Source: Pseudarthrobacter defluvii (GTDB lineage: Bacteria > Actinomycetota > Actinomycetes > Actinomycetales > Micrococcaceae). Taken from it: DNA of 64,000 bases. The stretch covers positions 4,092,001-4,156,000 of the forward strand of contig NZ_JAUSYG010000001.1 of assembly GCF_030816725.1 (NCBI RefSeq), in the 5' to 3' direction. The notes beneath the pieces were generated by a model that was given only the letters and a program-made list of their open reading frames with translations, was not told where the DNA came from and did no database searches. Positions 1 through 64,000 of the stretch are shown piece by piece. The first letter of the stretch is position 1. Every line of letters begins with the position of its first letter. The position numbers and the translations under genes are program-made.

Positions 1-48
1 CCGGGCACCCGCCGTCGTTGTTCCAGGAAGTTGTGGCATCGTGGGGCT

Positions 49-1392
49 GTGAGTTCCGAGCCAGCACTGACGTCCCAGCTACTGTTCCATCCGCCCTGCG
101 GCCCCGTCAGCGGGTGGCGCGACGGCGACGTTGTCCGCGCCACCGGCATCCCCTACGCCAGGGCCCCGCGGTTCCAGCCGCCGGCACAGGTTCCGGACTG
201 GACCGCAGAATTTGCCGCCACGTCCCTCTCCCCCGCGTGCCCGCAGGCGCCGGTCCCGTTCCTCGACGCCGTACTGGGCACCAAATACGGCGAGCTTCCG
301 GGCAGCGAGGACTGCCAGAACCTTTCGATCACCATGCCCGCAGATGTGTTGGCGGACGAAAAACTGCCAGTGATGGTGTGGATCCACGGCGGCTCCTACA
401 CCACCGGATCCGGGGACCTTGCGATCTTCGACCCCGCCAGGCTGGTGGCCGAGAACCGGGTCATCGTGGTCTCTGTGACGTACCGGCTCGGCTTGTTCGG
501 TTTCCTGGCGACCCCTGCCGGACGTCCCGGCAACCTGGGGCTCCTGGACCAGCTCGAGGCGTTCCGCTGGGTACAGCGGAACATCGCTGCATTCGGCGGC
601 GACCCCGGCCACGTCACTGCATTCGGCCAGTCCGCCGGCGGTGATGCCATTGCCCACCTGATGGCCACACCCGAGGCACCAAACCTCTTCCGGCGCGCCA
701 TCATCCAGAGCGCGCCGCTGGGCATCACCCGGGGGCGGGCGAAGATGAACCACGCCATGGGCATTGCCGCCGAGTCGGTCACCGCGGAGACGCCCGCGAT
801 GGAAGTGGTGGAAATTGAGGAGCAGGTCACCCACGTGGCCAAAAAGTTCGGCATGTTGGCCGCCATGCCCTTTGGCACCCAGTACGGCCACGACCCCCTG
901 CCCGAAGAGTCCGGCATCGAGGCTGCCTGGAACCGGACTGCGCCGGCCATCGAGGTGCTGATCGGGCATACCTCGGAGGAGGCCCGGCTGTTCCTCCCAC
1001 GGAGTCCGCGCCTGATGCGCCTGGCCGGTGTTCCTGTGGTTGGGCCTGCCACGGTCCGGGCCATCGACTGGGTGGTCACCGAAACCGTGTATGGCCGCGC
1101 AACCCGCCGTTTCGCCCGCCGCCATGCGCAGGCCGGTGGACGGGCGCACCGCTACGTCCTGCACTGGCACGCACCCGGCAACATCTTCGGCGCTGCCCAC
1201 ACCGTGGACCTGCCCCTGCTGCTTGGCGACCGGAAGACCTGGGACGGCGTAGGACTGATCGCCGGCGCTGACTGGGAGTCCGCGGACATGACTGGCAGGG
1301 CGGTGAGGTCATTGTGGGCCCGTTTTGCCCGCGGGGATGACCTGGGTGAGGCTGGCGCCGTGAACGATGCCCTCCACTACCGGCGGGTCTGA
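49..1392 (+). CDS. Type B carboxylesterase (alpha/beta hydrolase)
   Basis: Hydrolyses carboxylic esters; probably cytoplasmic, since no signal peptide is visible. The nucleophile elbow GQSAGG places the catalytic Ser near residue 195. The oxyanion-hole motif HGGSY lies near residue 115. A His in the later stretch WHAPGNIFGAAH is the likely third triad member. At about 447 residues it is slightly shorter than the usual 490-500. The frame is open to the left window edge. A TTG at 31 and a GTG at 49 are both possible starts, and the true start could lie outside the window. I chose GTG 49 because the family-like sequence begins just after it. It is followed within 15 bases by the broken DUF429 gene on the same strand. 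Substrate unknown. Confidence 0.88.
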   Translation: MSSEPALTSQLLFHPPCGPVSGWRDGDVVRATGIPYARAPRFQPPAQVPDWTAEFAATSLSPACPQAPVPFLDAVLGTKYGELPGSEDCQNLSITMPADVLADEKLPVMVWIHGGSYTTGSGDLAIFDPARLVAENRVIVVSVTYRLGLFGFLATPAGRPGNLGLLDQLEAFRWVQRNIAAFGGDPGHVTAFGQSAGGDAIAHLMATPEAPNLFRRAIIQSAPLGITRGRAKMNHAMGIAAESVTAETPAMEVVEIEEQVTHVAKKFGMLAAMPFGTQYGHDPLPEESGIEAAWNRTAPAIEVLIGHTSEEARLFLPRSPRLMRLAGVPVVGPATVRAIDWVVTETVYGRATRRFARRHAQAGGRAHRYVLHWHAPGNIFGAAHTVDLPLLLGDRKTWDGVGLIAGADWESADMTGRAVRSLWARFARGDDLGEAGAVNDALHYRRV

Positions 1393-1402
1393 CAGGAAGC
1401 CC

Positions 1403-1884
1403 GTGAGAACCCTCGGCGTGGACCTGGCGGCCTCGACCAAGAAGACCGCCGTCGCGGTCGTTGAATGGAGCGATGACTGCGCCACGCTGACCCGTTTGGC
1501 CCTGGATGTAAGCGACCAGGAGATTGTGGACTTGTTCGGCACCTGCGACATGACCGGCGTCGACTGTCCCGTGGGCTGGCCCGACGCACTGATCCCCTTC
1601 CTGACCGGCCACCTGAATTCCGACGCCGGACCCGTCCTTGAGCACGACGGGAGCGCGGGCCGGAGGCTGCTTGCCTACAGGCGCCGTGGCTGGACCTGGG
1701 CGGTCACCGGGAGCGAATAGCCGCTTCAGACGACCTGTTCGACGCCGTGATCGCCTCGCTGACCGCCCGGGCCGTGGCCCGCCGTCGTACCCTCCTGCCG
1801 GACGCTGCCCACGCAGCAGCCGCCCGCAGCGAAGGCTGGATCCACCTGCCCTCCTGCGGCCTGGACGAGCTCCCGCTTCAGTAG
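1403..1884 (+). pseudogene. DUF429 domain protein, internally deleted and frameshifted
   Basis: The intact N-terminal part (RTLGVDLAAS, then CPVGWPDAL) is typical of DUF429 proteins, a putative nuclease-like RNase H fold family of unknown function. After LLAYRR, near base 1680, the frame shifts. From 1681 the neighbouring frame reads APWLDLGG, then ASDDLFDAVIASL, and ends EGWIHLP...DELPLQ at 1884, which is the family's usual C-terminus. About 80-100 residues normally between these blocks are missing. The original frame stops at 1720. GTG 1403 is preceded by AGGAAG at 4-base spacing. This is best read as a gene broken by an internal deletion, not a short functional protein. Confidence 0.8.
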
Positions 1885-1885
1885 G

Positions 1886-4324
1886 TCAGCCGCCCAGCTT
1901 CCAGTTCCGGATCTCCTCGGGGTCCTCGCCGTGGGTTCGGGTGTGTTCGCGGGCGCGGGCCCGGCGGTCCTGCAGGTCCTGGCGGAGGAGCGACTGCTTC
2001 TCGGCCAGACCGGGAACGCGGTCAATCGCGTCGATGGCCAGGGTGAAGCGGTCAATGCCGTTGAGCATGGCCATGTCGAACGGCGTGGTGGTGGTCCCCT
2101 CTTCCTTGTAACCGTGCACGTGCAGCCCCTGCTGGTTGGTCCGCCGGTACGCCAACCGGTGGATCAGCGCCGGGTAGCCGTGGTAGGCGAAGATGACGGG
2201 CTTGTCCGCGGTGAAAATCCCGTCGAAGTCATGGGCGGGGAGGCCGTGCGGGTGCTCGCTTTCATCCTGCAGCCGCATGAGGTCCACGACGTTGACCACC
2301 CGGACTTTGAGCCCCGGCGCACCGACGCGGAGCAGTTCGGCGGCCGCGACGGTCTCCACCGTGGGGACGTCACCGGCGCAGGCCAGGACGACGTCGGGCT
2401 CCTCGCCGGGTACCTCGGAGCCGGCGAACGTCCAGATCCCCAGGCCGCGGCGGCAGTGGTTGGCCGCGTCCCCGGGGCCAAGCCACGTGGGCGAGGGCTG
2501 CTTGCCGCTGACCACGATGTTCACGTAGTCCGTGGAGGCCAGGCAGTGCTCCATGACCGAGAGCAGGGTGTTGGCGTCCGGCGGCAGGTAGACCCGGATG
2601 ACCTCTGCCTTCTTGTTCACCGCGTGGTCAATGAACCCGGGATCCTGGTGTGAGAAACCGTTGTGGTCCTGCTGCCACACGTGCGATGACAGCAGGTAGT
2701 TCAGTGACGGCACCGGCTGGCGCCAAGGCAGTTTACGGGACACCTTCAGCCATTTGGCGTGCTGGTTGAACATGGAGTCGACAATGTGGACGAAGGCCTC
2801 GTAGCAGTTGAAGACCCCGTGGCGACCGGTGAGGAGATAGCCCTCCAGCCAGCCCTGGCACAGGTGCTCACTCAGAACCTCCATCACCCGGCCGGACCGT
2901 GCAAGGTGCTCGTCGACGTCGTCAATCCGGTACTGCCACACCTTGTCGGTGACCTCGTAGACGTTCTGCAGCCGGTTCGACGCCGTCTCGTCCGGCCCGA
3001 ACAGCCGGAAGTTCTCCATGTTCTGCGCGATGACGTCGCGCATCCAGGAGCCCAGCGTCACCATGGGGCTGACGCGCTCGACGCCGGCAGTTGGCACCTC
3101 GACGGCGTGGTCCCGGTAGGCGGGCATCTTCAGCGCGCGCCTCAGCACGCCGCCGTTGGCATGCGGCGTGGCACTCATGCGGAAATCACCGGTGGGCGCA
3201 CCTTCGGCGACGTCGGGGCGCAGCCGGCCATCGCCGTCGAACAGTTCGTTGGGCCGGTAGGACTCCAGCCACTCCTCAAGCTGCTTGAGGTGCTCGCCGT
3301 TGGTGTGGACCTCGGACAGCGGCACCTGGTGCGCACGCCACGTGCCCTCCACCTGCAGCCCGTCCACCGTGCGGGGTCCGGTCCAGCCCTTGGGGGAACG
3401 CAGGACGATCATCGGCCAGCGGTGCCCGCCCTCCCCCGCCTCTTCAGCGTCCGAATTCTGCCGGTGGGCGTCCTGGATGGCCTTGATATCGGCCAGGCAG
3501 CGGTCCAGGACCGCGGCGAAATCACGGTGCGCCTGCTCCGTGTTGTCCGGATCCGCCACTGCCACGAAGTACGGCTCGTGGCCGTAGCCGCGCAGCAGCT
3601 GCTCCAGCTGGTCCTGCGGCATGCGCGCCAAGACGGTGGGATTGGCGATCTTGTAGCCGTTCAGGTGCAGGATGGGCAGCACGGCGCCGTCCACGGCAGG
3701 GTCCAGGAAGTTGTGCGAGTGCCAACTGGCGGCCAGCGGCCCGGTTTCGGCCTCGCCGTCGCCAATCACGACGGCGGTCACCAGCTGGGGGTTGTCGAAC
3801 ACCGACCCGTAGGCGTGGGCCAGGGAGTACCCGAGTTCGCCGCCCTCGCTGATGGAGCCGGGGCTTTCCGGGGCCGCGTGGCTGGGGATGCCGCCCGGGT
3901 AGGAGAACTGCCGGAACAGTTCGGCCAGGCCTGCCTCGTCATTGCCCACGTGGCCATAGATTTCGGAGTAGGTTCCTTCCAGCCAGGCATTGGCGACGAC
4001 GGCGGGGCCGCCATGGCCGGGACCTGCAACAAAGAGCATCTCGAGGTTGTCGCGGCGGATTGCGCGGTTCAGGTGGGCATAGACGAAGTTCAGTCCCGGG
4101 GTGGTGCCCCAGTGGCCCAGCAGGCGGGACTTGGTGTCCTCCGCCTGCAGCGGTTCACGCAGCAGCGGGTTGGACCGGAGGTAGATCTGCCCCACCGAAA
4201 GGTAGTTGGCCGCCCGCCACCACTTGTCAACGAGCTCGAGATCCCTCTGTTCGATGCCTTCCTGCCGCACGTCCTCCTGCTGCATCGTGTTCTGCATTCC
4301 ATCGTGCCCAGTGCTGCCGGCCAT
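1886..4324 (-). CDS. xfp: Xylulose-5-phosphate/fructose-6-phosphate phosphoketolase
   Basis: A thiamine-diphosphate enzyme that splits xylulose 5-P or fructose 6-P with phosphate to acetyl phosphate plus glyceraldehyde 3-P or erythrose 4-P. The 812-residue length fits the family. Visible signatures are GPGHGGPA (near 100), [26 protein letters not shown], the ThDP-binding block [11 protein letters not shown] with NGYKI, and SHQDPGF in the pyrimidine domain. I chose ATG 4324 because GTGAGG sits just upstream and family similarity begins soon after. The reading frame continues to 4453, but that part is low-complexity and unlike the family. It is divergent from katE, with a 184-base intergenic region. 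The start could be one of the nearby Met codons (about 4330 or 4297). Confidence 0.95.
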
Positions 4325-4445
4325 AACCATCCTCACGTCGGGTGCCGCTGCAGGCGGCCGTTTCCCCATCGCAACAGATGGAGGGGCAGGGAGGCAACCC
4401 CCGCCGTCGGCCCTTGCCTTGTGGGCCTTGGGCCCCTGTAGGGTA

Positions 4446-4459
4446 CTAAGCAAGCTTAG
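4446..4459. promoter_or_regulatory. Palindrome CTAAGCAAGCTTAG in the xfp-katE intergenic region
   Basis: A perfect inverted repeat (TAAGC-AA-GCTTA core) lies 50 bases before the katE start. It directly follows GGGTAC at 4441, which resembles a sigma-B type -10 element but lacks a well-spaced -35. Similar palindromes precede three other stress-type loci in this window (17070, 54969, 60943). Likely a regulator binding site; the regulator is unknown. Confidence 0.5.
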
Positions 4460-4508
4460 CTTTCGCTGCGGCGGAAGCTGGGAACGTCAATTGTGGGGAG
4501 ATCGAGAC

Positions 4509-6740
4509 ATGCCAGCCGAAGACGACATTGTAATTCCCGGGGTTCCGTCCAGCGAGCCGCCGGCGCTCGAGGAGTCCACCACTCCGCGGGAGCCGTTGCC
4601 GCCAAAGCCCGACCAGCGCGGCCCCGAGGCCGTGTCCCCCACCGGCAGCCCTACCGGCGCGCCGGCCACAGCGCGCGCCCAGTCGGGCCAGTACCTGACC
4701 ACGGCCCAGGGCCTCCGGCTGCAGGATACGGACCATTCCCTGAAGGCCGGCGCGCGGGGCCCCATCCTGCTGCAGGACCACCACCTGCGCGAAAAGATCA
4801 CCCACTTTGACCACGAGCGGATCCCGGAGCGCGTTGTCCATGCGCGCGGAGCGGGCGCCCACGGCGTGTTCCGGTCCTACGGGACGGCTTCGAAGGTCAC
4901 GCGCGCCGGTTTCCTTGCCGCGGACGTCGAAACGCCCGTGTTTGTTCGGTTCTCCACCGTGCTCGGCTCCCGGGGGTCCGCGGACGCGGTGCGTGACACC
5001 CGCGGTTTCTCCACGAAGTTCTACACGGATGAGGGCACCTACGACCTGGTGGGGAACAACATTCCGGTGTTCTTCATCCAGGACGGCATCAAGTTCCCGG
5101 ACGTGGTCCACGCCGCCAAGCCCCATCCGGACCGGGAGATCCCGCAGGCCCAGAGCGCGCATGACACGTTTTGGGACTTCGTGTCGCTCCACACAGAGGC
5201 GCAGGCGCACACCATGTGGAACATGTCCGACCGCGGCATCCCCCGCTCCTACCGGACCATGGAGGGCTTCGGCGTCCATACCTTCCGCCTTGTCAACGCT
5301 GCAGGCGACACCACCCTGGTGAAGTTCCACTGGAAGCCGAAGCAGGGCGTGCACTCCCTGGTGTGGGAGGAAGCCCAGATCATCAACGGCATGGACCCGG
5401 ACTTCCACCGGCGCGATCTGGCGGACGCCATCGAGGCCGGCGCCTACCCGGAATGGGAACTGGGCATCCAGACCTTCCCGGACACGGAAGACCAGATGTT
5501 CGAAGGCATCGACCTGCTGGACCCCACCAAGTTCATCCCGGAGGAACTGGCCCCGGTGCAGCCCATCGGGCTCATGACGCTCAACGCGAACCCCACCAAC
5601 TTCTTCGCTGAGACCGAGCAGGTGGCGTTCCACCCGGGCCACCTGGTGCCGGGCATCGACGTCACCAATGATCCCCTGCTGCAGGTGCGGCTGTTCTCCT
5701 ACCTGGACACCCAGATCTCGCGCCTGGGCGGGCCCAACTTCGCGCAGATTCCCATCAACCGGCCGCACGCCCCGGTCAACGATATGCTCCGGGACGGCAT
5801 GCACCAGACGGCGGACCATGCAGGAGTTGCGCCCTACCGGCCCAATTCGCTGGACGGCGGCTGCCCGTTCCTGGCCGGGCAGGACGTGGGGGCGTTCGTG
5901 GACGTGCCGGAGGCGGTTGCGGAATCCATCAAGGAACGGCGCAACCCGGCCTCCTTCGATGACCACTTCAGCCAGGCCCGGTTGTTCTTCCGCAGCCTGA
6001 GCGCCGTGGAGCAGGACCATGTGATCCAGGCGTACACGTTCGAGCTCGGCAAGTGCTACGAAAGCGCGGTCCGCGAACGCCAGCTCCAGGCCCTGGCCAA
6101 CATCGACGCCGCACTGTGCGCCGCCGTCGCAGCCGGCCTGGGCATGCCCGCGCCGGAGGCCACCGAGCAGGTCGCGGACCGCGACCCCAGCCCGGCAGTG
6201 TCCCAGGTGGGCGAAACCTGGCCGGTTGCCGGCCGCGTGGTGGGCATCATTGCCGATTCCTCCAGCGACCTGGCCGAGGTGGAGGCCGCCCGCAAAGCGC
6301 TCGACGGCGAGGGCATGGTCCCGCTGGTCATCGCACCAACCGGGGGCGTGCTTTCCTCCGACGGGCTTTCGGTGACGGTCCAACGGACCTTCCTCACTGC
6401 ACGGTCCACCGAGTTCGACGCGCTGATCGTGGCCGGAGGCAAGCAGCCCGGGCCCGACGCCTCCGCCGGGCGCGACGCCAAGGCCGGGGAGCCGGTTAAC
6501 GCCCCCGATCCGCGGGTCGCCCTCATGCTCTCCGAGGCGTACCGCCACGCCAAGGCCATTGGCGTGTGGGGCTCCGGTTCAGCAGTTCTTGAGGCGATCG
6601 GCATCCAGCAGGAAACGGTTGGCGTTGCTGCCGGCAGCGATGCAGCCTCGGTGACCGCCGAGGTTTCCAGGCTGCTCGCCGCGCACCGCGCCTGGGACCG
6701 GTTCCCGGCCACCGGGGCGGCCGTCTCCGTGGAGCAGTAG
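4509..6740 (+). CDS. katE: Large-subunit (clade 2, HPII-type) catalase
   Basis: Heme catalase that dismutates hydrogen peroxide. Its 743 residues match the large-subunit class. After a Pro-rich N-terminal arm, the core begins with ARGPILLQD. The catalytic His is in [12 protein letters not shown], the distal Asn in [12 protein letters not shown], and the heme-ligand Tyr in RLFSYLDTQ. The C-terminal 150 residues form the class I amidotransferase/DJ-1-like domain of HPII enzymes ([24 protein letters not shown]). ATG 4509 follows GGGGAG at suitable spacing. The gene is monocistronic: a strong hairpin follows it, and it diverges from xfp. Oxidative or stationary-phase control is likely. Confidence 0.95.
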
Positions 6741-6776
6741 GCCGCGCTCACCGCTTCATCCGCCGCTTTTATCGCT

Positions 6777-6808
6777 GGGGGCCCGCGTCACACTTGATGC
6801 GGGCCCCC
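6777..6808 (+). terminator. Hairpin terminator after katE
   Basis: Perfect 10-base arms GGGGGCCCGC and GCGGGCCCCC with a 12-base loop lie 36 bases after the katE stop. There is only a weak T tract. This is the usual form of an actinobacterial intrinsic terminator. Confidence 0.75.
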
Positions 6809-6893
6809 CGCGTTTCCCGCTGTGAAGCGCCGGGTGACGGTTGGCAAAACCACCCGTTTCGCAATTCCTACTTCCGGGTAATGTGGACCCAGA

Positions 6894-7493
6894 ATGTACA
6901 CCCTCACCATCAACCAGACGGACAGCCGGCGCGACGGCGACCAGGTGCCGCAGCTGCTCAAGGCGCTGCGGCACATTCCCGCGCGCCTGGACTTCGACCG
7001 GTCGGTGGAGGACGAGGTCCAGGGGATTGTCGAGTGCCCGCATCAGACGGTGGACGCCGCCCTCATCGCTCTTCGCAGCGGGCACTGGTACGTGGGCATT
7101 GGCGCCGGACCGGTGGACGAGCCGCTCCCCAACCAAATCAAGGACGCATCCGGACACGGGCTGGTCTATGCGCGCCGTGCCGTGGACCGGCTCCGCAGGA
7201 GCAAGGAGCGGGTGCCGGTTGCGGTGGAGGGGCCGCTGGTTGATGTTGCCCATGACGCCGAAGCCATCCTGCGGCTGCTGGGCCACATCGTGCGGGACCG
7301 CTCAGGCGCGGAATGGCGCGTGCTGGACCTGTTGACCCCTGGAGTCCGAGGCCAGCAGAAGGCCGTGGCGCAGGAACTGGGCATCACTACCCAGGCCGTC
7401 AGCAAAGCGGTGGCACGGGCGCAGTGGAATGAAGAACATGCTGCCCGGCCAGCAGCTGCCCGGCTGCTGGCGCTGATCCTCGCGGTGGACTGA
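6894..7493 (+). CDS. Unknown protein with C-terminal helix-turn-helix
   Basis: I do not recognise a named family with certainty; the layout resembles SatD-like proteins found in actinobacteria. The 199-residue protein has an N-terminal alpha/beta region with no catalytic motif that I can identify. Near residues 153-175, GQQKAVAQELGITTQAVSKAV is a clear helix-turn-helix of the MarR/sigma-like type, so DNA binding is probable. No Shine-Dalgarno sequence precedes ATG 6894. A TAATGT hexamer lies 9 bases upstream, so the message may have a very short leader. It stands alone between the katE terminator and the oppositely oriented phosphatase. Its targets are unknown. Confidence 0.75.
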   Translation: MYTLTINQTDSRRDGDQVPQLLKALRHIPARLDFDRSVEDEVQGIVECPHQTVDAALIALRSGHWYVGIGAGPVDEPLPNQIKDASGHGLVYARRAVDRLRRSKERVPVAVEGPLVDVAHDAEAILRLLGHIVRDRSGAEWRVLDLLTPGVRGQQKAVAQELGITTQAVSKAVARAQWNEEHAARPAAARLLALILAVD

Positions 7494-7542
7494 CCGCCGC
7501 AGCCGCGTCCCGCCGTCGTCCGTTACCTTCGCGGCCCTGGGC

Positions 7543-8127
7543 CTAGCTCCCGGTGGCCGCCATGACCAGCTCGCCGTTGAAGTACTCCAGCTTCCAGCCG
7601 TCCACCGCGTGGTGGTGCGCCAGGTTGAGTGCCGCGTTGTCCACGCTTGCCAGGGTCTGTCCGATGGCGCGGCTGAGGCTGACCCGCAGCAGGGTCCCGT
7701 GGGTGACCACCAGGAGCCGCTGCCCCCGGAACTCCTCCGCCAGGGCTTCCAGCGCCGCGAGGCCACGGCCGGCGGCCTCTTCTTCGCTCTCCGCACCCTT
7801 GAACCCGCCGGGCACGCGAAGCGCGTCCAGTTCGGGGCCTGCCTGCATCCCCTCGGCCGGGCCGAAACTGCGCTCGGTGAGTTCCGGGACGCGGCGGGAC
7901 ACTTTGAGCCCGAGCCCTTCGGCGATGAGGTCTGCCGTTTCAGCGGCGCGGCTCAGCGGCGAGGAGACGATGGCGTCCCATTCGTAAGGGGCAAGGACGG
8001 CGACGGCGTCCCGCGCCTGGCCGCGTCCGACGTCGTTCAGGGGGATGTCCGTCGCACCCTGCAGCCGGCGCTCGGCGTTCCAGTCGGTCTGGCCATGGCG
8101 GACGAGGGCGAACGTCGTAAGGGTCAT
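7543..8127 (-). CDS. Histidine phosphatase family protein (phosphoglycerate mutase-like)
   Basis: Broad-specificity phosphatase of the histidine phosphatase (PGAM) superfamily, 194 residues. The phospho-acceptor motif RHGQTDWN lies near residue 10 and an Arg at the expected SSPLSRAAETA. The acid residue is in the TERSFG region, and the second His is in VVTHGTLLR near residue 145. This length and motif set fit small phosphatases of the CobC/GpmB type rather than the glycolytic dPGM. A HAD phosphatase ends up in the same direction just upstream (66-base gap), so the two may be co-transcribed. Substrate cannot be told from the sequence. Confidence 0.9.
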   Translation of the reverse strand: MTLTTFALVRHGQTDWNAERRLQGATDIPLNDVGRGQARDAVAVLAPYEWDAIVSSPLSRAAETADLIAEGLGLKVSRRVPELTERSFGPAEGMQAGPELDALRVPGGFKGAESEEEAAGRGLAALEALAEEFRGQRLLVVTHGTLLRVSLSRAIGQTLASVDNAALNLAHHHAVDGWKLEYFNGELVMAATGS

Positions 8128-8193
8128 GCCCCTATTCTGCCTTGACTGCGGGCCCGTACTGGAATCGCGGCAGCGGGCTACGCCGTGGGTGCC

Positions 8194-9081
8194 TTAGAGG
8201 AGGCTGCGCAGCACGTGGGCGGCGCCGTCGTCGTGCACTGAGTGGGTGACCTCGTTGGCTGCGGCGACCACTTCTGCGGGGGCCTGCCCCATGGCCACGC
8301 CGCGCCCAGCCCAGGTGAGCATCTCGATGTCGTTCCGGCCATCGCCCACCGCAACCGTGAGGTGCTGCTCGACACCAAGCCGGACCCGGAGGTTTTCCAG
8401 AGCGCTGGCCTTGGTCACCCCTGCTGCGGCGATGTCCAGCCACGCGGTCCAGCCCACGGAGTAGGTCACTCCCGCGAGGCCCACGTGGTTGATGGCTTCG
8501 GTGAACTCCTCCGGAGTGTTCTCGGTGCTGAACACCACCACGCGGACTGCGGTGGACTCCAGCATGGTGTGGAAGTCAACGCCCACCGCCTCCACGCCAA
8601 AGCTGGCATCCTGGAACCGCTCGGTGGACAGGAAGTTCCCGTCGGCATCCTCCAGCGCGTACTTGGCGGACGGGAGGCGTTCCCGGAGTGCACGCAGGGC
8701 CGGGGCCGGATCAAACGTGGCCTTGTGGATCACCTCGTAGCCGTTTTCCAGTTCCGGGTGGAGCCGGAGGGTCACCCCGCCGTTGCAGCAGACGGCATAC
8801 CCGCGCTCGATGCCGATTTTTTCGATGATGGGAAGCGTGGCATTCAGGGAACGGCCGGTGGCGATCATCACCTCGTGCCCGGCGGCCACCACGGCCTGCG
8901 CCGCTTCCCGCACTCCGGGGGACATGTGGCCGTCATGGTTCACCAAGGTGCCGTCCACGTCCAGTGCGACCATGAATTTCTGGTCAATTGCGGCGAACTC
9001 GATGTGGTTCAGGGAGTTGTTCTCGTTGTTCTCTCGCCGGTCATCGTTGCCGGCGACTGAGGTTTCAGTCAACGTTGTCAT
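8194..9081 (-). CDS. HAD hydrolase, Cof/IIB subfamily
   Basis: Predicted Mg-dependent sugar- or nucleotide-phosphate phosphatase. HAD motif I is MVALDVDGTL near residue 37. Motif II is IATGRS. The conserved Lys is in the TKASAL region, and motif IV is VGDGRNDIEML. The alpha/beta C2B-type cap sits between motifs II and III. The N-terminus is uncertain: the frame is open to 9168, and ATG codons at 9087 and 9081 both lack a clear Shine-Dalgarno site. I chose 9081 (MTTLTETSV) because the more upstream part is low-complexity. A second Cof-type enzyme is at 62672. Confidence 0.88.
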   Translation of the reverse strand: MTTLTETSVAGNDDRRENNENNSLNHIEFAAIDQKFMVALDVDGTLVNHDGHMSPGVREAAQAVVAAGHEVMIATGRSLNATLPIIEKIGIERGYAVCCNGGVTLRLHPELENGYEVIHKATFDPAPALRALRERLPSAKYALEDADGNFLSTERFQDASFGVEAVGVDFHTMLESTAVRVVVFSTENTPEEFTEAINHVGLAGVTYSVGWTAWLDIAAAGVTKASALENLRVRLGVEQHLTVAVGDGRNDIEMLTWAGRGVAMGQAPAEVVAAANEVTHSVHDDGAAHVLRSLL

Positions 9082-9215
9082 CCACATAGTGAACCAGACG
9101 TCACTGACAGGCGCTAGGACGCGGGCCACAGGTTTATTGAACTGTTGATTAACACGGCGGGTTTCCACAGCCGTCCGAAATCGTCAGTCCGAACCGTGTT
9201 CGCACATCCGCCCCT

Positions 9216-10277
9216 TCAGAGTTCTGATTCGCGAACAAGCCTCTGCCCCTCGGGCAAAGGTACCTCCGAGCCCGGGCGGAGTCCGGCCGCCAGAAGCTTC
9301 CACCTCAGCCGGCTGGGGTCCGTCAGATCGGCCCACCGCCACCTCACGAAGCCGTGCCCGAGCGCGCGAATCCGGTCCTCGCGGAGCTTTTCCCGGTACA
9401 CCGCCTCCTCCGCGGTGTAGCCGCCGCGAAGGCCGTCCTGCACATACTTGCCCTTACCGTCGAACTCCCCGACCACACGCTGCCGAGGCCACCAGAAGTC
9501 GCTCCTGCCGATAAAGCCTGCACGGTCACTGAAGACGTGCTGGAGTACAGGCTGCTCGAACCCCAGAAGCACAAACACGGCCCGGCTGTAGGACTCCCCT
9601 ACCGATTCCGACAGTGGGCTGGCGAGGGCAGCAACCATCTCCGCCCGGCTCCGGGCCGCTGCGGAAGGAAGAGCGGCTATGCCGGCTGCCATTCCTGAGA
9701 CCGAAAACAACGACCCGCCTGGTCCCAGAATGCCGTCCGTTACGAGTCTGCGGGCCGCTCCATCCGCAAGCACCAGCGCCTGGTCCAACTTCGCTGAGCC
9801 AAGTACGTCCACTGTCGTGCGGATGAGCCCGGAACAAAGGAACTCCCCATGCCGGACAGGTTCAAACCGCGGCACGAGCCGGTACCTGAGCGAATAGGAT
9901 CGCGTCTTGCGCACCTCCTGCGCGGTTCCGTCCCCACCCAGGACCAACAGGGGCGACTTACGGACACCGCTGCGGCCGGGGAGGTCTGTGGCCAGCTCAA
10001 CGCAGGGCGGCGTGCCGAGCGTGGGCAACCCGCTGGCAACGGCTGCCGTTTGCCCGCACAGCTCTGCACCCTTGACCGACCGGGCGATCGCCGTCGTAGT
10101 CCACGCAAAGCGCTGCGAGGGGCGCGCCTGCAGCCAGTCCTCGGTGCGCACGTAGAAGCCACGCCGGATCCGGACGAGCTGCCCTGCCTTGAAGGAACGG
10201 TGGATAGCGTCGGTGGTGACTCCCGTACGGAGGACGGCGGCAGTATCGATCAGTCCGGGCGGTATCTCCATTCCCAC
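9216..10277 (-). CDS. AbiEi-like antitoxin-domain protein with C-terminal nuclease-like region, orphan
   Basis: The N-terminal 60-70 residues (GVTTDAIHRSFKAGQLVRIRRGFYV) match the winged-helix AbiEi/type IV antitoxin domain. The C-terminal part (VVGEFDGKGKY, then VYREKLREDRIRALGHGFVRW) resembles the Vsr/DUF559-like PD-(D/E)xK fold, with D and E/K spacing suited to a nuclease remnant. No AbiEii toxin gene is adjacent. Proteins of this layout are common orphans in Arthrobacter and relatives; their function is unproven. The start may be GTG 10277 or ATG 10271. The gene lies downstream of serS on the same strand and is flanked by repeated TGTTCGC motif copies (see repeats). Confidence 0.72.
   Translation of the reverse strand: MGMEIPPGLIDTAAVLRTGVTTDAIHRSFKAGQLVRIRRGFYVRTEDWLQARPSQRFAWTTTAIARSVKGAELCGQTAAVASGLPTLGTPPCVELATDLPGRSGVRKSPLLVLGGDGTAQEVRKTRSYSLRYRLVPRFEPVRHGEFLCSGLIRTTVDVLGSAKLDQALVLADGAARRLVTDGILGPGGSLFSVSGMAAGIAALPSAAARSRAEMVAALASPLSESVGESYSRAVFVLLGFEQPVLQHVFSDRAGFIGRSDFWWPRQRVVGEFDGKGKYVQDGLRGGYTAEEAVYREKLREDRIRALGHGFVRWRWADLTDPSRLRWKLLAAGLRPGSEVPLPEGQRLVRESEL
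9221..9245. repeat. Direct repeat copy overlapping the 3' end of the AbiEi-like gene
   Basis: These 25 bases match 10388-10412 at 22 positions, in the same orientation. They encode the last residues RLVRESE of the gene. The copy 1.17 kb away would encode RLVRGSE in the same strand and frame sense. A facing TGTTCGC at 9197-9203 pairs with GCGAACA at 9231-9237. Confidence 0.65.
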
Positions 10278-10363
10278 AGCCTGCAGCCCGGGCGCCCGCG
10301 AAAGCTCCCGTAAACACGCCTATGTGGATAGCCTCTGGGATGGGCCCAGAAGACTCCTGAACC

Positions 10364-10412
10364 TGTTCGCGGATCAGAACCATGAAGGTTCGGATCCGCG
10401 AACAAGCCTATG
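10364..10412. repeat. Inverted repeat plus direct-repeat copy between serS and the AbiEi-like gene
   Basis: TGTTCGCGGATCAGAACC (10364-10381) and GGTTCGGATCCGCGAACA (10387-10404) pair at 17 of 18 positions around a 5-base loop. The right arm begins the direct repeat that recurs at 9221. It may be the serS terminator, an AbiEi-type autoregulatory operator, or a duplication left by gene insertion. There is no T tract. Confidence 0.65.
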
Positions 10413-10424
10413 AAAGGGGAGCCC

Positions 10425-11705
10425 CTACAGAACCGGAAGGACCTCGAGGCCGCCCAGGTACTTCTGCAGCGCCTTAGGCACGTTGACCGAGCCGTCCGGA
10501 TTCTGGTGGTGCTCCAGCAGGGCCACGATCCAGCGGGTGGTGGCCAGCGTGCCGTTCAGCGTGGCCACGGCGCGGGTGCCCTTGGAAACGCCCTCCGCGT
10601 TGACGATTCGTTCGCGGATGTTCAGGCGGCGCGCCTGGAACGTGGTGCAGTTGGAGGTGGAGGTCAGCTCGCGGTATGCGCCCTGTGTGGGGACCCAGGC
10701 TTCGCAGTCGTACTTGCGGGCCGCGGACATGCCCAGGTCGCCGGCGGCGGTGTCAATCACCCGGTACGGCAGCTCGCACTTGGCCAGCATCTCCTCTTCC
10801 CAGGCCAGCAGGCGCTGGTGCTCGGCGGCGGCTTCCTCAACGGTGGTGTAGATGAACATCTCCACCTTGTTGAACTGGTGCACGCGGATGATGCCGCGGG
10901 TGTCCTTGCCGTGCGAACCGGCCTCGCGGCGGTAGCAGGAGCTCTGGCCGGCGTAGCGGATGGGGCCAGCCGAGAAGTCCAGGATCTCGTCGGCGTGGTA
11001 CCCGGCCAGCGCCACCTCGGAGGTGCCCACAAGGTAAAGGTCGTCTTCGGCGAGACGGTAGATCTCGGCGTCGTGCTTTACATCGAAGCCGGTGCCCTGC
11101 ATCGTCTCGGGGCGCACCAGGGTGGGCGTGATCATGGGCACGAAACCGGCTTCGATGGCCTGGTCCATGGCCATCTGCAGCAGCGCCATCTCCAGCCGCG
11201 CACCCACGCCCCGGAGGAAGTAGAAGCGGGCGCCGGAAACCTTGGCGCCTCGTTCCATGTCGATGGCGCCAATCAGCTCGCCGATCTCCAGGTGGTCGCG
11301 CGGCTCGAAATCCGGGAACTCGCGCGGCGTGCCGACGGTCTTGACCACCACGTAGTCGTCCTCGCCGCCCTCGGGAACGCCGTCCTCCACCAGGTTGGGG
11401 ATGGTGCGCAGCAGTTCTTCCTGCTTGGCCTGCGCGGCATCGGCCTCAGCGGAGGCTGCCTTAACGGAGTTGGCCAGCTCCTTGACCTCGGCCAGCAGGG
11501 CCTGCTTCTCCTCGCCCTTGGCCTTCGCCACCTTCTTGCCGAACACGTTCTGTTCGGCCCGAAGGTTCTCAAAGCGGAGCAGGGCCTCGCGGCGGGCGGA
11601 ATTCGCGGAGATGATCGCGTCCACCACTGATTCGTCCGCGCCGCGGGCGCGCTGGCTGGCACGGTACTTGTCCGGGTTTTCGCTGAGGTCTTTTACGTCG
11701 ATCAC
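10425..11705 (-). CDS. serS: Seryl-tRNA synthetase
   Basis: Charges tRNA-Ser (and primes selenocysteine tRNA where present). The 426-residue class II synthetase has the N-terminal antiparallel coiled coil (about residues 30-100, rich in K/E/A). Class II motif 2 is in [21 protein letters not shown] and motif 3 in the [20 protein letters not shown] stretch near the end. The serine pocket includes TSEVAL. The start is GTG. The hexamer TACCCT lies 6 bases before it and no Shine-Dalgarno site is present, so the transcript may be leaderless. Essential housekeeping gene; divergent from the lipid-kinase gene. Confidence 0.97.
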
Positions 11706-11793
11706 CAGACAAGGGTATCCAATTCACTGCACGACGGCGGGCGGCCGGCTCCGTGCACCCTCCCGCCGCCCGCCGGGCTACTGTTGAAACACC

Positions 11794-12873
11794 ATGAGCG
11801 ACTGGATTCTCTACCTGCTGATTGCGGTGGCGCTTGCCTTCGCCACCTCCAGCTGGTGGGGGGTGCGGCGCCTCAAGGCCCTGCACGTGCGCAGTACCGT
11901 GGCCGGCGAAGCCTACGACTCCGGGCTGGCGCAGCAGCGGGTGGCCGTTGTCCTGAACCCCATCAAGTCGCGGGCCGAGCAAGCCCGGGAGATGATCCAC
12001 AGGGCCTGCCTGGCCGCCGGCTGGGATGAACCGGTCTTCTTTGAGACGACGGCTGAGGACCCCGGCTTCTCCCAGATGCAGGCCGCGCTGGCAGGAAAGC
12101 CCGACGTCGTCCTGGTGGGCGGCGGGGACGGGACGGTACGCGTCGTGGCTGAGGCCCTCGCCCGCACCGATGTTGCCATGGGCCTGATTCCCTTGGGCAC
12201 CGGAAATTTGCTGGCACGGAACGTGGACCTGGACGTGAATGACCTGCACGGCAACGTCCAGACAGCGCTTTTCGGCCGCCAGCGGTACATCGATACGGCC
12301 CGGATGGCCATTGAAAACTCCCGCACGGGCCACTACTCGGAGCACGTCTTCCTGGTCATCGCGGGAATCGGCATGGATGCGGAGGTCCTGGCCGACACCA
12401 ACGCGGGGCTGAAGAAGGCCGTGGGCTGGCTGGCCTACACCGAGGCCGGCGTACGCCACCTCCCCGGTCGGCGGAAGAAGGTATCCATCGGCCTGGACGG
12501 GAGTCCCGAGCAGATCCGGAACATCCGCAGCGTGCTGTTCGCCAACTGCGGCCTGGTACCCGGCGGCATCGATTTCATCCCGCAGGCCATGATCGACGAC
12601 GGCATGCTGGACGTGGTGGTGATGAGCCCGCGCAGCGCGCTCGGCTGGCTGCTGATGTACGTAAAAATCATGTTCAAGCACAGCGGCAAGCTGCCCATCA
12701 TGACCGTGTACCGGTCAACGAAGGTGGTCATCAAGTGCCCCGAGCCCATGCCCACACAGCTCGACGGCGACACGTCGGGGGAAGCAACACAGCTTACGGT
12801 TCAGGTGGCGCCCCGGTCACTCCTGGTCCGGGTCAAGGGGCAGGTACCGGGCATCGCGGGAGCCGCGCGCTAA
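11794..12873 (+). CDS. Diacylglycerol/lipid kinase family protein
   Basis: YegS/DagK-type kinase that phosphorylates a lipid or sphingoid-like alcohol with ATP. One N-terminal transmembrane helix (residues about 4-22) anchors it. Residues 45-180 are the catalytic domain, with VVLNPIKS, the glycine-rich VLVGGGDGTVR and IPLGTGNLLARN. The C-terminal beta-sandwich includes the LDGSPEQ-type segments. The total of 359 residues is usual for actinobacterial members. A perfect hairpin overlaps the stop codon, which suggests a single-gene transcript. The lipid substrate is not predictable. Confidence 0.92.
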   Translation: MSDWILYLLIAVALAFATSSWWGVRRLKALHVRSTVAGEAYDSGLAQQRVAVVLNPIKSRAEQAREMIHRACLAAGWDEPVFFETTAEDPGFSQMQAALAGKPDVVLVGGGDGTVRVVAEALARTDVAMGLIPLGTGNLLARNVDLDVNDLHGNVQTALFGRQRYIDTARMAIENSRTGHYSEHVFLVIAGIGMDAEVLADTNAGLKKAVGWLAYTEAGVRHLPGRRKKVSIGLDGSPEQIRNIRSVLFANCGLVPGGIDFIPQAMIDDGMLDVVVMSPRSALGWLLMYVKIMFKHSGKLPIMTVYRSTKVVIKCPEPMPTQLDGDTSGEATQLTVQVAPRSLLVRVKGQVPGIAGAAR

Positions 12874-12881
12874 CGCGCGGC
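12862..12881 (+). terminator. Hairpin overlapping the lipid-kinase stop codon
   Basis: Perfect arms GCCGCGCG and CGCGCGGC with loop CTAA, where the loop contains the TAA stop. It lacks a T tract, so termination is likely but not certain. Confidence 0.55.
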
Positions 12882-12949
12882 CAACAAGTGCCGACAACGG
12901 CAACGAGTGGCGAAGGCTGTGGTGACAGGGTGCCGGAATCCGGTCGTGG

Positions 12950-13180
12950 TCAGGACCGGTCTTCCTTGTCCGCGGCAGCTCCTGGCTCAGCCGCAGCGTG
13001 CTGGGCTTCCTTGGCAGCGGCATGCGCTTCGGACTGCTCCCGGATCATTGCCTGCTCCTCTTCGAAGCGAAGGCGGTCGGCGCGGTCTGCGTCGTCCCCG
13101 TCCCAGTCCTGGTTATCTCCCGTCGGCTTGGGGTTGACGATCATCCCCTGGCCGTCGTTGTCGGTGCTGCTGCTGGTCAT
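12950..13180 (-). CDS. Small charged hypothetical protein
   Basis: A 76-residue protein with no named family: an N-terminal polar stretch (MTSSSTDNDGQGMIVNPKP), then a helical, Glu/Ala/Arg-rich segment with predicted coiled-coil character (ADRADRLRFEEEQAMIREQ, later AKEAQHAA). It has no Cys, signal peptide or membrane segment. ATG 13180 is preceded by AAGGGAG with 6-base spacing; upstream codons in this frame have no such support. It lies 94 bases downstream of pheA on the same strand and may be the last gene of the rhodanese-pheA transcript. Confidence 0.7.
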   Translation of the reverse strand: MTSSSTDNDGQGMIVNPKPTGDNQDWDGDDADRADRLRFEEEQAMIREQSEAHAAAKEAQHAAAEPGAAADKEDRS

Positions 13181-13274
13181 GACCCGCTCCCTTCGTCTGG
13201 GGCCATACCCCTTGTGGATCAGGCAAGCATACGCATTGTCCACAGCCCGCGGAAGTACTTCCAAAGGCATTTAC

Positions 13275-14255
13275 CTACGCTTTTGGCGAAGCACCGGAAC
13301 CGCTTTCACCTGCGGCGGATTTCAGGGTGAGTATCGATTCGACCCACGCTTTGGCCGCCGAGAATGCATCGTCGGAGGTATGGGCCGGGACCGCAGTGGC
13401 TTGCCCATCCGCCCTGGGGTACGAGCCCAAAAACCGGGTTCCCGAACTGATGCGGTGCAGCCCGGCGAGCGCATCGGCCACCCGGGCTTCGAAGGCGTGG
13501 CCGTCCGCGTCAATGCTGAAGAAGTAGTGGCCCAGGTACTGCCCTGTAGGCCGGGATTCAATCCGGCTGAGGTTGACACCGCGGCTGGCGAATTGGTCCA
13601 GGATCTCCATGAGTGCGCCTGGACGGTCCTCCGGAAGCGGCACTACAACGGTCGTCTTGTCCGCTCCGGTACGTGCCGGCAGTGCACCAGGCCGACCGAC
13701 CAGGATAAAGCGCGTCACCGCGCCCGGGTTGTCGCCGATATTCTCCGCCAGGACCGACAGCCCGGCGTGCTCCCGTGCAACGAGCGGGGCACAGATAGCT
13801 GCATCGTAGTGGCAGTCCTGCTCCAGCAATCCCAGTGCCGCGGCGGCGGTTGACGAACCGGGCACGTATTCCGCGCCGGGTATGTTCCTGTCCATCCACT
13901 GCCGGCACTGCGCCCAGGCGTGGCCGTGGGTCGACACCCGCCGCACGTCCTCGAGCCGCACTCCTGGCCTGGCCACCAGCACGAAGCTGATGGGAACCAG
14001 GACCTCGCGGACAATGCGCAGTTCCTGGCCAATGGCAATGGCGTCCAGGGTGGCAGTGACGCCGCCCTCCACCGAGTTCTCGATGGGTACCATGGCGGCA
14101 TCGGCCCAACCGTCGCGCACGCTGTCAAGGGCGGCATTGACGTTGGATGCCGGGACCCTGACCGCCTGACGTGCGTCAGGTACCTGCAGGAGGGCGGCTT
14201 CGGTGAAGGTGCCCTCCGGTCCAAGGAAGGCGTAGGTCAGGGGACTGCCGGGCAC
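13275..14255 (-). CDS. pheA: Prephenate dehydratase
   Basis: Converts prephenate to phenylpyruvate in phenylalanine synthesis; monofunctional, with no chorismate mutase domain. The catalytic domain spans about residues 6-185, with FLGPEGTFTEAAL, VPIENSVEGGV and the essential TRF motif in AVTRFILVG. An ACT regulatory domain follows (about 200-275) and carries SRIESRPT, the ESRP phenylalanine-binding motif, so feedback inhibition is expected. The C-terminal 45 residues are a low-complexity tail. The start is GTG at 14255 and overlaps the TAG stop of the upstream rhodanese gene by one base, implying translational coupling. Confidence 0.95.
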   Translation of the reverse strand: MPGSPLTYAFLGPEGTFTEAALLQVPDARQAVRVPASNVNAALDSVRDGWADAAMVPIENSVEGGVTATLDAIAIGQELRIVREVLVPISFVLVARPGVRLEDVRRVSTHGHAWAQCRQWMDRNIPGAEYVPGSSTAAAALGLLEQDCHYDAAICAPLVAREHAGLSVLAENIGDNPGAVTRFILVGRPGALPARTGADKTTVVVPLPEDRPGALMEILDQFASRGVNLSRIESRPTGQYLGHYFFSIDADGHAFEARVADALAGLHRISSGTRFLGSYPRADGQATAVPAHTSDDAFSAAKAWVESILTLKSAAGESGSGASPKA

Positions 14256-14581
14256 TAAAGGACCAGCGGCTTAAGTCCGTTATCCGAGACCAGGGGTTTG
14301 CCGGATTCCAGCCACTGGTCCATCCCGCCTGAGACGTTGATGGCCGTGTAGCCCTGGCCGGTGAGCCACTGGGCGACGCGGAAGGACCGCCCGCCGGTGC
14401 GGCAAATGACGTAGAGGTCCTCGTCCGGATCAAGTTCATTGAGCCGGGCGGGGATCTGGTCCATGGGGATATGGAGTGCGCCGTCGGCGTGCCCGGCGAC
14501 CCACTCGTAGTCCTCCCGGACGTCCAGGATCACGGCGTCAGCGGGGATGTCATGGACGGGGACGGTATCGAAATCGCTCAT
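14255..14581 (-). CDS. Rhodanese-like domain protein
   Basis: Single-domain sulfurtransferase of 108 residues. The fold begins with AVILDVREDYEW. The active-site loop CRTGGRS carries the catalytic Cys near residue 70, and SGGMDQW is the usual C-terminal block. ATG 14581 was chosen because it begins the family-like sequence after GGACTCCG. The frame extends upstream to 14632 without better support. TAGGCT at 14618-14623 on this strand is a plausible -10. It is translationally coupled to pheA (TAGTG junction). No functional link to phenylalanine synthesis is evident. Confidence 0.9.
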   Translation of the reverse strand: MSDFDTVPVHDIPADAVILDVREDYEWVAGHADGALHIPMDQIPARLNELDPDEDLYVICRTGGRSFRVAQWLTGQGYTAINVSGGMDQWLESGKPLVSDNGLKPLVL

Positions 14582-14669
14582 CGGAGTCCTGTCTTGGCGG
14601 ATCAGAGTTCGGTTTAAGCCTAGCCCTTCCACCCCTTTCCGCCTTGAACAAGCAGGAAAAGCCGCGGGT

Positions 14670-14675
14670 TAGGCT
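14670..14675 (+). promoter_or_regulatory. Probable -10 element of the leader-amidase transcript
   Basis: TAGGCT is a common actinobacterial -10 form. Transcription would start near 14682, only 4 bases before the AAGGAGG ribosome site of the leader ORF. TTGAAC at 14644 is a possible -35, but the 20-base spacer is long. Confidence 0.4.
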
Positions 14676-14697
14676 GGTGGAACCCAAGGAGGTTTCC

Positions 14698-14796
14698 ATG
14701 TCCCACAAGATCGCCACCCTGACCGGGGCACTAGCACGCCCCGGCGCGAACGTGGAACGGGCGGCCTGGACAGGAACGGTCCCCGCGGTCCCGTGA
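14698..14796 (+). CDS. 32-residue leader peptide coupled to the amidase
   Basis: A short ORF beginning MSHKIATLTGALARPG and ending TVPAVP. It has a near-consensus Shine-Dalgarno AAGGAGG (14686-14692) five bases before ATG. Its TGA overlaps the amidase GTG start in the sequence GTGA. The amidase has no good ribosome site of its own, so its translation should depend on ribosomes reading this ORF. No homology is recognised. It could be a regulatory leader peptide or only a coupling device. The peptide has no run of rare or single-amino-acid codons that would mark it as a classic attenuator. Confidence 0.65.
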   Translation: MSHKIATLTGALARPGANVERAAWTGTVPAVP

Positions 14797-16202
14797 CTGA
14801 ACTCCACGAACTTCCGGCGCTGGCCCTGCGGGACCTCCTGCGACATGGAACAGTGTCCGCAGTGGACGCCGCCGCCCATTTCCTGGCACGGATTGAACAG
14901 CAGAACCCCCTTCTGGGCGCCTTCATCACCGTGATCGCAGAACAAGCCCTGGACGAGGCCAGAACGGCGGATGAACTGCGCTCCCGCTCCGGGGACGCCG
15001 TGGACCTTCCACTCCTGCATGGCATGCCGTTGGCTTTCAAGGACCTTACGGACGTAGCGGGCGTCGTTACCACGCACGGCAGCGCTGCCCTGGAACACAA
15101 ACCTGCCCCCGCGGACAGCCCGCTGGTGTCCATCTTTAGGGACGCCGGCGCGATCACGCTGGGCAAGACGCAGGTGCCCGAATTTGGACTGACTGCATAC
15201 AGCGAAAACCGCATCGCACCGCCGTCGCGCAATCCCCACGCTCCCAGCCGGAGTTCCGGCGGCTCCTCCGGCGGCAGCGCCGCGGCGGTGGCGGCAGGCC
15301 TGCTGCCTTTCGCCCCGGGAACCGACGGCGGCGGGTCGGTCAGGATTCCGGCCGCCGCATGCGGCCTGGTGGGGTTGAAGCCGGGCCGGAGCCTCGTGAC
15401 GGCCGGAGAAAGCGCGGGCGATCCCGCCCGGCTGGTGGTGCCCGGCCCCCTCGCCCGGACCTCAGAGGACGCAGCACTGATGATGGACGTCCTGGCGCCG
15501 GGGCATGCCTACCTCCGGGAGCTGAAGCAGGAACCGCCACGGCTGAGGATTGGCGTCACGCTGGACAGCCCGTGGGCGGGCACTTTCCCCTTCACACCGG
15601 AACAAGAGTCCCTGGACGCGCTCCGTGCGGGCGTTGCCCTCCTGGAGGATGCAGGCCATGTTCTTGGCGATGCCGCTATCCGCTACGACAACCGCTACCC
15701 GGATGCCTTCACCACGGCCTGGACTGCGGGAGTGGGTGCCGCCAGGATCAGTCCCACCCGGGAAGCGCTGCTGGCGCCCCTGACCCGGACCTTCAGGCGG
15801 CGCGCCCAACAGCGCAGCGCGGCAAAGCTCGCCGAGGCGCTGGCATTCCTGCGGCGATTCCAACACGACACCCTGGCGCAGTACGGACAGTGGGACCTGA
15901 TGTTGATGCCGGCATTGGCGCAGACGCCGCGGCCCGTGGGCTGGTTCACCGGCACGGCCCACGGCAGCGACCGGTGGCCGGCCGCCGCGTGGACCGGGGA
16001 TGCCGACGGCGACTACCGGAAGCAGTGCGAATACGCGCCGTGGTCCTCCATGGTGAACGTGTGCGGGCTGCCGGCCATCACCATTCCCGTGCACTGGACG
16101 GGAGGAACCGCCTGCCGCGGGCTGCCCATGGGCATCCAACTGGTGGGTCCGATGGAATCGGAAGGCCTCCTGCTGCAGGTGGCACACCAGCTGGGCTACT
16201 AG
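14793..16202 (+). CDS. Amidase (amidase signature family)
   Basis: Amide hydrolase of the AS family, 469 residues, cytoplasmic. The Ser-cisSer-Lys triad is visible. The Lys is in LAFKDLTDV (about residue 82). The glycine/serine-rich signature SSGGSSGGSAAAVAAG (about 155-170) carries the cis-Ser, and the nucleophile Ser lies in GTDGGGSVRIPAA (about 180). Substrate specificity cannot be assigned; GatA is unlikely because no gatB or gatC is present. It begins with GTG at 14793 inside the stop codon of the leader ORF. A perfect hairpin follows, so leader plus amidase form a two-gene unit. Confidence 0.92.
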   Translation: MTELHELPALALRDLLRHGTVSAVDAAAHFLARIEQQNPLLGAFITVIAEQALDEARTADELRSRSGDAVDLPLLHGMPLAFKDLTDVAGVVTTHGSAALEHKPAPADSPLVSIFRDAGAITLGKTQVPEFGLTAYSENRIAPPSRNPHAPSRSSGGSSGGSAAAVAAGLLPFAPGTDGGGSVRIPAAACGLVGLKPGRSLVTAGESAGDPARLVVPGPLARTSEDAALMMDVLAPGHAYLRELKQEPPRLRIGVTLDSPWAGTFPFTPEQESLDALRAGVALLEDAGHVLGDAAIRYDNRYPDAFTTAWTAGVGAARISPTREALLAPLTRTFRRRAQQRSAAKLAEALAFLRRFQHDTLAQYGQWDLMLMPALAQTPRPVGWFTGTAHGSDRWPAAAWTGDADGDYRKQCEYAPWSSMVNVCGLPAITIPVHWTGGTACRGLPMGIQLVGPMESEGLLLQVAHQLGY

Positions 16203-16210
16203 GAAGGCCC

Positions 16211-16234
16211 CTCCGGATGGCTGGCCATCCGGAG
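16211..16234 (+). terminator. Hairpin terminator after the amidase
   Basis: Perfect arms CTCCGGATGG and CCATCCGGAG with a 4-base loop lie 8 bases after the amidase stop. No T tract. Confidence 0.7.
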
Positions 16235-16369
16235 CCCAACCCACCCGTGTTCTCGTTGACTTGAACCTAAACGTCCGCTTAACCCGCTGGTAACCCCCGC
16301 GGCGCACACTGGATAGAGCATCTTGAGCACCCTCCACCAGCCCACCGCCCGATGAGGAGTTGCCCCACA

Positions 16370-16597
16370 ATGAACGCTGAACAAGCTGCGGCGAGCGCCG
16401 CACCCATGCAGACGGCCGACGACGAACGGCCGGACCTGAGCAACTCCAACGTCAGGGAGGACCTGGCCATGGCCGGCCGTTGCGCCCTGGTCCACCTGCC
16501 GACCGGCCGGACCTGCCTCCTCCCGCTCCGCCACCAGGGCCCCTGCGAGTTCCACCGACCGCAGGAGGCGCAGGACGTAGTGCGCGGGGGCAGCTGA
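16370..16597 (+). CDS. Small Cys/His protein, possible zinc binding
   Basis: A 75-residue protein of unknown function. The N-terminal half is acidic and Ala-rich. The C-terminal half has regularly spaced Cys and His (CALVHLPTGRTC, then RHQGPCEFH), giving a C-x2-x-H-x5-C-x8-C-x2-H type pattern suited to one metal ion. Similar short proteins occur across Micrococcales, from general knowledge of the group. ATG 16370 follows GAGGAG at about 10-base spacing. It sits between the amidase terminator and another short ORF on the same strand. Zinc binding is an inference from residue spacing alone. Confidence 0.7.
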   Translation: MNAEQAAASAAPMQTADDERPDLSNSNVREDLAMAGRCALVHLPTGRTCLLPLRHQGPCEFHRPQEAQDVVRGGS

Positions 16598-16701
16598 CAG
16601 ACACATCCCTGCCTGCCTGCCGAAGCTTGCATCAACGGCATATCGACTCCCGCGCCAAGCAGGAGGACGATTAAAGGGCAGTCACCAAGAGGAGGTCTGT
16701 G

Positions 16702-16905
16702 ATGTGCTACGCATCGAGCAAGGACTTCGGGTGGGGCGCAAGGAAGGAAACCAAGCGTCGCCCTGAAGCGGAACCGGAAACCCCCGCGGAAACTTCCGAG
16801 GAACCGGTCAAGGCACAGGACTTCACGTTCTGGGCCTTCCCCAAGTGGCGCAGGACGCCTGCGCCGCCCGCCCCCTCCGGCGAACGGAGCAGGGAGAGGG
16901 TCTGA
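16702..16905 (+). CDS. Small hypothetical protein (MCYASSKDFGW type)
   Basis: A 67-residue basic, Pro/Glu-rich protein. It begins MCYASSKDFGWGARKET and carries a second conserved-looking block, KAQDFTFWAFPKWR. Both blocks resemble a short family found in Arthrobacter relatives; its role is unknown. There is no membrane helix or signal peptide. ATG 16702 is preceded by AGAGGAGG. A GTG lies one codon upstream and is less likely. A terminator hairpin follows 31 bases after the stop. It may be co-transcribed with the preceding small Cys/His gene (104-base gap). Confidence 0.7.
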   Translation: MCYASSKDFGWGARKETKRRPEAEPETPAETSEEPVKAQDFTFWAFPKWRRTPAPPAPSGERSRERV

Positions 16906-16936
16906 CCTTCCGGCCAGCCCCCGGGCAAAAGTCAAA

Positions 16937-16964
16937 GGAGGGATCCCCGCCTGGGGGTCCCTCC
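16937..16964 (+). terminator. Hairpin terminator
   Basis: Arms GGAGGGATCCCC and GGGGGTCCCTCC pair over 12 positions with one G-T pair and a 4-base loop. It ends the small-gene transcript. Confidence 0.7.
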
Positions 16965-17069
16965 GCTGCGACGGCGCCTTTCCGCAGCCTGTTCCCCCTG
17001 CAGCCGCACCCCATGAGTTGGCGTCCCGGTCGTTGTGCTTCGGCAAGACTGGCGTCTATGGTTGAACGA

Positions 17070-17081
17070 TAAGCATGCTTA
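17070..17081. promoter_or_regulatory. Palindrome TAAGCATGCTTA upstream of the LapA-like gene
   Basis: A perfect 12-base palindrome lies 24 bases before the ATG at 17105. It shares both core and downstream flank (ATTCTGG) with the site at 60944. It is close enough to the start to overlap the transcription start region. Confidence 0.55.
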
Positions 17082-17104
17082 GCATTCTGGGAAAGGGAAC
17101 GATC

Positions 17105-17560
17105 ATGAGTACAGGACGGTACACACCGGGACCGGACCACCGGCCGGAAACGGAAACCAACACGGCGCCGTTGGATGCGGCACAGGCCTCGAATGATCGC
17201 GCAGCCAGCTACGGCAACGCGCCGTCCTACTCGTCGGGAGGGCCGGAAACACCCGCCACGGGAGCTGCCCCGACCCCCTCGGCCGGCGTCACCCCGGAGC
17301 GCAAAGTCACCCGGGCCGGAGTTATCTGGGCAGCAGTGGTGGCCGCCTTGGTGCTCCTGATCCTGCTGATCATCTTTATCCTGCAGAACCAGGAGCTGGT
17401 CCTGGTGAAGTTCCTGGGCTTCGAGGGCTCCGTCCCGCTGGGCATGGCACTGTTCATCGCCGCAGTGACCGGCGGCGTCCTGGTGGCCGCGGCAGGCGGC
17501 GCGCGCATCCTGCAGCTCCGCAGGAACACCCACCGGTCCAGGGTGCAGCAGCGGAGGTAG
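17105..17560 (+). CDS. LapA/DUF1049-like membrane protein
   Basis: A 151-residue protein: a polar, Pro/Thr/Ser-rich N-terminal 70 residues, then two transmembrane helices (about 75-97 and 112-135) and a basic C-terminus RRNTHRSRVQQRR. The block FILQNQELVLVKFLGFEGSVPLGMAL between the helices is the hallmark of the LapA (lipopolysaccharide assembly protein A) domain. In Gram-positive bacteria such proteins are of unknown function. ATG 17105 follows AAAGGGA. The upstream palindrome suggests stress-type regulation. Monocistronic, followed by the DHFR-like gene 59 bases downstream. Confidence 0.88.
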   Translation: MSTGRYTPGPDHRPETETNTAPLDAAQASNDRAASYGNAPSYSSGGPETPATGAAPTPSAGVTPERKVTRAGVIWAAVVAALVLLILLIIFILQNQELVLVKFLGFEGSVPLGMALFIAAVTGGVLVAAAGGARILQLRRNTHRSRVQQRR

Positions 17561-17619
17561 GCGGCTCCGCCAGAACTGGCCGCCGCGGGAAAGCCCGCAG
17601 CACTGGACAAGGGGGTTCG

Positions 17620-18201
17620 ATGGGCAAGGTAGTTGTGGTCAACCACGTAACGCTCGACGGCGTCATGCAGGGCCCCGGCCGCGTGGACGAGGATACCCGG
17701 GGCGGATTCAGCCGCGGCGGCTGGGCGCTTCCCTATGCAGACCAGTCCACCGTCCAGAAGATGGGCGAAAGAATGGGCCCGGACCCGGCCTTCCTGTTCG
17801 GGCGGCGCACGTACGGGCAGTTGCTCGAGTCCTGGAACACCCAGGGCGGCCCTTTCAAGGACGCGTTGAACAACACGCCCAAGTTCGTCGCTTCACGGAA
17901 CCCGGAAACAAGGCTCAAGTGGCCCAACTCCACCCTCCTGCACGGAGACGTCTCCGCCGCAGTGCAGGAACTCAGGGCGGGCTCCAGTGCGAACCTGGTG
18001 ATCATGGGCAGCGGGGAGCTGATCCGCTCCCTGATGGCTGCGGACCAGATCGATGAGTACTTGCTCATGATCAATCCGGTGGTGCTGGGCAGCGGCCACC
18101 AGCTTTTCGCCGGCGGCAGCCACGCTGCGCTGCGGCTCGTTGAGGCGGACCACACGCCCACCGGCATCCTCATGGCCCTCTACACTCCGGACCGGCGGTA
18201 G
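17620..18201 (+). CDS. Dihydrofolate reductase family protein (RibD C-terminal-like)
   Basis: NADPH-binding reductase fold of 193 residues. The opening VVVVNHVTLDGVMQGPG and the later FLFGRRTYGQLLESW, then LVIMGSGELIRSL and LLMINPVVLGSG, are characteristic of the YwjB/RibD-C group rather than FolA. Physiological substrate is unknown. ATG 17620 is preceded by AAGGGGG at 5-base spacing. It lies only 7 bases from the stop of the convergent carboxyltransferase gene, with no obvious terminator between them. Not likely to serve folate synthesis. Confidence 0.9.
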   Translation: MGKVVVVNHVTLDGVMQGPGRVDEDTRGGFSRGGWALPYADQSTVQKMGERMGPDPAFLFGRRTYGQLLESWNTQGGPFKDALNNTPKFVASRNPETRLKWPNSTLLHGDVSAAVQELRAGSSANLVIMGSGELIRSLMAADQIDEYLLMINPVVLGSGHQLFAGGSHAALRLVEADHTPTGILMALYTPDRR

Positions 18202-18208
18202 CCGGGCG

Positions 18209-19729
18209 TCAGCGCGAGCCCAGGTTGGCGAATTTGTGGGCCCGGGACGCCACCAGTTCTGCGACCGGAACCCCCGCAACGGAAGCCAGTTCGTACTCAA
18301 TGGCCTGCGCCATCCGGCTGCAGAACCCGCGCGGCTCCAAAGAGGCATCACCGCGTTCATCCACGATGTGGTCCACCAGTCCGTTCGCGTACAAAGCAGC
18401 GACATTCACACCCTGCGCCTGCGCCATGGCCGGCGCGAACGCGGTGGTGCGGTGAACGATGGCGCTGGCGCCCTCCGGCGGCAGCGGTGAGAGCCAGCTG
18501 TGCTGGGCGGCGATGGTCCGGTCGGCGGGTAGCAGGGCCAGGGCCCCTCCCCCGGCGCCCTGGCCCAGCAGCACCGAAACCGACGGCGATTCCAGCCCGA
18601 TCAGTTCGTGCAGCGAGCGCGCGATCTCCCCCGCAAGCCCGCCTTCCTCCGCCTCCTGCGACAGGGCGGCGCCGGCGGTGTCGATGACGGTGAGCAGGGG
18701 CAAACGCAGCTCCTCCGCCAGCTTCATCCCCCGGCGGGCCTCCCGCAGCGAACCGGGCCCCATGCCGGCGGCGTCCTTCCGCAGCGGCCGCGCGTGCCCC
18801 AACACAATGCAGGACTGGCCGCCAAAGCGCGCGAGGGCCAGCAGCAGCCCGGGGTCCTTCTCCCCCTGCCCGGTCCCGTTCAGGGGCAGCGCGTCGCTGG
18901 CGCCGAATCTCAGCAGCTGGCGAAGGTCGGGCCGCCGGGGGCGCCGGGAGATCTGGATGGACGTCCAGGCGTCAACGGTTGAGGGCCGGATGTTCAGCGT
19001 TTCGGGCGGAGCGGGAAGCAGCCGTTCGGTCACGGGCGCCGGCGGGGAGAGCATGTCCAGCGCCCGGCCCACCAGGTCTGCCAGGTCGCCGGGTTCCACG
19101 ACGCCGTCGATCAGTCCCTTGTGGAAGAGGTTCTCCGCCACCTGCACGTTCTCCGGGAACGGTTCGCCGTACAGCGCCTCATAGACACGCGGGCCGAGGA
19201 AGCCCAGCAGCGCGCCGGGCTCGGCCACGTTGATGTGCCCCAGGGACCCCCAGGACGCCATGACACCGCCGGTGGTGGGGTGCCGCAGGTACACCAGGTA
19301 GGGAAGCCCCGCCTGCCGGTGCGCCCGGACGGCGCCGGTGATCTTCACCATCGACAGGAACGCGAGCGTCCCTTCCTGCATGCGGGTACCCCCGGAGGCA
19401 GGACCGGCCAGCAGCGGCAGGCCCTCCGCGGTGGCGCGCTCGACGGCGGCGACGATCCTTTGTGCCGCGGCGTGGCCGATCGACCCGGCCAGGAAGGAGA
19501 ATTCGCTGACGATCAGCGCCACCCGGCGGCCACGGATGAGTCCGGCACCGGTGATCACCGACTCGTCGGCGCCGCTGCGTTCGCGGGCCTTGGCAAGGTC
19601 GCGGGCGTACTCTTCGGACAGCACCGGCTGTTCCGGCTCCGTGTCCCAGGAGACGAACGATCCCGGGTCCACCACGGTCTCCAGCAGTTCGGTGGCGTTC
19701 ATGTGCCGCACCTTCTCCGCGGTCGCCAT
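18209..19729 (-). CDS. Acyl-CoA carboxyltransferase, fused beta and alpha subunits
   Basis: A 506-residue crotonase-fold protein combining AccD-like (about 30-250) and AccA-like (about 275-490) halves. The first half has GPASGGTRMQEG and TGGVMASWG. The second has VIDTAGAALSQEAEEGGLAGEIA and VLLGQGAGGGALAL, the CoA- and biotin-pocket motifs. The N-terminal CxxC zinc ribbon of true AccD is absent, and no biotin carrier or carboxylase gene is nearby. It begins 1 base after the stop of the CoA-transferase gene. Context (MatC-type carrier, CoA-transferase, GntR regulator) suggests a role with malonyl-CoA or a similar thioester, perhaps decarboxylating; this is inference. Confidence 0.85.
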   Translation of the reverse strand: MATAEKVRHMNATELLETVVDPGSFVSWDTEPEQPVLSEEYARDLAKARERSGADESVITGAGLIRGRRVALIVSEFSFLAGSIGHAAAQRIVAAVERATAEGLPLLAGPASGGTRMQEGTLAFLSMVKITGAVRAHRQAGLPYLVYLRHPTTGGVMASWGSLGHINVAEPGALLGFLGPRVYEALYGEPFPENVQVAENLFHKGLIDGVVEPGDLADLVGRALDMLSPPAPVTERLLPAPPETLNIRPSTVDAWTSIQISRRPRRPDLRQLLRFGASDALPLNGTGQGEKDPGLLLALARFGGQSCIVLGHARPLRKDAAGMGPGSLREARRGMKLAEELRLPLLTVIDTAGAALSQEAEEGGLAGEIARSLHELIGLESPSVSVLLGQGAGGGALALLPADRTIAAQHSWLSPLPPEGASAIVHRTTAFAPAMAQAQGVNVAALYANGLVDHIVDERGDASLEPRGFCSRMAQAIEYELASVAGVPVAELVASRAHKFANLGSR

Positions 19730-19730
19730 G

Positions 19731-20951
19731 CTACTTGGGACCGGGAGCCGCAGGGGCGCCGGCAGTGGTGAGGCCCAGCCACTCCCGGATCGCCGGGCCG
19801 TCCTCGTTGAGCAGCGGCGGCGCGTCATGCTTCTTCACCGTGGTTTCGGCGGCGTCTCCGGGGGCGAAGAACCGCAGCGGCGGGCCGGGCAGGCTCACCT
19901 TTCCGAGCAGCGGATGCTCGACGTCCACCACGAGCCCCTGGGACGCCACCTGCTCCCAGGCGTACACCTCATCCAGTGAGCGGACCTTCCCTGCCGGGAT
20001 CCCGGCGTCGTTCAGTTTTTGCAGCAGTTCCTCCGCGCCGTACGCGGCAAAGGCACGTTCGACGGCGGCAATCACCTCCGCCCGGTTCCGCACCCTGTCG
20101 GCGTTGCTGACAAAGCCCGGGGCAGCCGGGTCCAGGCCAAAGGCGGCGGCGAAGGACTGCCACAACTTTTCACTGCCGACGCTGATCTGCACGCTGCCGT
20201 CCTTGCAGTTGAACAGGCCGTAGGGGGCGATGGACGGGTGGTGGTTGCCCTGGGCCTGCGGAACTTCACCGGCAACAGTGGCCCGGGTCCCCTGGAAGGC
20301 GTGGACCCCGATCAGGGAAGCGAGCAGCGACGTGCGCACCACCTTGCCCTGGCCGGTCCGGTTCCGTTCCACCAGGGCGGCCAGCACGCCGAACGCACCG
20401 TTCATGCCGGAAAGCAGGTCGGCGATGGGGACACCCACCCGCTGCGGATCATCCGGCCCGGAGCCGGTGAGGGACATGAGCCCGGCTTCGCCCTGAAGGA
20501 TCTGGTCGTAGCCGCTGCGCTGGGATTCCGGTCCGTCGTGGCCGAAGCCGGTGATGGACAGGATCACCAGCCGCGGGTTGAGCTCATGCATCGCGGCGGT
20601 GGAGAAGCCCAGCCGGTCCATGACGCCGGGCCGGAAGTTCTCAATCACCACATCGGCCCGCTCCAGCAGCCCGCGGAGCACCGCCTGGCCGTCACCGCTC
20701 TTCAGGTCCAGGGTGATGGATTCTTTGTTGCGGTTGCAGGACATGAAATAGGTGGACTGCAGGTCGTCCTCCGGACCCACGAAAGGCGGGCCCCAGCCGC
20801 GGGTGTCATCCCCCGTCCCCGGGTTTTCCACCTTGATGACGCGGGCGCCGAGGTCCGCCAGCATCATGCCGGCGTGCGGTCCGGCCAGTGCCCGGCTGAG
20901 GTCGACGACGGTGTGCCCGGCCAGGGGGCCTTGGCGGTTCTCGGTGCTCAT
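19731..20951 (-). CDS. CaiB/BaiF class III CoA-transferase
   Basis: Moves CoA between an acyl-CoA and a free carboxylic acid. The 406 residues are typical. It opens with GHTVVDLSRALAGPHAGMML and DLGARVIKVE. It then has SCNRNKESITLDLK and VIENFRPGVMDRLG. The catalytic Asp is the conserved one in the RVGVPIADLLSG region. ATG 20951 follows AAAGGAAA; an in-frame upstream extension to 21284 is Pro/Ser-rich shadow sequence. It lies 49 bases downstream of the MatC-type carrier gene and 1 base before the carboxyltransferase gene, so all three form an operon. The imported acid is the likely CoA acceptor. Confidence 0.93.
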   Translation of the reverse strand: MSTENRQGPLAGHTVVDLSRALAGPHAGMMLADLGARVIKVENPGTGDDTRGWGPPFVGPEDDLQSTYFMSCNRNKESITLDLKSGDGQAVLRGLLERADVVIENFRPGVMDRLGFSTAAMHELNPRLVILSITGFGHDGPESQRSGYDQILQGEAGLMSLTGSGPDDPQRVGVPIADLLSGMNGAFGVLAALVERNRTGQGKVVRTSLLASLIGVHAFQGTRATVAGEVPQAQGNHHPSIAPYGLFNCKDGSVQISVGSEKLWQSFAAAFGLDPAAPGFVSNADRVRNRAEVIAAVERAFAAYGAEELLQKLNDAGIPAGKVRSLDEVYAWEQVASQGLVVDVEHPLLGKVSLPGPPLRFFAPGDAAETTVKKHDAPPLLNEDGPAIREWLGLTTAGAPAAPGPK

Positions 20952-21000
20952 GGTCTGGGTTTCCTTTCTAAAAACGGGCGGCGTTGGAGTGCGATGGCTG

Positions 21001-22371
21001 CTAGAGCCAGCCGGGGACCACCAGCGCCAGCCACGCCAGGACGGGTCCGGCCACGATGACGATTCCGCTGTAGCCGAGGATCCGCTTGTAGAACTGGTCC
21101 TTGTCAACGCCTTCCGGGGCGTTGGCGAGCACCAGGGCGCCGTTGGTGGAGAACGGCGAGACGTCCACGATCGTGGCGGAGACGGCGAGTGCACAGATGA
21201 CGCCGACGGCGCCGATCTCGCCGGTGGACAAGAACGGAACGGCGAGCGGGATGAGCGCTGCCAGGATGGCGGTGGAGGAGGCAAAGGCGGATACCACGGC
21301 GCCGATGAAGCAGATGATCAGGGCTGCCAGCAGCGGCATTCCCAATCCGGCCACGCCGCTGGAGACGAATTTGATGGTGCCGGCTTCTTCAAGGACGCCG
21401 ACGAAGGTCAGCATGCCACAGATCAGCAGCACGGTGGACCAGCTGATCTTGTTGATGGCGCCCTTCTGGGCGGCAGGCGAGACCAGGGCGAGCACGATGG
21501 CGATGGTGATGGACACGAAGCCAACGTCCATCTTGAAGCCAAGGGCCACGACGGCCAGCACAACCAGGCCGGCGATGGTGACCAGCTGCGGGATCCGGTC
21601 CTTGCGCTCCTTGGTGGCCTCCACGCCGTCGCCCGCGGGGTCACGGGGACCGTACATGCCGGAGCCGAAGCCCTTGAAGGGCACGTCCCCGTCGGCTGCC
21701 TTGGCGCCAACGCTGACGGCCATGCGTGCTTCGGCTGCCTGCTCCACGAAGTGCCCCACCTTGGAGGACAGGAGGTTCCTGCCGCCCAGGACCACGAACA
21801 GCACCACGGCGATGACCAGGTTGAAGATGAAGCTTGAGAGGAAGAGCGCAGTGGGGCTGAAGGCGAGGTCGGTCTTGGCCAGGATGCCGTTGACCGTGAC
21901 GCCGTAGACCGCGATGGGCGAGAAGCCGCCGGCCTGGGCGCCATGGATCACCATCATGCCCATCAGCAGCGGGCTGATCTTGTACTTGCCCGCAAAGCTC
22001 AGCGCGATGGGGGCAATGATGGCGACGGCGGCGGGAGAGAGTGCGCCCACGGCAGTGATGACGGCGGTGATGGCGAACATCACCCACGGGATGAGGGCGA
22101 CGCGGCTGCCCACCAGCTTCACCGCGCCGCGGACCAGCAGGTCGATGGTGCCGTTGTTCTGCGCGATGGCGAACAGGTAGGTGACGCCGACGATGGTCAG
22201 GAAGAGGCCCCCCGGGAAGTTGGCCAGGATCTCGTTGGTGGACATGCCCAGCACCACGGCGCCGAGCAGGAAGGCGCCCACGAAGGCGAGCGCGCCCATG
22301 TTGAGGGGCAGGACGGTGGCGAGCAGGAACATCGCCGCCAGGATGATGATGGATAAGACAGGAGCGGACAT
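21001..22371 (-). CDS. MatC-type dicarboxylate (malonate) carrier
   Basis: A 456-residue integral membrane protein of the SLC13/IT superfamily with about 11-12 hydrophobic helices. The MatC N-terminal domain is clear: LPLNMGALAFVGAFLLG, VGVTYLFAIAQNNGT, WVMFAITAVITAVGALSPAA and VHGAQAGGFSPIAVYG. A hydrophilic loop (about 220-260) separates the two halves. MatC proteins are described as malonate transporters, but the family also carries other dicarboxylates. ATG 22371 follows ACGGAGG. It is the first gene of the operon with CoA-transferase and carboxyltransferase, and diverges from a GntR regulator that is its probable controller. Confidence 0.9.
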   Translation of the reverse strand: MSAPVLSIIILAAMFLLATVLPLNMGALAFVGAFLLGAVVLGMSTNEILANFPGGLFLTIVGVTYLFAIAQNNGTIDLLVRGAVKLVGSRVALIPWVMFAITAVITAVGALSPAAVAIIAPIALSFAGKYKISPLLMGMMVIHGAQAGGFSPIAVYGVTVNGILAKTDLAFSPTALFLSSFIFNLVIAVVLFVVLGGRNLLSSKVGHFVEQAAEARMAVSVGAKAADGDVPFKGFGSGMYGPRDPAGDGVEATKERKDRIPQLVTIAGLVVLAVVALGFKMDVGFVSITIAIVLALVSPAAQKGAINKISWSTVLLICGMLTFVGVLEEAGTIKFVSSGVAGLGMPLLAALIICFIGAVVSAFASSTAILAALIPLAVPFLSTGEIGAVGVICALAVSATIVDVSPFSTNGALVLANAPEGVDKDQFYKRILGYSGIVIVAGPVLAWLALVVPGWL

Positions 22372-22429
22372 CGTAGGTCCTCCGTTGGGGGAGCGAAAGT
22401 GTGACGTGAGTTACTGGCTCACTGGACTA

Positions 22430-22458
22430 GCCTCTTAGACAGTGAGTCTATCTGTCAA
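22430..22458 (-). promoter_or_regulatory. matC-type operon promoter with an operator in the spacer
   Basis: On the minus strand a perfect -35 TTGACA (22458-22453) precedes TAGAC-N5-GTCTA (22450-22436). A second overlapping inverted repeat is GACAG-N9-CTGTC. The -10 is probably TAAGAG or GAGGCT near 22430-22437. An operator inside the spacer is well placed for repression by the divergent GntR protein. Confidence 0.5.
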
Positions 22459-22504
22459 TACAGCGAGCAGGTATTCTGATCCGGTACGTCCAAGGGAGGG
22501 CTTT

Positions 22505-23203
22505 GTGGAGAAGACAGCGCGGCAGGGCTTGGAGCGGGTCTCGCGCCCACGGCTATACGAGCAGCTGGTGGAGCAGATCCTTGCCTACATCGAGTCGGCA
22601 CAGCTGAAGCCCGGCGACCTCCTGCCTGCGGAGCGTGACCTCGCGGAGCGGCTCGGGGTTTCCCGCGCCACGCTGGCCCAGGCCCTGGTGGCCTTGGAAG
22701 TGCTGGGCGTGATCGACGTGCAGCACGGTACCGGCGCGGTTCTGGCGCGGCGGCCGAGCGTGGCATCGGTCATCAAGGGGCTGCGCGAGCATCAGAGCAG
22801 GCTGCCGGAAATCGTCGAAGCGCGCAGCACCCTGGAGGGAAAGCTCGCGGCACTTGCTGCCGAACGGCGGACGGACCAGGATCTGGCCGCCATCGAGAAC
22901 GCCCTGGAGGTCATGGCCAAGGAGATTAACGACGGCGACCGGGGCGCCCGCGGTGACGAACTGTTCCACCAGGCCATTACCGCCGCAGCCCATTCCTCGG
23001 TACTGGCGCAGCTGATGGCCTTCATTGCGGAGATGATCCTGGAAACCCGCATGGAGTCGCTGGGCCAGCCCGGACGGCCCGAGCAGTCCCTCGCCTCGCA
23101 CCGGAAAATTGCCGACGCCATCCGGGCACAGGATGCGGACGCCGCTGCCAAGGCCATGCTGGCGCACATCGAGCTGGTCTCGGACGTGGAGCTACTCCGC
23201 TAG
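22505..23203 (+). CDS. FadR/GntR-family transcriptional regulator (FCD domain)
   Basis: A 232-residue regulator. The winged helix-turn-helix spans about residues 15-80, with YEQLVEQILAYIES, LLPAERDLAERLGVSRATLAQALVALE and the wing VQHGTGAVL. A helical FCD ligand domain follows (about 100-225), with conserved EARSTLEGKLAALAAE, ELFHQAITAAAHS and SHRKIADAI, including His residues that usually coordinate a metal and a carboxylate effector. GTG 22505 is preceded by AAGGGAGGG at good spacing; the frame runs further upstream without a ribosome site. It is divergent from the MatC-type operon and very likely senses its substrate. Confidence 0.92.
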   Translation: MEKTARQGLERVSRPRLYEQLVEQILAYIESAQLKPGDLLPAERDLAERLGVSRATLAQALVALEVLGVIDVQHGTGAVLARRPSVASVIKGLREHQSRLPEIVEARSTLEGKLAALAAERRTDQDLAAIENALEVMAKEINDGDRGARGDELFHQAITAAAHSSVLAQLMAFIAEMILETRMESLGQPGRPEQSLASHRKIADAIRAQDADAAAKAMLAHIELVSDVELLR

Positions 23204-23208
23204 CAGGC

Positions 23209-23685
23209 CTAGAAGGTGCCGGTGTTCGAAGTGGCAGTGCCGGCAATGACCACGCCAATGATGAACAGCAGCCAGAGTGCCCCATAGCCCAGCAGGCAGA
23301 GGTAGCCCAGCACCAGGCCGGTAAGGGACATCCCCTTGCCGGAGGGTTCACGGCGAAGGGCCAGGTGCCCGGTGATGATCGCAGCGAACTGCGGAAGCAA
23401 CAGCCAGCCCATGATCACGGACGCGATGCCGCAGACCATGCTGGCGATGCTCAGGGTCTTCGGTTCAACCACCCGGCCGTAGTAAGGCTGCCCGAAGTAC
23501 TGGGGCTCGTTGTACTGGCCCGGGTTGTACTGCGGCTGGCCGTATTGCGGCTGGCCGTATTGCGGCTGCCCGTAGGAGGACCCCTGGTTCTGGCCCGGCT
23601 GCTGGTAGCCGGGCCACGGTGAAGAACCGCTGCGCTGGTTTTGAGGACGCTGGTAATCGGGTCCCTGGGACGGCTGGTTGCTCAT
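23209..23685 (-). CDS. DUF4190-type membrane protein with GQPQY repeats
   Basis: A 158-residue protein. The N-terminal 70 residues are rich in Gln, Tyr, Pro and Gly and contain tandem GQPQY units. Two hydrophobic segments follow (about 78-105 and 120-150), with the DUF4190 pattern SIASMVCGIASVIMG and the polar loop HLALRREPSGKGMSLTGLVLGYL. Function unknown; likely a cytoplasmic-membrane protein with a disordered cytosolic tail. ATG 23685 follows AGGGGAG. It converges with the GntR gene, with a 5-base gap. Confidence 0.85.
   Translation of the reverse strand: MSNQPSQGPDYQRPQNQRSGSSPWPGYQQPGQNQGSSYGQPQYGQPQYGQPQYNPGQYNEPQYFGQPYYGRVVEPKTLSIASMVCGIASVIMGWLLLPQFAAIITGHLALRREPSGKGMSLTGLVLGYLCLLGYGALWLLFIIGVVIAGTATSNTGTF
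23527..23571. repeat. Three tandem 15-base repeats inside the DUF4190 gene
   Basis: Three units of the form GTAYTGCGGCTGGCC differ by one base each. Each encodes one GQPQY unit. Copy number is likely variable between strains. Confidence 0.8.
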
Positions 23686-23719
23686 GACTTCTCCCCTATG
23701 AATCTGCGTACAGCCTACT

Positions 23720-24316
23720 TCAGTGCAGGGCCAGACGGATGGCCAGGATAACCATCAGCACACCGATCGCTCCGTCAATCCAGCGCCAGGTTCGGGGGCT
23801 GCTGAGCACTCCTGCGAGCGCCCGCGCCCCGTACCCCAGGCCGGAGAACCACAGCACACTCCCGGTCACGGCCCCGCCGGCAAACACCCAGCGCAGGTCG
23901 GGGCCCTGCTGGTTGGCAAGGCTCCCCAGCAGCACCACGGTGTCCAAGTAGACATGGGGGTTGAGAAAGGTCAGGGCGGCGGTGGTGGCGATCACTGAGT
24001 TTTTCGACCGGGGCGCCTGCTCCGCCAGCACGGAAGGCTTCGCCGCAGCCAGGAAGGACCGCACCGCGAACCACAGCAGGTAGGCCGCCCCGGACCAGCG
24101 CAGGACTTCCAGCACCACCGGGAAGCGGGTGACAATCACACCGATGCCCGCGGTCCCACCCATAATCAACAAGGCGTCGCCGGCCATGCAGACAGCCACC
24201 ACCACGCCAATGTGTTCCCGGCGGATGCCCTGGCGCAGCACAAAGGCGTTCTGCGCTCCGATGGCCACGATGAGCGCCAAGCCTGTCAGCAATCCGGTTA
24301 GTCCTGCAGTCCACAT
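23720..24316 (-). CDS. lysE: LysE/ArgO-family amino-acid exporter
   Basis: Basic amino-acid efflux carrier of 198 residues with about six transmembrane helices. The LysE-family opening LTGLLTGLALIVAIGAQNAFVLRQGIRREH is present, and LTFLNPHVYLDTVVLLG contains the conserved NPH motif. It exports L-lysine, L-arginine or related residues. The start is ATG 24316. No Shine-Dalgarno site is seen. TTTGCC-N18-TACGGT ends 7 bases before the ATG, so a leaderless message is likely. Divergent from lysG, the expected LysR-type activator, as in Corynebacterium glutamicum. Confidence 0.92.
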   Translation of the reverse strand: MWTAGLTGLLTGLALIVAIGAQNAFVLRQGIRREHIGVVVAVCMAGDALLIMGGTAGIGVIVTRFPVVLEVLRWSGAAYLLWFAVRSFLAAAKPSVLAEQAPRSKNSVIATTAALTFLNPHVYLDTVVLLGSLANQQGPDLRWVFAGGAVTGSVLWFSGLGYGARALAGVLSSPRTWRWIDGAIGVLMVILAIRLALH

Positions 24317-24323
24317 ACATATG

Positions 24324-24380
24324 ACCGTAGGATCAGGATTCGATACAGGCAAACAACAGATTCTTGGTAATCCTTAGAAT
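24324..24380. promoter_or_regulatory. Divergent lysE/lysG promoter region, both apparently leaderless
   Basis: For lysG, -10 TAGAAT (24375-24380) ends 6 bases before ATG 24387. For lysE, -35 TTTGCC (24353-24348) and -10 TACGGT (24329-24324) on the minus strand end 7 bases before ATG 24316. Neither gene has a ribosome site. The 70-base gap is the natural location for a LysG operator, though no clean T-N11-A dyad stands out. Confidence 0.5.
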
Positions 24381-24386
24381 AGCTTC

Positions 24387-25328
24387 ATGAATTTGGAGCA
24401 CCTGAAGGCCCTCGTGGCGGTTGTCGATGAAGGAACATTCGAGGCAGCGGCGGACCTCCTCCGCATTACACCCTCCGCGGTGAGCCAACGGATCAAGGCC
24501 CTGGAAGCCTCCGTGGGCCAGGTCCTGGTACGCCGCCGGGTGCCCTGCACCGCCACCGACGCCGGCGCCCTGCTGCTGCGGATGGCACGTCAGGTGCAGG
24601 TCCTGGAAGCGGAGACCGCGGCAGCGCTCGGCTCAGGCTCGAACGCGCGGGCCCACCTTCCGGTGGCCATCAATGCTGATTCATTGGCCACCTGGTTTGT
24701 CCCCGTCCTCCACCACGCTGCCGGATGGGAGGACGCCACCATCGACCTCCACGTGGAGGACCAGGGCTACAGCAGCCAACTGCTCCGCGAGGGTGAAGTC
24801 ATGGGGGCGGTCACGTCGGACCCTGTTCCGGTGAGCGGGTGCCGGGTGGAACTGCTGGGCTCCATGCGGTACATCCCGGTCGCCGCCCCGGGGCTGCGCA
24901 GGCGTTTCTCCGTCTCCGGCAGCCTGGATTGGGCCGCGATGCCGGTTCTGAAATTCAACACCAAAGACAACCTGCAGCAGCAGCTGCTGGCAGCGAAGAA
25001 CATAAACCAGTCCCCTCCCACGCACACCGTGCCTTCCTCCCAGGGATTCCTCGCGGCCGTCGCAGCCGGCCTGGGCTGGGGGATGATCCCGGAACTCCAG
25101 ATAAGTGATGAGCTGGAGCGCGGGGTCCTGGTCCGCCTGGAGGAGGACGTCTATGAGGACGTGGCCCTCTATTGGCAGGCCTGGACGCTGGATTCGGAAC
25201 GGCTCAACCGGCTCACCACCGCAGTCCGCAGCGCTGCCAAAGGCAACCTGCAGCCCGGGGAGATGGGCACCGGTGGAGCCCGGAAGGCTAGTGGCCCAAG
25301 TAGGGCAGGACATAGACGGCGAAAATGA
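24387..25328 (+). CDS. lysG: LysR-family regulator LysG/ArgP
   Basis: A 313-residue LysR-type activator. The N-terminal HTH (about residues 2-60) reads LEHLKALVAVVDEGTFEAAADLLRITPSAVSQRIKALE. The effector domain follows, with GAVTSDPVPVSGCRVELLG and [15 protein letters not shown], a pattern of the ArgP/LysG subgroup. It should activate lysE when lysine, arginine or dipeptide-derived basic amino acids accumulate. Start ATG 24387 has no ribosome site and follows a -10 by 6 bases. The last 41 bases overlap the convergent NERD gene, and the C-terminal 30 residues are basic and poorly conserved in appearance. Confidence 0.93.
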   Translation: MNLEHLKALVAVVDEGTFEAAADLLRITPSAVSQRIKALEASVGQVLVRRRVPCTATDAGALLLRMARQVQVLEAETAAALGSGSNARAHLPVAINADSLATWFVPVLHHAAGWEDATIDLHVEDQGYSSQLLREGEVMGAVTSDPVPVSGCRVELLGSMRYIPVAAPGLRRRFSVSGSLDWAAMPVLKFNTKDNLQQQLLAAKNINQSPPTHTVPSSQGFLAAVAAGLGWGMIPELQISDELERGVLVRLEEDVYEDVALYWQAWTLDSERLNRLTTAVRSAAKGNLQPGEMGTGGARKASGPSRAGHRRRK

Positions 25329-26217
25329 CGAAGGCAGCCAGCACCGCCAGCATTGCCCCGCTGGTGCCGCCGTGCTCCGCCTTGGCGTTTCGGCCCCGGC
25401 GGCCCGCCCCCGCAGTCCCTCCCGTACGTGATCCTGCCGGCGCCCCTGCCCGCTGCCCCGCCTGTTTTCCGGGCTGAGTCCCCTTCGGAGGCAGGCCCCG
25501 GCCTGCGGGGTGGCGTGAAGCGCTGCCGGCCCGTCCACCGACGGGACCTGCCGCTGGGCCGGCGGGCGGCAACGCTCCGGCCGGCCGCACCACTGTTCCG
25601 GGCCGCACATTCCGCAGGGCAGTGATGCCGGGTTCCTGTTCATGGGTGAGCTGCTGGCCCAGCTGTTCATACAGCCCCACCACCGACTGCTGATCCAGCA
25701 CCGCCGGCAGGGCCTCGATGGCCCCCACCACCCGCTGCGAACCTGCCACCGCAACGTCCGAATCCGTTATCCCGAAGAGGTCCGGCTGCGTGGCCATGCA
25801 GATCAGTGGACGCACCAGCCGGCGGTGCGGCGGAGGCAGCACCGAGGCCACGGCAGCGCACTGGGCAAGCGCGCCTTCCACGGCCTGAGTCCGCGCATAG
25901 CGGCCCTGCCACAGGACACCGGATGCCACCCGCACCTCACCGGTCCAGTTTTTGGAATCGACCACCACCACGCCGCCGGGACCCACCAGGACGTGGTCAA
26001 GGTTCGCCTTGGGGCGGCCTGGCCAATGGACATCATGCAGCACGTACCAGCCGCGCGGGACCAGCTCGCTGAGCTTGTCCGCCACCACCTGCTCCCCCAC
26101 GGCCCCGGCATCCCACGACTTGGTGGAGCGTTCGGCCTGGTCAAGTTGGCGCTTCAGCCTTGCTACGCGCTCGGCCGCCAGCCTGGACTGCTCCGCTGCC
26201 CCGTCACCTGCCCCCAT
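25288..26217 (-). CDS. NERD domain protein with C-terminal membrane anchor
   Basis: The nuclease-related domain (NERD) spans about residues 35-150: WDAGAVGEQVVADKL, GWYVLHDV, NLDHVLVGPGGVVVVDSKNW, which carries the D...(D)xK active-site pattern. A Pro/Gly/Ala-rich linker of about 90 residues follows, then a basic patch and one transmembrane helix (LAVLAAFVIFAVYVLPYL) at the very end. Nuclease activity is predicted by family, not shown. I chose ATG 26217, which has GGGGA upstream. The frame continues to ATG 26280 and would add a basic KRGRP-containing segment. It overlaps the lysG 3' end by 41 bases in convergent orientation. Confidence 0.85.
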   Translation of the reverse strand: MGAGDGAAEQSRLAAERVARLKRQLDQAERSTKSWDAGAVGEQVVADKLSELVPRGWYVLHDVHWPGRPKANLDHVLVGPGGVVVVDSKNWTGEVRVASGVLWQGRYARTQAVEGALAQCAAVASVLPPPHRRLVRPLICMATQPDLFGITDSDVAVAGSQRVVGAIEALPAVLDQQSVVGLYEQLGQQLTHEQEPGITALRNVRPGTVVRPAGALPPAGPAAGPVGGRAGSASRHPAGRGLPPKGTQPGKQAGQRAGAPAGSRTGGTAGAGRRGRNAKAEHGGTSGAMLAVLAAFVIFAVYVLPYLGH

Positions 26218-26461
26218 TGGACGTCCCCGTTTCCTTGCCGGAACCGACCAAGGCGGCGTCCCGCCGTCGTCCGTTCCCATTGCGTGTTTTCGTGGAATTT
26301 TTCTGAAAGTAGCAGGGCGGGAAAGGGCCGGTATATAGGTACTTTCCGGGCCCTGTACTCAGGTGGACTACTTGCCTGCCCGGCGGCGTCATGGCGTGTC
26401 ACAGGGTCCGGATTTTGGGCGGGTCGTTTTGACTCCTGCCAGCTTCTGGCATGCTGGAGCC

Positions 26462-28122
<1,661 letters not shown>

Positions 28123-28126
<4 letters not shown>

Positions 28127-28653
28127 GCTTCACTGTCGCGGCTCCACAGCCGCAGGATGCGCCTGATGGTGTGGTCGCCGTCGGGAGCCATGTCCACCAG
28201 GGCGACGCGGTCAAGCACGACGGCGTCACCCGGGTTCAGGCGCTTTTCGCCCCCTGCCGCGCTGGCCTGGTGGGAAACGTGCGGCCGGTAGCCGGTCAAG
28301 GTGTGGTGCGGGGTGAGGATCCTGCCGCCCACGTCCGTCACCACCTGCACCAGCCGCTCATGCAGTTCCTGCAGGGCGGGATGCGGTTGCATGAGGTTCA
28401 CGGGGACCGAGCCGTTGCGCCCGAAAGCGGCGTCCTTCCCCACCGTCAGTCCGGCCCCGAGCGCGGTGGTGGCGGGTTCCTCATCGAGTCGGGCGATGCG
28501 CCCGGCGACGTCGGCACCGTCCTCGGTGCCGGCGTCGAACCTCACGTCATACCGCACCAGCGTGATGTGCAGCGGCCAGTCCGTCCGCGGGAAAACCTGC
28601 CCTTCAGCCACCGGCTCCACGAAAACCACAAAGATGAGGTTGCGCATCGGCAT
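28123..28653 (-). CDS. 2'-5' RNA ligase-like 2H phosphoesterase
   Basis: A 176-residue 2H superfamily protein. Two catalytic HxT/S motifs are expected: PLHITLV at about residue 28 and PHVSHQ at about residue 125. The intervening DAGTEDG and [15 protein letters not shown] match the LigT-like fold. Members act on 2',5'- or cyclic phosphodiester bonds in RNA; the real substrate is unknown. The start may be ATG 28653 or the second Met two codons later. Between this gene and the upstream nitroreductase lies a large inverted repeat. Confidence 0.85.
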
Positions 28654-28684
28654 AGCCCCAGTCTCCCACCCGCCCCTTAATACA

Positions 28685-28749
28685 CAGATGCTCCATCACT
28701 TTTGGTTCCCATTCCCCGTGGTTAGGGACCAAAAGTGATAGAGCATCTG
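28685..28749. repeat. Long inverted repeat, possible dispersed element
   Basis: Arms of 25-26 bases (CAGATGCTCCATCACTTTTG... and ...CAAAAGTGATAGAGCATCTG) match at all but one base and one insertion around a 14-base loop. It sits between two minus-strand genes and has no T tract on that side. It is AT-richer than its surroundings. It may be a repeated palindromic element or MITE-like relic, or serve as a terminator. Confidence 0.7.
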
Positions 28750-28762
28750 GGAAGTGCAGGAG

Positions 28763-29368
28763 TTAGACGGTGCGGACGGCCTCGTCGTAGGAGAACTTGG
28801 GCTTTGCCTCGCCCCAGGCCTCTTCACCGGGCTGGCCGATGTTGACCACCAGGAAGCTCTTCTGGTCGCCGGCCGGGAAGAAGGCGGCGTCAATCGCGTC
28901 GAAGTCGGCGCCGGTCATGGGGCCGGCGGCGAAGCCGAGCGAGCGCACGGCCAGGATGAAGTAGCCGGCCTGCAGGTGAGCGTTGTTGTTGCCCGTGGCG
29001 GCGGCAAGGGCCGGGTCGGCGTCGTACATGGCCTTGGGGGCGTTGTAACCGGGGAGGAAATTGTCCCACTTGCCGGCCCAGTCGGTGTCGTAGCTGAGGA
29101 TGGCCACGAGCGGCGCGGAGGCCGTCTTGGCCTGGTTGCCGCGGGACAGGGCATCGACCAGGGTGGCGCGTGCCTCGGGAGAGCGGACATACGTGACGCG
29201 CAGCGGCTGGGAGTTGAAGGCGGTGGGGCCGAATTTGGTGAGCTCGTAGATGGCCTGGGCCTGCTCGTCCGTCACCTCGCCGGTGAAGGAGTTGGCGGTG
29301 CGGGCCTGGGCGAAGATGGCGTCCACGGCTGCCGAATCGATAACCGCTTCTTCGTGGGCAATGGTCAT
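28763..29368 (-). CDS. Nitroreductase family, RutE-like malonic semialdehyde reductase
   Basis: An FMN-dependent flavoprotein of 201 residues. The pattern ANSFTGEVTDEQAQAIYELTKFGPTAFNSQPLRVTYV, with Pro-Thr-Ala-Phe-Asn-Ser, matches the RutE/HadB subgroup, which reduces malonic semialdehyde to 3-hydroxypropionate in pyrimidine breakdown. The C-terminal half contains SLGFAAGPMTGAD and FLVVNIGQPGE. A uracil/xanthine-type permease is divergent and next door, supporting a link with pyrimidines, but no other rut genes are seen here. ATG 29368 follows AAAGG. It could also be a general nitro/quinone reductase. Confidence 0.88.
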   Translation of the reverse strand: MTIAHEEAVIDSAAVDAIFAQARTANSFTGEVTDEQAQAIYELTKFGPTAFNSQPLRVTYVRSPEARATLVDALSRGNQAKTASAPLVAILSYDTDWAGKWDNFLPGYNAPKAMYDADPALAAATGNNNAHLQAGYFILAVRSLGFAAGPMTGADFDAIDAAFFPAGDQKSFLVVNIGQPGEEAWGEAKPKFSYDEAVRTV

Positions 29369-29568
29369 TGGAATACCTTTCGCTGTGGCGCCCGCCTGCC
29401 GGGGTGGCCTCTGTTGCTTTCCATAGTTGCAACTTCAAGTGCTTTCTCCCTCTTCCCGTGACGGCCGGTGACGTTGGCCACAGCAGGCCGGCGGGAATTA
29501 CTTGGCGGTATTCTGGACCGAGTTGATCTTCGCCCCCTCGCGGCAACCCCTGAAAGGCATTCCTTCCC

Positions 29569-30921
29569 ATGAGCATGCTCGGAATCAAATGGAAGCTGCA
29601 CGGCACCGGCAAAAACATCAAGCCCGGCCAAGTGGTGGCCCCGGATGAGCGTCTGGCGTGGCCGCTGACCATAGGCGTGGGCATGCAGCACGTGGTGGCC
29701 ATGTTCGGCGCCACCTTCCTGGTTCCCATCATCACCGGGATGCCGCCGGCCACCACCCTGTTCTTCTCCGGAATCGGCACGCTGCTGTTCCTGATGATCA
29801 CCAAGGGCCGGGTGCCCAGCTACCTGGGCTCAAGCTTTGCCTTCATTGCACCCATCACCGCTTCGCAGGCGCAGTTCGGGATCCCCGGGGCCCTGGGCGG
29901 CGTGGTGCTGGCCGGCACCACCCTTGCCCTGGTGGGTGCCGTGGTCCAGAAGTTCGGCGCCGGCTGGATCAATCGGCTGATGCCGCCGATCGTCACCGGT
30001 GCCATCGTGGCATTGATCGGCCTGAACCTTGCCCCCGCTGCCAAGCAGAACTTTGACGCCGCCCCCATCACCGCCCTGGTCACGCTGGTGACCATCATCC
30101 TGGTCAGCGTCCTGTTCCGCGGGATCCTGGGCCGGCTCAGCATCCTGGTGGGCGTGGTGGCGGGCTACCTGGTGGCCATGCTCCGCGGCGAGGTGAAGTA
30201 CGACAAGATGGACGCCGCAGCCTGGATCGGGCTTCCGCACTTCCAGACCCCCGAATTCCACATCGGCGTCCTGGGCCTGTTCGTCCCCGTGGTCCTGGTG
30301 CTGGTGGCGGAGAACATCGGCCACGTGAAGTCCGTTGCCGCCATGACGGGGCAGAACCTCGACGGCGTCTCCGGGCGCGCGCTGATGGCTGACGGCGCCG
30401 CCACCATGCTGGCCGGCCTCGGCGGCGGCTCCGGCACCACCACCTACGCGGAAAACATCGGCGTCATGGCGGCCACCAAGGTGTACTCGACGGCGGCCTA
30501 CTGGGTGGCGGGGATGTTCGCCATCCTGCTCAGCTTCTCACCGAAGTTCGGCGAACTGATCGCCACCGTCCCGGCAGGCGTCCTGGGCGGCGCGGCCACC
30601 ATGCTGTACGGCATGATCGGCATCCTGGGCGTAAAGATCTGGGTGCAGAACAAGGTGAACTTCTCCAACCCCGTCAATCTGACCACCGCCGCCGTCGCCC
30701 TGATCATCGGCATCGCGGACTACACCTGGACTATCGGGGACCTGAAGTTCACCGGCATCGCGCTGGGTTCGGCTGCCGCGCTGGTGATCTACCACGGCAT
30801 GAAATCCATCGCGAAGGCGCGTGGCACTGTTGCAGAACCCGAAACCGAGCTGGGCGGGCTGCCGCCGGCGGTCAAGTCTGCGCTGAACGCCGCCTCGAAG
30901 CGGGGCCCCAGGAAGCGCTGA
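29569..30921 (+). CDS. Uracil/xanthine permease (NCS2 family)
   Basis: Proton-coupled nucleobase importer of 450 residues with about 12-14 transmembrane helices. The NCS2 signature region LVLVAENIGHVKSVAAMTG (about 245-260) and GLGGGSGTTTYAENIGVMAATKVYS (about 285-310) fit the UraA/RutG branch more than the purine branch. The N-terminal IGVGMQHVVAMFGATFLVPIITG is also typical. A basic cytosolic tail ends in KRGPRKR. ATG 29569 follows GAAAGG; a second ATG two codons on is possible. Divergent from the RutE-like gene; together they may serve uracil use. Confidence 0.93.
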   Translation: MSMLGIKWKLHGTGKNIKPGQVVAPDERLAWPLTIGVGMQHVVAMFGATFLVPIITGMPPATTLFFSGIGTLLFLMITKGRVPSYLGSSFAFIAPITASQAQFGIPGALGGVVLAGTTLALVGAVVQKFGAGWINRLMPPIVTGAIVALIGLNLAPAAKQNFDAAPITALVTLVTIILVSVLFRGILGRLSILVGVVAGYLVAMLRGEVKYDKMDAAAWIGLPHFQTPEFHIGVLGLFVPVVLVLVAENIGHVKSVAAMTGQNLDGVSGRALMADGAATMLAGLGGGSGTTTYAENIGVMAATKVYSTAAYWVAGMFAILLSFSPKFGELIATVPAGVLGGAATMLYGMIGILGVKIWVQNKVNFSNPVNLTTAAVALIIGIADYTWTIGDLKFTGIALGSAAALVIYHGMKSIAKARGTVAEPETELGGLPPAVKSALNAASKRGPRKR

Positions 30922-30998
30922 GGCTGAATACAGCGGGGCAGCGCTGAAGAGCCGGGCTGTAGGGTAGAAGGACGTCAAGCACTACGTTCGGGGGATCC

Positions 30999-31466
30999 AT
31001 GCTTGAGAGTTTCATGCACCTGCCGCGGCCAACACCGCCGGCAAACCACCGCCACGTCCAGCAGTCCGACCTGCCGGCGGAGCAGATCTACACCCTGGTT
31101 CCGGCGCCCAAAGGCCGCCTGGCGGGCTGCGTAATCGCATTCCTTCTTGGCAGCTGGATGCTTGCAGTACCAGTGGCGCTTATTGACCAACTCAAGAACG
31201 CTCCTGGGCCGGCGGCGGGCATCGTTTCCGGGATCGTCATCGCCCTTGGCGTGGCCACAGCCGGCCTCGGGGGTTTCCTGTTCTTCAACGCCAGGGACCG
31301 CCGCAGGCCATGGCCCTACGCCCTCATCGCCTCCTTGGCTGCAACTGTCGTCGCCGCCGTCATTTCAGCATCGCAACCGGAGTACGGGTTGCTGCTGGCA
31401 GTTCCGGCCCTGGTGGCAGGCGTTCCCGCACTCATCGTATTGGCCAAGGACACCGGCCGGCCCTGA
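30999..31466 (+). CDS. Small four-helix membrane protein, unknown
   Basis: A 155-residue protein, not recognised. About 40 hydrophilic residues precede four hydrophobic segments: roughly 43-62, 74-97, 107-123 and 129-147. There is no signal peptide, motif or conserved Cys. ATG 30999 is preceded by GGGGGA. AGGGTAG at 30961 resembles a -10 of sigma-B type but without a fitting -35. It follows the permease by 77 bases and may be read through from it. It converges with the GDSL hydrolase gene. Confidence 0.75.
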   Translation: MLESFMHLPRPTPPANHRHVQQSDLPAEQIYTLVPAPKGRLAGCVIAFLLGSWMLAVPVALIDQLKNAPGPAAGIVSGIVIALGVATAGLGGFLFFNARDRRRPWPYALIASLAATVVAAVISASQPEYGLLLAVPALVAGVPALIVLAKDTGRP

Positions 31467-31544
31467 CAGCGGGGAGCCGGGGTCAGCGCAGTGGATTTCG
31501 GCACGGCATGGCACAGCACAAAGCAGCACGGCCCGGTACGCCAG

Positions 31545-32450
31545 CTACGCCGCCTGCCCTTCCGGTGCCGGGCCGCCGGCGGTTCCGGGGTTCAGGCCCG
31601 CAACGGGGTGCCCGGGCGGGAATGGTCCGGGGCGGCCAAGGCCAAACACGGGGACCGGCTGGGGGCGCTTGGCCGCCAGTTCGCCGGTGTGATGGGAAAG
31701 CAATTGCTTCAGGACCCACGGCACAAAGTACTGGCGCGCCCAGACCAGGTCCTCGGCCCGGGCCTGCGTCCACCCGTGGGCCGGAAGCGGCCGCGGCTGG
31801 GACGGCTTGAGCGTGTGCGCCACCCCCAGGGCGTTGAGTGTGGCCACGGCGACGGAGTGATGGCCCAGCGGGGAAAGGTGCAGCCGGTCCGGATCCCACA
31901 TCACCGCGTGCTGAAGCTCCGGCAGGCACCACAGGTCCACCATGATGGCATGGTGCCGGGCCCCGATCCGGTGCAGGTGCTCGTTATAGATCGCCACGCG
32001 TCCACGGATCTTGCCAAAGACCGGTGTATCGGCCCAGTCCGGCCCCGCATACAGCAGCACCGTGGCGCCTGTGGCGGCCAGGATGCCCACCGCCTCATCA
32101 ATTTTTTCCGCCAGCTTGTCAGGATCGCCGTGGCGGAACACAATATCGTTTCCGCCGCCGGACATGGCAACCAGGTCGGGTTTGAGCGCCAGGGCCGGGG
32201 CCAGCTGCCCGTCGAGGATCTGCCTCAGCAGCATGCCCCGGATTGCCAGGTTGGCGTAGGCGAAGTCCGGCTGGCCGTCGGCCAGTTCCTCAGCCACGCG
32301 GTCGGCCCAGCCCCGAAGGCCGCCCAGGCTGTGCGGTTCGGGGTCGCCAATTCCTTCGGTGTAGGAGTCCCCCAGGGCAACGAACCGGTGCCAGGGGTGT
32401 CTGTCCGGTCCTTCGGCGACGGAGCGCAGCTCCTGCTTCTCGATGGTCAT
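31545..32450 (-). CDS. SGNH/GDSL-family hydrolase
   Basis: Esterase or lipase of the SGNH fold, 301 residues. Block I is FVALGDSYTEG (nucleophile Ser about residue 29). The block II Gly lies in LAIRGMLLRQIL, block III is SGGGNDIVF and block V is DRLHLSPLGHH with the catalytic Asp/His. The last 60 residues are Pro-rich and probably disordered. There is no signal peptide, so it is cytoplasmic. ATG 32450 follows GGAAGGA and overlaps the stop of the GAF-ANTAR gene by 4 bases (ATGA), so it is translationally coupled to a regulator. Confidence 0.93.
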   Translation of the reverse strand: MTIEKQELRSVAEGPDRHPWHRFVALGDSYTEGIGDPEPHSLGGLRGWADRVAEELADGQPDFAYANLAIRGMLLRQILDGQLAPALALKPDLVAMSGGGNDIVFRHGDPDKLAEKIDEAVGILAATGATVLLYAGPDWADTPVFGKIRGRVAIYNEHLHRIGARHHAIMVDLWCLPELQHAVMWDPDRLHLSPLGHHSVAVATLNALGVAHTLKPSQPRPLPAHGWTQARAEDLVWARQYFVPWVLKQLLSHHTGELAAKRPQPVPVFGLGRPGPFPPGHPVAGLNPGTAGGPAPEGQAA

Positions 32451-33331
32451 GCCGTCCTTCCTTCCGCCGCCGGCGGGGGTTCCTTCCCCGCCGCAGCTTC
32501 CTTGCGGGGCGACTTTCCGGTTGGAAAGTCCCGCCCCGTCGCCGACGGGCGCGGAAGCTCCGCCACGCCGTCGAACGTTTCCTGCCGCCGCCCTGGAACC
32601 TGCCCGCCCCCGCGGTCCACGCCGCCGGGGACCACAACGTTCAGTGCCGCGTGCCGCAGGTCCACTTCGTGGTGCAGCGCCTGCGTCTGCAGGAACCGCA
32701 GTGCACCCTCGCGGGTGAGTCCGTATTCGTTCATGAGGCTGCGCACCGCCAGGTCCACCAGGACCAGCGAGCTTTGGACGACGGCGAGACCGGCTGTTGC
32801 TTCCGCGCGCTCCGCAGTGCGGACTACGACGCGCAGGGCCCGCGACACCTGGCGTACATAGCTTTGGCTCTGCACCAGGTCATCGCTGGTGAAGGCATGC
32901 GGGGACGCTGCGTAGAGGGTGATGGCGGCGCTCGTGGCGCCTTCGGTAAGGATGGGGACGGAAAGCAGGGACTGCACGCCATGGCCGGCCGCGGCGCTGG
33001 AATAGCCGGGCCAGCGCCGGTCCCGGCCCAGGTCGGACAGCAGGACGAATTCCCCGGTGCGAACGGCGTCCATGACCGGCCCGTCGGCAAACGAGCACTG
33101 TTCGCGGTCGGCCTCGCGCGCCTGTTCCGTACTGGCCGCGAGGGTGCGTGCCTTGCCCAGGCGAAAGAGGGTGGCCGCCCAGCCGATGCCGCGGCGCTCA
33201 CCTTTGATACCCGTCATAAAGTCGCGGGTGACCTCCCAGAGGTAGTCTTCGACGTCCTTGCTGTCGAATACCGGCTCCGGGGTAACTGGAAGCGGTCCCC
33301 AGCCAACCTGCCCCGTGGGATCAGCGGCCAT
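32447..33331 (-). CDS. GAF and ANTAR domain regulator
   Basis: A putative RNA-binding antiterminator with a sensor domain, 294 residues. The GAF domain spans about residues 20-165 ([42 protein letters not shown]). A short helix and a three-helix ANTAR domain follow (about 175-230: [33 protein letters not shown], then HAALNVV). A basic, disordered tail of about 60 residues ends the protein. ANTAR proteins bind twin-hexaloop RNA to block termination. None of the aromatic loop-recognition residues can be verified by eye. Coupled by a 4-base overlap to the downstream GDSL hydrolase gene. Confidence 0.85.
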
Positions 33332-33513
33332 GCTCCAGCCCTGCTATCAGCGCTTCGGCCCACTGCAAAACCTTTGCTCTAAGAATACGACCCGTGGACG
33401 CGTTGTGGGGGAAACGGGCAAAACAGGGGGGATTCGCGGGCTTAGGGAGGAGCGGCGCGCCGGTGTCCCTTCCGCAGGCTCCGCTGCGCAGTAGCATCGG
33501 GAGGGGGAACACC

Positions 33514-33538
33514 GAATACTCCCTGCTCGCTTGGGTAC
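33514..33538 (+). promoter_or_regulatory. Sigma-B-type promoter candidate before the GH13 gene
   Basis: GAAT (33514-33517), a 15-base spacer, then GGGTAC (33533-33538). This matches the actinobacterial general-stress consensus GNNT-N14-16-GGGTAC/T. It lies 69 bases before the ATG at 33607. Confidence 0.5.
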
Positions 33539-33606
33539 CTGACCTTGGGCAAGGGGTCTTGGAGCATCCATGCCAGCACGGAAACGAGCAACGGAAAGAG
33601 GAGCTT

Positions 33607-35880
33607 ATGCGGGAGCCGGGCACCAGCGGGCACACTTCAGAAGCGGATACAGCCGCGGGCAACGGGGAAGTGGAAGCGGCCGCTGCGGAGCAGGCAGCGG
33701 AACTCGACGTCAATTTCGACGAGCAGTTCTTCGCCGCCCGGCCCAAGGCGCTGCGGCCCATCGCGCGCCGGCGCCAGTTCGTCGGCAGCCGGCCGTCCTT
33801 CGAGTTCGACGGACGGAATGCCGCCTACGTGGAGTGGCTGCGCAACCAGGCAATGCTGGGGGATGCCAACACGCTGGCGCGGCAGCTGTCCGGCCAGGCC
33901 AGCATGTGGCAAAACTCGTACGCGCACCCCAACCCGCGGGCCGCCGTCGAACGCGCCTCCGTGTGGTTCACCGCCTACCCGCTGTCCTTCATCACCCCCA
34001 CGGGCCAGTCGTTCCTCTCCGCTTTGGGCGACCCGCAGATGTGGAAGGCGTTCCGCGAAATCGGAATCCGCGGCATCCACACCGGACCCGTGAAACTTGC
34101 CGGCGGCATCAGCGGCTGGTCCCACACGCCCAGCGTGGACGGGCACTTCGACCGCATCAGCATGGCCATCGATCCTGTTTTCGGCACCGAGGACGAGTTC
34201 CGCCGCATGTGTGAGGTGGCTGCTGAGCACGAGGGCACCGTCATCGACGACATCGTCCCCGGCCACACCGGCAAGGGAGCCGACTTCCGGCTGGCCGAAA
34301 TGAACTTCCGGGACTACCCCGGGATTTACCACATGATCGATATTCCGGAGGAGGACTGGAACCTGCTCCCGGACGTCCCCGAGGGTGCCGACTCGGTCAA
34401 CCTCAGCCCCGACGCCGAGCAGGCGCTGCAGAAGGCCGGCTACATCATCGGCCGGCTGCAGCGGGTCATCTTCTACGAGCCCGGGGTGAAGGAAACCAAC
34501 TGGAGCGTCACGCGGCCCATCGTGGACACCACCGGCAAGACCCGCCGCTGGGTCTACCTGCACTACTTCAAAGCCGGCCAGCCCTCCATCAACTGGCTGG
34601 ACCCCACCTTCGCGGGAATGCGACTCGTGGTGGGCGATGCCCTGCACTCTCTCGTGGACCTTGGCACCGGCGCGCTGCGCCTGGACGCCAACGGCTTCCT
34701 GGGTGTGGAAAAGAGCGCCGAGGAACAGCCCGGCTGGTCCGAAGGGCATCCGCTCTCAGAGGCCGCCAACCAGCTCATCGGTTCCATGATCCGCAAGGTG
34801 GGCGGATTCTCCTTCCAGGAACTGAACCTGACCATTGACGACATCAAGGCAACCTCGGAAGCCGGCCCGGACCTCTCCTACGACTTCATCACCCGGCCGG
34901 CGTACCACTACGCCCTGGTCACCGCGGACACCGAGTTCCTGCGGCTGACCCTCCGCCTCTCCATGGAAATCGGGGTTGACCAGGCCTCGCTGGTGCATGC
35001 CCTGCAGAATCATGACGAGCTCACCTACGAACTCCTGCACTTCGCGGCCGGACACCGGGACGAGATGTTCGAGCTCAACGGCGAGGAACTGACGGGCGCC
35101 CAGCTGGCCGAGCAGGTCCAGCAGACCTTGCGGGACCGGATCACCGGTGAAAACGGACCGTACAACGCGGTTTTCACCACCAACGGCATTGCCTGCACCT
35201 CGGTAAGTTTCATTATGGCCGCGCTGGGAATCAAGGATCCGGAGGCCGTAACCCCGGAGCAGGAAGCCCAGATCCGGGACGTCCACCTGCTCCTGGCCAT
35301 GTACAACGCCTTGCAGCCCGGCGTCTTTGCGCTTTCCGGCTGGGACTTGACAGGCATCCTGGCCCTGGACCGCAGCAGTGTCCGCCAACTCACCTCGCAG
35401 GGTGATACCCGCTGGATCAACCGCGGCGCCCACGACCTCATGGGCACCAGCCCGGACGCCACCACCTCCTCCGCCGGCATGCCGCGGGCCCGCAGCCTCT
35501 ATGGCGCACTGCCGGACCAGCTCAAGGACCCGGACTCGTTCGCGCGCCGGCTGCAGCGGATCCTTGCCGTGCGTGAGGACAACGGGATCGCCACCGGCAC
35601 GCTGCTGGACGTTCCGGACGTGTCCAACCGCGGCGCGCTGGTGCTGGTGAACCGGCTGAAGGACGGGGCCCTGCAGGTCACGGCACTGAACTTCTCCGGC
35701 CAGGACATCGCCGGCAGCATCCAGTCCAATGAGCTGCCGTCCGGCGCGAGCGTCAGGGACCTGTTCAGCGGCGAGACTGTGGGACAGGTGGACGACCTGC
35801 ACAGCTTCTTCCTCGAGCTGCCCGCCTATGGCGGGACCGCGCTGCTTCTGACGGAGCCGGAGCCGGAGGCCGAAGCATAA
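33607..35880 (+). CDS. GH13 glycosidase/transglycosidase, probable trehalose synthase-like
   Basis: A 757-residue alpha-amylase superfamily enzyme. Catalytic blocks are recognisable. The nucleophile Asp is in [12 protein letters not shown] (about residue 360). The acid/base Glu is in [12 protein letters not shown] (about 405), and the stabilising Asp follows His in [11 protein letters not shown] (about 475). The usual DGVGDFRG opening of classical TreS is absent, so this belongs to a divergent subgroup annotated in Arthrobacter as maltose glucosyltransferase or trehalose synthase. Actual reaction is uncertain. ATG 33607 follows AAGAGGAG. A general-stress type promoter precedes it, suiting an osmoprotectant role. 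Confidence 0.85.
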
Positions 35881-35886
35881 AGCCAG

Positions 35887-35916
35887 GGGTAGCGCCGGGG
35901 ATCCCCGGTGCTACCC
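35887..35916. terminator. Bidirectional hairpin between the GH13 and ROK genes
   Basis: Thirty bases pair almost throughout: GGGTAGC and GCTACCC outer arms with CCGGGGA/TCCCCGG inside. It overlaps the ROK stop codon and follows the GH13 stop by 6 bases, so it can end both convergent transcripts. Confidence 0.8.
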
Positions 35917-37128
35917 GGCCGCTGCGGCCGTCAGCGTCGCTTCGACGATGGCCGGCGAGAGGACATACTGGGTGACCAGCTGGCTTGCCCCCAGCACGCC
36001 GGCATGCGCGCCCGCCCGGGAAACGTTGATCCGCAGGTGCGAGGTGGCCAGGGGCGGCGAGCGCCGGTACACCACCTCGCGGATGCCGGCCACCAGGTGC
36101 TCCCCCGTCTCGCCCACGCTGCCGCCCACCACGATGACGGACGGGTTGAGCAGGTTGACCACGGTGGCCAGCACCTCGCCGATGTCCCGCCCGGCCTGGC
36201 GCAGGGCCTGGATGGCCTCCAGGTTGCCGTCCGCGGCCAGCCGGAGAACGTCCGCTCCCTTGGCCACGTCGAGTCCCTGCTCCGCCAGGGCACGCACGAC
36301 GGCGGGACCTGAGGCGAGTGCCTCCAGGCACCCGAAGTTTCCACAGGCACACAGGACATCCGCGCCCCGCGCCACTTGGACATGCCCCAGGTCGCCGGCT
36401 GTGCCGTTTGCCCCGCGCTGCAGCTCACCGTTGCTGATGATCCCGGAGCCGATGCCGGTGGCCACCTTCACAAAGAAGAAATTGCTGTGTTCGGGCCAGT
36501 GGGCGGACTGTTCGCCCAAGGCCATGATGTTGACGTCGTTGTCCACCAGGACATGGACCGGCAGGGACCGCTGGACATAGCTGACCACGTCGAACCCGTC
36601 CCAGCCCGGCATGATGGGCGGTTTAACGGGCTTGCCACTGTCGTGCTCCACGGGCCCGGGGAGTCCGATGCCGATTCCGGCGAGTTCCCCCACGCTGCGT
36701 CCCACCAAGGCCAGCAGCTCCTTACCCTGCGCCACCACCTGGTCCAGCACCACTTCCGGCCCGTCGGCCACCTGCTGCGCCAGCCGGTGCTCGGCGAGGA
36801 TGTTCCCGCCAAGGTCGGTGACCGCCACAACCACGTGCGTGGCGCCCACATCCACGGCCAGGACCAGGCGGGCGGAAGGGTTGAAGGCAAAGCGCGACGG
36901 CGGCCTGCCGCCGCTGGAGAGCGCCTCGCCTGCCGGGCCCACCAGGCCGGACAGCATTAGCGCATCAATCCTGGAGGCGACGGTGGAACGCGCCAGTCCG
37001 GTGGTGAGGGCCAGCTCAGCCCGGGTGCGGGCCCTGCCGTCACGGAGCAGCTGGAAGAGGTCCCCCGCCCGTGACAGGCTGCCGACATCAGCGTCCTTCA
37101 GAGCCTGCTTCCCCGGGGCTTGAGTCAT
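35911..37128 (-). CDS. ROK-family transcriptional repressor
   Basis: A 405-residue regulator. A winged HTH (about 20-75: GDLFQLLRDGRARTRAELALTTGLARSTVASRIDAL) is followed by a ROK sugar-kinase-like domain. The kinase fold begins VLAVDVGATHVVVAVTDLGG. The zinc motif GHVQV...CACGNFGCLEALASG is intact, so this fold is structurally complete. The gene is divergent from the ten-gene sugar operon and is its probable repressor. ATG 37128 has no ribosome site and is preceded by an inverted repeat CTAAGT-N12-ACTTAG, a likely autoregulatory operator. Confidence 0.93.
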   Translation of the reverse strand: MTQAPGKQALKDADVGSLSRAGDLFQLLRDGRARTRAELALTTGLARSTVASRIDALMLSGLVGPAGEALSSGGRPPSRFAFNPSARLVLAVDVGATHVVVAVTDLGGNILAEHRLAQQVADGPEVVLDQVVAQGKELLALVGRSVGELAGIGIGLPGPVEHDSGKPVKPPIMPGWDGFDVVSYVQRSLPVHVLVDNDVNIMALGEQSAHWPEHSNFFFVKVATGIGSGIISNGELQRGANGTAGDLGHVQVARGADVLCACGNFGCLEALASGPAVVRALAEQGLDVAKGADVLRLAADGNLEAIQALRQAGRDIGEVLATVVNLLNPSVIVVGGSVGETGEHLVAGIREVVYRRSPPLATSHLRINVSRAGAHAGVLGASQLVTQYVLSPAIVEATLTAAAAG

Positions 37129-37130
37129 GT

Positions 37131-37154
37131 CTAAGTCATAACACTCTTACTTAG
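37131..37154 (-). promoter_or_regulatory. Inverted repeat before the ROK gene
   Basis: CTAAGT and ACTTAG arms flank AGTCATAACAC, a 10-of-12 match to AGTCACAACACA at 37233. The shared element suggests one repressor binds at both promoters. Confidence 0.5.
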
Positions 37155-37200
37155 TCCTGTCATTCCGGCAGAAGAACGACGCGCAACAAACAACTTTTGC

Positions 37201-37241
37201 TTGACTCGCGTCAAAAGTCGTCCTACGTTGTGAGTCACAAC
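37201..37241 (+). promoter_or_regulatory. Sugar-operon promoter with overlapping operator
   Basis: -35 TTGACT (37201), a 17-base spacer, -10 TACGTT (37224). The -35 is part of a palindrome TTGACTCGCGTCAA. The -10 overlaps the near-perfect dyad GTTGTGAGTCACAAC (37227-37241), the probable ROK operator. Confidence 0.65.
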
Positions 37242-37320
37242 ACATTTGCCGGCCGGATAGCAGGAATCCGTGGCACTGATCCCGATACTCAAAAGTCCGC
37301 TTACAAAGAGGTAATTGAAC

Positions 37321-38418
37321 TTGTCATCCCAAGCAGTGCCAGCAACCCGGCCCCTCGGCGTCGGCATCCTTGGCGCCGGCCCCGTCACCCAGGCCATCCA
37401 CCTTCCAGCCCTTGCCCGGCTGCAGGACGTCCTTGAGGTACGGCACATCATGGATGTGGACGCCGGAGTTGCCTCCTCCGTGGCGGCCCGCGTCGGCGGA
37501 AAATCCGGCACCAGCATGGATGCCCTGTTGAACGATCCCGGCGTGGACATTGTGGCCATTTGCAGCCCTCACCAGTTCCACGCCGACCAGGTCATCGCTG
37601 CCTGCAGGGCCGGTAAGAAGGCAGTGCTCTGCGAAAAGCCCTTCGCGATGAATGCAGAGGAAGCCACCCGCATCTCGGCAGTCAGCACCGAAACCGGCGT
37701 GCCGATCGTCGTCGGCGCCATGCACACGTTCGATCCGGGCTGGCTGGCTGCCGAACAGAACTGGGGCGATCTTCCGGAGCGGGTGCACACGGTCCGCTCC
37801 TCGATCGTCCTGCCGCCCAATGCCCGGTTCGAGGACTTCGCAACGGAAATCATCACCCGCCCCACCGCCGGCAAGCCCGACTACTCGGACATCGAAGTCA
37901 TCAAGAGCGCACTCCAGGGCGGGATCATGGGGCTCGCCATCCACGACCTGCCCCTGGTGCGCCGGTTTACGCCGGACTTCGCAGACATCGAGGTCCTCAA
38001 CGTGTTCCACGTCCGCCCCTTCGGCTATGCAATCTCGCTCCGGACCCCAACGCGGGTGATCGAACTGCGCGCCGTCATGAACAGCACCTGGAAGCCCGAG
38101 TGGACCTTCGAGGCCATCGGGGACGACGCTGCGCTGCAGATCGACTTCACGCCGTCCTACGTCCAGGCAGGGTCCGCCGCCGCCACCATCTCCCGCGGCA
38201 ACGGAAGCGAAACCAGCATCTTTGGCCCCTACGGCCATAACGGCTACGAGGGCGAATGGCGTGTGCTGGCCGAACTGGCAATGGGAACCCGGCCGGCCCC
38301 CTCCGCCCAAACCCTGATCGACGACCTGACGTTCGCCCTGGCCGTCGCCGACGCAACTGTGGCACGGGCCGCGGCAGGACATGAAGGTGCGGCAGAAAAA
38401 GCAGGAGTCTCGGCATGA
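37321..38418 (+). CDS. Gfo/Idh/MocA-family oxidoreductase, operon gene 1
   Basis: NAD(P)-dependent sugar or cyclitol dehydrogenase of about 365 residues. The Rossmann start is LGVGILGAGPVTQAIHLPALA. The catalytic EKP motif is VLCEKPFAMNAEEA near residue 105. The C-terminal substrate-binding domain follows. It starts at TTG 37321, preceded by GAGG; TTG 37315 is also in frame but too near the ribosome site. First gene after the operon promoter. It overlaps the next gene by 4 bases (ATGA). The downstream partner looks like a reduced form of this same protein, so the two may act as a pair. Substrate unknown. Confidence 0.9.
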   Translation: MSSQAVPATRPLGVGILGAGPVTQAIHLPALARLQDVLEVRHIMDVDAGVASSVAARVGGKSGTSMDALLNDPGVDIVAICSPHQFHADQVIAACRAGKKAVLCEKPFAMNAEEATRISAVSTETGVPIVVGAMHTFDPGWLAAEQNWGDLPERVHTVRSSIVLPPNARFEDFATEIITRPTAGKPDYSDIEVIKSALQGGIMGLAIHDLPLVRRFTPDFADIEVLNVFHVRPFGYAISLRTPTRVIELRAVMNSTWKPEWTFEAIGDDAALQIDFTPSYVQAGSAAATISRGNGSETSIFGPYGHNGYEGEWRVLAELAMGTRPAPSAQTLIDDLTFALAVADATVARAAAGHEGAAEKAGVSA

Positions 38419-39245
38419 GCGGCAACTACACGGTGGCGGCAAGCACCTCTGCCCGGGAAGCCGGGGCGGTCACCCAGACCGTGGCTTCATTGCCTGAAAC
38501 CTTCGGGCCCGCCCAGGAGCACCAGGAGGCGACCGCTGACGTGGTGGTGGTCGCTGGCGGACCAGGCTGGACTGCCGAGGCAGCCGGCGCCATCACGGCG
38601 GGCGCCCGGGGCATGGTGGTGGCCAACCCCATTCCCGAAGACACGACCCAACTGGCAGCCGCGGCAGACGCCGCAGGAACCGCCGTCGTCCTGGACCTCC
38701 GCTGGGCCTCCAATCCCGCCCTGGTGGGCGGCGCCACGGAACCGGACGCCCGTGACGCAGTGCGCAGCGCCTTGGGCAGCGCCGCCCTGCTGGACAGTGT
38801 GGCGACGGCGGCCCCGGACACAGATCCGCTGCGGCTCCTGACCGAACACCTCGCCGCGCTGCTGGCCGTCAGCGGAACGCTCGACGGCGCGCGCGTCCTC
38901 CGCAGCGACGCCGCCGGGTACACGGTGGGCGGCAGGCTGCCCAACGGTGCCCCATTTACCGCCCAAGGCGTGCTGACCGCCGCCCGGCCGTCCGGCGTCG
39001 ACATCCGCCTGTACACCTCCGATGGAGGGGTGGCCGTCATGGTGCCCGATCCTGACACCGCCCGGCCTGCCAACGTCCGGGTCACAGCGGCCCACGGCGA
39101 ACTCCTGCTTCCCACCATTTACGAATCCGCCCACCGGTCTGCGTGGCGGCGCCTGAAGAAGCATCTTCACGCCGGCACCCAGCCGGACGATCTGGCCGGG
39201 TTCGCCCGGCTGACCGACCTCTACGCAACCCTCGCTGCCACGTAA
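38415..39245 (+). CDS. Divergent Gfo/Idh/MocA-like protein lacking the EKP lysine
   Basis: A 276-residue protein with no clear named family. It aligns by pattern with the preceding dehydrogenase. GARGMVVANPIPEDTTQLAAAA sits where GKKAVLCEKPFAMNAEEATR lies, so Lys of EKP is replaced by Asn. The ending WRRLKKHLHAGTQPD...DLYATLAAT parallels WRVLAELAMGTRPA...LTFALAVADA. The glycine-rich NAD loop at the N-terminus is missing. It is probably a catalytically dead partner or specificity subunit of the gene 1 product. Start ATG overlaps the gene 1 stop. Alternative: an unrelated protein with convergent pattern; a structure comparison would settle this. Confidence 0.7.
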   Translation: MSGNYTVAASTSAREAGAVTQTVASLPETFGPAQEHQEATADVVVVAGGPGWTAEAAGAITAGARGMVVANPIPEDTTQLAAAADAAGTAVVLDLRWASNPALVGGATEPDARDAVRSALGSAALLDSVATAAPDTDPLRLLTEHLAALLAVSGTLDGARVLRSDAAGYTVGGRLPNGAPFTAQGVLTAARPSGVDIRLYTSDGGVAVMVPDPDTARPANVRVTAAHGELLLPTIYESAHRSAWRRLKKHLHAGTQPDDLAGFARLTDLYATLAAT

Positions 39246-39356
39246 CCAGCCCCTCCGATACGCAACCGAACACGCAGTCAGTCCCACCTCCACTCTCGAC
39301 GATGAGCAGGACCGCGTTAACGGCGCACAGCGCAAGCGGTCCCGAAAGGACACATC

Positions 39357-40682
39357 ATGAACGCAACTTCCGAACAGCGCAGCCCCTTCTCCCGGCGCGG
39401 TTTCCTGGGCCTGACGGCTGCCGCTGCCGCAGCACCCCTCCTCGCGGCTTGCGGCGGCGGTTCAGCATCACAGGGCGGCGGAGGCGGAGCCGGCGGGACT
39501 GTGAAGTTTTGGGACATGCCCTGGGCAACACCCGCCTACAACGACGCCGCCAAGGGCATCGCGGAAGGATTCAACGGTGCCAACGGCGCCAAGGCCAGCT
39601 ACCAGATCATCCAGTGGAACAACTTCTACCAGACCTTCTCCTCGGCGATCGCCTCCAAGACCGGACCGGCTGTCTCCACGGGCGGCGGCTTCCAGGCGTT
39701 CCAGTTCGAGCAGCAGGGCCAGATTGCCTACGCCGACAAGGTCATCGAGAAACTGAAGTCCAACGGCCAGTTCGACGACTTCCTGCCGGGCGTGCTGGAC
39801 CCGTTCAAGTCGGACAAGGGGTACGTGGCTGTCCCGTGGCAGCTGGACATGCGCGTCTTCTGGTACCGCAAGTCACTGTTCGAGAAGGCCAACGTGGCGC
39901 TTCCCACGGACTGGCCGTCCCTCCTCGAAGCCGGCAAGGCCCTGAAGAAGGTGGGGGCGTTCGGCTTCACCACCGGCGCAGGCGCGGGCAACAACTACGC
40001 CAACCACTCCATGATCATGATGATGGTCAACAACGGCGGCGGCGTCTGGAACAAGGACGGCGAGCTGGACCTGATGAACGACCGCAACGTCGAGGCCATG
40101 GAGTTCGTCCTGGAACTCGTGTCCAACGGCATCGTCGATCCCGCCGCTGTCAGTTACACCACCGACAACATGTCGGCGCAGTGGAAGGACGGGAAAGCAG
40201 GTTACGGCCTGTTCCAGGTGAACGTTCCCCAGCGCGTCGGCGACACCTCGGGCGACCTGCTGGTGGCTGACCCGATTAAGGGCCCGCACGGGGACAAGGC
40301 CACCATCGTGTTCCCGAACAACATCATGATGTACACCAACACCCCGTCCCAGGAAGCTTCCGAGGAGTTCCTGGTGTACTACCTGGGCCAGCTCAAGCAG
40401 CTGTGGCAGAAGAAGCTGATGTCCGCGCTGCCGGTCTTCAAGTCGATCACCGAGATTCCCGAGTTCGCGAACGACCCCAACAACGTCAAGATCGTCAAGG
40501 ACTGGCAGCCGATCGCCAAGACCTTCGCAGCGCAGGGGAACAAGCTCAACGCCAACCTCGCCGCGCTCGACGGCGGACAGGCACTGAACCAGTTCAGCCA
40601 GACCATCATTACCGGGAAGTCGGACGCCAAGACCGCCCTGCAGACCTTCCAGTCCGGCCTCGAATCAGTCCTGAAGAAGTAG
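39357..40682 (+). CDS. ABC transporter sugar-binding lipoprotein
   Basis: Solute-binding protein of the CUT1/family 1 type, 441 residues, lipid-anchored on the outer face of the membrane. It has a twin-arginine signal (SRRGFLGL) and a lipobox LAAC near residue 31, followed by a Gly/Ser-rich linker. The mature domain opens GTVKFWDMPWATPAYNDAAKG and carries the AVPWQLDMRVFWYRKSLFEKA block typical of oligosaccharide binders. ATG 39357 is preceded by GAAAGG. It heads the transport part of the operon; two permease genes follow and no ATPase gene is present. Confidence 0.95.
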   Translation: MNATSEQRSPFSRRGFLGLTAAAAAAPLLAACGGGSASQGGGGGAGGTVKFWDMPWATPAYNDAAKGIAEGFNGANGAKASYQIIQWNNFYQTFSSAIASKTGPAVSTGGGFQAFQFEQQGQIAYADKVIEKLKSNGQFDDFLPGVLDPFKSDKGYVAVPWQLDMRVFWYRKSLFEKANVALPTDWPSLLEAGKALKKVGAFGFTTGAGAGNNYANHSMIMMMVNNGGGVWNKDGELDLMNDRNVEAMEFVLELVSNGIVDPAAVSYTTDNMSAQWKDGKAGYGLFQVNVPQRVGDTSGDLLVADPIKGPHGDKATIVFPNNIMMYTNTPSQEASEEFLVYYLGQLKQLWQKKLMSALPVFKSITEIPEFANDPNNVKIVKDWQPIAKTFAAQGNKLNANLAALDGGQALNQFSQTIITGKSDAKTALQTFQSGLESVLKK

Positions 40683-40694
40683 GACGGACCGCCC

Positions 40695-41657
40695 ATGTCC
40701 AGCACCACCACCCAGTCCGGCCTTGGCCGGGCCCGCCGCGGGCTTGCCCCCGGCGGGTCCGGGACCGCCCCCGGAAAACGCAAGAGCAAGCTCTCGGCGC
40801 AGGCCACCAGGACCTTCTTCTGGCTCCTGCTCCCCTCCGTGGTCCTCCTTGTGCTGATCCACGGCTACCCGTTGATCTATGCTGCCGTCCAGGCAACGCA
40901 TGACGGAAACCTGCTCCAGACCGGCAACTTCGTGGGCGGGCAGAACTTCGCCACGGTCCTGACGTCACCGGCATTCTGGAAGGCGGCCCAGTTCACGCTG
41001 TGGTTCACCATCGTCGGCGTCTTCGGCTCCTGGCTGGTAGGCCTGGGTCTGGCCCTGCTCCTGCGCACCAAGATCCCGGCCGGCGGCACTTTCAAGGTCC
41101 TGCTGCTCCTGCCCTGGGTGGTGCCCATCGTGGTCTCATCAACCGCATGGAACTGGCTGGTGGCCACCCCGGACAGCCTGATCCCCTCGCTGTTCCGGAA
41201 TCTGGGCATGGGCACTCCGCTCTTCCTGGCGGACCCCAACCTGGCCTCCATCACCGTGATGGTGTTCAAGGTCTGGGTCAGCTTCCCGTTCATGATGATG
41301 ATGATCTCGGCCGCCCTGGCGTCCGTTGACACCACCGTCTATGAGGCTGCGAGCATGGACGGCGCCAGCCGCTGGCAGCAGTTCACCCAGATCACCCTGC
41401 CGCTGATTGCCCGCTCCACATACATCAGCTGGATCCTGATGACCATCTTCTGCGTCAACGACTTCCCCACCATCTACCTGCTCACCGGCGGCGGCCCGGT
41501 CAACGCCACCACGTCCCTGGTGGTCCTGGCCTACCGGACCGTGTTCCAGGACTTCGCCACCGGCCCCGGCGTGGCCATCGCCTTCCTCATGACCATGACC
41601 CTGGTGGTCATCTCGGTCATCCTCTACCGCCAGATCCGAAAGTCGAGCGTCGAATAA
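40695..41657 (+). CDS. ABC sugar permease (MalF-type)
   Basis: A 320-residue inner-membrane permease with six main transmembrane helices and a charged N-terminal tail of about 40 residues. The coupling loop for the ATPase is EAASMDGASRWQQFTQITLP (about residue 215), the EAA motif. Pairs with the downstream permease. No ATP-binding subunit is encoded here; in actinobacteria a shared MsiK-type ATPase often serves CUT1 importers. ATG 40695 lies 12 bases after the binding-protein stop. Its TAA overlaps the next ATG by one base. Confidence 0.95.
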   Translation: MSSTTTQSGLGRARRGLAPGGSGTAPGKRKSKLSAQATRTFFWLLLPSVVLLVLIHGYPLIYAAVQATHDGNLLQTGNFVGGQNFATVLTSPAFWKAAQFTLWFTIVGVFGSWLVGLGLALLLRTKIPAGGTFKVLLLLPWVVPIVVSSTAWNWLVATPDSLIPSLFRNLGMGTPLFLADPNLASITVMVFKVWVSFPFMMMMISAALASVDTTVYEAASMDGASRWQQFTQITLPLIARSTYISWILMTIFCVNDFPTIYLLTGGGPVNATTSLVVLAYRTVFQDFATGPGVAIAFLMTMTLVVISVILYRQIRKSSVE

Positions 41658-42547
41658 TGAGCGCAGTCCTCCACGCCCATCCCGAATCCGGCCCCACGCT
41701 CGGCACCGATGCCGGCAAGCGGCGCAAGACCCTCTCGGAAGCCGGGCAGCGCGGCCGCTGGTGGCGCTTCGCGGCGATCCTCATCATCACCGGAATCGTG
41801 CTGGTGCCCATCATGGTCACCGTGCTGCTGGCCTTCACTCCGGGACCGAACAGCACTGCCACCGGCCTGACCTTCGAGAACCTCAGCAACGTCTTCTCCA
41901 AGACCCTGGCCGCCACCTGGCTGAAGAACAGCCTGGTCACCACCCTCTCCACTGTGGTGGTGTCCGTGGCCGTCGCCGCACCTGCCGGCTACGTCCTCTC
42001 CCGCGGCCGCAGCAAGGCGGTCTCCGGCTACTCGCTGCTGCTGTTCGTGATGCAGTCGCTGCCCATCATCACCTCGGTAGTGCCGCTGTTCATCCTCTTC
42101 GCAGGCATGGGCCTGGTGGACAACCTCCTGGGCCTGACCATCATCTACGTGGGATCCACCATGACGGTGGCCACCTGGATGATGGCGGCGTACTTCGACT
42201 CCATTCCCATCAGCCTTGAGGAAGCGTCCTGGATCGACGGCTGCTCCGTGTTCGGGTCCTTCACCAGGGTGGTCCTGAGGAACTCGCTTCCCGGGGTCCT
42301 GTCCACCGCGATCTTCGCCTTCCTGCTGGCCTGGAACGACTACCTGGTAGCCATCGTGTTCCTGCGCTCCAACGAAATCTTCACCCTCCCCATGGGTGTG
42401 CAGTCCTTCTTCCAGCAGAACGCAACGGACTGGACGTCCGTCATGGCCCTGGCCGTGGTCATGATGCTCCCGCCCGTCATCGTCTTCGCCGCCCTGAACA
42501 AGTACTTCAGCGTCGGCGGCATCGGCGGCTCGCTCGCCGGCCGCTGA
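41657..42547 (+). CDS. ABC sugar permease (MalG-type)
   Basis: A 296-residue partner permease with six transmembrane helices. The EAA loop is EEASWIDGCSVFGSFTRVVLR near residue 195. The last part PVIVFAALNKYFSVGGIGGSLAGR is the usual MalG-like ending. The start ATG overlaps the stop of the upstream permease (TAATG), so equal expression is expected. It completes the membrane part of the importer. Confidence 0.95.
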   Translation: MSAVLHAHPESGPTLGTDAGKRRKTLSEAGQRGRWWRFAAILIITGIVLVPIMVTVLLAFTPGPNSTATGLTFENLSNVFSKTLAATWLKNSLVTTLSTVVVSVAVAAPAGYVLSRGRSKAVSGYSLLLFVMQSLPIITSVVPLFILFAGMGLVDNLLGLTIIYVGSTMTVATWMMAAYFDSIPISLEEASWIDGCSVFGSFTRVVLRNSLPGVLSTAIFAFLLAWNDYLVAIVFLRSNEIFTLPMGVQSFFQQNATDWTSVMALAVVMMLPPVIVFAALNKYFSVGGIGGSLAGR

Positions 42548-42612
42548 GCACAGGTCCAGTGAACACGGGCCGCTGACCCCATTCCTCCGAACAACCACTC
42601 CAAAGGAAATCC

Positions 42613-43359
42613 ATGTCCTACTCACTGCAGCTTTACACCCTCCGCAACGCCATCTCGGAGGACCTTCCCGGCACCATCAAGAAGGTGGCGGAGATCGGTT
42701 ACACCCAGGTCGAGCCGTACAACTTCGTGGCCACGGCCAAGGAACTCGGCGCGGCCCTGAAGGAGAACGGCCTCACCGCACCGTCCGGCCATGCGCCGCT
42801 GATGAGCCAGGACCAGGACGAGATCTTCGCGGCGGCCAAGGAACTGGGCATCACCACGGTCATCGATCCATTCCTTCCGGCCGAGCACTGGCAGAAAGCC
42901 GAAGACATCCAGGCGACAGCCGCGAAGCTCAACGCCGCCGCCAAAAAGGGAGCCGAATACGGCATCCGCGTGGGCTATCACAACCATGCCTGGGAGCTGG
43001 AGTCCACCGTCGAGGGCCGCACCGCCCTGGAGTACTTCGAGTCCCTGCTGGATCCGGAACTGGTCCTGGAAGTGGACACCTACTGGGCAGCCGTGGGCGG
43101 CCAGGACCCCGTGGAGCTGCTGCGCAGGCTCGGCGACCGGGTGAAGTTCATCCACATCAAGGACGGCCCCCTGAACAAGGACAACAAGGCGCAGCAGCCG
43201 GCAGGCCAGGGCAAGGTCCCGGTCATGGACGTCATCGCGGCCGCCACCTCGCTGGAAGTGGGCGTTGTGGAATTCGACGACTACTCAGGCGACATCTTCG
43301 AGGGCATCAACGAGAGCCTGTCCTTCCTCAACGCTGCCGGTGAAGGAGTCAAGGCATGA
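42613..43359 (+). CDS. Sugar-phosphate isomerase/epimerase (xylose isomerase-like TIM barrel)
   Basis: A 248-residue AP endonuclease 2-like TIM barrel. Metal-binding positions are consistent with VEPYNF (Glu), ITTVIDPFLP, GYHNHAWELE (His), LEVDTYWAA (Asp) and GVVEFDDY near the end (Glu). It probably isomerises, epimerises or dehydrates a keto-sugar made by the dehydrogenases of this operon. ATG 42613 is preceded by AAAGGAAA. Overlaps the next gene by 4 bases. In the lgd levoglucosan operon two such proteins process the 3-keto intermediate; a similar role here is inference. Confidence 0.92.
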   Translation: MSYSLQLYTLRNAISEDLPGTIKKVAEIGYTQVEPYNFVATAKELGAALKENGLTAPSGHAPLMSQDQDEIFAAAKELGITTVIDPFLPAEHWQKAEDIQATAAKLNAAAKKGAEYGIRVGYHNHAWELESTVEGRTALEYFESLLDPELVLEVDTYWAAVGGQDPVELLRRLGDRVKFIHIKDGPLNKDNKAQQPAGQGKVPVMDVIAAATSLEVGVVEFDDYSGDIFEGINESLSFLNAAGEGVKA

Positions 43360-44483
43360 GCACCGCATCCAGCAAGCCGGCCCGCAGCGGCCCCGTGGGC
43401 GTCGGCGTCATCGGCGCCGGAGTGATCAGCAAGCAGTACCTGGACAACCTCACCGCGTTCCCGGACCTCAAGGTCCACGTCATCGCGGACCTCTTCGAGG
43501 AAGCAGCCGAGGCCCGCGCCAAGGAATACGGCATCGCCGAATGGGGCGGGGTGGACAAGGCCCTCAACCACCCCGACGTCGAAATTATCGTCAACCTCAC
43601 CATCCCCGCCGCACACGTGGAAGTGGCAACCGCTGCGGTCAACGCCGGCAAGCACGTCTGGACGGAGAAGCCCTTCAGCCTGGACCGGGAATCCGGACTG
43701 GGCCTGCTCAAGACCGCCGACGCCGCCGGCATCCGCCTGGGCTGCGCCCCGGACACCTTCCTGGGCGCCGGCCTGCAAACTGCGCTGCGGCTGATCCGTC
43801 GCGGAGACATCGGAAGCCCGCTGACGGCAATGACCACGTTCCAGACCCCCGGGCCGGAGTCCTGGCACCCCAACCCGGCGTTCCTCTTCCAGCACGGCGC
43901 CGGCCCCTTGTTCGACATGGGTCCCTACTACCTCACCACCCTGGTCCAGGCCTTCGGCTCCATCCGCCAGGTGGCCGCCGTCGGGTCCAAGGCCAAGGAC
44001 GTGCGCGTGATCGGTTCCGGACCCAAGGCGGGCGAGGAGTTCACCGTCGAGGTGCCCACCCACGTCTCCGCCATGGCCCAGTTCGAATCGGGCGCCTCCT
44101 CGCACAGCGTGTTCTCCTTCGAATCCCCCCGCACCCGCATGGGCTTCGTGGAAATCACGGGCACCGAGGCCACCATCTCGCTGCCGGACCCCAACTACTT
44201 CACCGGCGACATCAAGCTCTGGCGCGCCGGCGACGAGGACTGGACCACTGTTCCCGCCACCGGACCGGCCAACGGCCGCGGCATGGGGGTCCTGGACATG
44301 GCCCGCTCCCTCCGGGCGGGCGTTCCCCATCGCGCCACCGGCGAACTGGCGTACCACGTCCTGGACACCATGGTCTCGATCTCGGAATCCATTGACGCCG
44401 GCACGTTCATCGACGTGCAAAGCTCGGCCCCGGCATCCCCAGCCCTCCCCGAGGACTGGGCCCCGGAAACCGCAACCATCTAA
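43356..44483 (+). CDS. Gfo/Idh/MocA-family oxidoreductase, operon gene 7
   Basis: A 375-residue NAD(P)-dependent dehydrogenase. The Rossmann loop is VGVGVIGAGVISKQYLDNL and the catalytic motif is VWTEKPFSLDRES near residue 105. Later it has GPLFDMGPYYLTTLVQAFG, the conserved DMGPYY segment with the Tyr and His/Asp neighbours found in glucose-fructose oxidoreductase relatives. ATG 43356 lies inside the preceding stop (ATGA). Likely oxidises or reduces a sugar C3 or C1 position; direction and substrate unknown. Confidence 0.94.
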   Translation: MSTASSKPARSGPVGVGVIGAGVISKQYLDNLTAFPDLKVHVIADLFEEAAEARAKEYGIAEWGGVDKALNHPDVEIIVNLTIPAAHVEVATAAVNAGKHVWTEKPFSLDRESGLGLLKTADAAGIRLGCAPDTFLGAGLQTALRLIRRGDIGSPLTAMTTFQTPGPESWHPNPAFLFQHGAGPLFDMGPYYLTTLVQAFGSIRQVAAVGSKAKDVRVIGSGPKAGEEFTVEVPTHVSAMAQFESGASSHSVFSFESPRTRMGFVEITGTEATISLPDPNYFTGDIKLWRAGDEDWTTVPATGPANGRGMGVLDMARSLRAGVPHRATGELAYHVLDTMVSISESIDAGTFIDVQSSAPASPALPEDWAPETATI

Positions 44484-44529
44484 CCCGGCAGAACCAGTCC
44501 GGCAAGCAGGAAGCACGCAGGAACGCATC

Positions 44530-45720
44530 ATGACCACACCCGCACACCCGTCCGAACCTCCGGCCTCCCGACCGGGTTCCCGCCCGGCCTCCCGCCCGCT
44601 GGGCGTGGCTGCCATCGGCTACGCCTTCATGGGCAAGGCCCACTCCAACGCGTGGCGGAACGTGGCCAGCTTCTTCGACGTCCCGGCCTTCGAGCAAAAG
44701 GTCCTCGTTGGCCGGGACGCCGGCGCCGTAGCCCAGGCCGCAGCCCAGTACGGCTGGGCCGAATCGGCCACGGACTGGCGTGACGTCATCACCAGGAATG
44801 ACATCGACATCGTGGACATCTGCGCCCCGGGCTGGATGCACGCCGAGATTGCCATCGCCGCCCTGGAAGCCGGCAAACACGTCCTGGTCGAAAAACCCCT
44901 GGCCAACACCCTGGCCGAGGCTGAACTCATGACCGCCGCCGCGACCAAGGCCCGGGCCAAGGGCGTGCAGTCGATGATCGGCTTCAACTACCGCCGCGTC
45001 CCCGCCCTGGCCCTGGCCAAAGAGCTCATCGCAGAGGGCCGCCTGGGCACCGTCCGGCACGTCCGGGCAGCGTACCTTCAGGACTGGCTCGCCGACGCCC
45101 AGGCACCCATGACCTGGCGGCTGCGGAAGGAAACCGCCGGCTCCGGCGCACTCGGGGACATCGCCTCCCACGCCATCGACCAGGTCCTGTTCCTCCTGGG
45201 CGGCCAGGTCACCGAGGTCAGCGGCCGGCTCAACACCTTCGTCAACCAACGGCCCGGCGAAAACGGCACCGAGGATGTAACGGTCGACGACGCCGCCTGG
45301 GCCACGCTGTCCCTCACCTCCGGGGCCATCGCCTCAGTCGAGGTGTCCCGGGTTGCCACCGGCAGGAAAAACAGCCTCCAGATCGAGGTTTACGGCGACA
45401 AGGGAAGCCTCCTGTTCGACTTGGAAAACCTGAACGAACTCGGCTTCCTGGACGCCACCCTTCCCGTCCGCGAACAGGGCTTCCGCCGCATCCTGGTCAA
45501 CGAACCCGAGCACCCCTACCTCGAAGCCTGGTGGCCGCAGGGCCACATCATCGGCTGGGAACACACCTTCACCCACCAAGTGCGCGACTTCCTGCTGGCC
45601 ATCCAGGACGGAAGCGAGCCCTCGCCGTCGTTCGAAGAAGGACTGAACGTCCAGTACGTCCTTGACGCCGTGGAGGAATCCGCCGCCAACAAAAGCACCC
45701 TCGCCGTCGTCCGCCACTAA
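44530..45720 (+). CDS. Gfo/Idh/MocA-family oxidoreductase, levoglucosan-dehydrogenase-like
   Basis: A 396-residue dehydrogenase. A Pro/Ser-rich N-terminus of about 20 residues precedes the NAD loop LGVAAIGYAFMGKAHSNAW. The catalytic motif is VLVEKPLANT. The substrate domain contains YLQDWLADAQAPMTWRLRKE and GSGALGDIASHAIDQ. This combination (FMGKAHS, YLQDW, GSGALGDIA-HAID) is shared by the family that includes levoglucosan dehydrogenase of Pseudarthrobacter, from memory of that enzyme. ATG 44530 follows CAGGAA; upstream in-frame sequence overlaps gene 7 and is not used. Expected to form a 3-keto sugar. Confidence 0.93.
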   Translation: MTTPAHPSEPPASRPGSRPASRPLGVAAIGYAFMGKAHSNAWRNVASFFDVPAFEQKVLVGRDAGAVAQAAAQYGWAESATDWRDVITRNDIDIVDICAPGWMHAEIAIAALEAGKHVLVEKPLANTLAEAELMTAAATKARAKGVQSMIGFNYRRVPALALAKELIAEGRLGTVRHVRAAYLQDWLADAQAPMTWRLRKETAGSGALGDIASHAIDQVLFLLGGQVTEVSGRLNTFVNQRPGENGTEDVTVDDAAWATLSLTSGAIASVEVSRVATGRKNSLQIEVYGDKGSLLFDLENLNELGFLDATLPVREQGFRRILVNEPEHPYLEAWWPQGHIIGWEHTFTHQVRDFLLAIQDGSEPSPSFEEGLNVQYVLDAVEESAANKSTLAVVRH

Positions 45721-45747
45721 CGCCGCACACCAGTTAAGGACCCCTCC

Positions 45748-46749
45748 ATGCCCCGCCCCTTCACCCTGTTCACCGGCCAGTGGGCCGACCTGCCCTTTGA
45801 AGAAGTCGCACGCCTCGCCTCCGGATGGGGCTACGACGGCCTGGAAATCGCCGTCTCCGGCGACCACCTGGACGCCTGGCGCTGGGACGAACCCGGCTAC
45901 GTCGACTCCAAACTCGAGATCCTGGACAAGTACAACCTCAAGGTCTGGGCCATCTCCAACCACCTCAAGGGCCAGGCCGTGTGCGATGACCCCATCGACT
46001 TCCGCCACCAGGCCATCGTCGGCTCCAAGGTATGGGGCGACGGCGACCCCGAAGGCGTCCGCACCCGCGCCGCCGAGGAAATGAAGCACACCGCCCGGCT
46101 CGCCAAAGCCCTGGGTGTGGACACCGTCGTCGGCTTCACCGGCTCCTCCATCTGGCAGTACGTGGCCATGTTCCCACCCGTCCCGGAAAAGGTCATTGAC
46201 GCCGGATACCAGGACTTCGCCGACCGCTGGAACCCCATCCTGGACGTCTTCGACGAAAACGGCGTCCGCTTCGCGCATGAAGTCCACCCGAGCGAAATCG
46301 CCTACGACTACTGGACCACCGTCCGCACCCTCGAAGCCATCGGCCACCGCGAAGCGTTCGGCCTGAACTGGGACCCCTCCCACATGATGTGGCAGGGCAT
46401 CGACCCCGTTTCCTTCATCTGGGACTTCAAGGACCGGATCTACCATGTGGACTGCAAGGACACCAAGGTCCGCCAGACCGGGCGCAACACCGTCCTGGGC
46501 TCCCACCTGGCCTGGGGCGACCCCCGCCGCGGCTGGGACTTCGTCTCCGCCGGCCGCGGCGACGTCCCCTGGGAAGCATCCTTCCGCGCGTTGGCCGCCA
46601 TCGGCTACGACGGCCCCATCTCCGTCGAATGGGAAGACGCCGGAATGGACCGGCTCCACGGCGCCCCCGAAGCCCTCGCAGCCCTAAAGAAGTACGATTT
46701 CCCCGCCTCCCAAACCAGCTTCGATGCCGCCTTCAGCAGCAAGGACTGA
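45748..46749 (+). CDS. Sugar-phosphate isomerase/epimerase (TIM barrel), second copy
   Basis: A 333-residue xylose isomerase-like TIM barrel. Typical metal and acid positions are GLEIAVSGDHLD, FAHEVHPSE (Glu, His), GLNWDPSHMMWQG (Asp, His) and ISVEWEDAGMD (Glu). It is longer than the first copy and belongs to a different subgroup. ATG 45748 follows TAAGGA. Two unlike TIM-barrel proteins with dehydrogenases match the composition of 3-keto-glycoside pathways, in which one removes and another hydrates the intermediate; the assignment here is not proven. Confidence 0.93.
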   Translation: MPRPFTLFTGQWADLPFEEVARLASGWGYDGLEIAVSGDHLDAWRWDEPGYVDSKLEILDKYNLKVWAISNHLKGQAVCDDPIDFRHQAIVGSKVWGDGDPEGVRTRAAEEMKHTARLAKALGVDTVVGFTGSSIWQYVAMFPPVPEKVIDAGYQDFADRWNPILDVFDENGVRFAHEVHPSEIAYDYWTTVRTLEAIGHREAFGLNWDPSHMMWQGIDPVSFIWDFKDRIYHVDCKDTKVRQTGRNTVLGSHLAWGDPRRGWDFVSAGRGDVPWEASFRALAAIGYDGPISVEWEDAGMDRLHGAPEALAALKKYDFPASQTSFDAAFSSKD

Positions 46750-46754
46750 GCCGG

Positions 46755-47645
46755 GTGCGCAGGCTTGGGCCGGGGCAGCGCTGCGAAGTCTGGGTCGCCT
46801 CGGCCTCGGGGCAACGCGAACTCGCGTACTCCACCGCGAATATGCTCCTCGAGGCACCCAACTGGACGCTCGACGGCCGGGCACTGATCCTCAATGGGGA
46901 CGGCAGGTTGTGGCGGTTCGACCTGGCGGCCAGTGACCTGGCAGAGATTCCGCTCGCGGGCGTCCCTAACCTGAACAACGACCATGTCCTGGACCCTGAT
47001 GGCAACGGCATCTTCCTGTCCGGCGACGACGGGCAGATCTACCGGGCACCCCTTGCGGGCGGCCAGGCCGCCCGAATCACGGACGACGACGGGTCCCTCC
47101 ATTTCCTGCACGGCGTCAGTCCCGACGGCGGACGGCTGGCTTACGTGGACATCGCAGCCGGAGACTTCGGCCGGCCCGGGCGGCTCCGGACCATCCCGGC
47201 GACGGGCGGAGAGTCCCAAGATGTGGAGGTGGGTGAGGGGCACTGCGACGGGCCCGAGTACTCACCTGACGGGGATTGGCTGTACCTCAACACCGAATCC
47301 TTCAGCACGGTTCCCGGCCACGCACAGCTTGCCCGGGTCCGGACGGACGGCACCGGGTTCGAGCGTCTGCTCGACAGCGGGACCGTCGACTGGTTTCCGC
47401 ATCTCTCCCCCGACGGCCGCCTTGCCAGCTACGTCCGTTTCCCCGCAGGAACCCAAGGCCACCCCGCGGACCTGCCGGTCGACGTCGTCCTTGTCTCCAC
47501 CAGTGACTGGACCACGCCGCTGAACACCTGGCCGGTGTTCGGCGGACAGGGCACGCTCAACGTCAACAGCTGGTCGCCGGACTCCCAACGGTTCGCCTTC
47601 GTTGCGTACCCGCAGGACGCAACGCCATCCGGCAACGGAAACTGA
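46755..47645 (+). CDS. TolB-like/PD40 beta-propeller protein
   Basis: A 296-residue protein with repeated short strands carrying the PD40 pattern: LDGRALILNGDGRLW, SPDGGRLAYVD, YSPDGDWLYLN, LSPDGRLASYV and SPDSQRFAFV. About six blades are expected. There is no signal peptide, so it is cytosolic. GTG 46755 lies 5 bases after the isomerase stop with AAGGA inside it, so it is the last gene of the operon. Such proteins accompany sugar operons in Arthrobacter; a catalytic or sugar-binding role is unknown. Confidence 0.85.
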   Translation: MRRLGPGQRCEVWVASASGQRELAYSTANMLLEAPNWTLDGRALILNGDGRLWRFDLAASDLAEIPLAGVPNLNNDHVLDPDGNGIFLSGDDGQIYRAPLAGGQAARITDDDGSLHFLHGVSPDGGRLAYVDIAAGDFGRPGRLRTIPATGGESQDVEVGEGHCDGPEYSPDGDWLYLNTESFSTVPGHAQLARVRTDGTGFERLLDSGTVDWFPHLSPDGRLASYVRFPAGTQGHPADLPVDVVLVSTSDWTTPLNTWPVFGGQGTLNVNSWSPDSQRFAFVAYPQDATPSGNGN

Positions 47646-47673
47646 GGCTGCCGCCCCGGACACCAGGGCGCCA

Positions 47674-48546
47674 CTAAGGAGTCCGCGCGGACTCCTGGCT
47701 AAGGACGACGTCGTACGCCTCCACCCGCCGGTCCGTCACGGTGGTGGGTGATTCCAGGTGGACTGCGCCGGAGGGCAGGATGCCCGCCCCGCCGAACTGT
47801 TCCATGACCCGCCACTGCGCCACCACGTCCTCCCCCGCATGGTCTGCGGGGAGGCTGGCCCAGAAACGGAACCCGCCGGCGTCGTTCAGTGCTTCCCTGC
47901 GGTAGAGCACGCAGCCGCCCAGCCACGCCACGTGGTAGGGCACCCACTGGCCAGGCTGCAGGGACAGTTCGGCGCTGAGGTGGCTGAGGTTTGCGGCGCT
48001 GTGCAGCGGCCATTGTTCGAATTCCGGGGTGCCCGGACGGACCCGCTCCGGCGTCACGGGGCCGTCCCAAGCTTTGAAGTTCGCCATTTGCTGCGGCCTC
48101 CGGTCATCCAGGAAGGACAGCCCCTGGGGAGCCATTCCAACGAAGCCGCACTGAAGTTCGTCGAGTGCCTGGCTCAGCCGTGCCAGCGCGCCCGGTTCCA
48201 GCCAGACATCGTCGTCCAGGAAAAGGCACTGGTCCGCGGTGGACTGGTCCAGCAGGTACTGCCGGTGTTCGGCCAGGCCTTTCCGCGGGAGGTGGCGGAG
48301 CAGGGTAACGGGCCTGCCCTGCGCCTCAAGCACCCGCACCATCGCTGCGGCGGCCGGGTGTTGCCACGCGGGCTGCCCCGCTGACTGGTCGCTGACCACG
48401 ACGGCGAACGCGGGCTCCTGCTGCGCGGCCAGCCCCGCGAGGGTGACGGCGAGTTCGGCCGGCCGGTTGCACGTGGGCACCAGGACATCCACCGCCGTCG
48501 TGTCCGGCCGGTCCTGTTGCTGCGCCCACTGCTCCGAAAACCTCAT
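47674..48546 (-). CDS. Family 2-like glycosyltransferase
   Basis: A 290-residue GT-A fold enzyme. It begins with VDVLVPTCNRPAELAVTLAGL, the nucleotide-binding start of GT2. The metal-binding DxD is within CLFLDDDVWLEPG. The later GEDVVAQWRVME holds the ED acid of the acceptor site. There is no membrane helix. ATG 48546 follows GGAAGGTGG; GTG 48552 is equally possible. The frame is open further upstream to 48726, but that stretch is low-complexity. A 20-base perfect palindrome overlaps its 3' end, where it converges with the sugar operon. Substrate unknown. Confidence 0.85.
   Translation of the reverse strand: MRFSEQWAQQQDRPDTTAVDVLVPTCNRPAELAVTLAGLAAQQEPAFAVVVSDQSAGQPAWQHPAAAAMVRVLEAQGRPVTLLRHLPRKGLAEHRQYLLDQSTADQCLFLDDDVWLEPGALARLSQALDELQCGFVGMAPQGLSFLDDRRPQQMANFKAWDGPVTPERVRPGTPEFEQWPLHSAANLSHLSAELSLQPGQWVPYHVAWLGGCVLYRREALNDAGGFRFWASLPADHAGEDVVAQWRVMEQFGGAGILPSGAVHLESPTTVTDRRVEAYDVVLSQESARTP
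47677..47696. terminator. Perfect palindrome at the convergent sugar-operon/GT2 junction
   Basis: AGGAGTCCGCGCGGACTCCT is a perfect 20-base palindrome. It overlaps the last codons of the glycosyltransferase gene and lies 31 bases after the operon stop. It can fold in either transcript. Confidence 0.5.
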
Positions 48547-48727
48547 GCCCACGGTCCACCTTCCTGCCGTCGAAGTCGGCGCCGGCGGGGCGGCACAACC
48601 TGCCGCTGCCCGTTGCCGGCGAATTGGTTTCGCGTGTTCCGTACCCAGCCGTGCGGGATGTATTCGCGCCGCCATCCCCCGCCACAGCTCCGCGGGGTCC
48701 CGGGCCCTGCCCTTCCGGAACGGCAAG

Positions 48728-48769
48728 GGCCCCCGCTTCCGCTGCCGGGTGGCAGCAGGAACGGGGGCC
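48728..48769 (-). terminator. Hairpin after the acidic small-protein gene
   Basis: GGCCCCCG-CTTCC-GCTGCC pairs with GGCAGC-AGGAA-CGGGGGCC around a 4-base loop, 17 bases past the stop of the minus-strand gene at 48786. Confidence 0.7.
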
Positions 48770-48785
48770 TATGGTTCAGGGCGAC

Positions 48786-49145
48786 CTATCCGGCGTCGAA
48801 GCTTTCGTCGGCGTCATTGGGGGATTCCTCCTGCGGAAGGTCGTTGCCGCTCCCGTCGGGAATGCCCGTGGCTTCCTGGCCGGACTCGGATGAGACCCCT
48901 GCCGACCCCTGGGAATCGTCATTCGACTCATCGATGTCCGCGGCGCTGGAGGGAAGGTCCATATCGCGAGAGAGTGGGTCCCCGCCCGTGCCCGACTGCG
49001 GCTCGTTGGTCTCCGCGCCGGCCGAAGACGTGCCACCGCCGGACTGCTGGCCGCCCTGCGTGCCGGCCGCCTCCTGCTCGGCGGTGGGGGTGCCGTAGCC
49101 GCCCGGGGCGGTCTCGGGTTCAGCCTGCTGGTTTTCCTGCGTCAT
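48786..49145 (-). CDS. Acidic low-complexity small protein
   Basis: A 119-residue protein composed mainly of Gly, Ser, Glu, Asp, Ala and Gln, with no hydrophobic core, Cys or membrane segment. Predicted to be disordered. No family recognised. ATG 49145 is preceded by AGGAGGA. It lies 73 bases downstream of the SDR gene on the same strand and is followed by a hairpin, so the two likely share a transcript. Similar hydrophilic proteins accompany stress genes in dry-soil actinobacteria; a protective role is only a guess. Confidence 0.7.
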   Translation of the reverse strand: MTQENQQAEPETAPGGYGTPTAEQEAAGTQGGQQSGGGTSSAGAETNEPQSGTGGDPLSRDMDLPSSAADIDESNDDSQGSAGVSSESGQEATGIPDGSGNDLPQEESPNDADESFDAG

Positions 49146-49218
49146 GCTTCCTCCTGTTGTGAGTTGCCGATAATGCTGGTCTGGTGATGGTGCCCGGGTA
49201 TTCGCACCGGGTCCGGAC

Positions 49219-50118
49219 CTAAAGCCCCTTGCCGCCGGTGACGGGCAGGACTGCCCCGGAAATGTAGGACCCGTCCTCGGATGCGAGCAGCACGTAGGCC
49301 GCCGCGAGCTCGGCGGGCTGACCCGCGCGCTCCAACGGAGTGTCCTGCCCGAAGGACGGGAGCTTGTCCGGCCACTCGGTGGCGGGGATCAGGGGCGTCC
49401 AGATGGGGCCGGGCGCCACTGCGTTGACGCGGATCCCCTTGGGTCCGAGCTCCTGGGCCAGTGCCTTGGTGAATGCCACCTGCGCGGCCTTGGTCATGGC
49501 GTAGTCGATGAGCCCGGGCGAGGGATTGAAGGCCTGGATGGAGGCCGTGGTGATGATCGAGGCTCCCGCCTTGAGGTGCGGCACCGCGGCCCGTGCCGAC
49601 CAAAGCAGCGAGTACAGGTTGGTCCGGAAGACCCGGTCAAACTCCTCTGTGGGAAGCGTGTCCAGGCTCTCGCGGTTCTTCTGGTACGCCGCATTCAGCA
49701 CCAGGACATCGAGACGGCCGAATTCGGACACCGTCTCCTCCACGATGCGGGTGCTGAACTCCTCTTCGCGCCCCTCGCCGGGCAACAGGAGAGCGCGCCG
49801 TCCTGCTTTCCGGATCCACTCCGCGGTGTCCTGGGCGTCGTCTTCCTCCTCGGGAAGGTACGAGATGGCGACGTCGGCCCCTTCGCGGGCAAAGGCGATG
49901 GCCGCTGCCTTGCCGATGCCGGAGTCCCCGCCGGTGATGAGCGCCGCTTTTCCTTCGAGCTTGCCGTTCCCCTTGTAGCTGTGCTCCCCGTGGTCCGGTT
50001 TCGGGTCCATGGGCGCCGTGAGTCCGGGCTGTTTCTGTTCCTGCTCAGGGAACGGGCCCGAGTGGTAGCCCCCGCGCGGATCTTTCGGCTGGTCCGTTTG
50101 CTTGTCCGTGTCGCTCAT
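49219..50118 (-). CDS. SDR oxidoreductase, general stress protein 39-like
   Basis: A 299-residue short-chain dehydrogenase with a hydrophilic 45-residue N-terminal extension, as in the YdaD/GSP39 subgroup. The NAD(P) motif is ALITGGDSGIGKAAAIAFAREGAD. Later motifs are LNAAY (NAAY variant of NNAG), the catalytic YAMTK, and VNAVAPGPIWTPL. ATG 50118 was chosen because the upstream frame is unsupported. A sigma-B-like promoter sits upstream (50240-50215). It shares an operon with the acidic small protein and is divergent from the DUF6328/DUF6766 membrane genes. Substrate unknown. Confidence 0.93.
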   Translation of the reverse strand: MSDTDKQTDQPKDPRGGYHSGPFPEQEQKQPGLTAPMDPKPDHGEHSYKGNGKLEGKAALITGGDSGIGKAAAIAFAREGADVAISYLPEEEDDAQDTAEWIRKAGRRALLLPGEGREEEFSTRIVEETVSEFGRLDVLVLNAAYQKNRESLDTLPTEEFDRVFRTNLYSLLWSARAAVPHLKAGASIITTASIQAFNPSPGLIDYAMTKAAQVAFTKALAQELGPKGIRVNAVAPGPIWTPLIPATEWPDKLPSFGQDTPLERAGQPAELAAAYVLLASEDGSYISGAVLPVTGGKGL

Positions 50119-50214
50119 AGTCCGCCTGCCTGTGTCGATTGACCTGTGTCGGTTATGAAGAAATCCGCCATGCTCCGGCTCTTCGAAGCTATCCCGGGTG
50201 GAGGACCACGTCCA

Positions 50215-50240
50215 CCACCCGCAGGTAATAATCAGTAAAC
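50215..50240 (-). promoter_or_regulatory. Sigma-B-type promoter candidate for the SDR operon
   Basis: On the minus strand GTTT (50240-50237), a 16-base spacer and GGGTGG (50220-50215). This is one or two mismatches from GNNT-N14-16-GGGTAC. The GTTT lies in an AT-rich patch (AGTAAACTTAT). Confidence 0.35.
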
Positions 50241-50338
50241 TTATCAAATGTTGTAACGAGCGCAACGGGCCGGCCTTGTTTCTGGGTATGGGAGGAGTAG
50301 AAAGAAGGCGACGGCCTGGCGAGAGGAAGGAGGGGCCG

Positions 50339-50863
50339 ATGTCCGAAGTTGAGGACTACACGGGCCGGACGGGACGGAACGAAACCCGCGAGGAGCAGCT
50401 GGACCGCAACTGGGCGGAACTCCTGCAGGAGCTGCGTGTGCTGCAGACCGGGGTGCAGATCCTGGCCGGCTTCCTGCTGACGCTTCCGTTCCAGCAGCGG
50501 TTTGAAATGCTGGATGACTGGGAGGTTGGCCTCTACCTGGTCAACGTGGTGATCGCCGCACTGACCACGGCCTTCATCCTCCTCCCCGTCAGCGTGCACC
50601 GGCGCCTTTTCCGCAAACGGCTCAAGGAAATGCTGGTGTCCAGCGCCGACACCATCACCAAGATTGCCCTGGCCGGCATTGCCCTGCTCAGCGCAGGAAC
50701 CGCGGCCCTGGTGTTCGACGTGGCAGCCGGAAGGTCCGCAGGGGTCGCCGCCGGCGGCGCGCTGCTGGGCGTCATGGTGGTCATGCTGGTATTCGTCCCG
50801 CTCCGGCTGAACAAGCTGGCCTCGGGGCGGCTCCTTCCCACGGAGAAGGCCAAGGAGGAATAA
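50339..50863 (+). CDS. DUF6328-type membrane protein
   Basis: A 174-residue protein: a charged N-terminus (EDYTGRTGRNETREEQLDRNWAELLQELRVLQTG), then four hydrophobic segments (about 38-58, 66-88, 105-130 and 138-160). The motif LRVLQTGVQILAGFLLTLPF is characteristic of DUF6328. Function unknown. ATG 50339 follows AAGGAGG at 5-base spacing, a strong ribosome site; earlier in-frame starts have none. Its stop abuts the next start codon (TAA then ATG), so it is tightly coupled to the DUF6766 gene. Confidence 0.85.
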   Translation: MSEVEDYTGRTGRNETREEQLDRNWAELLQELRVLQTGVQILAGFLLTLPFQQRFEMLDDWEVGLYLVNVVIAALTTAFILLPVSVHRRLFRKRLKEMLVSSADTITKIALAGIALLSAGTAALVFDVAAGRSAGVAAGGALLGVMVVMLVFVPLRLNKLASGRLLPTEKAKEE

Positions 50864-51526
50864 ATGCGCAAGTGGGCCAAAGAACATGGGCTGCTGCTGG
50901 CCAACGCAGGCCTCTTCGTTGCGTTTTTCATCGGCATGATCCTTTCCGGCGCCGCCTCCTACAGTGAGGAGCAGCAGACCCACGGAGAGCCTGCCGTCTC
51001 GGTTTTCCAGTTCCTGGGAACAGGCGCCTTCGTGGAGGCCACCTTTGAGAACTGGGAATCGGAATTCCTGCAGATGGCCATGTACGTGGTCCTTACGGTG
51101 TTCCTTTTCCAAAAGGGCTCATCCGAGTCCAAGCCGATGGGCAAGAGGGCGCCGCAGGACGAAGACCCCGGGGAAGCCGGTATCCGCAGGGCCACGCCGT
51201 GGCCCATCCGGCGCGGCGGAGTGGCCCTCAAGGTGTACCAGCACTCCCTGTCGATCATGTTCTTCGTGTTGTTCCTGGCGTCGTTCCTCCTGCACGCCGC
51301 AGGCGGCGCGGACGAATACAACCAGGACCAGCAAAGCCACGGCCAGCCCACCATCACGTTCCTGCAGTACCTGGCCACCAGCCGCTTCTGGTTCGAGTCC
51401 TTCCAGAACTGGCAGAGCGAGTTCCTGGCCGTTGCGGTCCTGGTGGGCGCGTCGGTCTACCTACGGGAAAAGGGGTCCCCGGAATCCAAACCTGTCGCAG
51501 AACCCCACTACGAGACCGGCGCCTGA
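50864..51526 (+). CDS. DUF6766-type membrane protein with internal duplication
   Basis: A 220-residue integral membrane protein of unknown function with about four transmembrane helices. The two halves are related. Residues about 35-91 (EEQQTHGEP ... FENWESEFLQMA ... KGSSESKP) correspond to about 155-212 (QDQQSHGQP ... FQNWQSEFLAVA ... KGSPESKP). Each half holds one helix before QQxHGxP and one after NWxSEFL. ATG 50864 directly follows the TAA of the DUF6328 gene. The duplication suggests a two-fold symmetric fold. Confidence 0.85.
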   Translation: MRKWAKEHGLLLANAGLFVAFFIGMILSGAASYSEEQQTHGEPAVSVFQFLGTGAFVEATFENWESEFLQMAMYVVLTVFLFQKGSSESKPMGKRAPQDEDPGEAGIRRATPWPIRRGGVALKVYQHSLSIMFFVLFLASFLLHAAGGADEYNQDQQSHGQPTITFLQYLATSRFWFESFQNWQSEFLAVAVLVGASVYLREKGSPESKPVAEPHYETGA

Positions 51527-51561
51527 CACGCCAACCAGCCCCACCCAAAAGGAGAGACTGT

Positions 51562-51903
51562 ATGCGAACCTTCGTCCGAACCGCCCTTCTGGCCCTGCTG
51601 CTCCTGGCTGCCCCGGCCCTTCCGGCCACCGCAGCGGCACCCGTGTCGGCAGTCGCAGCAGCAAGCCCGGCGCAGGTGGCCTCGGGATCCTCAGGAGGGG
51701 CGTGGGCGGCGGTGGCTTCTCCCACGCCTTCCCCCGGGGATACCGCGTCCACCGGCCCTGCCAACCCGGGCACGGGTGAGTCGGCCCAGAACGAGAACAC
51801 GCGGCTGAACTACACCCCGTGGGTAATCGCCGGCGTGGCCGTCCTGGTGGTCATTGCCATCGTGGTCTTCCGGCGCCGCCGCAACACCACGATCGTGGGC
51901 TAG
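51562..51903 (+). CDS. Secreted protein with C-terminal anchor, unknown
   Basis: A 113-residue protein. The N-terminal signal peptide is MRTFVRTALLALLLLAAPALPATAAA, with probable cleavage after ATAAA or nearby. A Ser/Gly/Pro/Thr-rich, disordered middle follows, then one helix (WVIAGVAVLVVIAIVVF) and a basic RRRRNTTIVG tail. The arrangement resembles sortase substrates, but no LPxTG-like motif precedes the helix, so it is probably a simple membrane-anchored surface protein. ATG 51562 follows GGAGAG. It is the third gene of the DUF6328 operon, and its stop overlaps the convergent glycerate kinase by 4 bases. Confidence 0.75.
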   Translation: MRTFVRTALLALLLLAAPALPATAAAPVSAVAAASPAQVASGSSGGAWAAVASPTPSPGDTASTGPANPGTGESAQNENTRLNYTPWVIAGVAVLVVIAIVVFRRRRNTTIVG

Positions 51904-53024
51904 GCGCCCTCGAGCACCTGGCTTGTAGCCCAGGCCAGGTACTTGCCGGCGTTGGCCACCGCGTCTTCCGGGCTGGAGGCCACGTCCAGCAACTGTGCGG
52001 CCCCCACCACGCCGTGGACCGCGAGGTCCTCAAGGGTCACCAGAATCCTGCCGGCCACCACGATCACGGGAATTCCGCGCTCCCTGGCAGCATCCGCGAG
52101 CGCGATCGGGGCCTTGCCGGTAAGCGACTGGGAGTCCATGGACCCCTCGCCGGTGATCACCAGGTCCGCCTGCGCCAGCTGCCCGTCCAGTCCGGTCAGC
52201 CCGGCCACCAGCGCGAAGCCGCCTTCCAGCGTGGCGTTGGTGAAGGCAAGGAACGACGCCGGGAAGCCGCCGGCGGCGCCTGCGCCGGGGACGTTCACGT
52301 CCCGGCCGGTCGCTTCCCGCAGCACTGACGCCCAGTTGCGCAGCCCGGCGTCGAGCATCTCCACGCTGTCCGGGTCGGCACCCTTCTGGGGGCCAAAAAC
52401 GTGCGCGGCGCCTTCGGGCCCGTACAGCGGATTCTGGACATCCACGGCGATGCGGAACCTGGTGGCGGAGAGCCGCGGGTCCAGCCCGCTCTGATCCAGG
52501 GCGACGACGTCGGCCAACGATCCCCCGCCGAGCGGCACCACGTTGCCGGCTGAGTCCAGGGGCTTCAGGCCCAGGGCGCGCAGGGCGCCGCTGCCGCCGT
52601 CCGTCATGGCCGAGCCGCCCAGGCCGAGGACGATCTCGGTGGCACCGGCGTCCAGGGCCGCTGCGATGAGCTGGCCGCAGCCGTAGCTGTGGGCGCGCAG
52701 TGAATTTGCCGGGGTCGGTTCCATGTCGGCCAGGCCGGAAGCCTGTGCCGTCTCGATCACTGCTGTCACCTTGCCGTCGCCGGCCTTGTGAACGGCCCAG
52801 GCTGCTCCCAGCGGGGCGAGGATGGGGCCAACCACCGCGTTCAGCCGCTCCTCGTAGCCTGCCGCGACAGCCGCTTCCAGGGTGCCTTCCCCGCCGTCGG
52901 CGATGGGAAACTGGGTGGCGACGGCGTCCGGGTACACCCGCAGTGCCCCTTCAGCCATAGCTGCAGCGGCCTCAGCCGCGGTCAGGGAGCCCTTGAACTT
53001 GTCCGGAGCAATAAGAATGCGCAT
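51900..53024 (-). CDS. Glycerate 2-kinase (GarK/GlxK family)
   Basis: Phosphorylates D-glycerate to 2-phosphoglycerate, feeding lower glycolysis from glyoxylate or sugar-acid breakdown. The 374-residue family type is clear: MRILIAPDKFKGSLTAAEAA at the start, FPIADGGEGTLEA, LGLGGSAMTDGGSGALRALG, VPGAGAAGG and VITGEGSMDSQSLTGKAP. ATG 53024 follows GGAG. A LacI-type operator-like sequence (GGAAAGCGTTTGCC) lies 27 bases upstream. The gene is downstream of an SDR gene on the same strand, with a 101-base gap. Confidence 0.93.
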   Translation of the reverse strand: MRILIAPDKFKGSLTAAEAAAAMAEGALRVYPDAVATQFPIADGGEGTLEAAVAAGYEERLNAVVGPILAPLGAAWAVHKAGDGKVTAVIETAQASGLADMEPTPANSLRAHSYGCGQLIAAALDAGATEIVLGLGGSAMTDGGSGALRALGLKPLDSAGNVVPLGGGSLADVVALDQSGLDPRLSATRFRIAVDVQNPLYGPEGAAHVFGPQKGADPDSVEMLDAGLRNWASVLREATGRDVNVPGAGAAGGFPASFLAFTNATLEGGFALVAGLTGLDGQLAQADLVITGEGSMDSQSLTGKAPIALADAARERGIPVIVVAGRILVTLEDLAVHGVVGAAQLLDVASSPEDAVANAGKYLAWATSQVLEGA

Positions 53025-53050
53025 GCGCTCCATCATGCCAGCACCAACAT

Positions 53051-53064
53051 GGAAAGCGTTTGCC
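53051..53064 (-). promoter_or_regulatory. LacI-type operator-like site before glycerate kinase
   Basis: GGAAAGCGTTTGCC contains the AAnCGnTT core usual for LacI-family sites and is placed 27-40 bases before the glycerate kinase ATG. The regulator is not encoded nearby. Confidence 0.35.
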
Positions 53065-53125
53065 AAGCCCGGTATGCGGACCTGGCAGCAACCTCCGGGA
53101 CAGGAGCAGCGGCCCTCTAGGATTC

Positions 53126-53935
53126 CTAGGCTTCCCGCCAGTCGTTGCTGGTGAGGTGCGAGCCGGCCTGCGGGCCCATCTGGAGCATCCCGCCGTCAAC
53201 CACCCAGGCCGCGCCGGTGACGTAACTGGAAGCGGGCGAGGCCAGGAACGCGATGACGTTGGCGATCTCCCAGGCGTTTCCCGGCCGGCCCAGCGGCACC
53301 CCGGGCCGCTCCGCCTTCGTCGGGTCCTCGTCTTCCTGCCCCGTCATGGGCGTGGCGATCTCACCGGGGGCCACCGTGTTGGCCGTGATGCCGTATTGAC
53401 CCAGCTCCAGGGCCAGGGTCTTCATCAGGCCGCCCAGGCCGTGCTTGGACGCATCGTAGGCGGACGAGCCCACACGCGGCTGGAACTCATGCACGCTGGA
53501 CACGGCTACAAGCCTTCCGCCCTTGCCTGCCTTGACCATGCGCCTGGCCGCGGCCTGCAGGCAGACGAAGGCGCCGTTGAGATTCGTGTTCAGGATCTGC
53601 ATCCAGTCGTCGATGCCCATATCCAGGAACTTGGTGCTCGCACCCGTGCCCGCGTTGTTGACGAACACGTCCAGGCCGCCCAGTTCGTCAGCGAGTTCAT
53701 CGATGACCCCTGCCGCGGCGTGCAGTTCGCTGGTGTCCAACTGCCGGACCACCGCCTTCCGCCCCAGGCCGCGGATTTCCTGGGCGGTTTCTTCCGCACC
53801 CTCCTTGTCGGAGTGCCAAGTGACCCCAACGTCCATCCCGGCGCGGGCGAGCGCCACGGCCGTGGCTTTTCCGATTCCCGAATCGGACGCGGTGACAATG
53901 GCGGTGGCGGGGGCGAATTTGCTGGTGTCCGGCAT
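53126..53935 (-). CDS. SDR oxidoreductase
   Basis: A 269-residue short-chain dehydrogenase. The cofactor loop is VTASDSGIGKATAVALARAG (TAS in place of the usual TGG). The NNAG motif is VFVNNAGTG, the active-site Ser is in AVSSVHEF and YDASKHG supplies Tyr/Lys. It is close to the glucose 1-dehydrogenase/FabG-like group but its substrate is unknown. ATG 53935 follows AAAGGCCC. Its stop overlaps the palindrome CTAGGATTCCTAG (53117-53129). It sits 20 bases downstream of the following hypothetical gene (start 54402), so it may be in the same transcript. Confidence 0.93.
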   Translation of the reverse strand: MPDTSKFAPATAIVTASDSGIGKATAVALARAGMDVGVTWHSDKEGAEETAQEIRGLGRKAVVRQLDTSELHAAAGVIDELADELGGLDVFVNNAGTGASTKFLDMGIDDWMQILNTNLNGAFVCLQAAARRMVKAGKGGRLVAVSSVHEFQPRVGSSAYDASKHGLGGLMKTLALELGQYGITANTVAPGEIATPMTGQEDEDPTKAERPGVPLGRPGNAWEIANVIAFLASPASSYVTGAAWVVDGGMLQMGPQAGSHLTSNDWREA

Positions 53936-53955
53936 GGCGGGCCTTTCATTAGGGG

Positions 53956-54402
53956 TCAGGCGGGGCGGCGGAGGTCGGGCTGGTAGGACTCGTTGTCAGC
54001 TTCGGCAATGTCCCCGCTGCCCGCTGCGTCGGCGTCGTCCGAAGTTTCCGGCACTGCCATCAGCGGGACGGCGAACGTCACAACGGGCCGGTCATCGGAG
54101 TCGTCTTCGGACCTGATGGTCAGGCTCCGGGTGCCGGACGGCACCGTGGGGGTGAACACCTGCAGGTTGCGCGAGCCGACGGTGGCGGAGTCCTGCAGCC
54201 TGTAGTCAGTACCGAAGTGGTCCTGCACCGTTAGCCGGGGCTCAGGCGCGTCATCCGAGGGCAGGTGGATGTTCACCACCAGGCCGGAGGCCCACACCTC
54301 CACGGACAGGATGGTGAATTCGGTGGCGGAGGTAACGTGGCGGCCGTAGGTGGGAGGCAGCAGCATCCGGCGCAGGGCGCCGGATGGAATGAGGTTGCTC
54401 AT
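53956..54402 (-). CDS. Hypothetical small protein, beta-rich
   Basis: A 148-residue protein, unrecognised. It opens MSNLIPSGALRRMLLPPTYG, then alternating short strands (FTILSVEVWASGLVVNIHL, RLTVQDHFGTDYRL, NLQVFTPTVPSGTRSLTI), suggesting a beta-sandwich. The last 40 residues are acidic. There is no signal peptide or membrane helix. ATG 54402 has AGGA upstream at 6-base spacing. It lies between the stress-type gene at 54493 (90 bases upstream) and the SDR gene (20 bases downstream), all on the minus strand, probably one operon. Confidence 0.7.
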   Translation of the reverse strand: MSNLIPSGALRRMLLPPTYGRHVTSATEFTILSVEVWASGLVVNIHLPSDDAPEPRLTVQDHFGTDYRLQDSATVGSRNLQVFTPTVPSGTRSLTIRSEDDSDDRPVVTFAVPLMAVPETSDDADAAGSGDIAEADNESYQPDLRRPA

Positions 54403-54492
54403 GGTATGTCCTGTAAGTCTTGCGCCGGCGGTTGGCTGGGTGGCGCCGGAGGATGATCCGGTGCCTGCCAAACGCTGGGGCGCGGGTGCGGC

Positions 54493-54942
54493 TTAGGCGT
54501 CTTCCCGGTTGGGGTTTTCCAGCCGGAAAAAATTGGATTGGGCGCCGTCGCTGCGCTGTTCCTGGTAGATGAAATTCAGTTTCCGGGAGTCGAAGGTGCG
54601 GAACCATTCCTCCCAGCTGACGTGGCGGAGCTTGTCGTCCTTGCCGCCGAAGTCAATCCGCAGCACGCCGAGATGGTCGCCGTGCTCCGTGCCTTCCACC
54701 GTGGCAGGCACGCCGTCGCGCTCCTCAGCCCACTCCTTGATGACTTCGTGGTGGGTGGTGGCCAGGCTGCGGCCTTCGCGTTCCGGCTCGTCCTCGGTGG
54801 AGGTGACTTCCTGTGAGTACTTCAGGGATTTTGCGGAGTCCGGTCCGTGGCGGATCTTCCCGCCCTCGGGGCCGGCCCCGAGGTCTTGTTTGTCGCCGTC
54901 TCCCTCCGCCTCGCGGTCCTTCCTGCCTTTGTCTTCTGCCAC
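54493..54942 (-). CDS. Conserved hydrophilic stress-type protein
   Basis: A 149-residue protein. The first 60 residues are charged and disordered (Lys/Glu/Asp/Gly). The second half is conserved in a family I know from actinobacteria only as hypothetical. It includes HHEVIKEWAEERDGVPATVEGTEHG, LGVLRIDFGG, HVSWEEWFRTFD and FIYQEQRSDGAQSNFFRLE. No catalytic motif. ATG 54942 is preceded by GGAGGGAGGAAG. A palindrome of the TAAGC-N2-GCTTA type lies 27 bases upstream. Likely first gene of the operon running through 53126. Confidence 0.78.
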   Translation of the reverse strand: MAEDKGRKDREAEGDGDKQDLGAGPEGGKIRHGPDSAKSLKYSQEVTSTEDEPEREGRSLATTHHEVIKEWAEERDGVPATVEGTEHGDHLGVLRIDFGGKDDKLRHVSWEEWFRTFDSRKLNFIYQEQRSDGAQSNFFRLENPNREDA

Positions 54943-54968
54943 CGCGTCTTCCTCCCTCCGGCTAACTA

Positions 54969-54982
54969 GTAAGTCTACTTAC
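54969..54982. promoter_or_regulatory. Palindrome GTAAGTCTACTTAC upstream of the stress-type operon
   Basis: A near-palindrome (12 of 14) of the same architecture as those at 4446, 17070 and 60943, with TAAGT-CT-ACTTA. It sits 27 bases before the start codon at 54942. Confidence 0.45.
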
Positions 54983-55128
54983 CATGGAGCCTCTGAATCC
55001 TGCCCCCTGTCAAGGGGAGGGAAGGCAGTCTGCGGATCGCCTGCGGGCAGGTGGCTGTAGTCTGCGGGGCGACCGAAAGCTTCCGCCAAGGGTTGAGGTT
55101 GCCGGTTGCAGGTGCCGGTTGCGGCAGG

Positions 55129-55950
55129 TTATCGGAGGGGCCGGACCACCGCGTAGTAGCCGGGCACCCGGTCCTGTCCCGGGACACCGGTGGCCGGGTT
55201 GGTTTCGATGGCTACGTGCCCGTCCTCCAGGAGTTCCCAGGCCGACGCCGGAAACGCCCGTTCACGCTCTTCGGGCCCAAAGTGCCCCGGCATCGGAAGT
55301 CCGCGGATGGCAAGCTCCAGCGGCGCCGGAATGCCGCGGGTGGTGGCTCCGAGGTGGGACACGTACTCCACCGGGTTTCCCTGGAAATTGGTTTCGGCCA
55401 TGAAAACAGTGCCGCGGCGGCCTGCAAGGTGCCGCAGGTTCTCGACGAGTGCTGTTTGGTGGTCCGGGTCGAGGACATGCAGCACGCCGCGGATGAAAAC
55501 GTTGGCACCGTCCACGCCGGCGCCGATGGAGTCGGCCAGGGCTGATCCGGCACCGTCCGCCGTCATGTCCCGTGCTTCAAAAGATGTATTGCTGTTTCCT
55601 GCCGACTCGGCCCGCGCCCGGGCAACAGCGTGCCGCGAGACATCCACGCCAATGACGTTGGGAAAGACCGCGGCGAGTGCCCGGGTGAAACTGCCGTGGC
55701 CGCAGCCGGTGTCCACCACGGGAAGTGCGGGGTCAAGGTGGCGCAGGAGGCTGTCCGTGTAGCCATGGAACTCGTGGTCGCTGCCCGAGTCCCACAGGAC
55801 CTCGCCGCCCGGTCCGGTGGCCCTGATGCCGGCCCAGTAGGTGTCCCATGCCTTGTGCCGGTCCTTCGGGGCGTTCCGCGAGAGCCTGACGAGTTTGGGG
55901 ATCATCAGGTACTTCTGCCAGGCGGAGGATGATGATTTTGTTGGGGGCAC
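55129..55950 (-). CDS. SAM-dependent class I methyltransferase
   Basis: A 273-residue methyltransferase. Motif I is LPVVDTGCGHGSFTRAL (about residue 80), with the acidic loop GVDVSRHAVARARA; the post-I motif is NTSFEARDMT. The last part (MAETNFQGNPVEYVSHLGATTRGIP) may form the substrate lid. It has a basic N-terminus but no membrane segment. The target (small molecule or lipid) is unknown. ATG 55950 has no clear ribosome site. It is divergent from the histidine kinase gene by 181 bases and separated from the stress operon by a 146-base gap in which I see nothing. Confidence 0.88.
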   Translation of the reverse strand: MPPTKSSSSAWQKYLMIPKLVRLSRNAPKDRHKAWDTYWAGIRATGPGGEVLWDSGSDHEFHGYTDSLLRHLDPALPVVDTGCGHGSFTRALAAVFPNVIGVDVSRHAVARARAESAGNSNTSFEARDMTADGAGSALADSIGAGVDGANVFIRGVLHVLDPDHQTALVENLRHLAGRRGTVFMAETNFQGNPVEYVSHLGATTRGIPAPLELAIRGLPMPGHFGPEERERAFPASAWELLEDGHVAIETNPATGVPGQDRVPGYYAVVRPLR

Positions 55951-56131
55951 GGCTCAAATATATGTTCCCTCCCTGGCAGCCACGGCACCTTGGCCCACAT
56001 TTCGGCGCGCCACGCCCGGCGCTGTCCGAACAGAGGACGGGAAGGGGGAGGTGGAACGAGGTCCCCCGGTGGTAGACCTGCGCCGCCGCCATCCCCCTAG
56101 AATGTACTCAACTGGGAGGGAAGGGAGCACT

Positions 56132-57787
56132 GTGACGGCCGTGCCGAGTGACGTCCCCCTGCCCCGCACCGCCGTCGTGGCTGATCCAGACGCCGGCCGG
56201 CTGGCCACCAACGCCCAGGCACTGCGCGATGCCGGGTACAGCGTCTTCGAAGCAACCAACGCCGAGGGCCTTGCTGCCGTGCTCCGCGCCACCGAACCGT
56301 CCGTCGTCGTCGCCGACGCCGTCCTGTCCACAGCACTGCCGAATGTCCCGTCCGCGGCCCCCGTCCTGGTGATGGTCGACCTGGACGACCCGCAGGAGAT
56401 CGCCGCGGCCAACCCGCCAGGCATCCACGACTGCATCACCAAGCCCCCGGCCCCGCGGGAGCTGGTCCACCGCGCCTCAGTCCTCATTGAGCAGGTGTCC
56501 CGGCGCCGTGCCTCCCGCGAGGATGCAGAGGGGCTCCGCGGGCAGTTGCGCGAAGTTTCTGCCGCAGTACGCGCCACCAACGACCCTCAGGAAATCGCCA
56601 CCCACGTTGTCAACGGGTTCGGCCGGACCTTCAGGGCGGACCACGTGGTCCTGGCTACCTTCGAGGACCACCGCGTCCCTGTGATCACTGCCGCTTGGCG
56701 CCGGCCAGGCCTGGCAGAGCTGCCCCACGATGCCCTTCCCGGCGAGGATGAGGCCCGGGCCGCGGCGGACGCGCTCTGGGCCGGGACGGAGACGCTCTCC
56801 GCCGAGGGAAACGATGCCGGGCCCGGGCCCGACGAAAAGCCTGTGGCCGCCGTCGCCGGCGCCGCCTCCACCTTGGCGGTCCCCATCGGTGAAGGAAACT
56901 CCTCCCTGGGCATCATCTGGATCGCCATGATGGACCGGCCCCGCACCTGGTCCAGTGCTGAACTGGGGCTGATCCAGCACGTGGCCGGCAACGCCGCCTA
57001 CGGCCTGATCCAGAGCCACCTGATCAGCAGCCAGCAGCAGGTGGTGAAGCAACTGCGGGAACTCGACAAAGCCAAAACGGACTTCCTGGCCACGGTGAAC
57101 CACGAGCTGCGTACGCCCCTGACCTCGATCATGGCGTACCTGGACATGATCCAGGAAAGCACCGAGCACCCGGTGTCCAGGGAAGTCCACCAGATGCTGG
57201 ACATCGTGGTCCGCAATACCGAGCGGCTGCGGACCCTCATCGAGGATATGCTCAGCGTCTCGCGAGGCGGGCTGGACAGCATGGAGATGCACTTGGCGCC
57301 GGTGCGCCTGGGGCAGACCCTGGACCTGGTGGCCGCGGCGCTTCGGCCGCTGGCCACGCTGCAGAACGTCACCATCGATGTGGACCCGGTGCCGGAGGAC
57401 CCCGAAATCCTTGCCGATGAGGTGCAGCTGCAGCAGGTGTTCACCAACCTCGTGTCCAACGCCATCAAGTTCACGCCCAAAGGCGGACGGATCGAGGTGG
57501 GCAGCGAAGCCCACGCCGCGGAGGACGGCTCCAAATGGGCCACCGTGCGCATCGCCGACACTGGCATCGGCATTTCGAGCGATGAAATCAACCACGTGTT
57601 CACCCGCTTCTACCGGGCCTCCAACGCCATGAACGGCGCCATTCCGGGGACAGGGCTTGGCCTTGCGATCTCCAAGGACATCGTGGACCGCCACGGCGGG
57701 CGGATCGACGTCCACTCCACCCTGGGTGCAGGCACCACGGTTACCGTCAGCCTGCCGCTCGGAACTGACCGCGTGCAGGCCAACTAG
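56132..57787 (+). CDS. Hybrid sensor histidine kinase (REC-like, GAF, HisKA, HATPase)
   Basis: A soluble 551-residue kinase. The N-terminal receiver-like domain (about 12-115) keeps VVADPD, VVVADAVL with the putative Asp and the TKP lysine. A GAF domain follows (about 140-305). HisKA has FLATVNHELRTPLTSI with the phospho-His (about 330). The catalytic domain carries NLVSNAIKFTP, DTGIGIS and GTGLGLAISKDIVDRHGG, all boxes intact. GTG 56132 follows AAGGGAG; the frame upstream overlaps the divergent methyltransferase and is not used. It is followed after 19 bases by a GGDEF-EAL gene. No separate response regulator gene is present. Confidence 0.93.
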   Translation: MTAVPSDVPLPRTAVVADPDAGRLATNAQALRDAGYSVFEATNAEGLAAVLRATEPSVVVADAVLSTALPNVPSAAPVLVMVDLDDPQEIAAANPPGIHDCITKPPAPRELVHRASVLIEQVSRRRASREDAEGLRGQLREVSAAVRATNDPQEIATHVVNGFGRTFRADHVVLATFEDHRVPVITAAWRRPGLAELPHDALPGEDEARAAADALWAGTETLSAEGNDAGPGPDEKPVAAVAGAASTLAVPIGEGNSSLGIIWIAMMDRPRTWSSAELGLIQHVAGNAAYGLIQSHLISSQQQVVKQLRELDKAKTDFLATVNHELRTPLTSIMAYLDMIQESTEHPVSREVHQMLDIVVRNTERLRTLIEDMLSVSRGGLDSMEMHLAPVRLGQTLDLVAAALRPLATLQNVTIDVDPVPEDPEILADEVQLQQVFTNLVSNAIKFTPKGGRIEVGSEAHAAEDGSKWATVRIADTGIGISSDEINHVFTRFYRASNAMNGAIPGTGLGLAISKDIVDRHGGRIDVHSTLGAGTTVTVSLPLGTDRVQAN

Positions 57788-57806
57788 GCGCCGAAGGAGG
57801 ACTGCC

Positions 57807-59357
57807 ATGTTTGCCGACGACGACCCCCGGCTTTCCCAGCTGCTGGAAGGCATTGTCCGGCTTGCCTCCGGCGACCTCACCTCACGCATCGAGGTGTCAC
57901 CGGCCCGCGATGAGCTGGACGCGATCATCATGGGCACCAATCTGCTGGCAGAGGACCTGCAGGTCATTTATGAAGAACTCGAGCAGCGGGTCCAGGTCCG
58001 GACCCAACTCCTGCACGAGGCACACCTCGAAATGCAGAAGATGGCCATGCAGGACCCGTTGACAGGCCTGGCCAACCGCTCGGCGCTGATCGAGGCCCTT
58101 CGCGCCGCCCTGGCAGCACGTGCCGGGGCGGACCGTGAACCGGCGGGGGAAGGTCCGGCCATCCTGCTCATGGACCTGGACGCGTTCAAGTCCATCAACG
58201 ACAGCATGGGGCACACGGCCGGAGACCAGGTGCTGGTGACTGTAGGTGAAAGGCTGCGGAACGCCGTCAGGCTGACCGACGTGGTTGCCCGCCTGGGCGG
58301 GGACGAGTTCGCGATCGTCATGCCCTCGGCGTCGGCGGACCAGGCTGCCCTCGTGGCCCACCGGATCCTGGCGTCGCTCAATGAGCCCATCGAGCTTCCC
58401 GGCCGCAGTGTCCGCTGCGGTGCCAGCATCGGGCTCAGTGTGGGCAGCGAAGGCCAGAGCCCGGAGGACATGCTGATGGAGGCCGACGTCGCCATGTACG
58501 CCTCCAAGGCTGAGGGGCAGAACAGGCTGCACCGGTTCGAGCCGGCGCTGCTGCTGATGCGGCGGCTCCGGAGCCAGCTCGTGGACGACCTGAGGGCTGC
58601 CATCAAGAGTGACGCCCTGACTCTGCACTACCAGCCGGTGGTGGAGCTTGCCACCGGACGGATCGAAGGGGTGGAGGCGCTGGTCCGGTGGAACCACCCC
58701 ACGCGCGGTTTCATCATGCCTGATGAGTTCATCCCCCTGGCCGAGGAAGCAGGGCTGATCTCCGAACTGGGCCTCTGGGTGCTCCGGACCGCGGTGAAGC
58801 AGCTTCGGGCCTGGACCGACGCGTCCCTGGTGGACAGCAGTTTTTCGGTGCGAATCAACATCTCCGCCACCGACCTGCAGAGCCTGCAGTTCATTGAGGA
58901 CGTGCGCAACACGCTCCAGGAGACGGGGGTCAGGCCGGAGCAGGTGGTCCTGGAACTGACGGAAGTGGCCATCGTCAAAGGCAACGAGTTGGACCGGTAT
59001 TCGCTGGGCGGGCTCCGCGGGCTGGGCGTGGGGATCGAGATTGACGACTTCGGTACCGGCTACTCCTCCATCAGCTACCTCCGCCGGCTGCCGGTGGACC
59101 GGGTCAAGGTGGACCGGTCGCTGATCACCGGGCTTGAGAGCGACCCAAGCCAGCCGGCCCTGGTGGCGGCGGTCCTGCAACTGGTCCGGGCCTGCGGGCT
59201 GGAAGCGGTGTGGGAAGGCGTTGAGACGGCGGAGCAGGCGGAGATCCTGCGGGACCTGGGCTGCCGCAGCGCCCAGGGCTACTACTTCAGCCGGCCCGTT
59301 CCACCGGAGCAGATTCCGGAACTGCTCGCTGACCAGCAGGAAAGCGCTAACCCGTAG
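57807..59357 (+). CDS. GGDEF-EAL cyclic di-GMP protein
   Basis: A 516-residue protein. A short HAMP-like helical segment (about 5-75) precedes GGDEF (about 85-245, with intact ARLGGDEFAIV) and EAL (about 260-505). In the EAL domain EALVRW, NISATDL, ELTE, DDFGTGYSS, KVDRSL, EGVETAEQ and QGYYFSRP are all present, so both synthesis and hydrolysis of c-di-GMP are possible. It lacks a membrane anchor. ATG 57807 follows GAAGGAGG, an excellent ribosome site, 19 bases after the histidine kinase stop. The neighbours suggest control by that kinase. Confidence 0.95.
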   Translation: MFADDDPRLSQLLEGIVRLASGDLTSRIEVSPARDELDAIIMGTNLLAEDLQVIYEELEQRVQVRTQLLHEAHLEMQKMAMQDPLTGLANRSALIEALRAALAARAGADREPAGEGPAILLMDLDAFKSINDSMGHTAGDQVLVTVGERLRNAVRLTDVVARLGGDEFAIVMPSASADQAALVAHRILASLNEPIELPGRSVRCGASIGLSVGSEGQSPEDMLMEADVAMYASKAEGQNRLHRFEPALLLMRRLRSQLVDDLRAAIKSDALTLHYQPVVELATGRIEGVEALVRWNHPTRGFIMPDEFIPLAEEAGLISELGLWVLRTAVKQLRAWTDASLVDSSFSVRINISATDLQSLQFIEDVRNTLQETGVRPEQVVLELTEVAIVKGNELDRYSLGGLRGLGVGIEIDDFGTGYSSISYLRRLPVDRVKVDRSLITGLESDPSQPALVAAVLQLVRACGLEAVWEGVETAEQAEILRDLGCRSAQGYYFSRPVPPEQIPELLADQQESANP

Positions 59358-59529
59358 CGAAAAAAACTACTGCGCTTTTGGAGCCGCCGTTATACGATCA
59401 GCGTGCGGTGTCCGGTTTTTCGCCGCCGCGGAATTCAGGTCTTTCGGCACCGTACTTTTATAAGGCGTTTGGAAATTTGAACATTATTGGGCCATCGGGT
59501 CATTACTTCGTCAACTGGGGGCGTTGCTA

Positions 59530-60591
59530 ATGTCGGTTCGGGTACAGGCATGGGGAATCATCGCTGCCGTCCTGGCGGATACGGATCCTGCGGGAGCCGC
59601 CGTCCGGCAGCGGCTGAGCAACAGCCTCGACGAGAATCCCGGCGTGCCGGAGCGGGCGTTGCTGGAGTATCTGCTGGAAACCCGGCGGAGCGATGCCAAT
59701 ACGGTGGAAACGCTGGAAACGGCCAGGGAGATGCGCCTCACGCCGCCCGCGCTGCCGCCGCAGTTCGCAGAGCAGCTGGACGCCATCCGGAGCATGTCCC
59801 GGATCAGCGCCTTGCTCGAAAACCGGATGCTCATGACCGCGTTCCAGCCCATCTACGGGCTGGGGGGAAAAACCGTGGTGGGTGCAGAAGCGCTGTCCCG
59901 CTTCGTCAGCGACGACGGGGCGGCGGCCGAGCTGTGGTTCGCTGAGGCCGCGGCCGTGGGGCTTGGAGCAAACCTTGAGTTTTCCGCGCTCGGGTCCGCC
60001 GCAGCGGCCGCCCGCGCCCTGCCAGAGAACCTTTATGTTTCCCTGAACATTTCGCCCACATCCTGCCTTGACCCGCGGCTGCCGGAACTGTTCGAGCACA
60101 TTGAGCTTCCCATCGACAGGGTGGTGCTGGAATTGACTGCGGATGTTCCGGAAGAGGAATACCTGCAGTTTATTTCCGCAATCAATCCGCTCCGGGAAGA
60201 GGGGCTGCGGATCGCGGTCGATGACACCCATTCCGGCGCCGGGGCCCTCAGCCGCATGATCCACCTGCGGCCCGATTTCCTCAAGGTGGGCCGCAACGTC
60301 ATCGCGGACGTGGACAAGGACGGACTGCAGCACGCCCTTGCGGCCTGCCTGGTGGACTTCACTGACAAGATCGGCGTTACCTTGGTGGCCGAAGGCATTG
60401 AAACAGTGGGAGAACTGAAGGCGCTGACCGAACTGGGCATCAGCGCCGGCCAGGGTTACCTGCTGGGCCGGCCTTCCGTCCGGCCCCAGGACTGGGCCAG
60501 CTGGAACACGCGCCTGGACCTGGACGGCCTCGAGCGCCAGCTGGCCGGCCGGGGCGAGCTGCGGAGCCGGCAGGGCAAAACAGCTTCCTGA
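59530..60591 (+). CDS. EAL-domain protein, probably degenerate
   Basis: A 353-residue protein with an N-terminal helical region of about 90 residues and an EAL domain after it. GAEALSRF and NISPTSC are kept. LELTAD replaces the expected ELTE, DDTHSGAGA replaces DDFGTGYSS, and KVGR replaces KVD. EGIET and QGYLLGRP remain. Loss of the loop and metal-associated residues suggests weak or no hydrolysis, more likely a binding or sensing role. ATG 59530 has only a weak ribosome site; TTG 59524 is possible. A 172-base AT-richer gap with TATAAG at 59459 separates it from the GGDEF-EAL gene, so it may have its own promoter. Confidence 0.85.
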   Translation: MSVRVQAWGIIAAVLADTDPAGAAVRQRLSNSLDENPGVPERALLEYLLETRRSDANTVETLETAREMRLTPPALPPQFAEQLDAIRSMSRISALLENRMLMTAFQPIYGLGGKTVVGAEALSRFVSDDGAAAELWFAEAAAVGLGANLEFSALGSAAAAARALPENLYVSLNISPTSCLDPRLPELFEHIELPIDRVVLELTADVPEEEYLQFISAINPLREEGLRIAVDDTHSGAGALSRMIHLRPDFLKVGRNVIADVDKDGLQHALAACLVDFTDKIGVTLVAEGIETVGELKALTELGISAGQGYLLGRPSVRPQDWASWNTRLDLDGLERQLAGRGELRSRQGKTAS

Positions 60592-60611
60592 AACTTGCCG
60601 TGGGGCAGCGG

Positions 60612-60634
60612 GCGGCGGGCTGCATACCCGCCGC
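60612..60634. terminator. Hairpin between the EAL gene and the convergent small gene
   Basis: Arms GCGGCGGG and CCCGCCGC with a 7-base loop lie 20 bases past the EAL stop and 17 bases past the minus-strand gene's stop. Suitable for both strands. Confidence 0.6.
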
Positions 60635-60651
60635 ACCGCAAACTCCCGACG

Positions 60652-60888
60652 CTATTCGGAGTGGCCCTGGTCCCTGCTCATCTGGTCTTCGGCCGGCGGC
60701 GTCTCCCCCGGAGGCACTCCTCCGCCCGGTTCCAGTCCGGTCACGTTGCCCTCGGCAGGATCCGGGTTGGGCGACCCGCCCGATTCCGCACTGCGCTGCT
60801 CCGCCAGGTGCGGCTGTGCCGCACCAACGTCGTCCTTCCCGGGACGGTCGGGGTTGGCAGGGTCATTTTCCGGATGGTAAGTGCTCAT
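60652..60888 (-). CDS. Small hydrophilic protein
   Basis: A 78-residue Pro/Gly/Asp/Glu/Ser-rich protein beginning MSTYHPENDPANPDRPGKDD. It has no hydrophobic segment and is predicted disordered. No family recognised. ATG 60888 is preceded by AGGAAGG. It is divergent from the small gene at 61024, and a TAAGC palindrome (60943) lies between them, which suggests shared regulation. Confidence 0.65.
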   Translation of the reverse strand: MSTYHPENDPANPDRPGKDDVGAAQPHLAEQRSAESGGSPNPDPAEGNVTGLEPGGGVPPGETPPAEDQMSRDQGHSE

Positions 60889-60942
60889 GCTGCCTTTCCT
60901 TCCTCTCCGGCTGCGGTTCGGTTCCCCAGCACTGGACTAATT

Positions 60943-60956
60943 GTAAGCATGCTGAT
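60943..60956. promoter_or_regulatory. Palindrome GTAAGCATGCTGAT between divergent small stress-type genes
   Basis: Core TAAGC-AT-GCTGA is one base from a perfect palindrome. Together with its flank (AATTCTGG) it matches the site at 17070 (TAAGCATGCTTAGCATTCTGG). Confidence 0.55.
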
Positions 60957-61023
60957 AATTCTGGAGGAGTAGGGCCGGGACGCCGCTGGGGCGCCGGCAC
61001 GCGACGTCGGAAGGAGCAGTCAC

Positions 61024-61395
61024 ATGGGAATCGGCGACAGCATCGGCAAGGCAGCAGAAAACGCCATGGAGGACCTGGCCGGGACATCCAAGCCGACGGA
61101 GAAAACGGGGGTCCCGGACCCCGCGGACCCCAATGACGACGTTGAAGTCCACTCGTCCCTGAGCGAAGGGTCAAACGCGATGGAGGCGGAGAAGCAAAAG
61201 GCTCCCGGCCTCAAGACCGGGGCTGCGCCGGCCCCCGTGTCCAACAGTCCCTTGGGCGGAGACGTGGATGAGACGGACAACGACACGGCGCACAACGACG
61301 ACCGGGCGCGGAACGGCGCGGATCAGAATGGCGGTACGGACGACGGCGGCCTGGCCGGCGACGCGACGGCACCCACCGACACAGACCGGGGCTAG
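61024..61395 (+). CDS. Small hydrophilic protein, CsbD-like N-terminus
   Basis: A 123-residue protein. The beginning MGIGDSIGKAAENAMEDLAG is reminiscent of the CsbD-family amphipathic helix, but the rest is Asp/Asn/Gly/Thr-rich and disordered (DETDNDTAHNDDRARNGADQ). No membrane segment. ATG 61024 follows GGAAGGAG. The palindrome upstream and the CsbD-like start point to a stress-induced protein; the CsbD relationship is tentative. Its stop is one base from that of the convergent glycerophosphodiesterase gene. Confidence 0.65.
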   Translation: MGIGDSIGKAAENAMEDLAGTSKPTEKTGVPDPADPNDDVEVHSSLSEGSNAMEAEKQKAPGLKTGAAPAPVSNSPLGGDVDETDNDTAHNDDRARNGADQNGGTDDGGLAGDATAPTDTDRG

Positions 61396-61396
61396 G

Positions 61397-62236
61397 TCAG
61401 CCCGAAGTCCAGGAGGCTGGGTCTTCTGAGCCGGGCGCATGCCGCCACTGGCCGCGCGACTGCAGCACGTCACGGAGCAGGTCCGCCCGGTCCGTGACGA
61501 TGCCGTCCACGCCAAGGTGGAGGAGCCGGTGCATCTCCGCCACCTCGTTGATGGTCCATACGTGCACCACAAGGTCCAGGTCGTGCGCCCGGCGGATGAA
61601 GCCGGCGGTGACTACAGGTACCCGTCCATAACGGACGGGTACCTGTAGTGCGTGCACGTCCCGGAGGACGCGGCGCATGAGCCGCCGGAACACCGCGCGT
61701 GGAAGTACCGGGCCCAGCAGGGTGAAAAGGGCGTTCGAGGCCACTCCGGCGGACGAAGCCACCGGTTGGCTGAGCAGCTTCAGCACCGCCCGCCGTCGGC
61801 GGTCCGAAAAACTGGTTACCAGCACGCGGTGGTGCGCCTGGTGCCGCTCGATCGCGTCCGCGGTGGCGCGGACCGAACCCCAGTCCTTGACGTCCAGGTT
61901 CAGGCGGGCATCGGGAAGCTCGGTGACCAGCTCGTCGAAAGTCGGGATGGGCTCGCGGCCGCTGATCCGTGCCTTTGCCACCTCCGCGGCGGGCAGTTCC
62001 GCCACCCGGCCGTTGCCGTCTGTGACCCGGTCCAGGGTTTCATCATGGAAGAGCAGCAGCACGCCGTCGGACGTGGTGTGGACGTCCGTTTCGAGGTACC
62101 GGTAGCCGAGCTCGATACCGGCGCGGAACGCGGCCATGGAGTTTTCCAGCCCCTCGGCTGAGAAACCGCGGTGGGCCATGGCGATGGGAAGCTGCCGCCC
62201 GGCGTCGTCCGGGTGCTCGAAGAAGGGCAGGGTCAC
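61397..62236 (-). CDS. Glycerophosphodiester phosphodiesterase
   Basis: Hydrolyses glycerophosphodiesters to glycerol 3-P and an alcohol. The 279-residue GDPD has MAHRGFSAEGLENSMAAF (His/Arg/Glu of the catalytic set), YLETDVHTTSDGVLLLFHDETLDRV and LNLDVKDW, with VHVWTINEVAEMHRLLHLGVDGIVTD at the end. There is no signal peptide, so a cytosolic role is likely. It starts at GTG 62236 with no ribosome site; TACTCT ends 6 bases upstream, so it may be leaderless. It contains a perfect 16-base-arm hairpin at 61612-61648. Confidence 0.95.
   Translation of the reverse strand: MTLPFFEHPDDAGRQLPIAMAHRGFSAEGLENSMAAFRAGIELGYRYLETDVHTTSDGVLLLFHDETLDRVTDGNGRVAELPAAEVAKARISGREPIPTFDELVTELPDARLNLDVKDWGSVRATADAIERHQAHHRVLVTSFSDRRRRAVLKLLSQPVASSAGVASNALFTLLGPVLPRAVFRRLMRRVLRDVHALQVPVRYGRVPVVTAGFIRRAHDLDLVVHVWTINEVAEMHRLLHLGVDGIVTDRADLLRDVLQSRGQWRHAPGSEDPASWTSG
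61612..61648. repeat. Perfect inverted repeat inside the GDPD gene
   Basis: CTACAGGTACCCGTCC and GGACGGGTACCTGTAG are exact reverse complements around a 5-base loop (ATAAC). The region encodes LQVPVRYGRVPVV. A perfect stem of 16 base pairs in coding DNA is unusual. Confidence 0.85.
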
Positions 62237-62264
62237 ACTGCGAGAGTACCGGAGGCGCGAGGCC

Positions 62265-62549
62265 TTAGCTCAGCCCGGCAGTTTCGTCAGCACAGGCGGT
62301 TTCTCCGCAGGCAACGATATCCACACCGTCACCGCAGTGCAGCAGGGTCCGCCCGCGGCCGCCGTCGAGGTGGACCCAGACCGCGGCATGGTCGGGTGTG
62401 ATGGCGTCCACCACACCGCTTGCCTCAAAGCCGGGTGCGAAAAGGACCCGCACGTGGTCGCCCTGGCGCAGCTGCTTCCAGTGCGGTGCAGGCGTTGCTC
62501 TGCGCAGCGGCGCATCGGCTGCGTGCTGCCTGGCGCTTCTTGCCATCAT
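62265..62549 (-). CDS. Small hypothetical protein
   Basis: A 94-residue protein of unknown family. The first 30 residues are basic and Ala-rich. The second half (QLRQGDHVRVLFAPGFEASGVVDAITPDHAAVWVHLDGGRGRTLLHCGDGVDI) looks like a small SH3-like beta barrel, of the kind that binds nucleic acid or ligand, from the pattern alone. Two adjacent ATG codons (62549, 62546) follow GAGGGGG. It sits 28 bases upstream of the GDPD gene on the same strand; the GDPD promoter candidate overlaps the gap. Confidence 0.6.
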   Translation of the reverse strand: MMARSARQHAADAPLRRATPAPHWKQLRQGDHVRVLFAPGFEASGVVDAITPDHAAVWVHLDGGRGRTLLHCGDGVDIVACGETACADETAGLS

Positions 62550-62671
62550 TGCCCCCTCTGAGCCGGCGGGAGGTGCCGGCTCTCCAGGCTTCACGCTACG
62601 GAGGGAAGGTAAACGCCAGGTGATCGGAAGCTGTGAAAATGGTGGTGGCGGCGGGACCCGGGACGCCGGTT

Positions 62672-63490
62672 TCAGGAAAACTGGACGCCCAGGGAAGCGA
62701 GCCGCGCCTCCAGGACCTGGGCCACGCCGTCGTCGTCAAAATGCGGAGCCTGCTGCCCTGCCGCCCGGATGGCCTCCGGGTGGCCGCTGGCCATTGCGTA
62801 GCCGTGCCCGGCCCAGCGAAGCATCTCGATGTCGTTGGGCATGTCCCCGAAGGCCACCACGTCTGCGGCGTCGATGCCCAGGGCGGACGCGTACTCAGCC
62901 AGGGTGACGGCCTTGTTCACCCCGGGCAGGGACAGTTCCAGCATCGCGACGCCGGGCGAGGAATGGGTGGCTGCGGCCAGGTGCTCGACGGCGGGAGCCA
63001 CCTCGGCGAGGAAGTCATCCGGCGTGCCGTCGCGGACGATCGCCAGGAACTTCACCACGGAGTCATTGGTTGTCAGGGTGTCTTTTAGCGGTGCGGGGGT
63101 GAATTCGGCGAGCAGCTCGCTGGATTCGTTCTCGATGAAGCCGGGTTCAAGATGGAATCCCGTCAGTGTTTCGGCGGCGAACAGCGCGGCTGGCCGGAGC
63201 TTCTTGATGATGCTGCGGACTTCCAGGGCAGTATCGATGGCCAGGGTGCGGGCGGAGACCAGGCGGTCCGCCTCCAGGTCCCAGACCACGGCACCGTTTG
63301 AGCAGATCACCCGGCCGGCGTGGCCCAGCTGCTCTTCGAGGGGGTGCAGCCACCGCGGCGGCCGGCCGGTGACAAAGACGAGTTCGACGCCGGCCTCCCG
63401 GCAGGCATGGAAGGCGCGGACGGTGCGGGGGCTGATTTTTCCGTCATGCCCGAGAATTGTTCCGTCGATATCACTTGCAACCAGCCGCAT
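62672..63490 (-). CDS. HAD hydrolase, Cof/IIB subfamily
   Basis: A 272-residue phosphatase. Motif I is LVASDIDGTILG at the N-terminus. Motif II is FVTGRPPRW, the conserved Lys follows in PGVNKAVTLAEYASAL and motif IV is VAFGDMPNDIEMLRWAG. The C2B cap lies between. ATG 63490 is next to GCAGG. A second Cof-type enzyme is at 8194; both share the layout but are not close copies. Physiological substrate (sugar or nucleotide phosphate) unknown. Confidence 0.93.
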   Translation of the reverse strand: MRLVASDIDGTILGHDGKISPRTVRAFHACREAGVELVFVTGRPPRWLHPLEEQLGHAGRVICSNGAVVWDLEADRLVSARTLAIDTALEVRSIIKKLRPAALFAAETLTGFHLEPGFIENESSELLAEFTPAPLKDTLTTNDSVVKFLAIVRDGTPDDFLAEVAPAVEHLAAATHSSPGVAMLELSLPGVNKAVTLAEYASALGIDAADVVAFGDMPNDIEMLRWAGHGYAMASGHPEAIRAAGQQAPHFDDDGVAQVLEARLASLGVQFS

Positions 63491-63599
63491 CCTGCAAGTC
63501 TACGTGGGCCGGGGGCGGCGGGCGCGCCGGAAGGCGGCAGGCCGCCGTCGTACTTCGCCGTCAAGCACCTCGGCGCTTATGTCGAAGGGCGTATGCCTG

Positions 63600-64000
63600 T
63601 CAGGACGGGATGCGTACCGAATCCACGGACAGCAGCCGCGCGTAATTCAGGCACATGCTCAGGCCTTCATCCGCCGGCACCCGCGTGCCCTTGAGGACTA
63701 CCGGGTCCCCGCCGGCAAGTCGCTGGCCGCCGGGAAGGACGAGGGTTTCGGCGTCGAAGCTGGCTCCTTCGGGAAAGATCAGCGTGTAATCGTTCCCGTC
63801 GTCAGCCTGCAGGATGAGGCACCCCGCCCCGTCCTTATCCATATGTCCGTTGAGCTGCGCCTCCGGCCCTGCTGCGGACGGCCGGCCGTCATGGACCATC
63901 GCCTTCAGCCCATCCGGTCCCGGCAGGACGGCGGTGGACAGCTGCGGGGAGGCCGGCACCAGCCGGAAGGCATAGCGGCCGTCGGCACCGTCCGCAGGCG
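63600..64000 (-). CDS. Unknown protein, 5' part outside the window
   Basis: The frame is open from the right edge (no stop through 64000) to TGA at 63600, so at least 132 residues are encoded and the true start lies outside. A GTG near 63959 is internal. Visible sequence is beta-rich ([53 protein letters not shown]) and ends LLSVDSVRIPS. Two Cys occur (GCLIL, SMCLNY). No motif recognised; such sequences appear in Arthrobacter lipoproteins, but the N-terminus is not visible. Confidence 0.6.
   Translation of the reverse strand, partial: PADGADGRYAFRLVPASPQLSTAVLPGPDGLKAMVHDGRPSAAGPEAQLNGHMDKDGAGCLILQADDGNDYTLIFPEGASFDAETLVLPGGQRLAGGDPVVLKGTRVPADEGLSMCLNYARLLSVDSVRIPS

Follow-up and report, generated by a model that had tools for sequence, protein, structure and literature searches.

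The window, a 64,000 nt stretch of a Pseudarthrobacter defluvii contig, was 91% coding according to gene finder prediction. Four dyads with related cores had been reported in it, and all four were confirmed at their coordinates and found to be intergenic (Table 1). Dyad 5 (50227-50248) is a fifth window site that was absent from the original prediction. The short-chain dehydrogenase encoded on one side of it presumably resembles YdaD. Pfam and NCBIfam searches returned no match for the 149-aa and 123-aa hydrophilic proteins encoded beside dyads 3 and 4. Dyad 1 had been assigned to katE; it does stand before katE, but it also faces the divergent xfp, so it possibly serves both, with xfp as a possible second target. 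The dyads were said to lie 24-70 bases before a start. Measured from dyad centre to start codon, this range became 29.5-74.5 bp for the genes originally named, with further neighbours at 101.5-128.5 bp. The flank ATTCTGG, described as common to dyads 2 and 4, held in its A/T-rich first part, which belongs to the profile described below, but CTGG was not general among the profile sites of the genome.

Table 1. Dyads, putative promoter elements and neighbouring genes in the window, and the two candidate regulator genes elsewhere in the genome.
Feature	Position	Strand	Remarks
Dyad 1 core TAAGCAAGCTTA	4447-4458		
Dyad 2 core TAAGCATGCTTA	17070-17081		
Dyad 3 core TAAGTCTACTTA	54970-54981		2 mismatches
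Dyad 4 core TAAGCATGCTGA	60944-60955		1 mismatch
Dyad 1 GGTACTAAGCAAGCTTAGCTTT	4442..4463	.	24.8 bits leave-window-out; xfp/katE intergenic
Dyad 2 AACGATAAGCATGCTTAGCATT	17065..17086	.	29.9 bits leave-window-out
Dyad 3 ACTAGTAAGTCTACTTACCATG	54965..54986	.	18.9 bits, outside training set; degenerate pattern also matches
Dyad 4 AATTGTAAGCATGCTGATAATT	60939..60960	.	27.5 bits leave-window-out
Dyad 5 AATAATCAGTAAACTTATCAAA	50227..50248	.	17.9 bits, outside training set
Putative katE -10 TAGGGT	4439..4444	+	Overlaps dyad edge; TAG-GT conserved in katE footprint
Putative -35 TTGTGC, LapA-like gene	17033..17038	+	Conserved in footprint; 18-bp spacer
Putative -10 TATGGT, LapA-like gene	17057..17062	+	Conserved in footprint
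xfp, phosphoketolase, divergent from katE	1886..4324	-	Pfam XFP_N/XFP/XFP_C
katE, long (HPII-type) catalase	4509..6740	+	Pfam Catalase 4.6e-167 and Catalase_C
LapA-domain protein	17105..17560	+	Pfam LapA_dom 2.8e-8; predicted dyad 2 target
Short-chain dehydrogenase	49219..50118	-	Pfam adh_short_C2 2e-57; possible dyad 5 target
DUF6328 protein	50339..50863	+	Pfam DUF6328 3.5e-52; possible dyad 5 target
Hydrophilic 149-aa protein	54493..54942	-	Predicted dyad 3 target; dyad centre 33.5 bp from start
DUF6480 small protein	60652..60888	-	Pfam DUF6480 5e-11; predicted dyad 4 target; dyad 61.5 bp from start
Hydrophilic 123-aa protein	61024..61395	+	Predicted dyad 4 target; dyad 74.5 bp from start
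MarR-A	G000:C1:4267822-4268352		Pfam MarR 5e-12; PF01047 46.0 bits, cut-off 24.6
MarR-B	G000:C1:1565280-1565744		Pfam MarR 7.8e-12; PF01047 45.3 bits, cut-off 24.6

Sites were scored with a leave-window-out profile of 22 bp built from 41 training sites, the three contributed by the window having been removed. Ten of the full 44 training sites scored below 18 bits and are probably chance matches, yet they were retained, which weakens the profile. The five intergenic window sites scored from 17.9 to 29.9 bits, and the next best match reached 9.8 bits. Under an order-2 Markov null modelled on intergenic DNA of the window, 0.015 sites of at least 16 bits occurred per window, with a maximum of 18.8 bits over 200 runs. 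Given that maximum, the two weakest window sites need the added support of conservation or of the second, degenerate pattern. A scan of the window for the core alone with up to two mismatches was not significant (9 matches versus 5.98 +/- 2.31, a count reached in 15 of 100 shuffles).

Over the whole genome, 42 of the 50 TAAGCNNGCTTA sites with no or one mismatch fell outside predicted genes; the reversed pattern gave 35 sites. Nine sites were found for TAAGCWWGCTTA and 19 for the degenerate pattern, versus 0 for either reversed-pattern control. The motif was not as frequent within genes as upstream of them, only 2 of the 43 profile sites lying within predicted genes (20-bp margin). This list used a 17-bit cut, at which one site with an exact core in a GC-rich flank (L001, 16.2 bits) dropped out. 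Two or more core mismatches were present in 2 of the 5 window sites, and such sites are incompletely covered genome-wide; extrapolation from the window suggests that the genome total may be nearer 70. General-stress genes are frequent neighbours of the sites and encode KatE, ferritin-like (Dps-type), GlsB-type, DJ-1, SDR, ChaB, Usp and PRC-barrel proteins. A stress role is not apparent for some neighbours (enoyl-CoA hydratase, glycosyltransferase, luciferase-like), and 20 of the 55 scanned neighbour proteins were without Pfam match. Close site pairs were spaced 23-24 bp apart in 34 of 44 cases, orthologous pairs among them not being independent.

As shown by comparison of orthologous upstream regions, the sites of three window genes (katE, LapA-like and DUF6328) have been kept. 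The katE site was present in 22 of 22 orthologues, its own copy included. Sites of at least 16 bits were found in 28 of the 30 best orthologue loci of the LapA-like gene and likewise in 28 of 30 for the DUF6328 gene, many of the latter identical. Control windows contained a site in 1 of 720 cases, and none was found at the 8 paralogous catalases where the katE site was sought.

The dyads overlap promoter-like sequences. A sigma-A-like promoter was detected no more than 40 bp from the dyad centre in 22 of 48 oriented site-gene pairs, versus 6.6 +/- 2.5 in shuffled sequence; the other 26 pairs had none in that range. Dyad 2 follows the putative -10 element of the LapA-like gene and covers its expected start site. 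Because the dyads overlap core promoters, their regulator likely acts by repression.

Two paralogues of a MarR subfamily were found in this genome, MarR-A, an accessory member, and MarR-B. For the MarR family, a palindromic operator of about 16-20 bp would be expected in the regulator's own promoter. A dyad was present in all 12 named MarR-A loci, in six directly before marR and in six before the preceding (PRC-barrel-type) gene, and 11 of the 12 carried a pair exactly 24 bp apart. The MarR-A locus here contains Holin-X and DUF3618 genes, and that of relatives a PRC-barrel gene. In Arthrobacter the MarR-B promoter had a dyad of at least 16 bits in only 4 of 68 named loci, that of this genome not being one of the four, and strict autoregulation of MarR-B in that genus gains no support from this count. 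Of the two, MarR-B is the more plausible regulator of the genus-wide part, as judged from the occurrence of sites in genus genomes where MarR-A was not found.

Linkage of dyad and marR extends to other families. Outside the Micrococcaceae 32 homologues were found, and 13 of the 17 whose loci were examined, from seven families, had a dyad of at least 18 bits no more than 160 bp before the start, although all training sites of the profile came from this genome. Each of these 13 dyads was the top match of its 2.2-3.5 kb locus. The other four scored 14.1, 10.7, -5.3 and -10.6 in the tested region, and for one of them (L212) a site of 21.0 bits lay farther upstream, by some 25 bp. At least 16 of the 32 loci had an exact TCAGCATGCTKA no farther than 400 bp from their marR homologue. 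The divergent gene encoded a transporter in all six loci tested; lipoate genes lay downstream, and no stress gene was seen among the scanned neighbours. Within the family sample, at least one TAAGCWWGCTTA site was present in 34 of 60 genomes with MarR versus 4 of 89 without (p 4e-13), and at least two exact sites in 29 of 60 versus 0 of 89. At genus level the figures were 9 of 14 versus 2 of 18 (p 0.003). TAAGCWWGCTTA was absent from the sample in five of the 14 genera with MarR matches, so in these the operator has drifted or the homologues do something else. Outside the family, TCAGCATGCTKA was found in 22 of 32 genomes with a MarR match versus 38 of 151 without (p 5e-6); the latter count means that the word is not exclusive to this MarR at the cut-off used. 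The regulator of the dyads is most probably this MarR subfamily with a SlyA-like operator. Among 43 distinct MarR homologues, 41, including MarR-A and MarR-B, contain no cysteine, which counts against a thiol-redox sensor; sensing of the OhrR type was set aside, as the conserved reactive cysteine is missing.

The shared regulator of a general stress-type regulon that was originally suggested is supported by the intergenic placement of the dyads and their conservation upstream of orthologues. On sequence evidence, we consider it quite probable that the dyads are operators of the MarR subfamily, which would repress several dozen mostly stress-type promoters. A MarR dimer would bind the 18-22 bp palindrome, about W-W-T-R-N-TAAGCATGCTTA-N-Y-A-W-W, and would keep these promoters off, the palindrome overlapping either promoter elements or the point where transcription is expected to start. 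Tandem dyads 23-24 bp apart at some promoters, chiefly that of MarR-A, would permit cooperative binding and negative autoregulation. A ligand would release MarR, and a small molecule is more likely than cysteine oxidation.

It is unlikely that another regulator binds the dyad and also controls the marR genes, MarR being merely one of its targets. The MarR-A locus does hold stress-type genes too, which would allow marR to be a passenger among the targets, and TCAGCATGCTKA does occur in non-family genomes without a MarR match. However, the dyads of other families sit between marR and the divergent transporter, away from any stress gene among the scanned neighbours, which leaves marR as the common factor across families, and the operator of SlyA is nearly the same word. 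It is also improbable that MarR binds as proposed but mainly activates or countersilences, as SlyA does at some promoters. The position of some dyads 100-130 bp from the start would suit such action, but several lie only 20-40 bp from the start codon, and those of katE and the LapA-like gene lie on the putative -10 or immediately after it, a position in which a bound protein would be expected to obstruct RNA polymerase.

A further explanation, in which the palindromes arose by chance as AT-rich words, form RNA hairpins or belong to an alternative-sigma promoter, is hardly credible. The raw two-mismatch scan of the window and the one-mismatch genome count, only 50 versus 35, would agree with chance, but the profile null and the reversed controls for TAAGCWWGCTTA and the degenerate pattern do not, and conservation upstream of orthologues together with marR linkage refutes all three versions. 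An RNA hairpin cannot form around a loop of 2 nt. The dyad is symmetric and serves divergent genes, unlike a directional sigma element.

Under the preferred reading, repression by MarR, the Micrococcaceae protein may have changed its role, a scenario for and against which we see the balance as about even. Elsewhere in the order its control seems to be confined to the marR gene itself and a divergently encoded MMPL-type transporter. In the Micrococcaceae it would have duplicated (MarR-A, MarR-B) and its operator would have reached several dozen promoters (those of katE, a dps-type gene, SDRs, ackA, xfp and glgE/glgP), making it the master repressor for general stress, with the ligand-released regulon replacing or topping a sigma-B-type switch. 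This would be an apparent case of a local repressor turned global through operator spread. Arthrobacter and its relatives are hardy soil bacteria, and for their stress control the analysis provides a concrete predicted operator, together with a list of genes and two candidate repressors. Literature search results, judged as such, contained no account of general stress gene switching in these bacteria. Searches with the exact 12-mers, covering titles and abstract openings, returned no MarR or actinobacterial stress regulator; DnaA was among the contexts.

The Bacillus sigma-B general stress regulon has a similar gene content, with katE, dps, DJ-1/PfpI, a ydaD-type SDR and small hydrophilic proteins. 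Its genes share an alternative-sigma promoter, whereas the dyad genes share a palindromic predicted operator. Among MarR proteins, the repressor CrtR of Corynebacterium and Micrococcales, with Arthrobacter members, binds over -10/-35 (PMC6739363). In the part of that report drawn on here, which concerns a carotenoid locus, its footprint is 52 bp with a TTAA core, and its authors did not find an inverted repeat (PMC6739363); CrtR was set aside as regulator on this motif. MalR of Corynebacterium glutamicum is described, in the portion used, as a stress-linked MarR protein that targets more than 60 promoters, shows a peak at its own promoter and shares an operon with a usp gene (PMC6536590). No usp gene was recognised beside MarR-A from the translations, some of the neighbours having been run on Pfam. 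Like the predicted regulator of the dyads, MalR is an actinobacterial MarR acting at many promoters; unlike it, its targets, as far as described, concern the cell envelope. The reported AT-rich palindrome of MalR, TTnAAnnnTCAA (PMC8070244), differs from the dyad, and MalR was set aside as regulator.

PA3458 of Pseudomonas aeruginosa is a MarR-type protein with more than 300 binding sites and stress/osmoadaptation targets; its motif, frequently situated right after the -10, was likened by its authors to the SlyA site, according to the section cited (PMC8070244). It differs in its imperfect motif TTHGNASDSRAARDA and, as far as described, in its other target genes (PMC8070244). SlyA was the nearest solved relative of MarR-A by sequence (4.5e-8). 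In E. coli, slyA itself is preceded by a SlyA site at a distance of 22 bp, and several operons are regulated, as given in the part of the account consulted (PMC5797941). SlyA/RovA of Enterobacteriaceae and the proteins found here have the MarR fold family in common, and their target genes differ. The NCBIfam SlyA model NF002926 gave 41.2 bits for MarR-A and 34.2 bits for MarR-B against a cut-off of 120 bits. MarR-A and MarR-B are predicted to work like SlyA without being members of SlyA. The SlyA operator consensus, reported as TTAGCAAGCTAA (PMC5797941), has the same form as TAAGCAAGCTTA and, as given there, differs from it only at the symmetric positions 2 and 11.

The original prediction of four intergenic dyads was correct in both coordinates and context. 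A scan of the window with the bare 12-bp core, allowing two mismatches, gave 9 matches against 5.98 ± 2.31 expected, which was not significant, so the search was widened to the whole source genome (one contig, 4,580,739 bases). Fifty sites matched TAAGCNNGCTTA with at most one mismatch, nine of them exactly and all nine with an A/T spacer; the reversed control pattern gave 35, and the control count for TAAGCWWGCTTA was 0. The dyads did lie outside genes rather than equally inside them: 42 of the 50 sites were beyond the genes predicted by our own simple gene finder, and a tolerance of 30 bp at gene ends raises this to 44. Flanks were informative on both sides, giving an extended motif of about W-W-T-R-N-TAAGCATGCTTA-N-Y-A-W-W.

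A 22-bp profile distinguished these sites from chance. Trained for the window test on 41 sites with three window sites withheld, it scored five intergenic sites at 29.9, 27.5, 24.8, 18.9 and 17.9 bits, the next best match being 9.8. A Markov model predicted 0.015 sites of at least 16 bits in the window, with a single extreme of 18.8 in 200 runs. A degenerate pattern found 19 sites versus none for the reversed control. Eight of these were at previously unexamined loci outside the window; seven were intergenic by our gene calls, and the eighth overlapped a gene at its first codons only, the start of that gene probably having been called too far upstream. The window and the one-mismatch loci with their surroundings yielded 43 sites of at least 17 bits; two were inside predicted genes (20-bp margin), one in a weakly scoring ORF and one near the end of the upstream gene.

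Three window genes were searched in genus samples of 61 genomes, and the best 30 loci for each, own genome included, were read. Conservation upstream of orthologues was evident for all three. Sites of at least 16 bits preceded katE in 22 of 22 orthologues (all those among the matches listed at 87-100% identity, own included) and none of 8 paralogous catalases. The LapA-like gene had such sites at 28 of its best 30 loci (52 of 61 genomes matched), as did the DUF6328 gene (61 of 61 matched), whose other two loci carried weaker versions (15.6 and 15.2 bits). Of 720 control windows taken from these loci, one reached 16 bits. The TAAGC..GCTTA core was intact in 13 of the 22 katE sites, changed in one arm in 7 and changed in both arms alike (TAAGT..ACTTA) in 2; compensating change is therefore present, but not the rule.

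An exact site lies between the gene of MarR-A, one of two MarR-family paralogues in the source genome, and a divergent stress-type operon, and the spacer holds three more dyads. Using MarR-A as query (E ≤ 1e-10, which also caught paralogues), 60 of 149 family genomes were MarR-positive, five of them with MarR-A itself (at least 54% identity). TAAGCWWGCTTA was present in 34 of 60 MarR-positive versus 4 of 89 MarR-negative genomes, and at least twice in 29 of 60 versus 0 of 89; p-values at genome level are inflated by relatedness in this sample. By genus, the counts were 9 of 14 versus 2 of 18 (p 0.003). Judged by its named relatives, the window belongs to the Arthrobacter/Pseudarthrobacter group. 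All 12 named MarR-A loci had dyads, six in the marR promoter and six before a PRC-barrel-type gene directly ahead (Pfam-checked for L110), and in 11 of the 12 a pair was exactly 24 bp apart. The second paralogue, MarR-B, stood beside a peroxiredoxin gene in 67 of 68 named loci (AhpC-TSA, 2.3e-38, in the source genome), and a full dyad was found in its promoter in just 4 of the 68. Locus L097 (genome G113) holds the sole MarR match among seven sampled genomes of its genus; its neighbours resemble Transgly_assoc and DUF3618 proteins by reading, and its dyads are weaker (20.0 and 16.0 bits), which suggests that the locus was transferred along with its sites.

The strongest evidence for MarR as the putative regulator came from other families, where exact TAAGCWWGCTTA was rare (once each in 5 of the 183 non-family genomes of the order sample). 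Of 32 MarR-B homologues found there (E ≤ 1e-12), 17 loci were laid out, and 13, covering seven families, had a dyad of at least 18 bits in the homologue's own promoter, often TCAGCATGCTGA, as the top match of the locus. At least 16 of the 32 marR genes had exact TCAGCATGCTKA no more than 400 bp away. This sequence was present in 22 of 32 genomes with a MarR match versus 38 of 151 without (p 5e-6) and is thus not exclusive to MarR-positive genomes; in those 38 it may be an operator common to other MarR proteins, or some occurrences may be chance. Among tested loci of the L200-L216 set, the divergent gene encoded a transporter in 6 of 6 (five MMPL, one MFS), and a lipoyl transferase gene was downstream of marR in 4 of 4. 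Since the dyad accompanies marR beside such genes outside the family, MarR, not the stress genes, is the common factor. In its ancestral role, MarR may have acted as a local regulator of efflux or of lipid export. Recognition regions are similar, VRVQxQTxGxxLxRLE in Arthrobacter and commonly xxQTMSRxxxRLE in other families.

Neighbours within about 290 bp of sites (55 proteins) were scanned against Pfam, and 20 had no match. The matched ones, as candidate targets, largely resemble a general stress list.

Features at or near dyads (dyad 1 lies between katE and xfp, dyad 5 in the SDR/DUF6328 spacer)
Feature	Location	Relation	Basis
Catalase and phosphoketolase	window:1886-6740	flank dyad 1	Pfam
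Dyad 5	window:50227-50248	new relative to the four predicted	profile
Ferritin-like protein		neighbour; Dps-type by our reading	Pfam
Universal stress protein, DJ-1/PfpI, ChaB		neighbours	Pfam
Three SDRs, an epimerase, aldo/keto reductase, zinc alcohol dehydrogenase		neighbours	Pfam
Two Transgly_assoc proteins, PRC-barrel/DUF2382, DUF202, DUF4383		neighbours	Pfam
Hva1_TUDOR, Rho_N, polyketide-cyclase-like, PAP2, haem-oxygenase-like		neighbours	Pfam
Holin-X/DUF3618 operon, LapA, DUF6328, DUF6480		neighbours	Pfam
Acetate kinase, CBM48/alpha-amylase enzyme		neighbours, carbon metabolism	Pfam
GlgE and glycogen phosphorylase		one dyad common to both, carbon metabolism	Pfam
Enoyl-CoA hydratase, glycosyltransferase, luciferase-like protein		neighbours, not stress-like	Pfam
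Sigma-70 gene (regions 2 and 3)	L039:586-1335	start 171 bp from a dyad	
MTENQW operon	L009:1713-2612	several upstream elements of at least 16 bits	
MTENQW operon	L040:1579-2427	one upstream element of at least 17 bits	

Carbon flow, too, may be rerouted by the regulon, since genes for phosphoketolase, acetate kinase, GlgE, glycogen phosphorylase and the CBM48/alpha-amylase enzyme lie near dyads (in the window and at L016, L036 and L023). The regulon may include its own sigma factor. Three intergenic profile sites (L003, L022 and L032; 30.8, 26.6 and 23.5 bits), and likewise L001 (16.2 bits), had no called gene within 300 bp, and unannotated small proteins or RNAs are possible there. The two MTENQW operons are alike: each has a gene for an MTENQW protein without Pfam family, then a Holin-X-type gene, and at least two dyad-like elements stand upstream of each.

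In the putative LapA promoter, which the conservation footprint shows as TTGTGC-N18-TATGGT, the dyad directly follows the -10, and at katE TAGGGT is at the edge of the dyad. Under a loose rule with tandem sites counted singly, 22 of 48 oriented site-gene pairs had a sigma-A-like promoter no more than 40 bp from the dyad centre, versus 6.6 ± 2.5 after shuffling; relative to that centre, the putative -10s are concentrated at -17 to -3 and at +7. These positions fit the geometry of a repressor. MarR is predicted to bind the dyads and, judged by this geometry, would repress from them. Of 44 close dyad pairs, a count that includes orthologous ones, 34 had a spacing of 23-24 bp, which suggests cooperative dimers. 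Cysteine is absent from 41 of 43 distinct MarR homologues, which favours a ligand over thiol oxidation as the signal.

No description of this MarR/dyad system was found among the matches listed for open-licence PMC papers (title and abstract start). By sequence it is a MarR-family system, and its operator differs from that of MalR. Among solved structures, SlyA proteins come closest to MarR-A; as a SlyA equivalog MarR-A was rejected, scoring 41 bits against the 120 needed. The SlyA consensus is reported as TTAGCAAGCTAA, and in E. coli a SlyA site lies 22 bp upstream of slyA (PMC5797941). The MarR system looks as if it works like SlyA. A bolder reading is that a local regulator has expanded into a global one.
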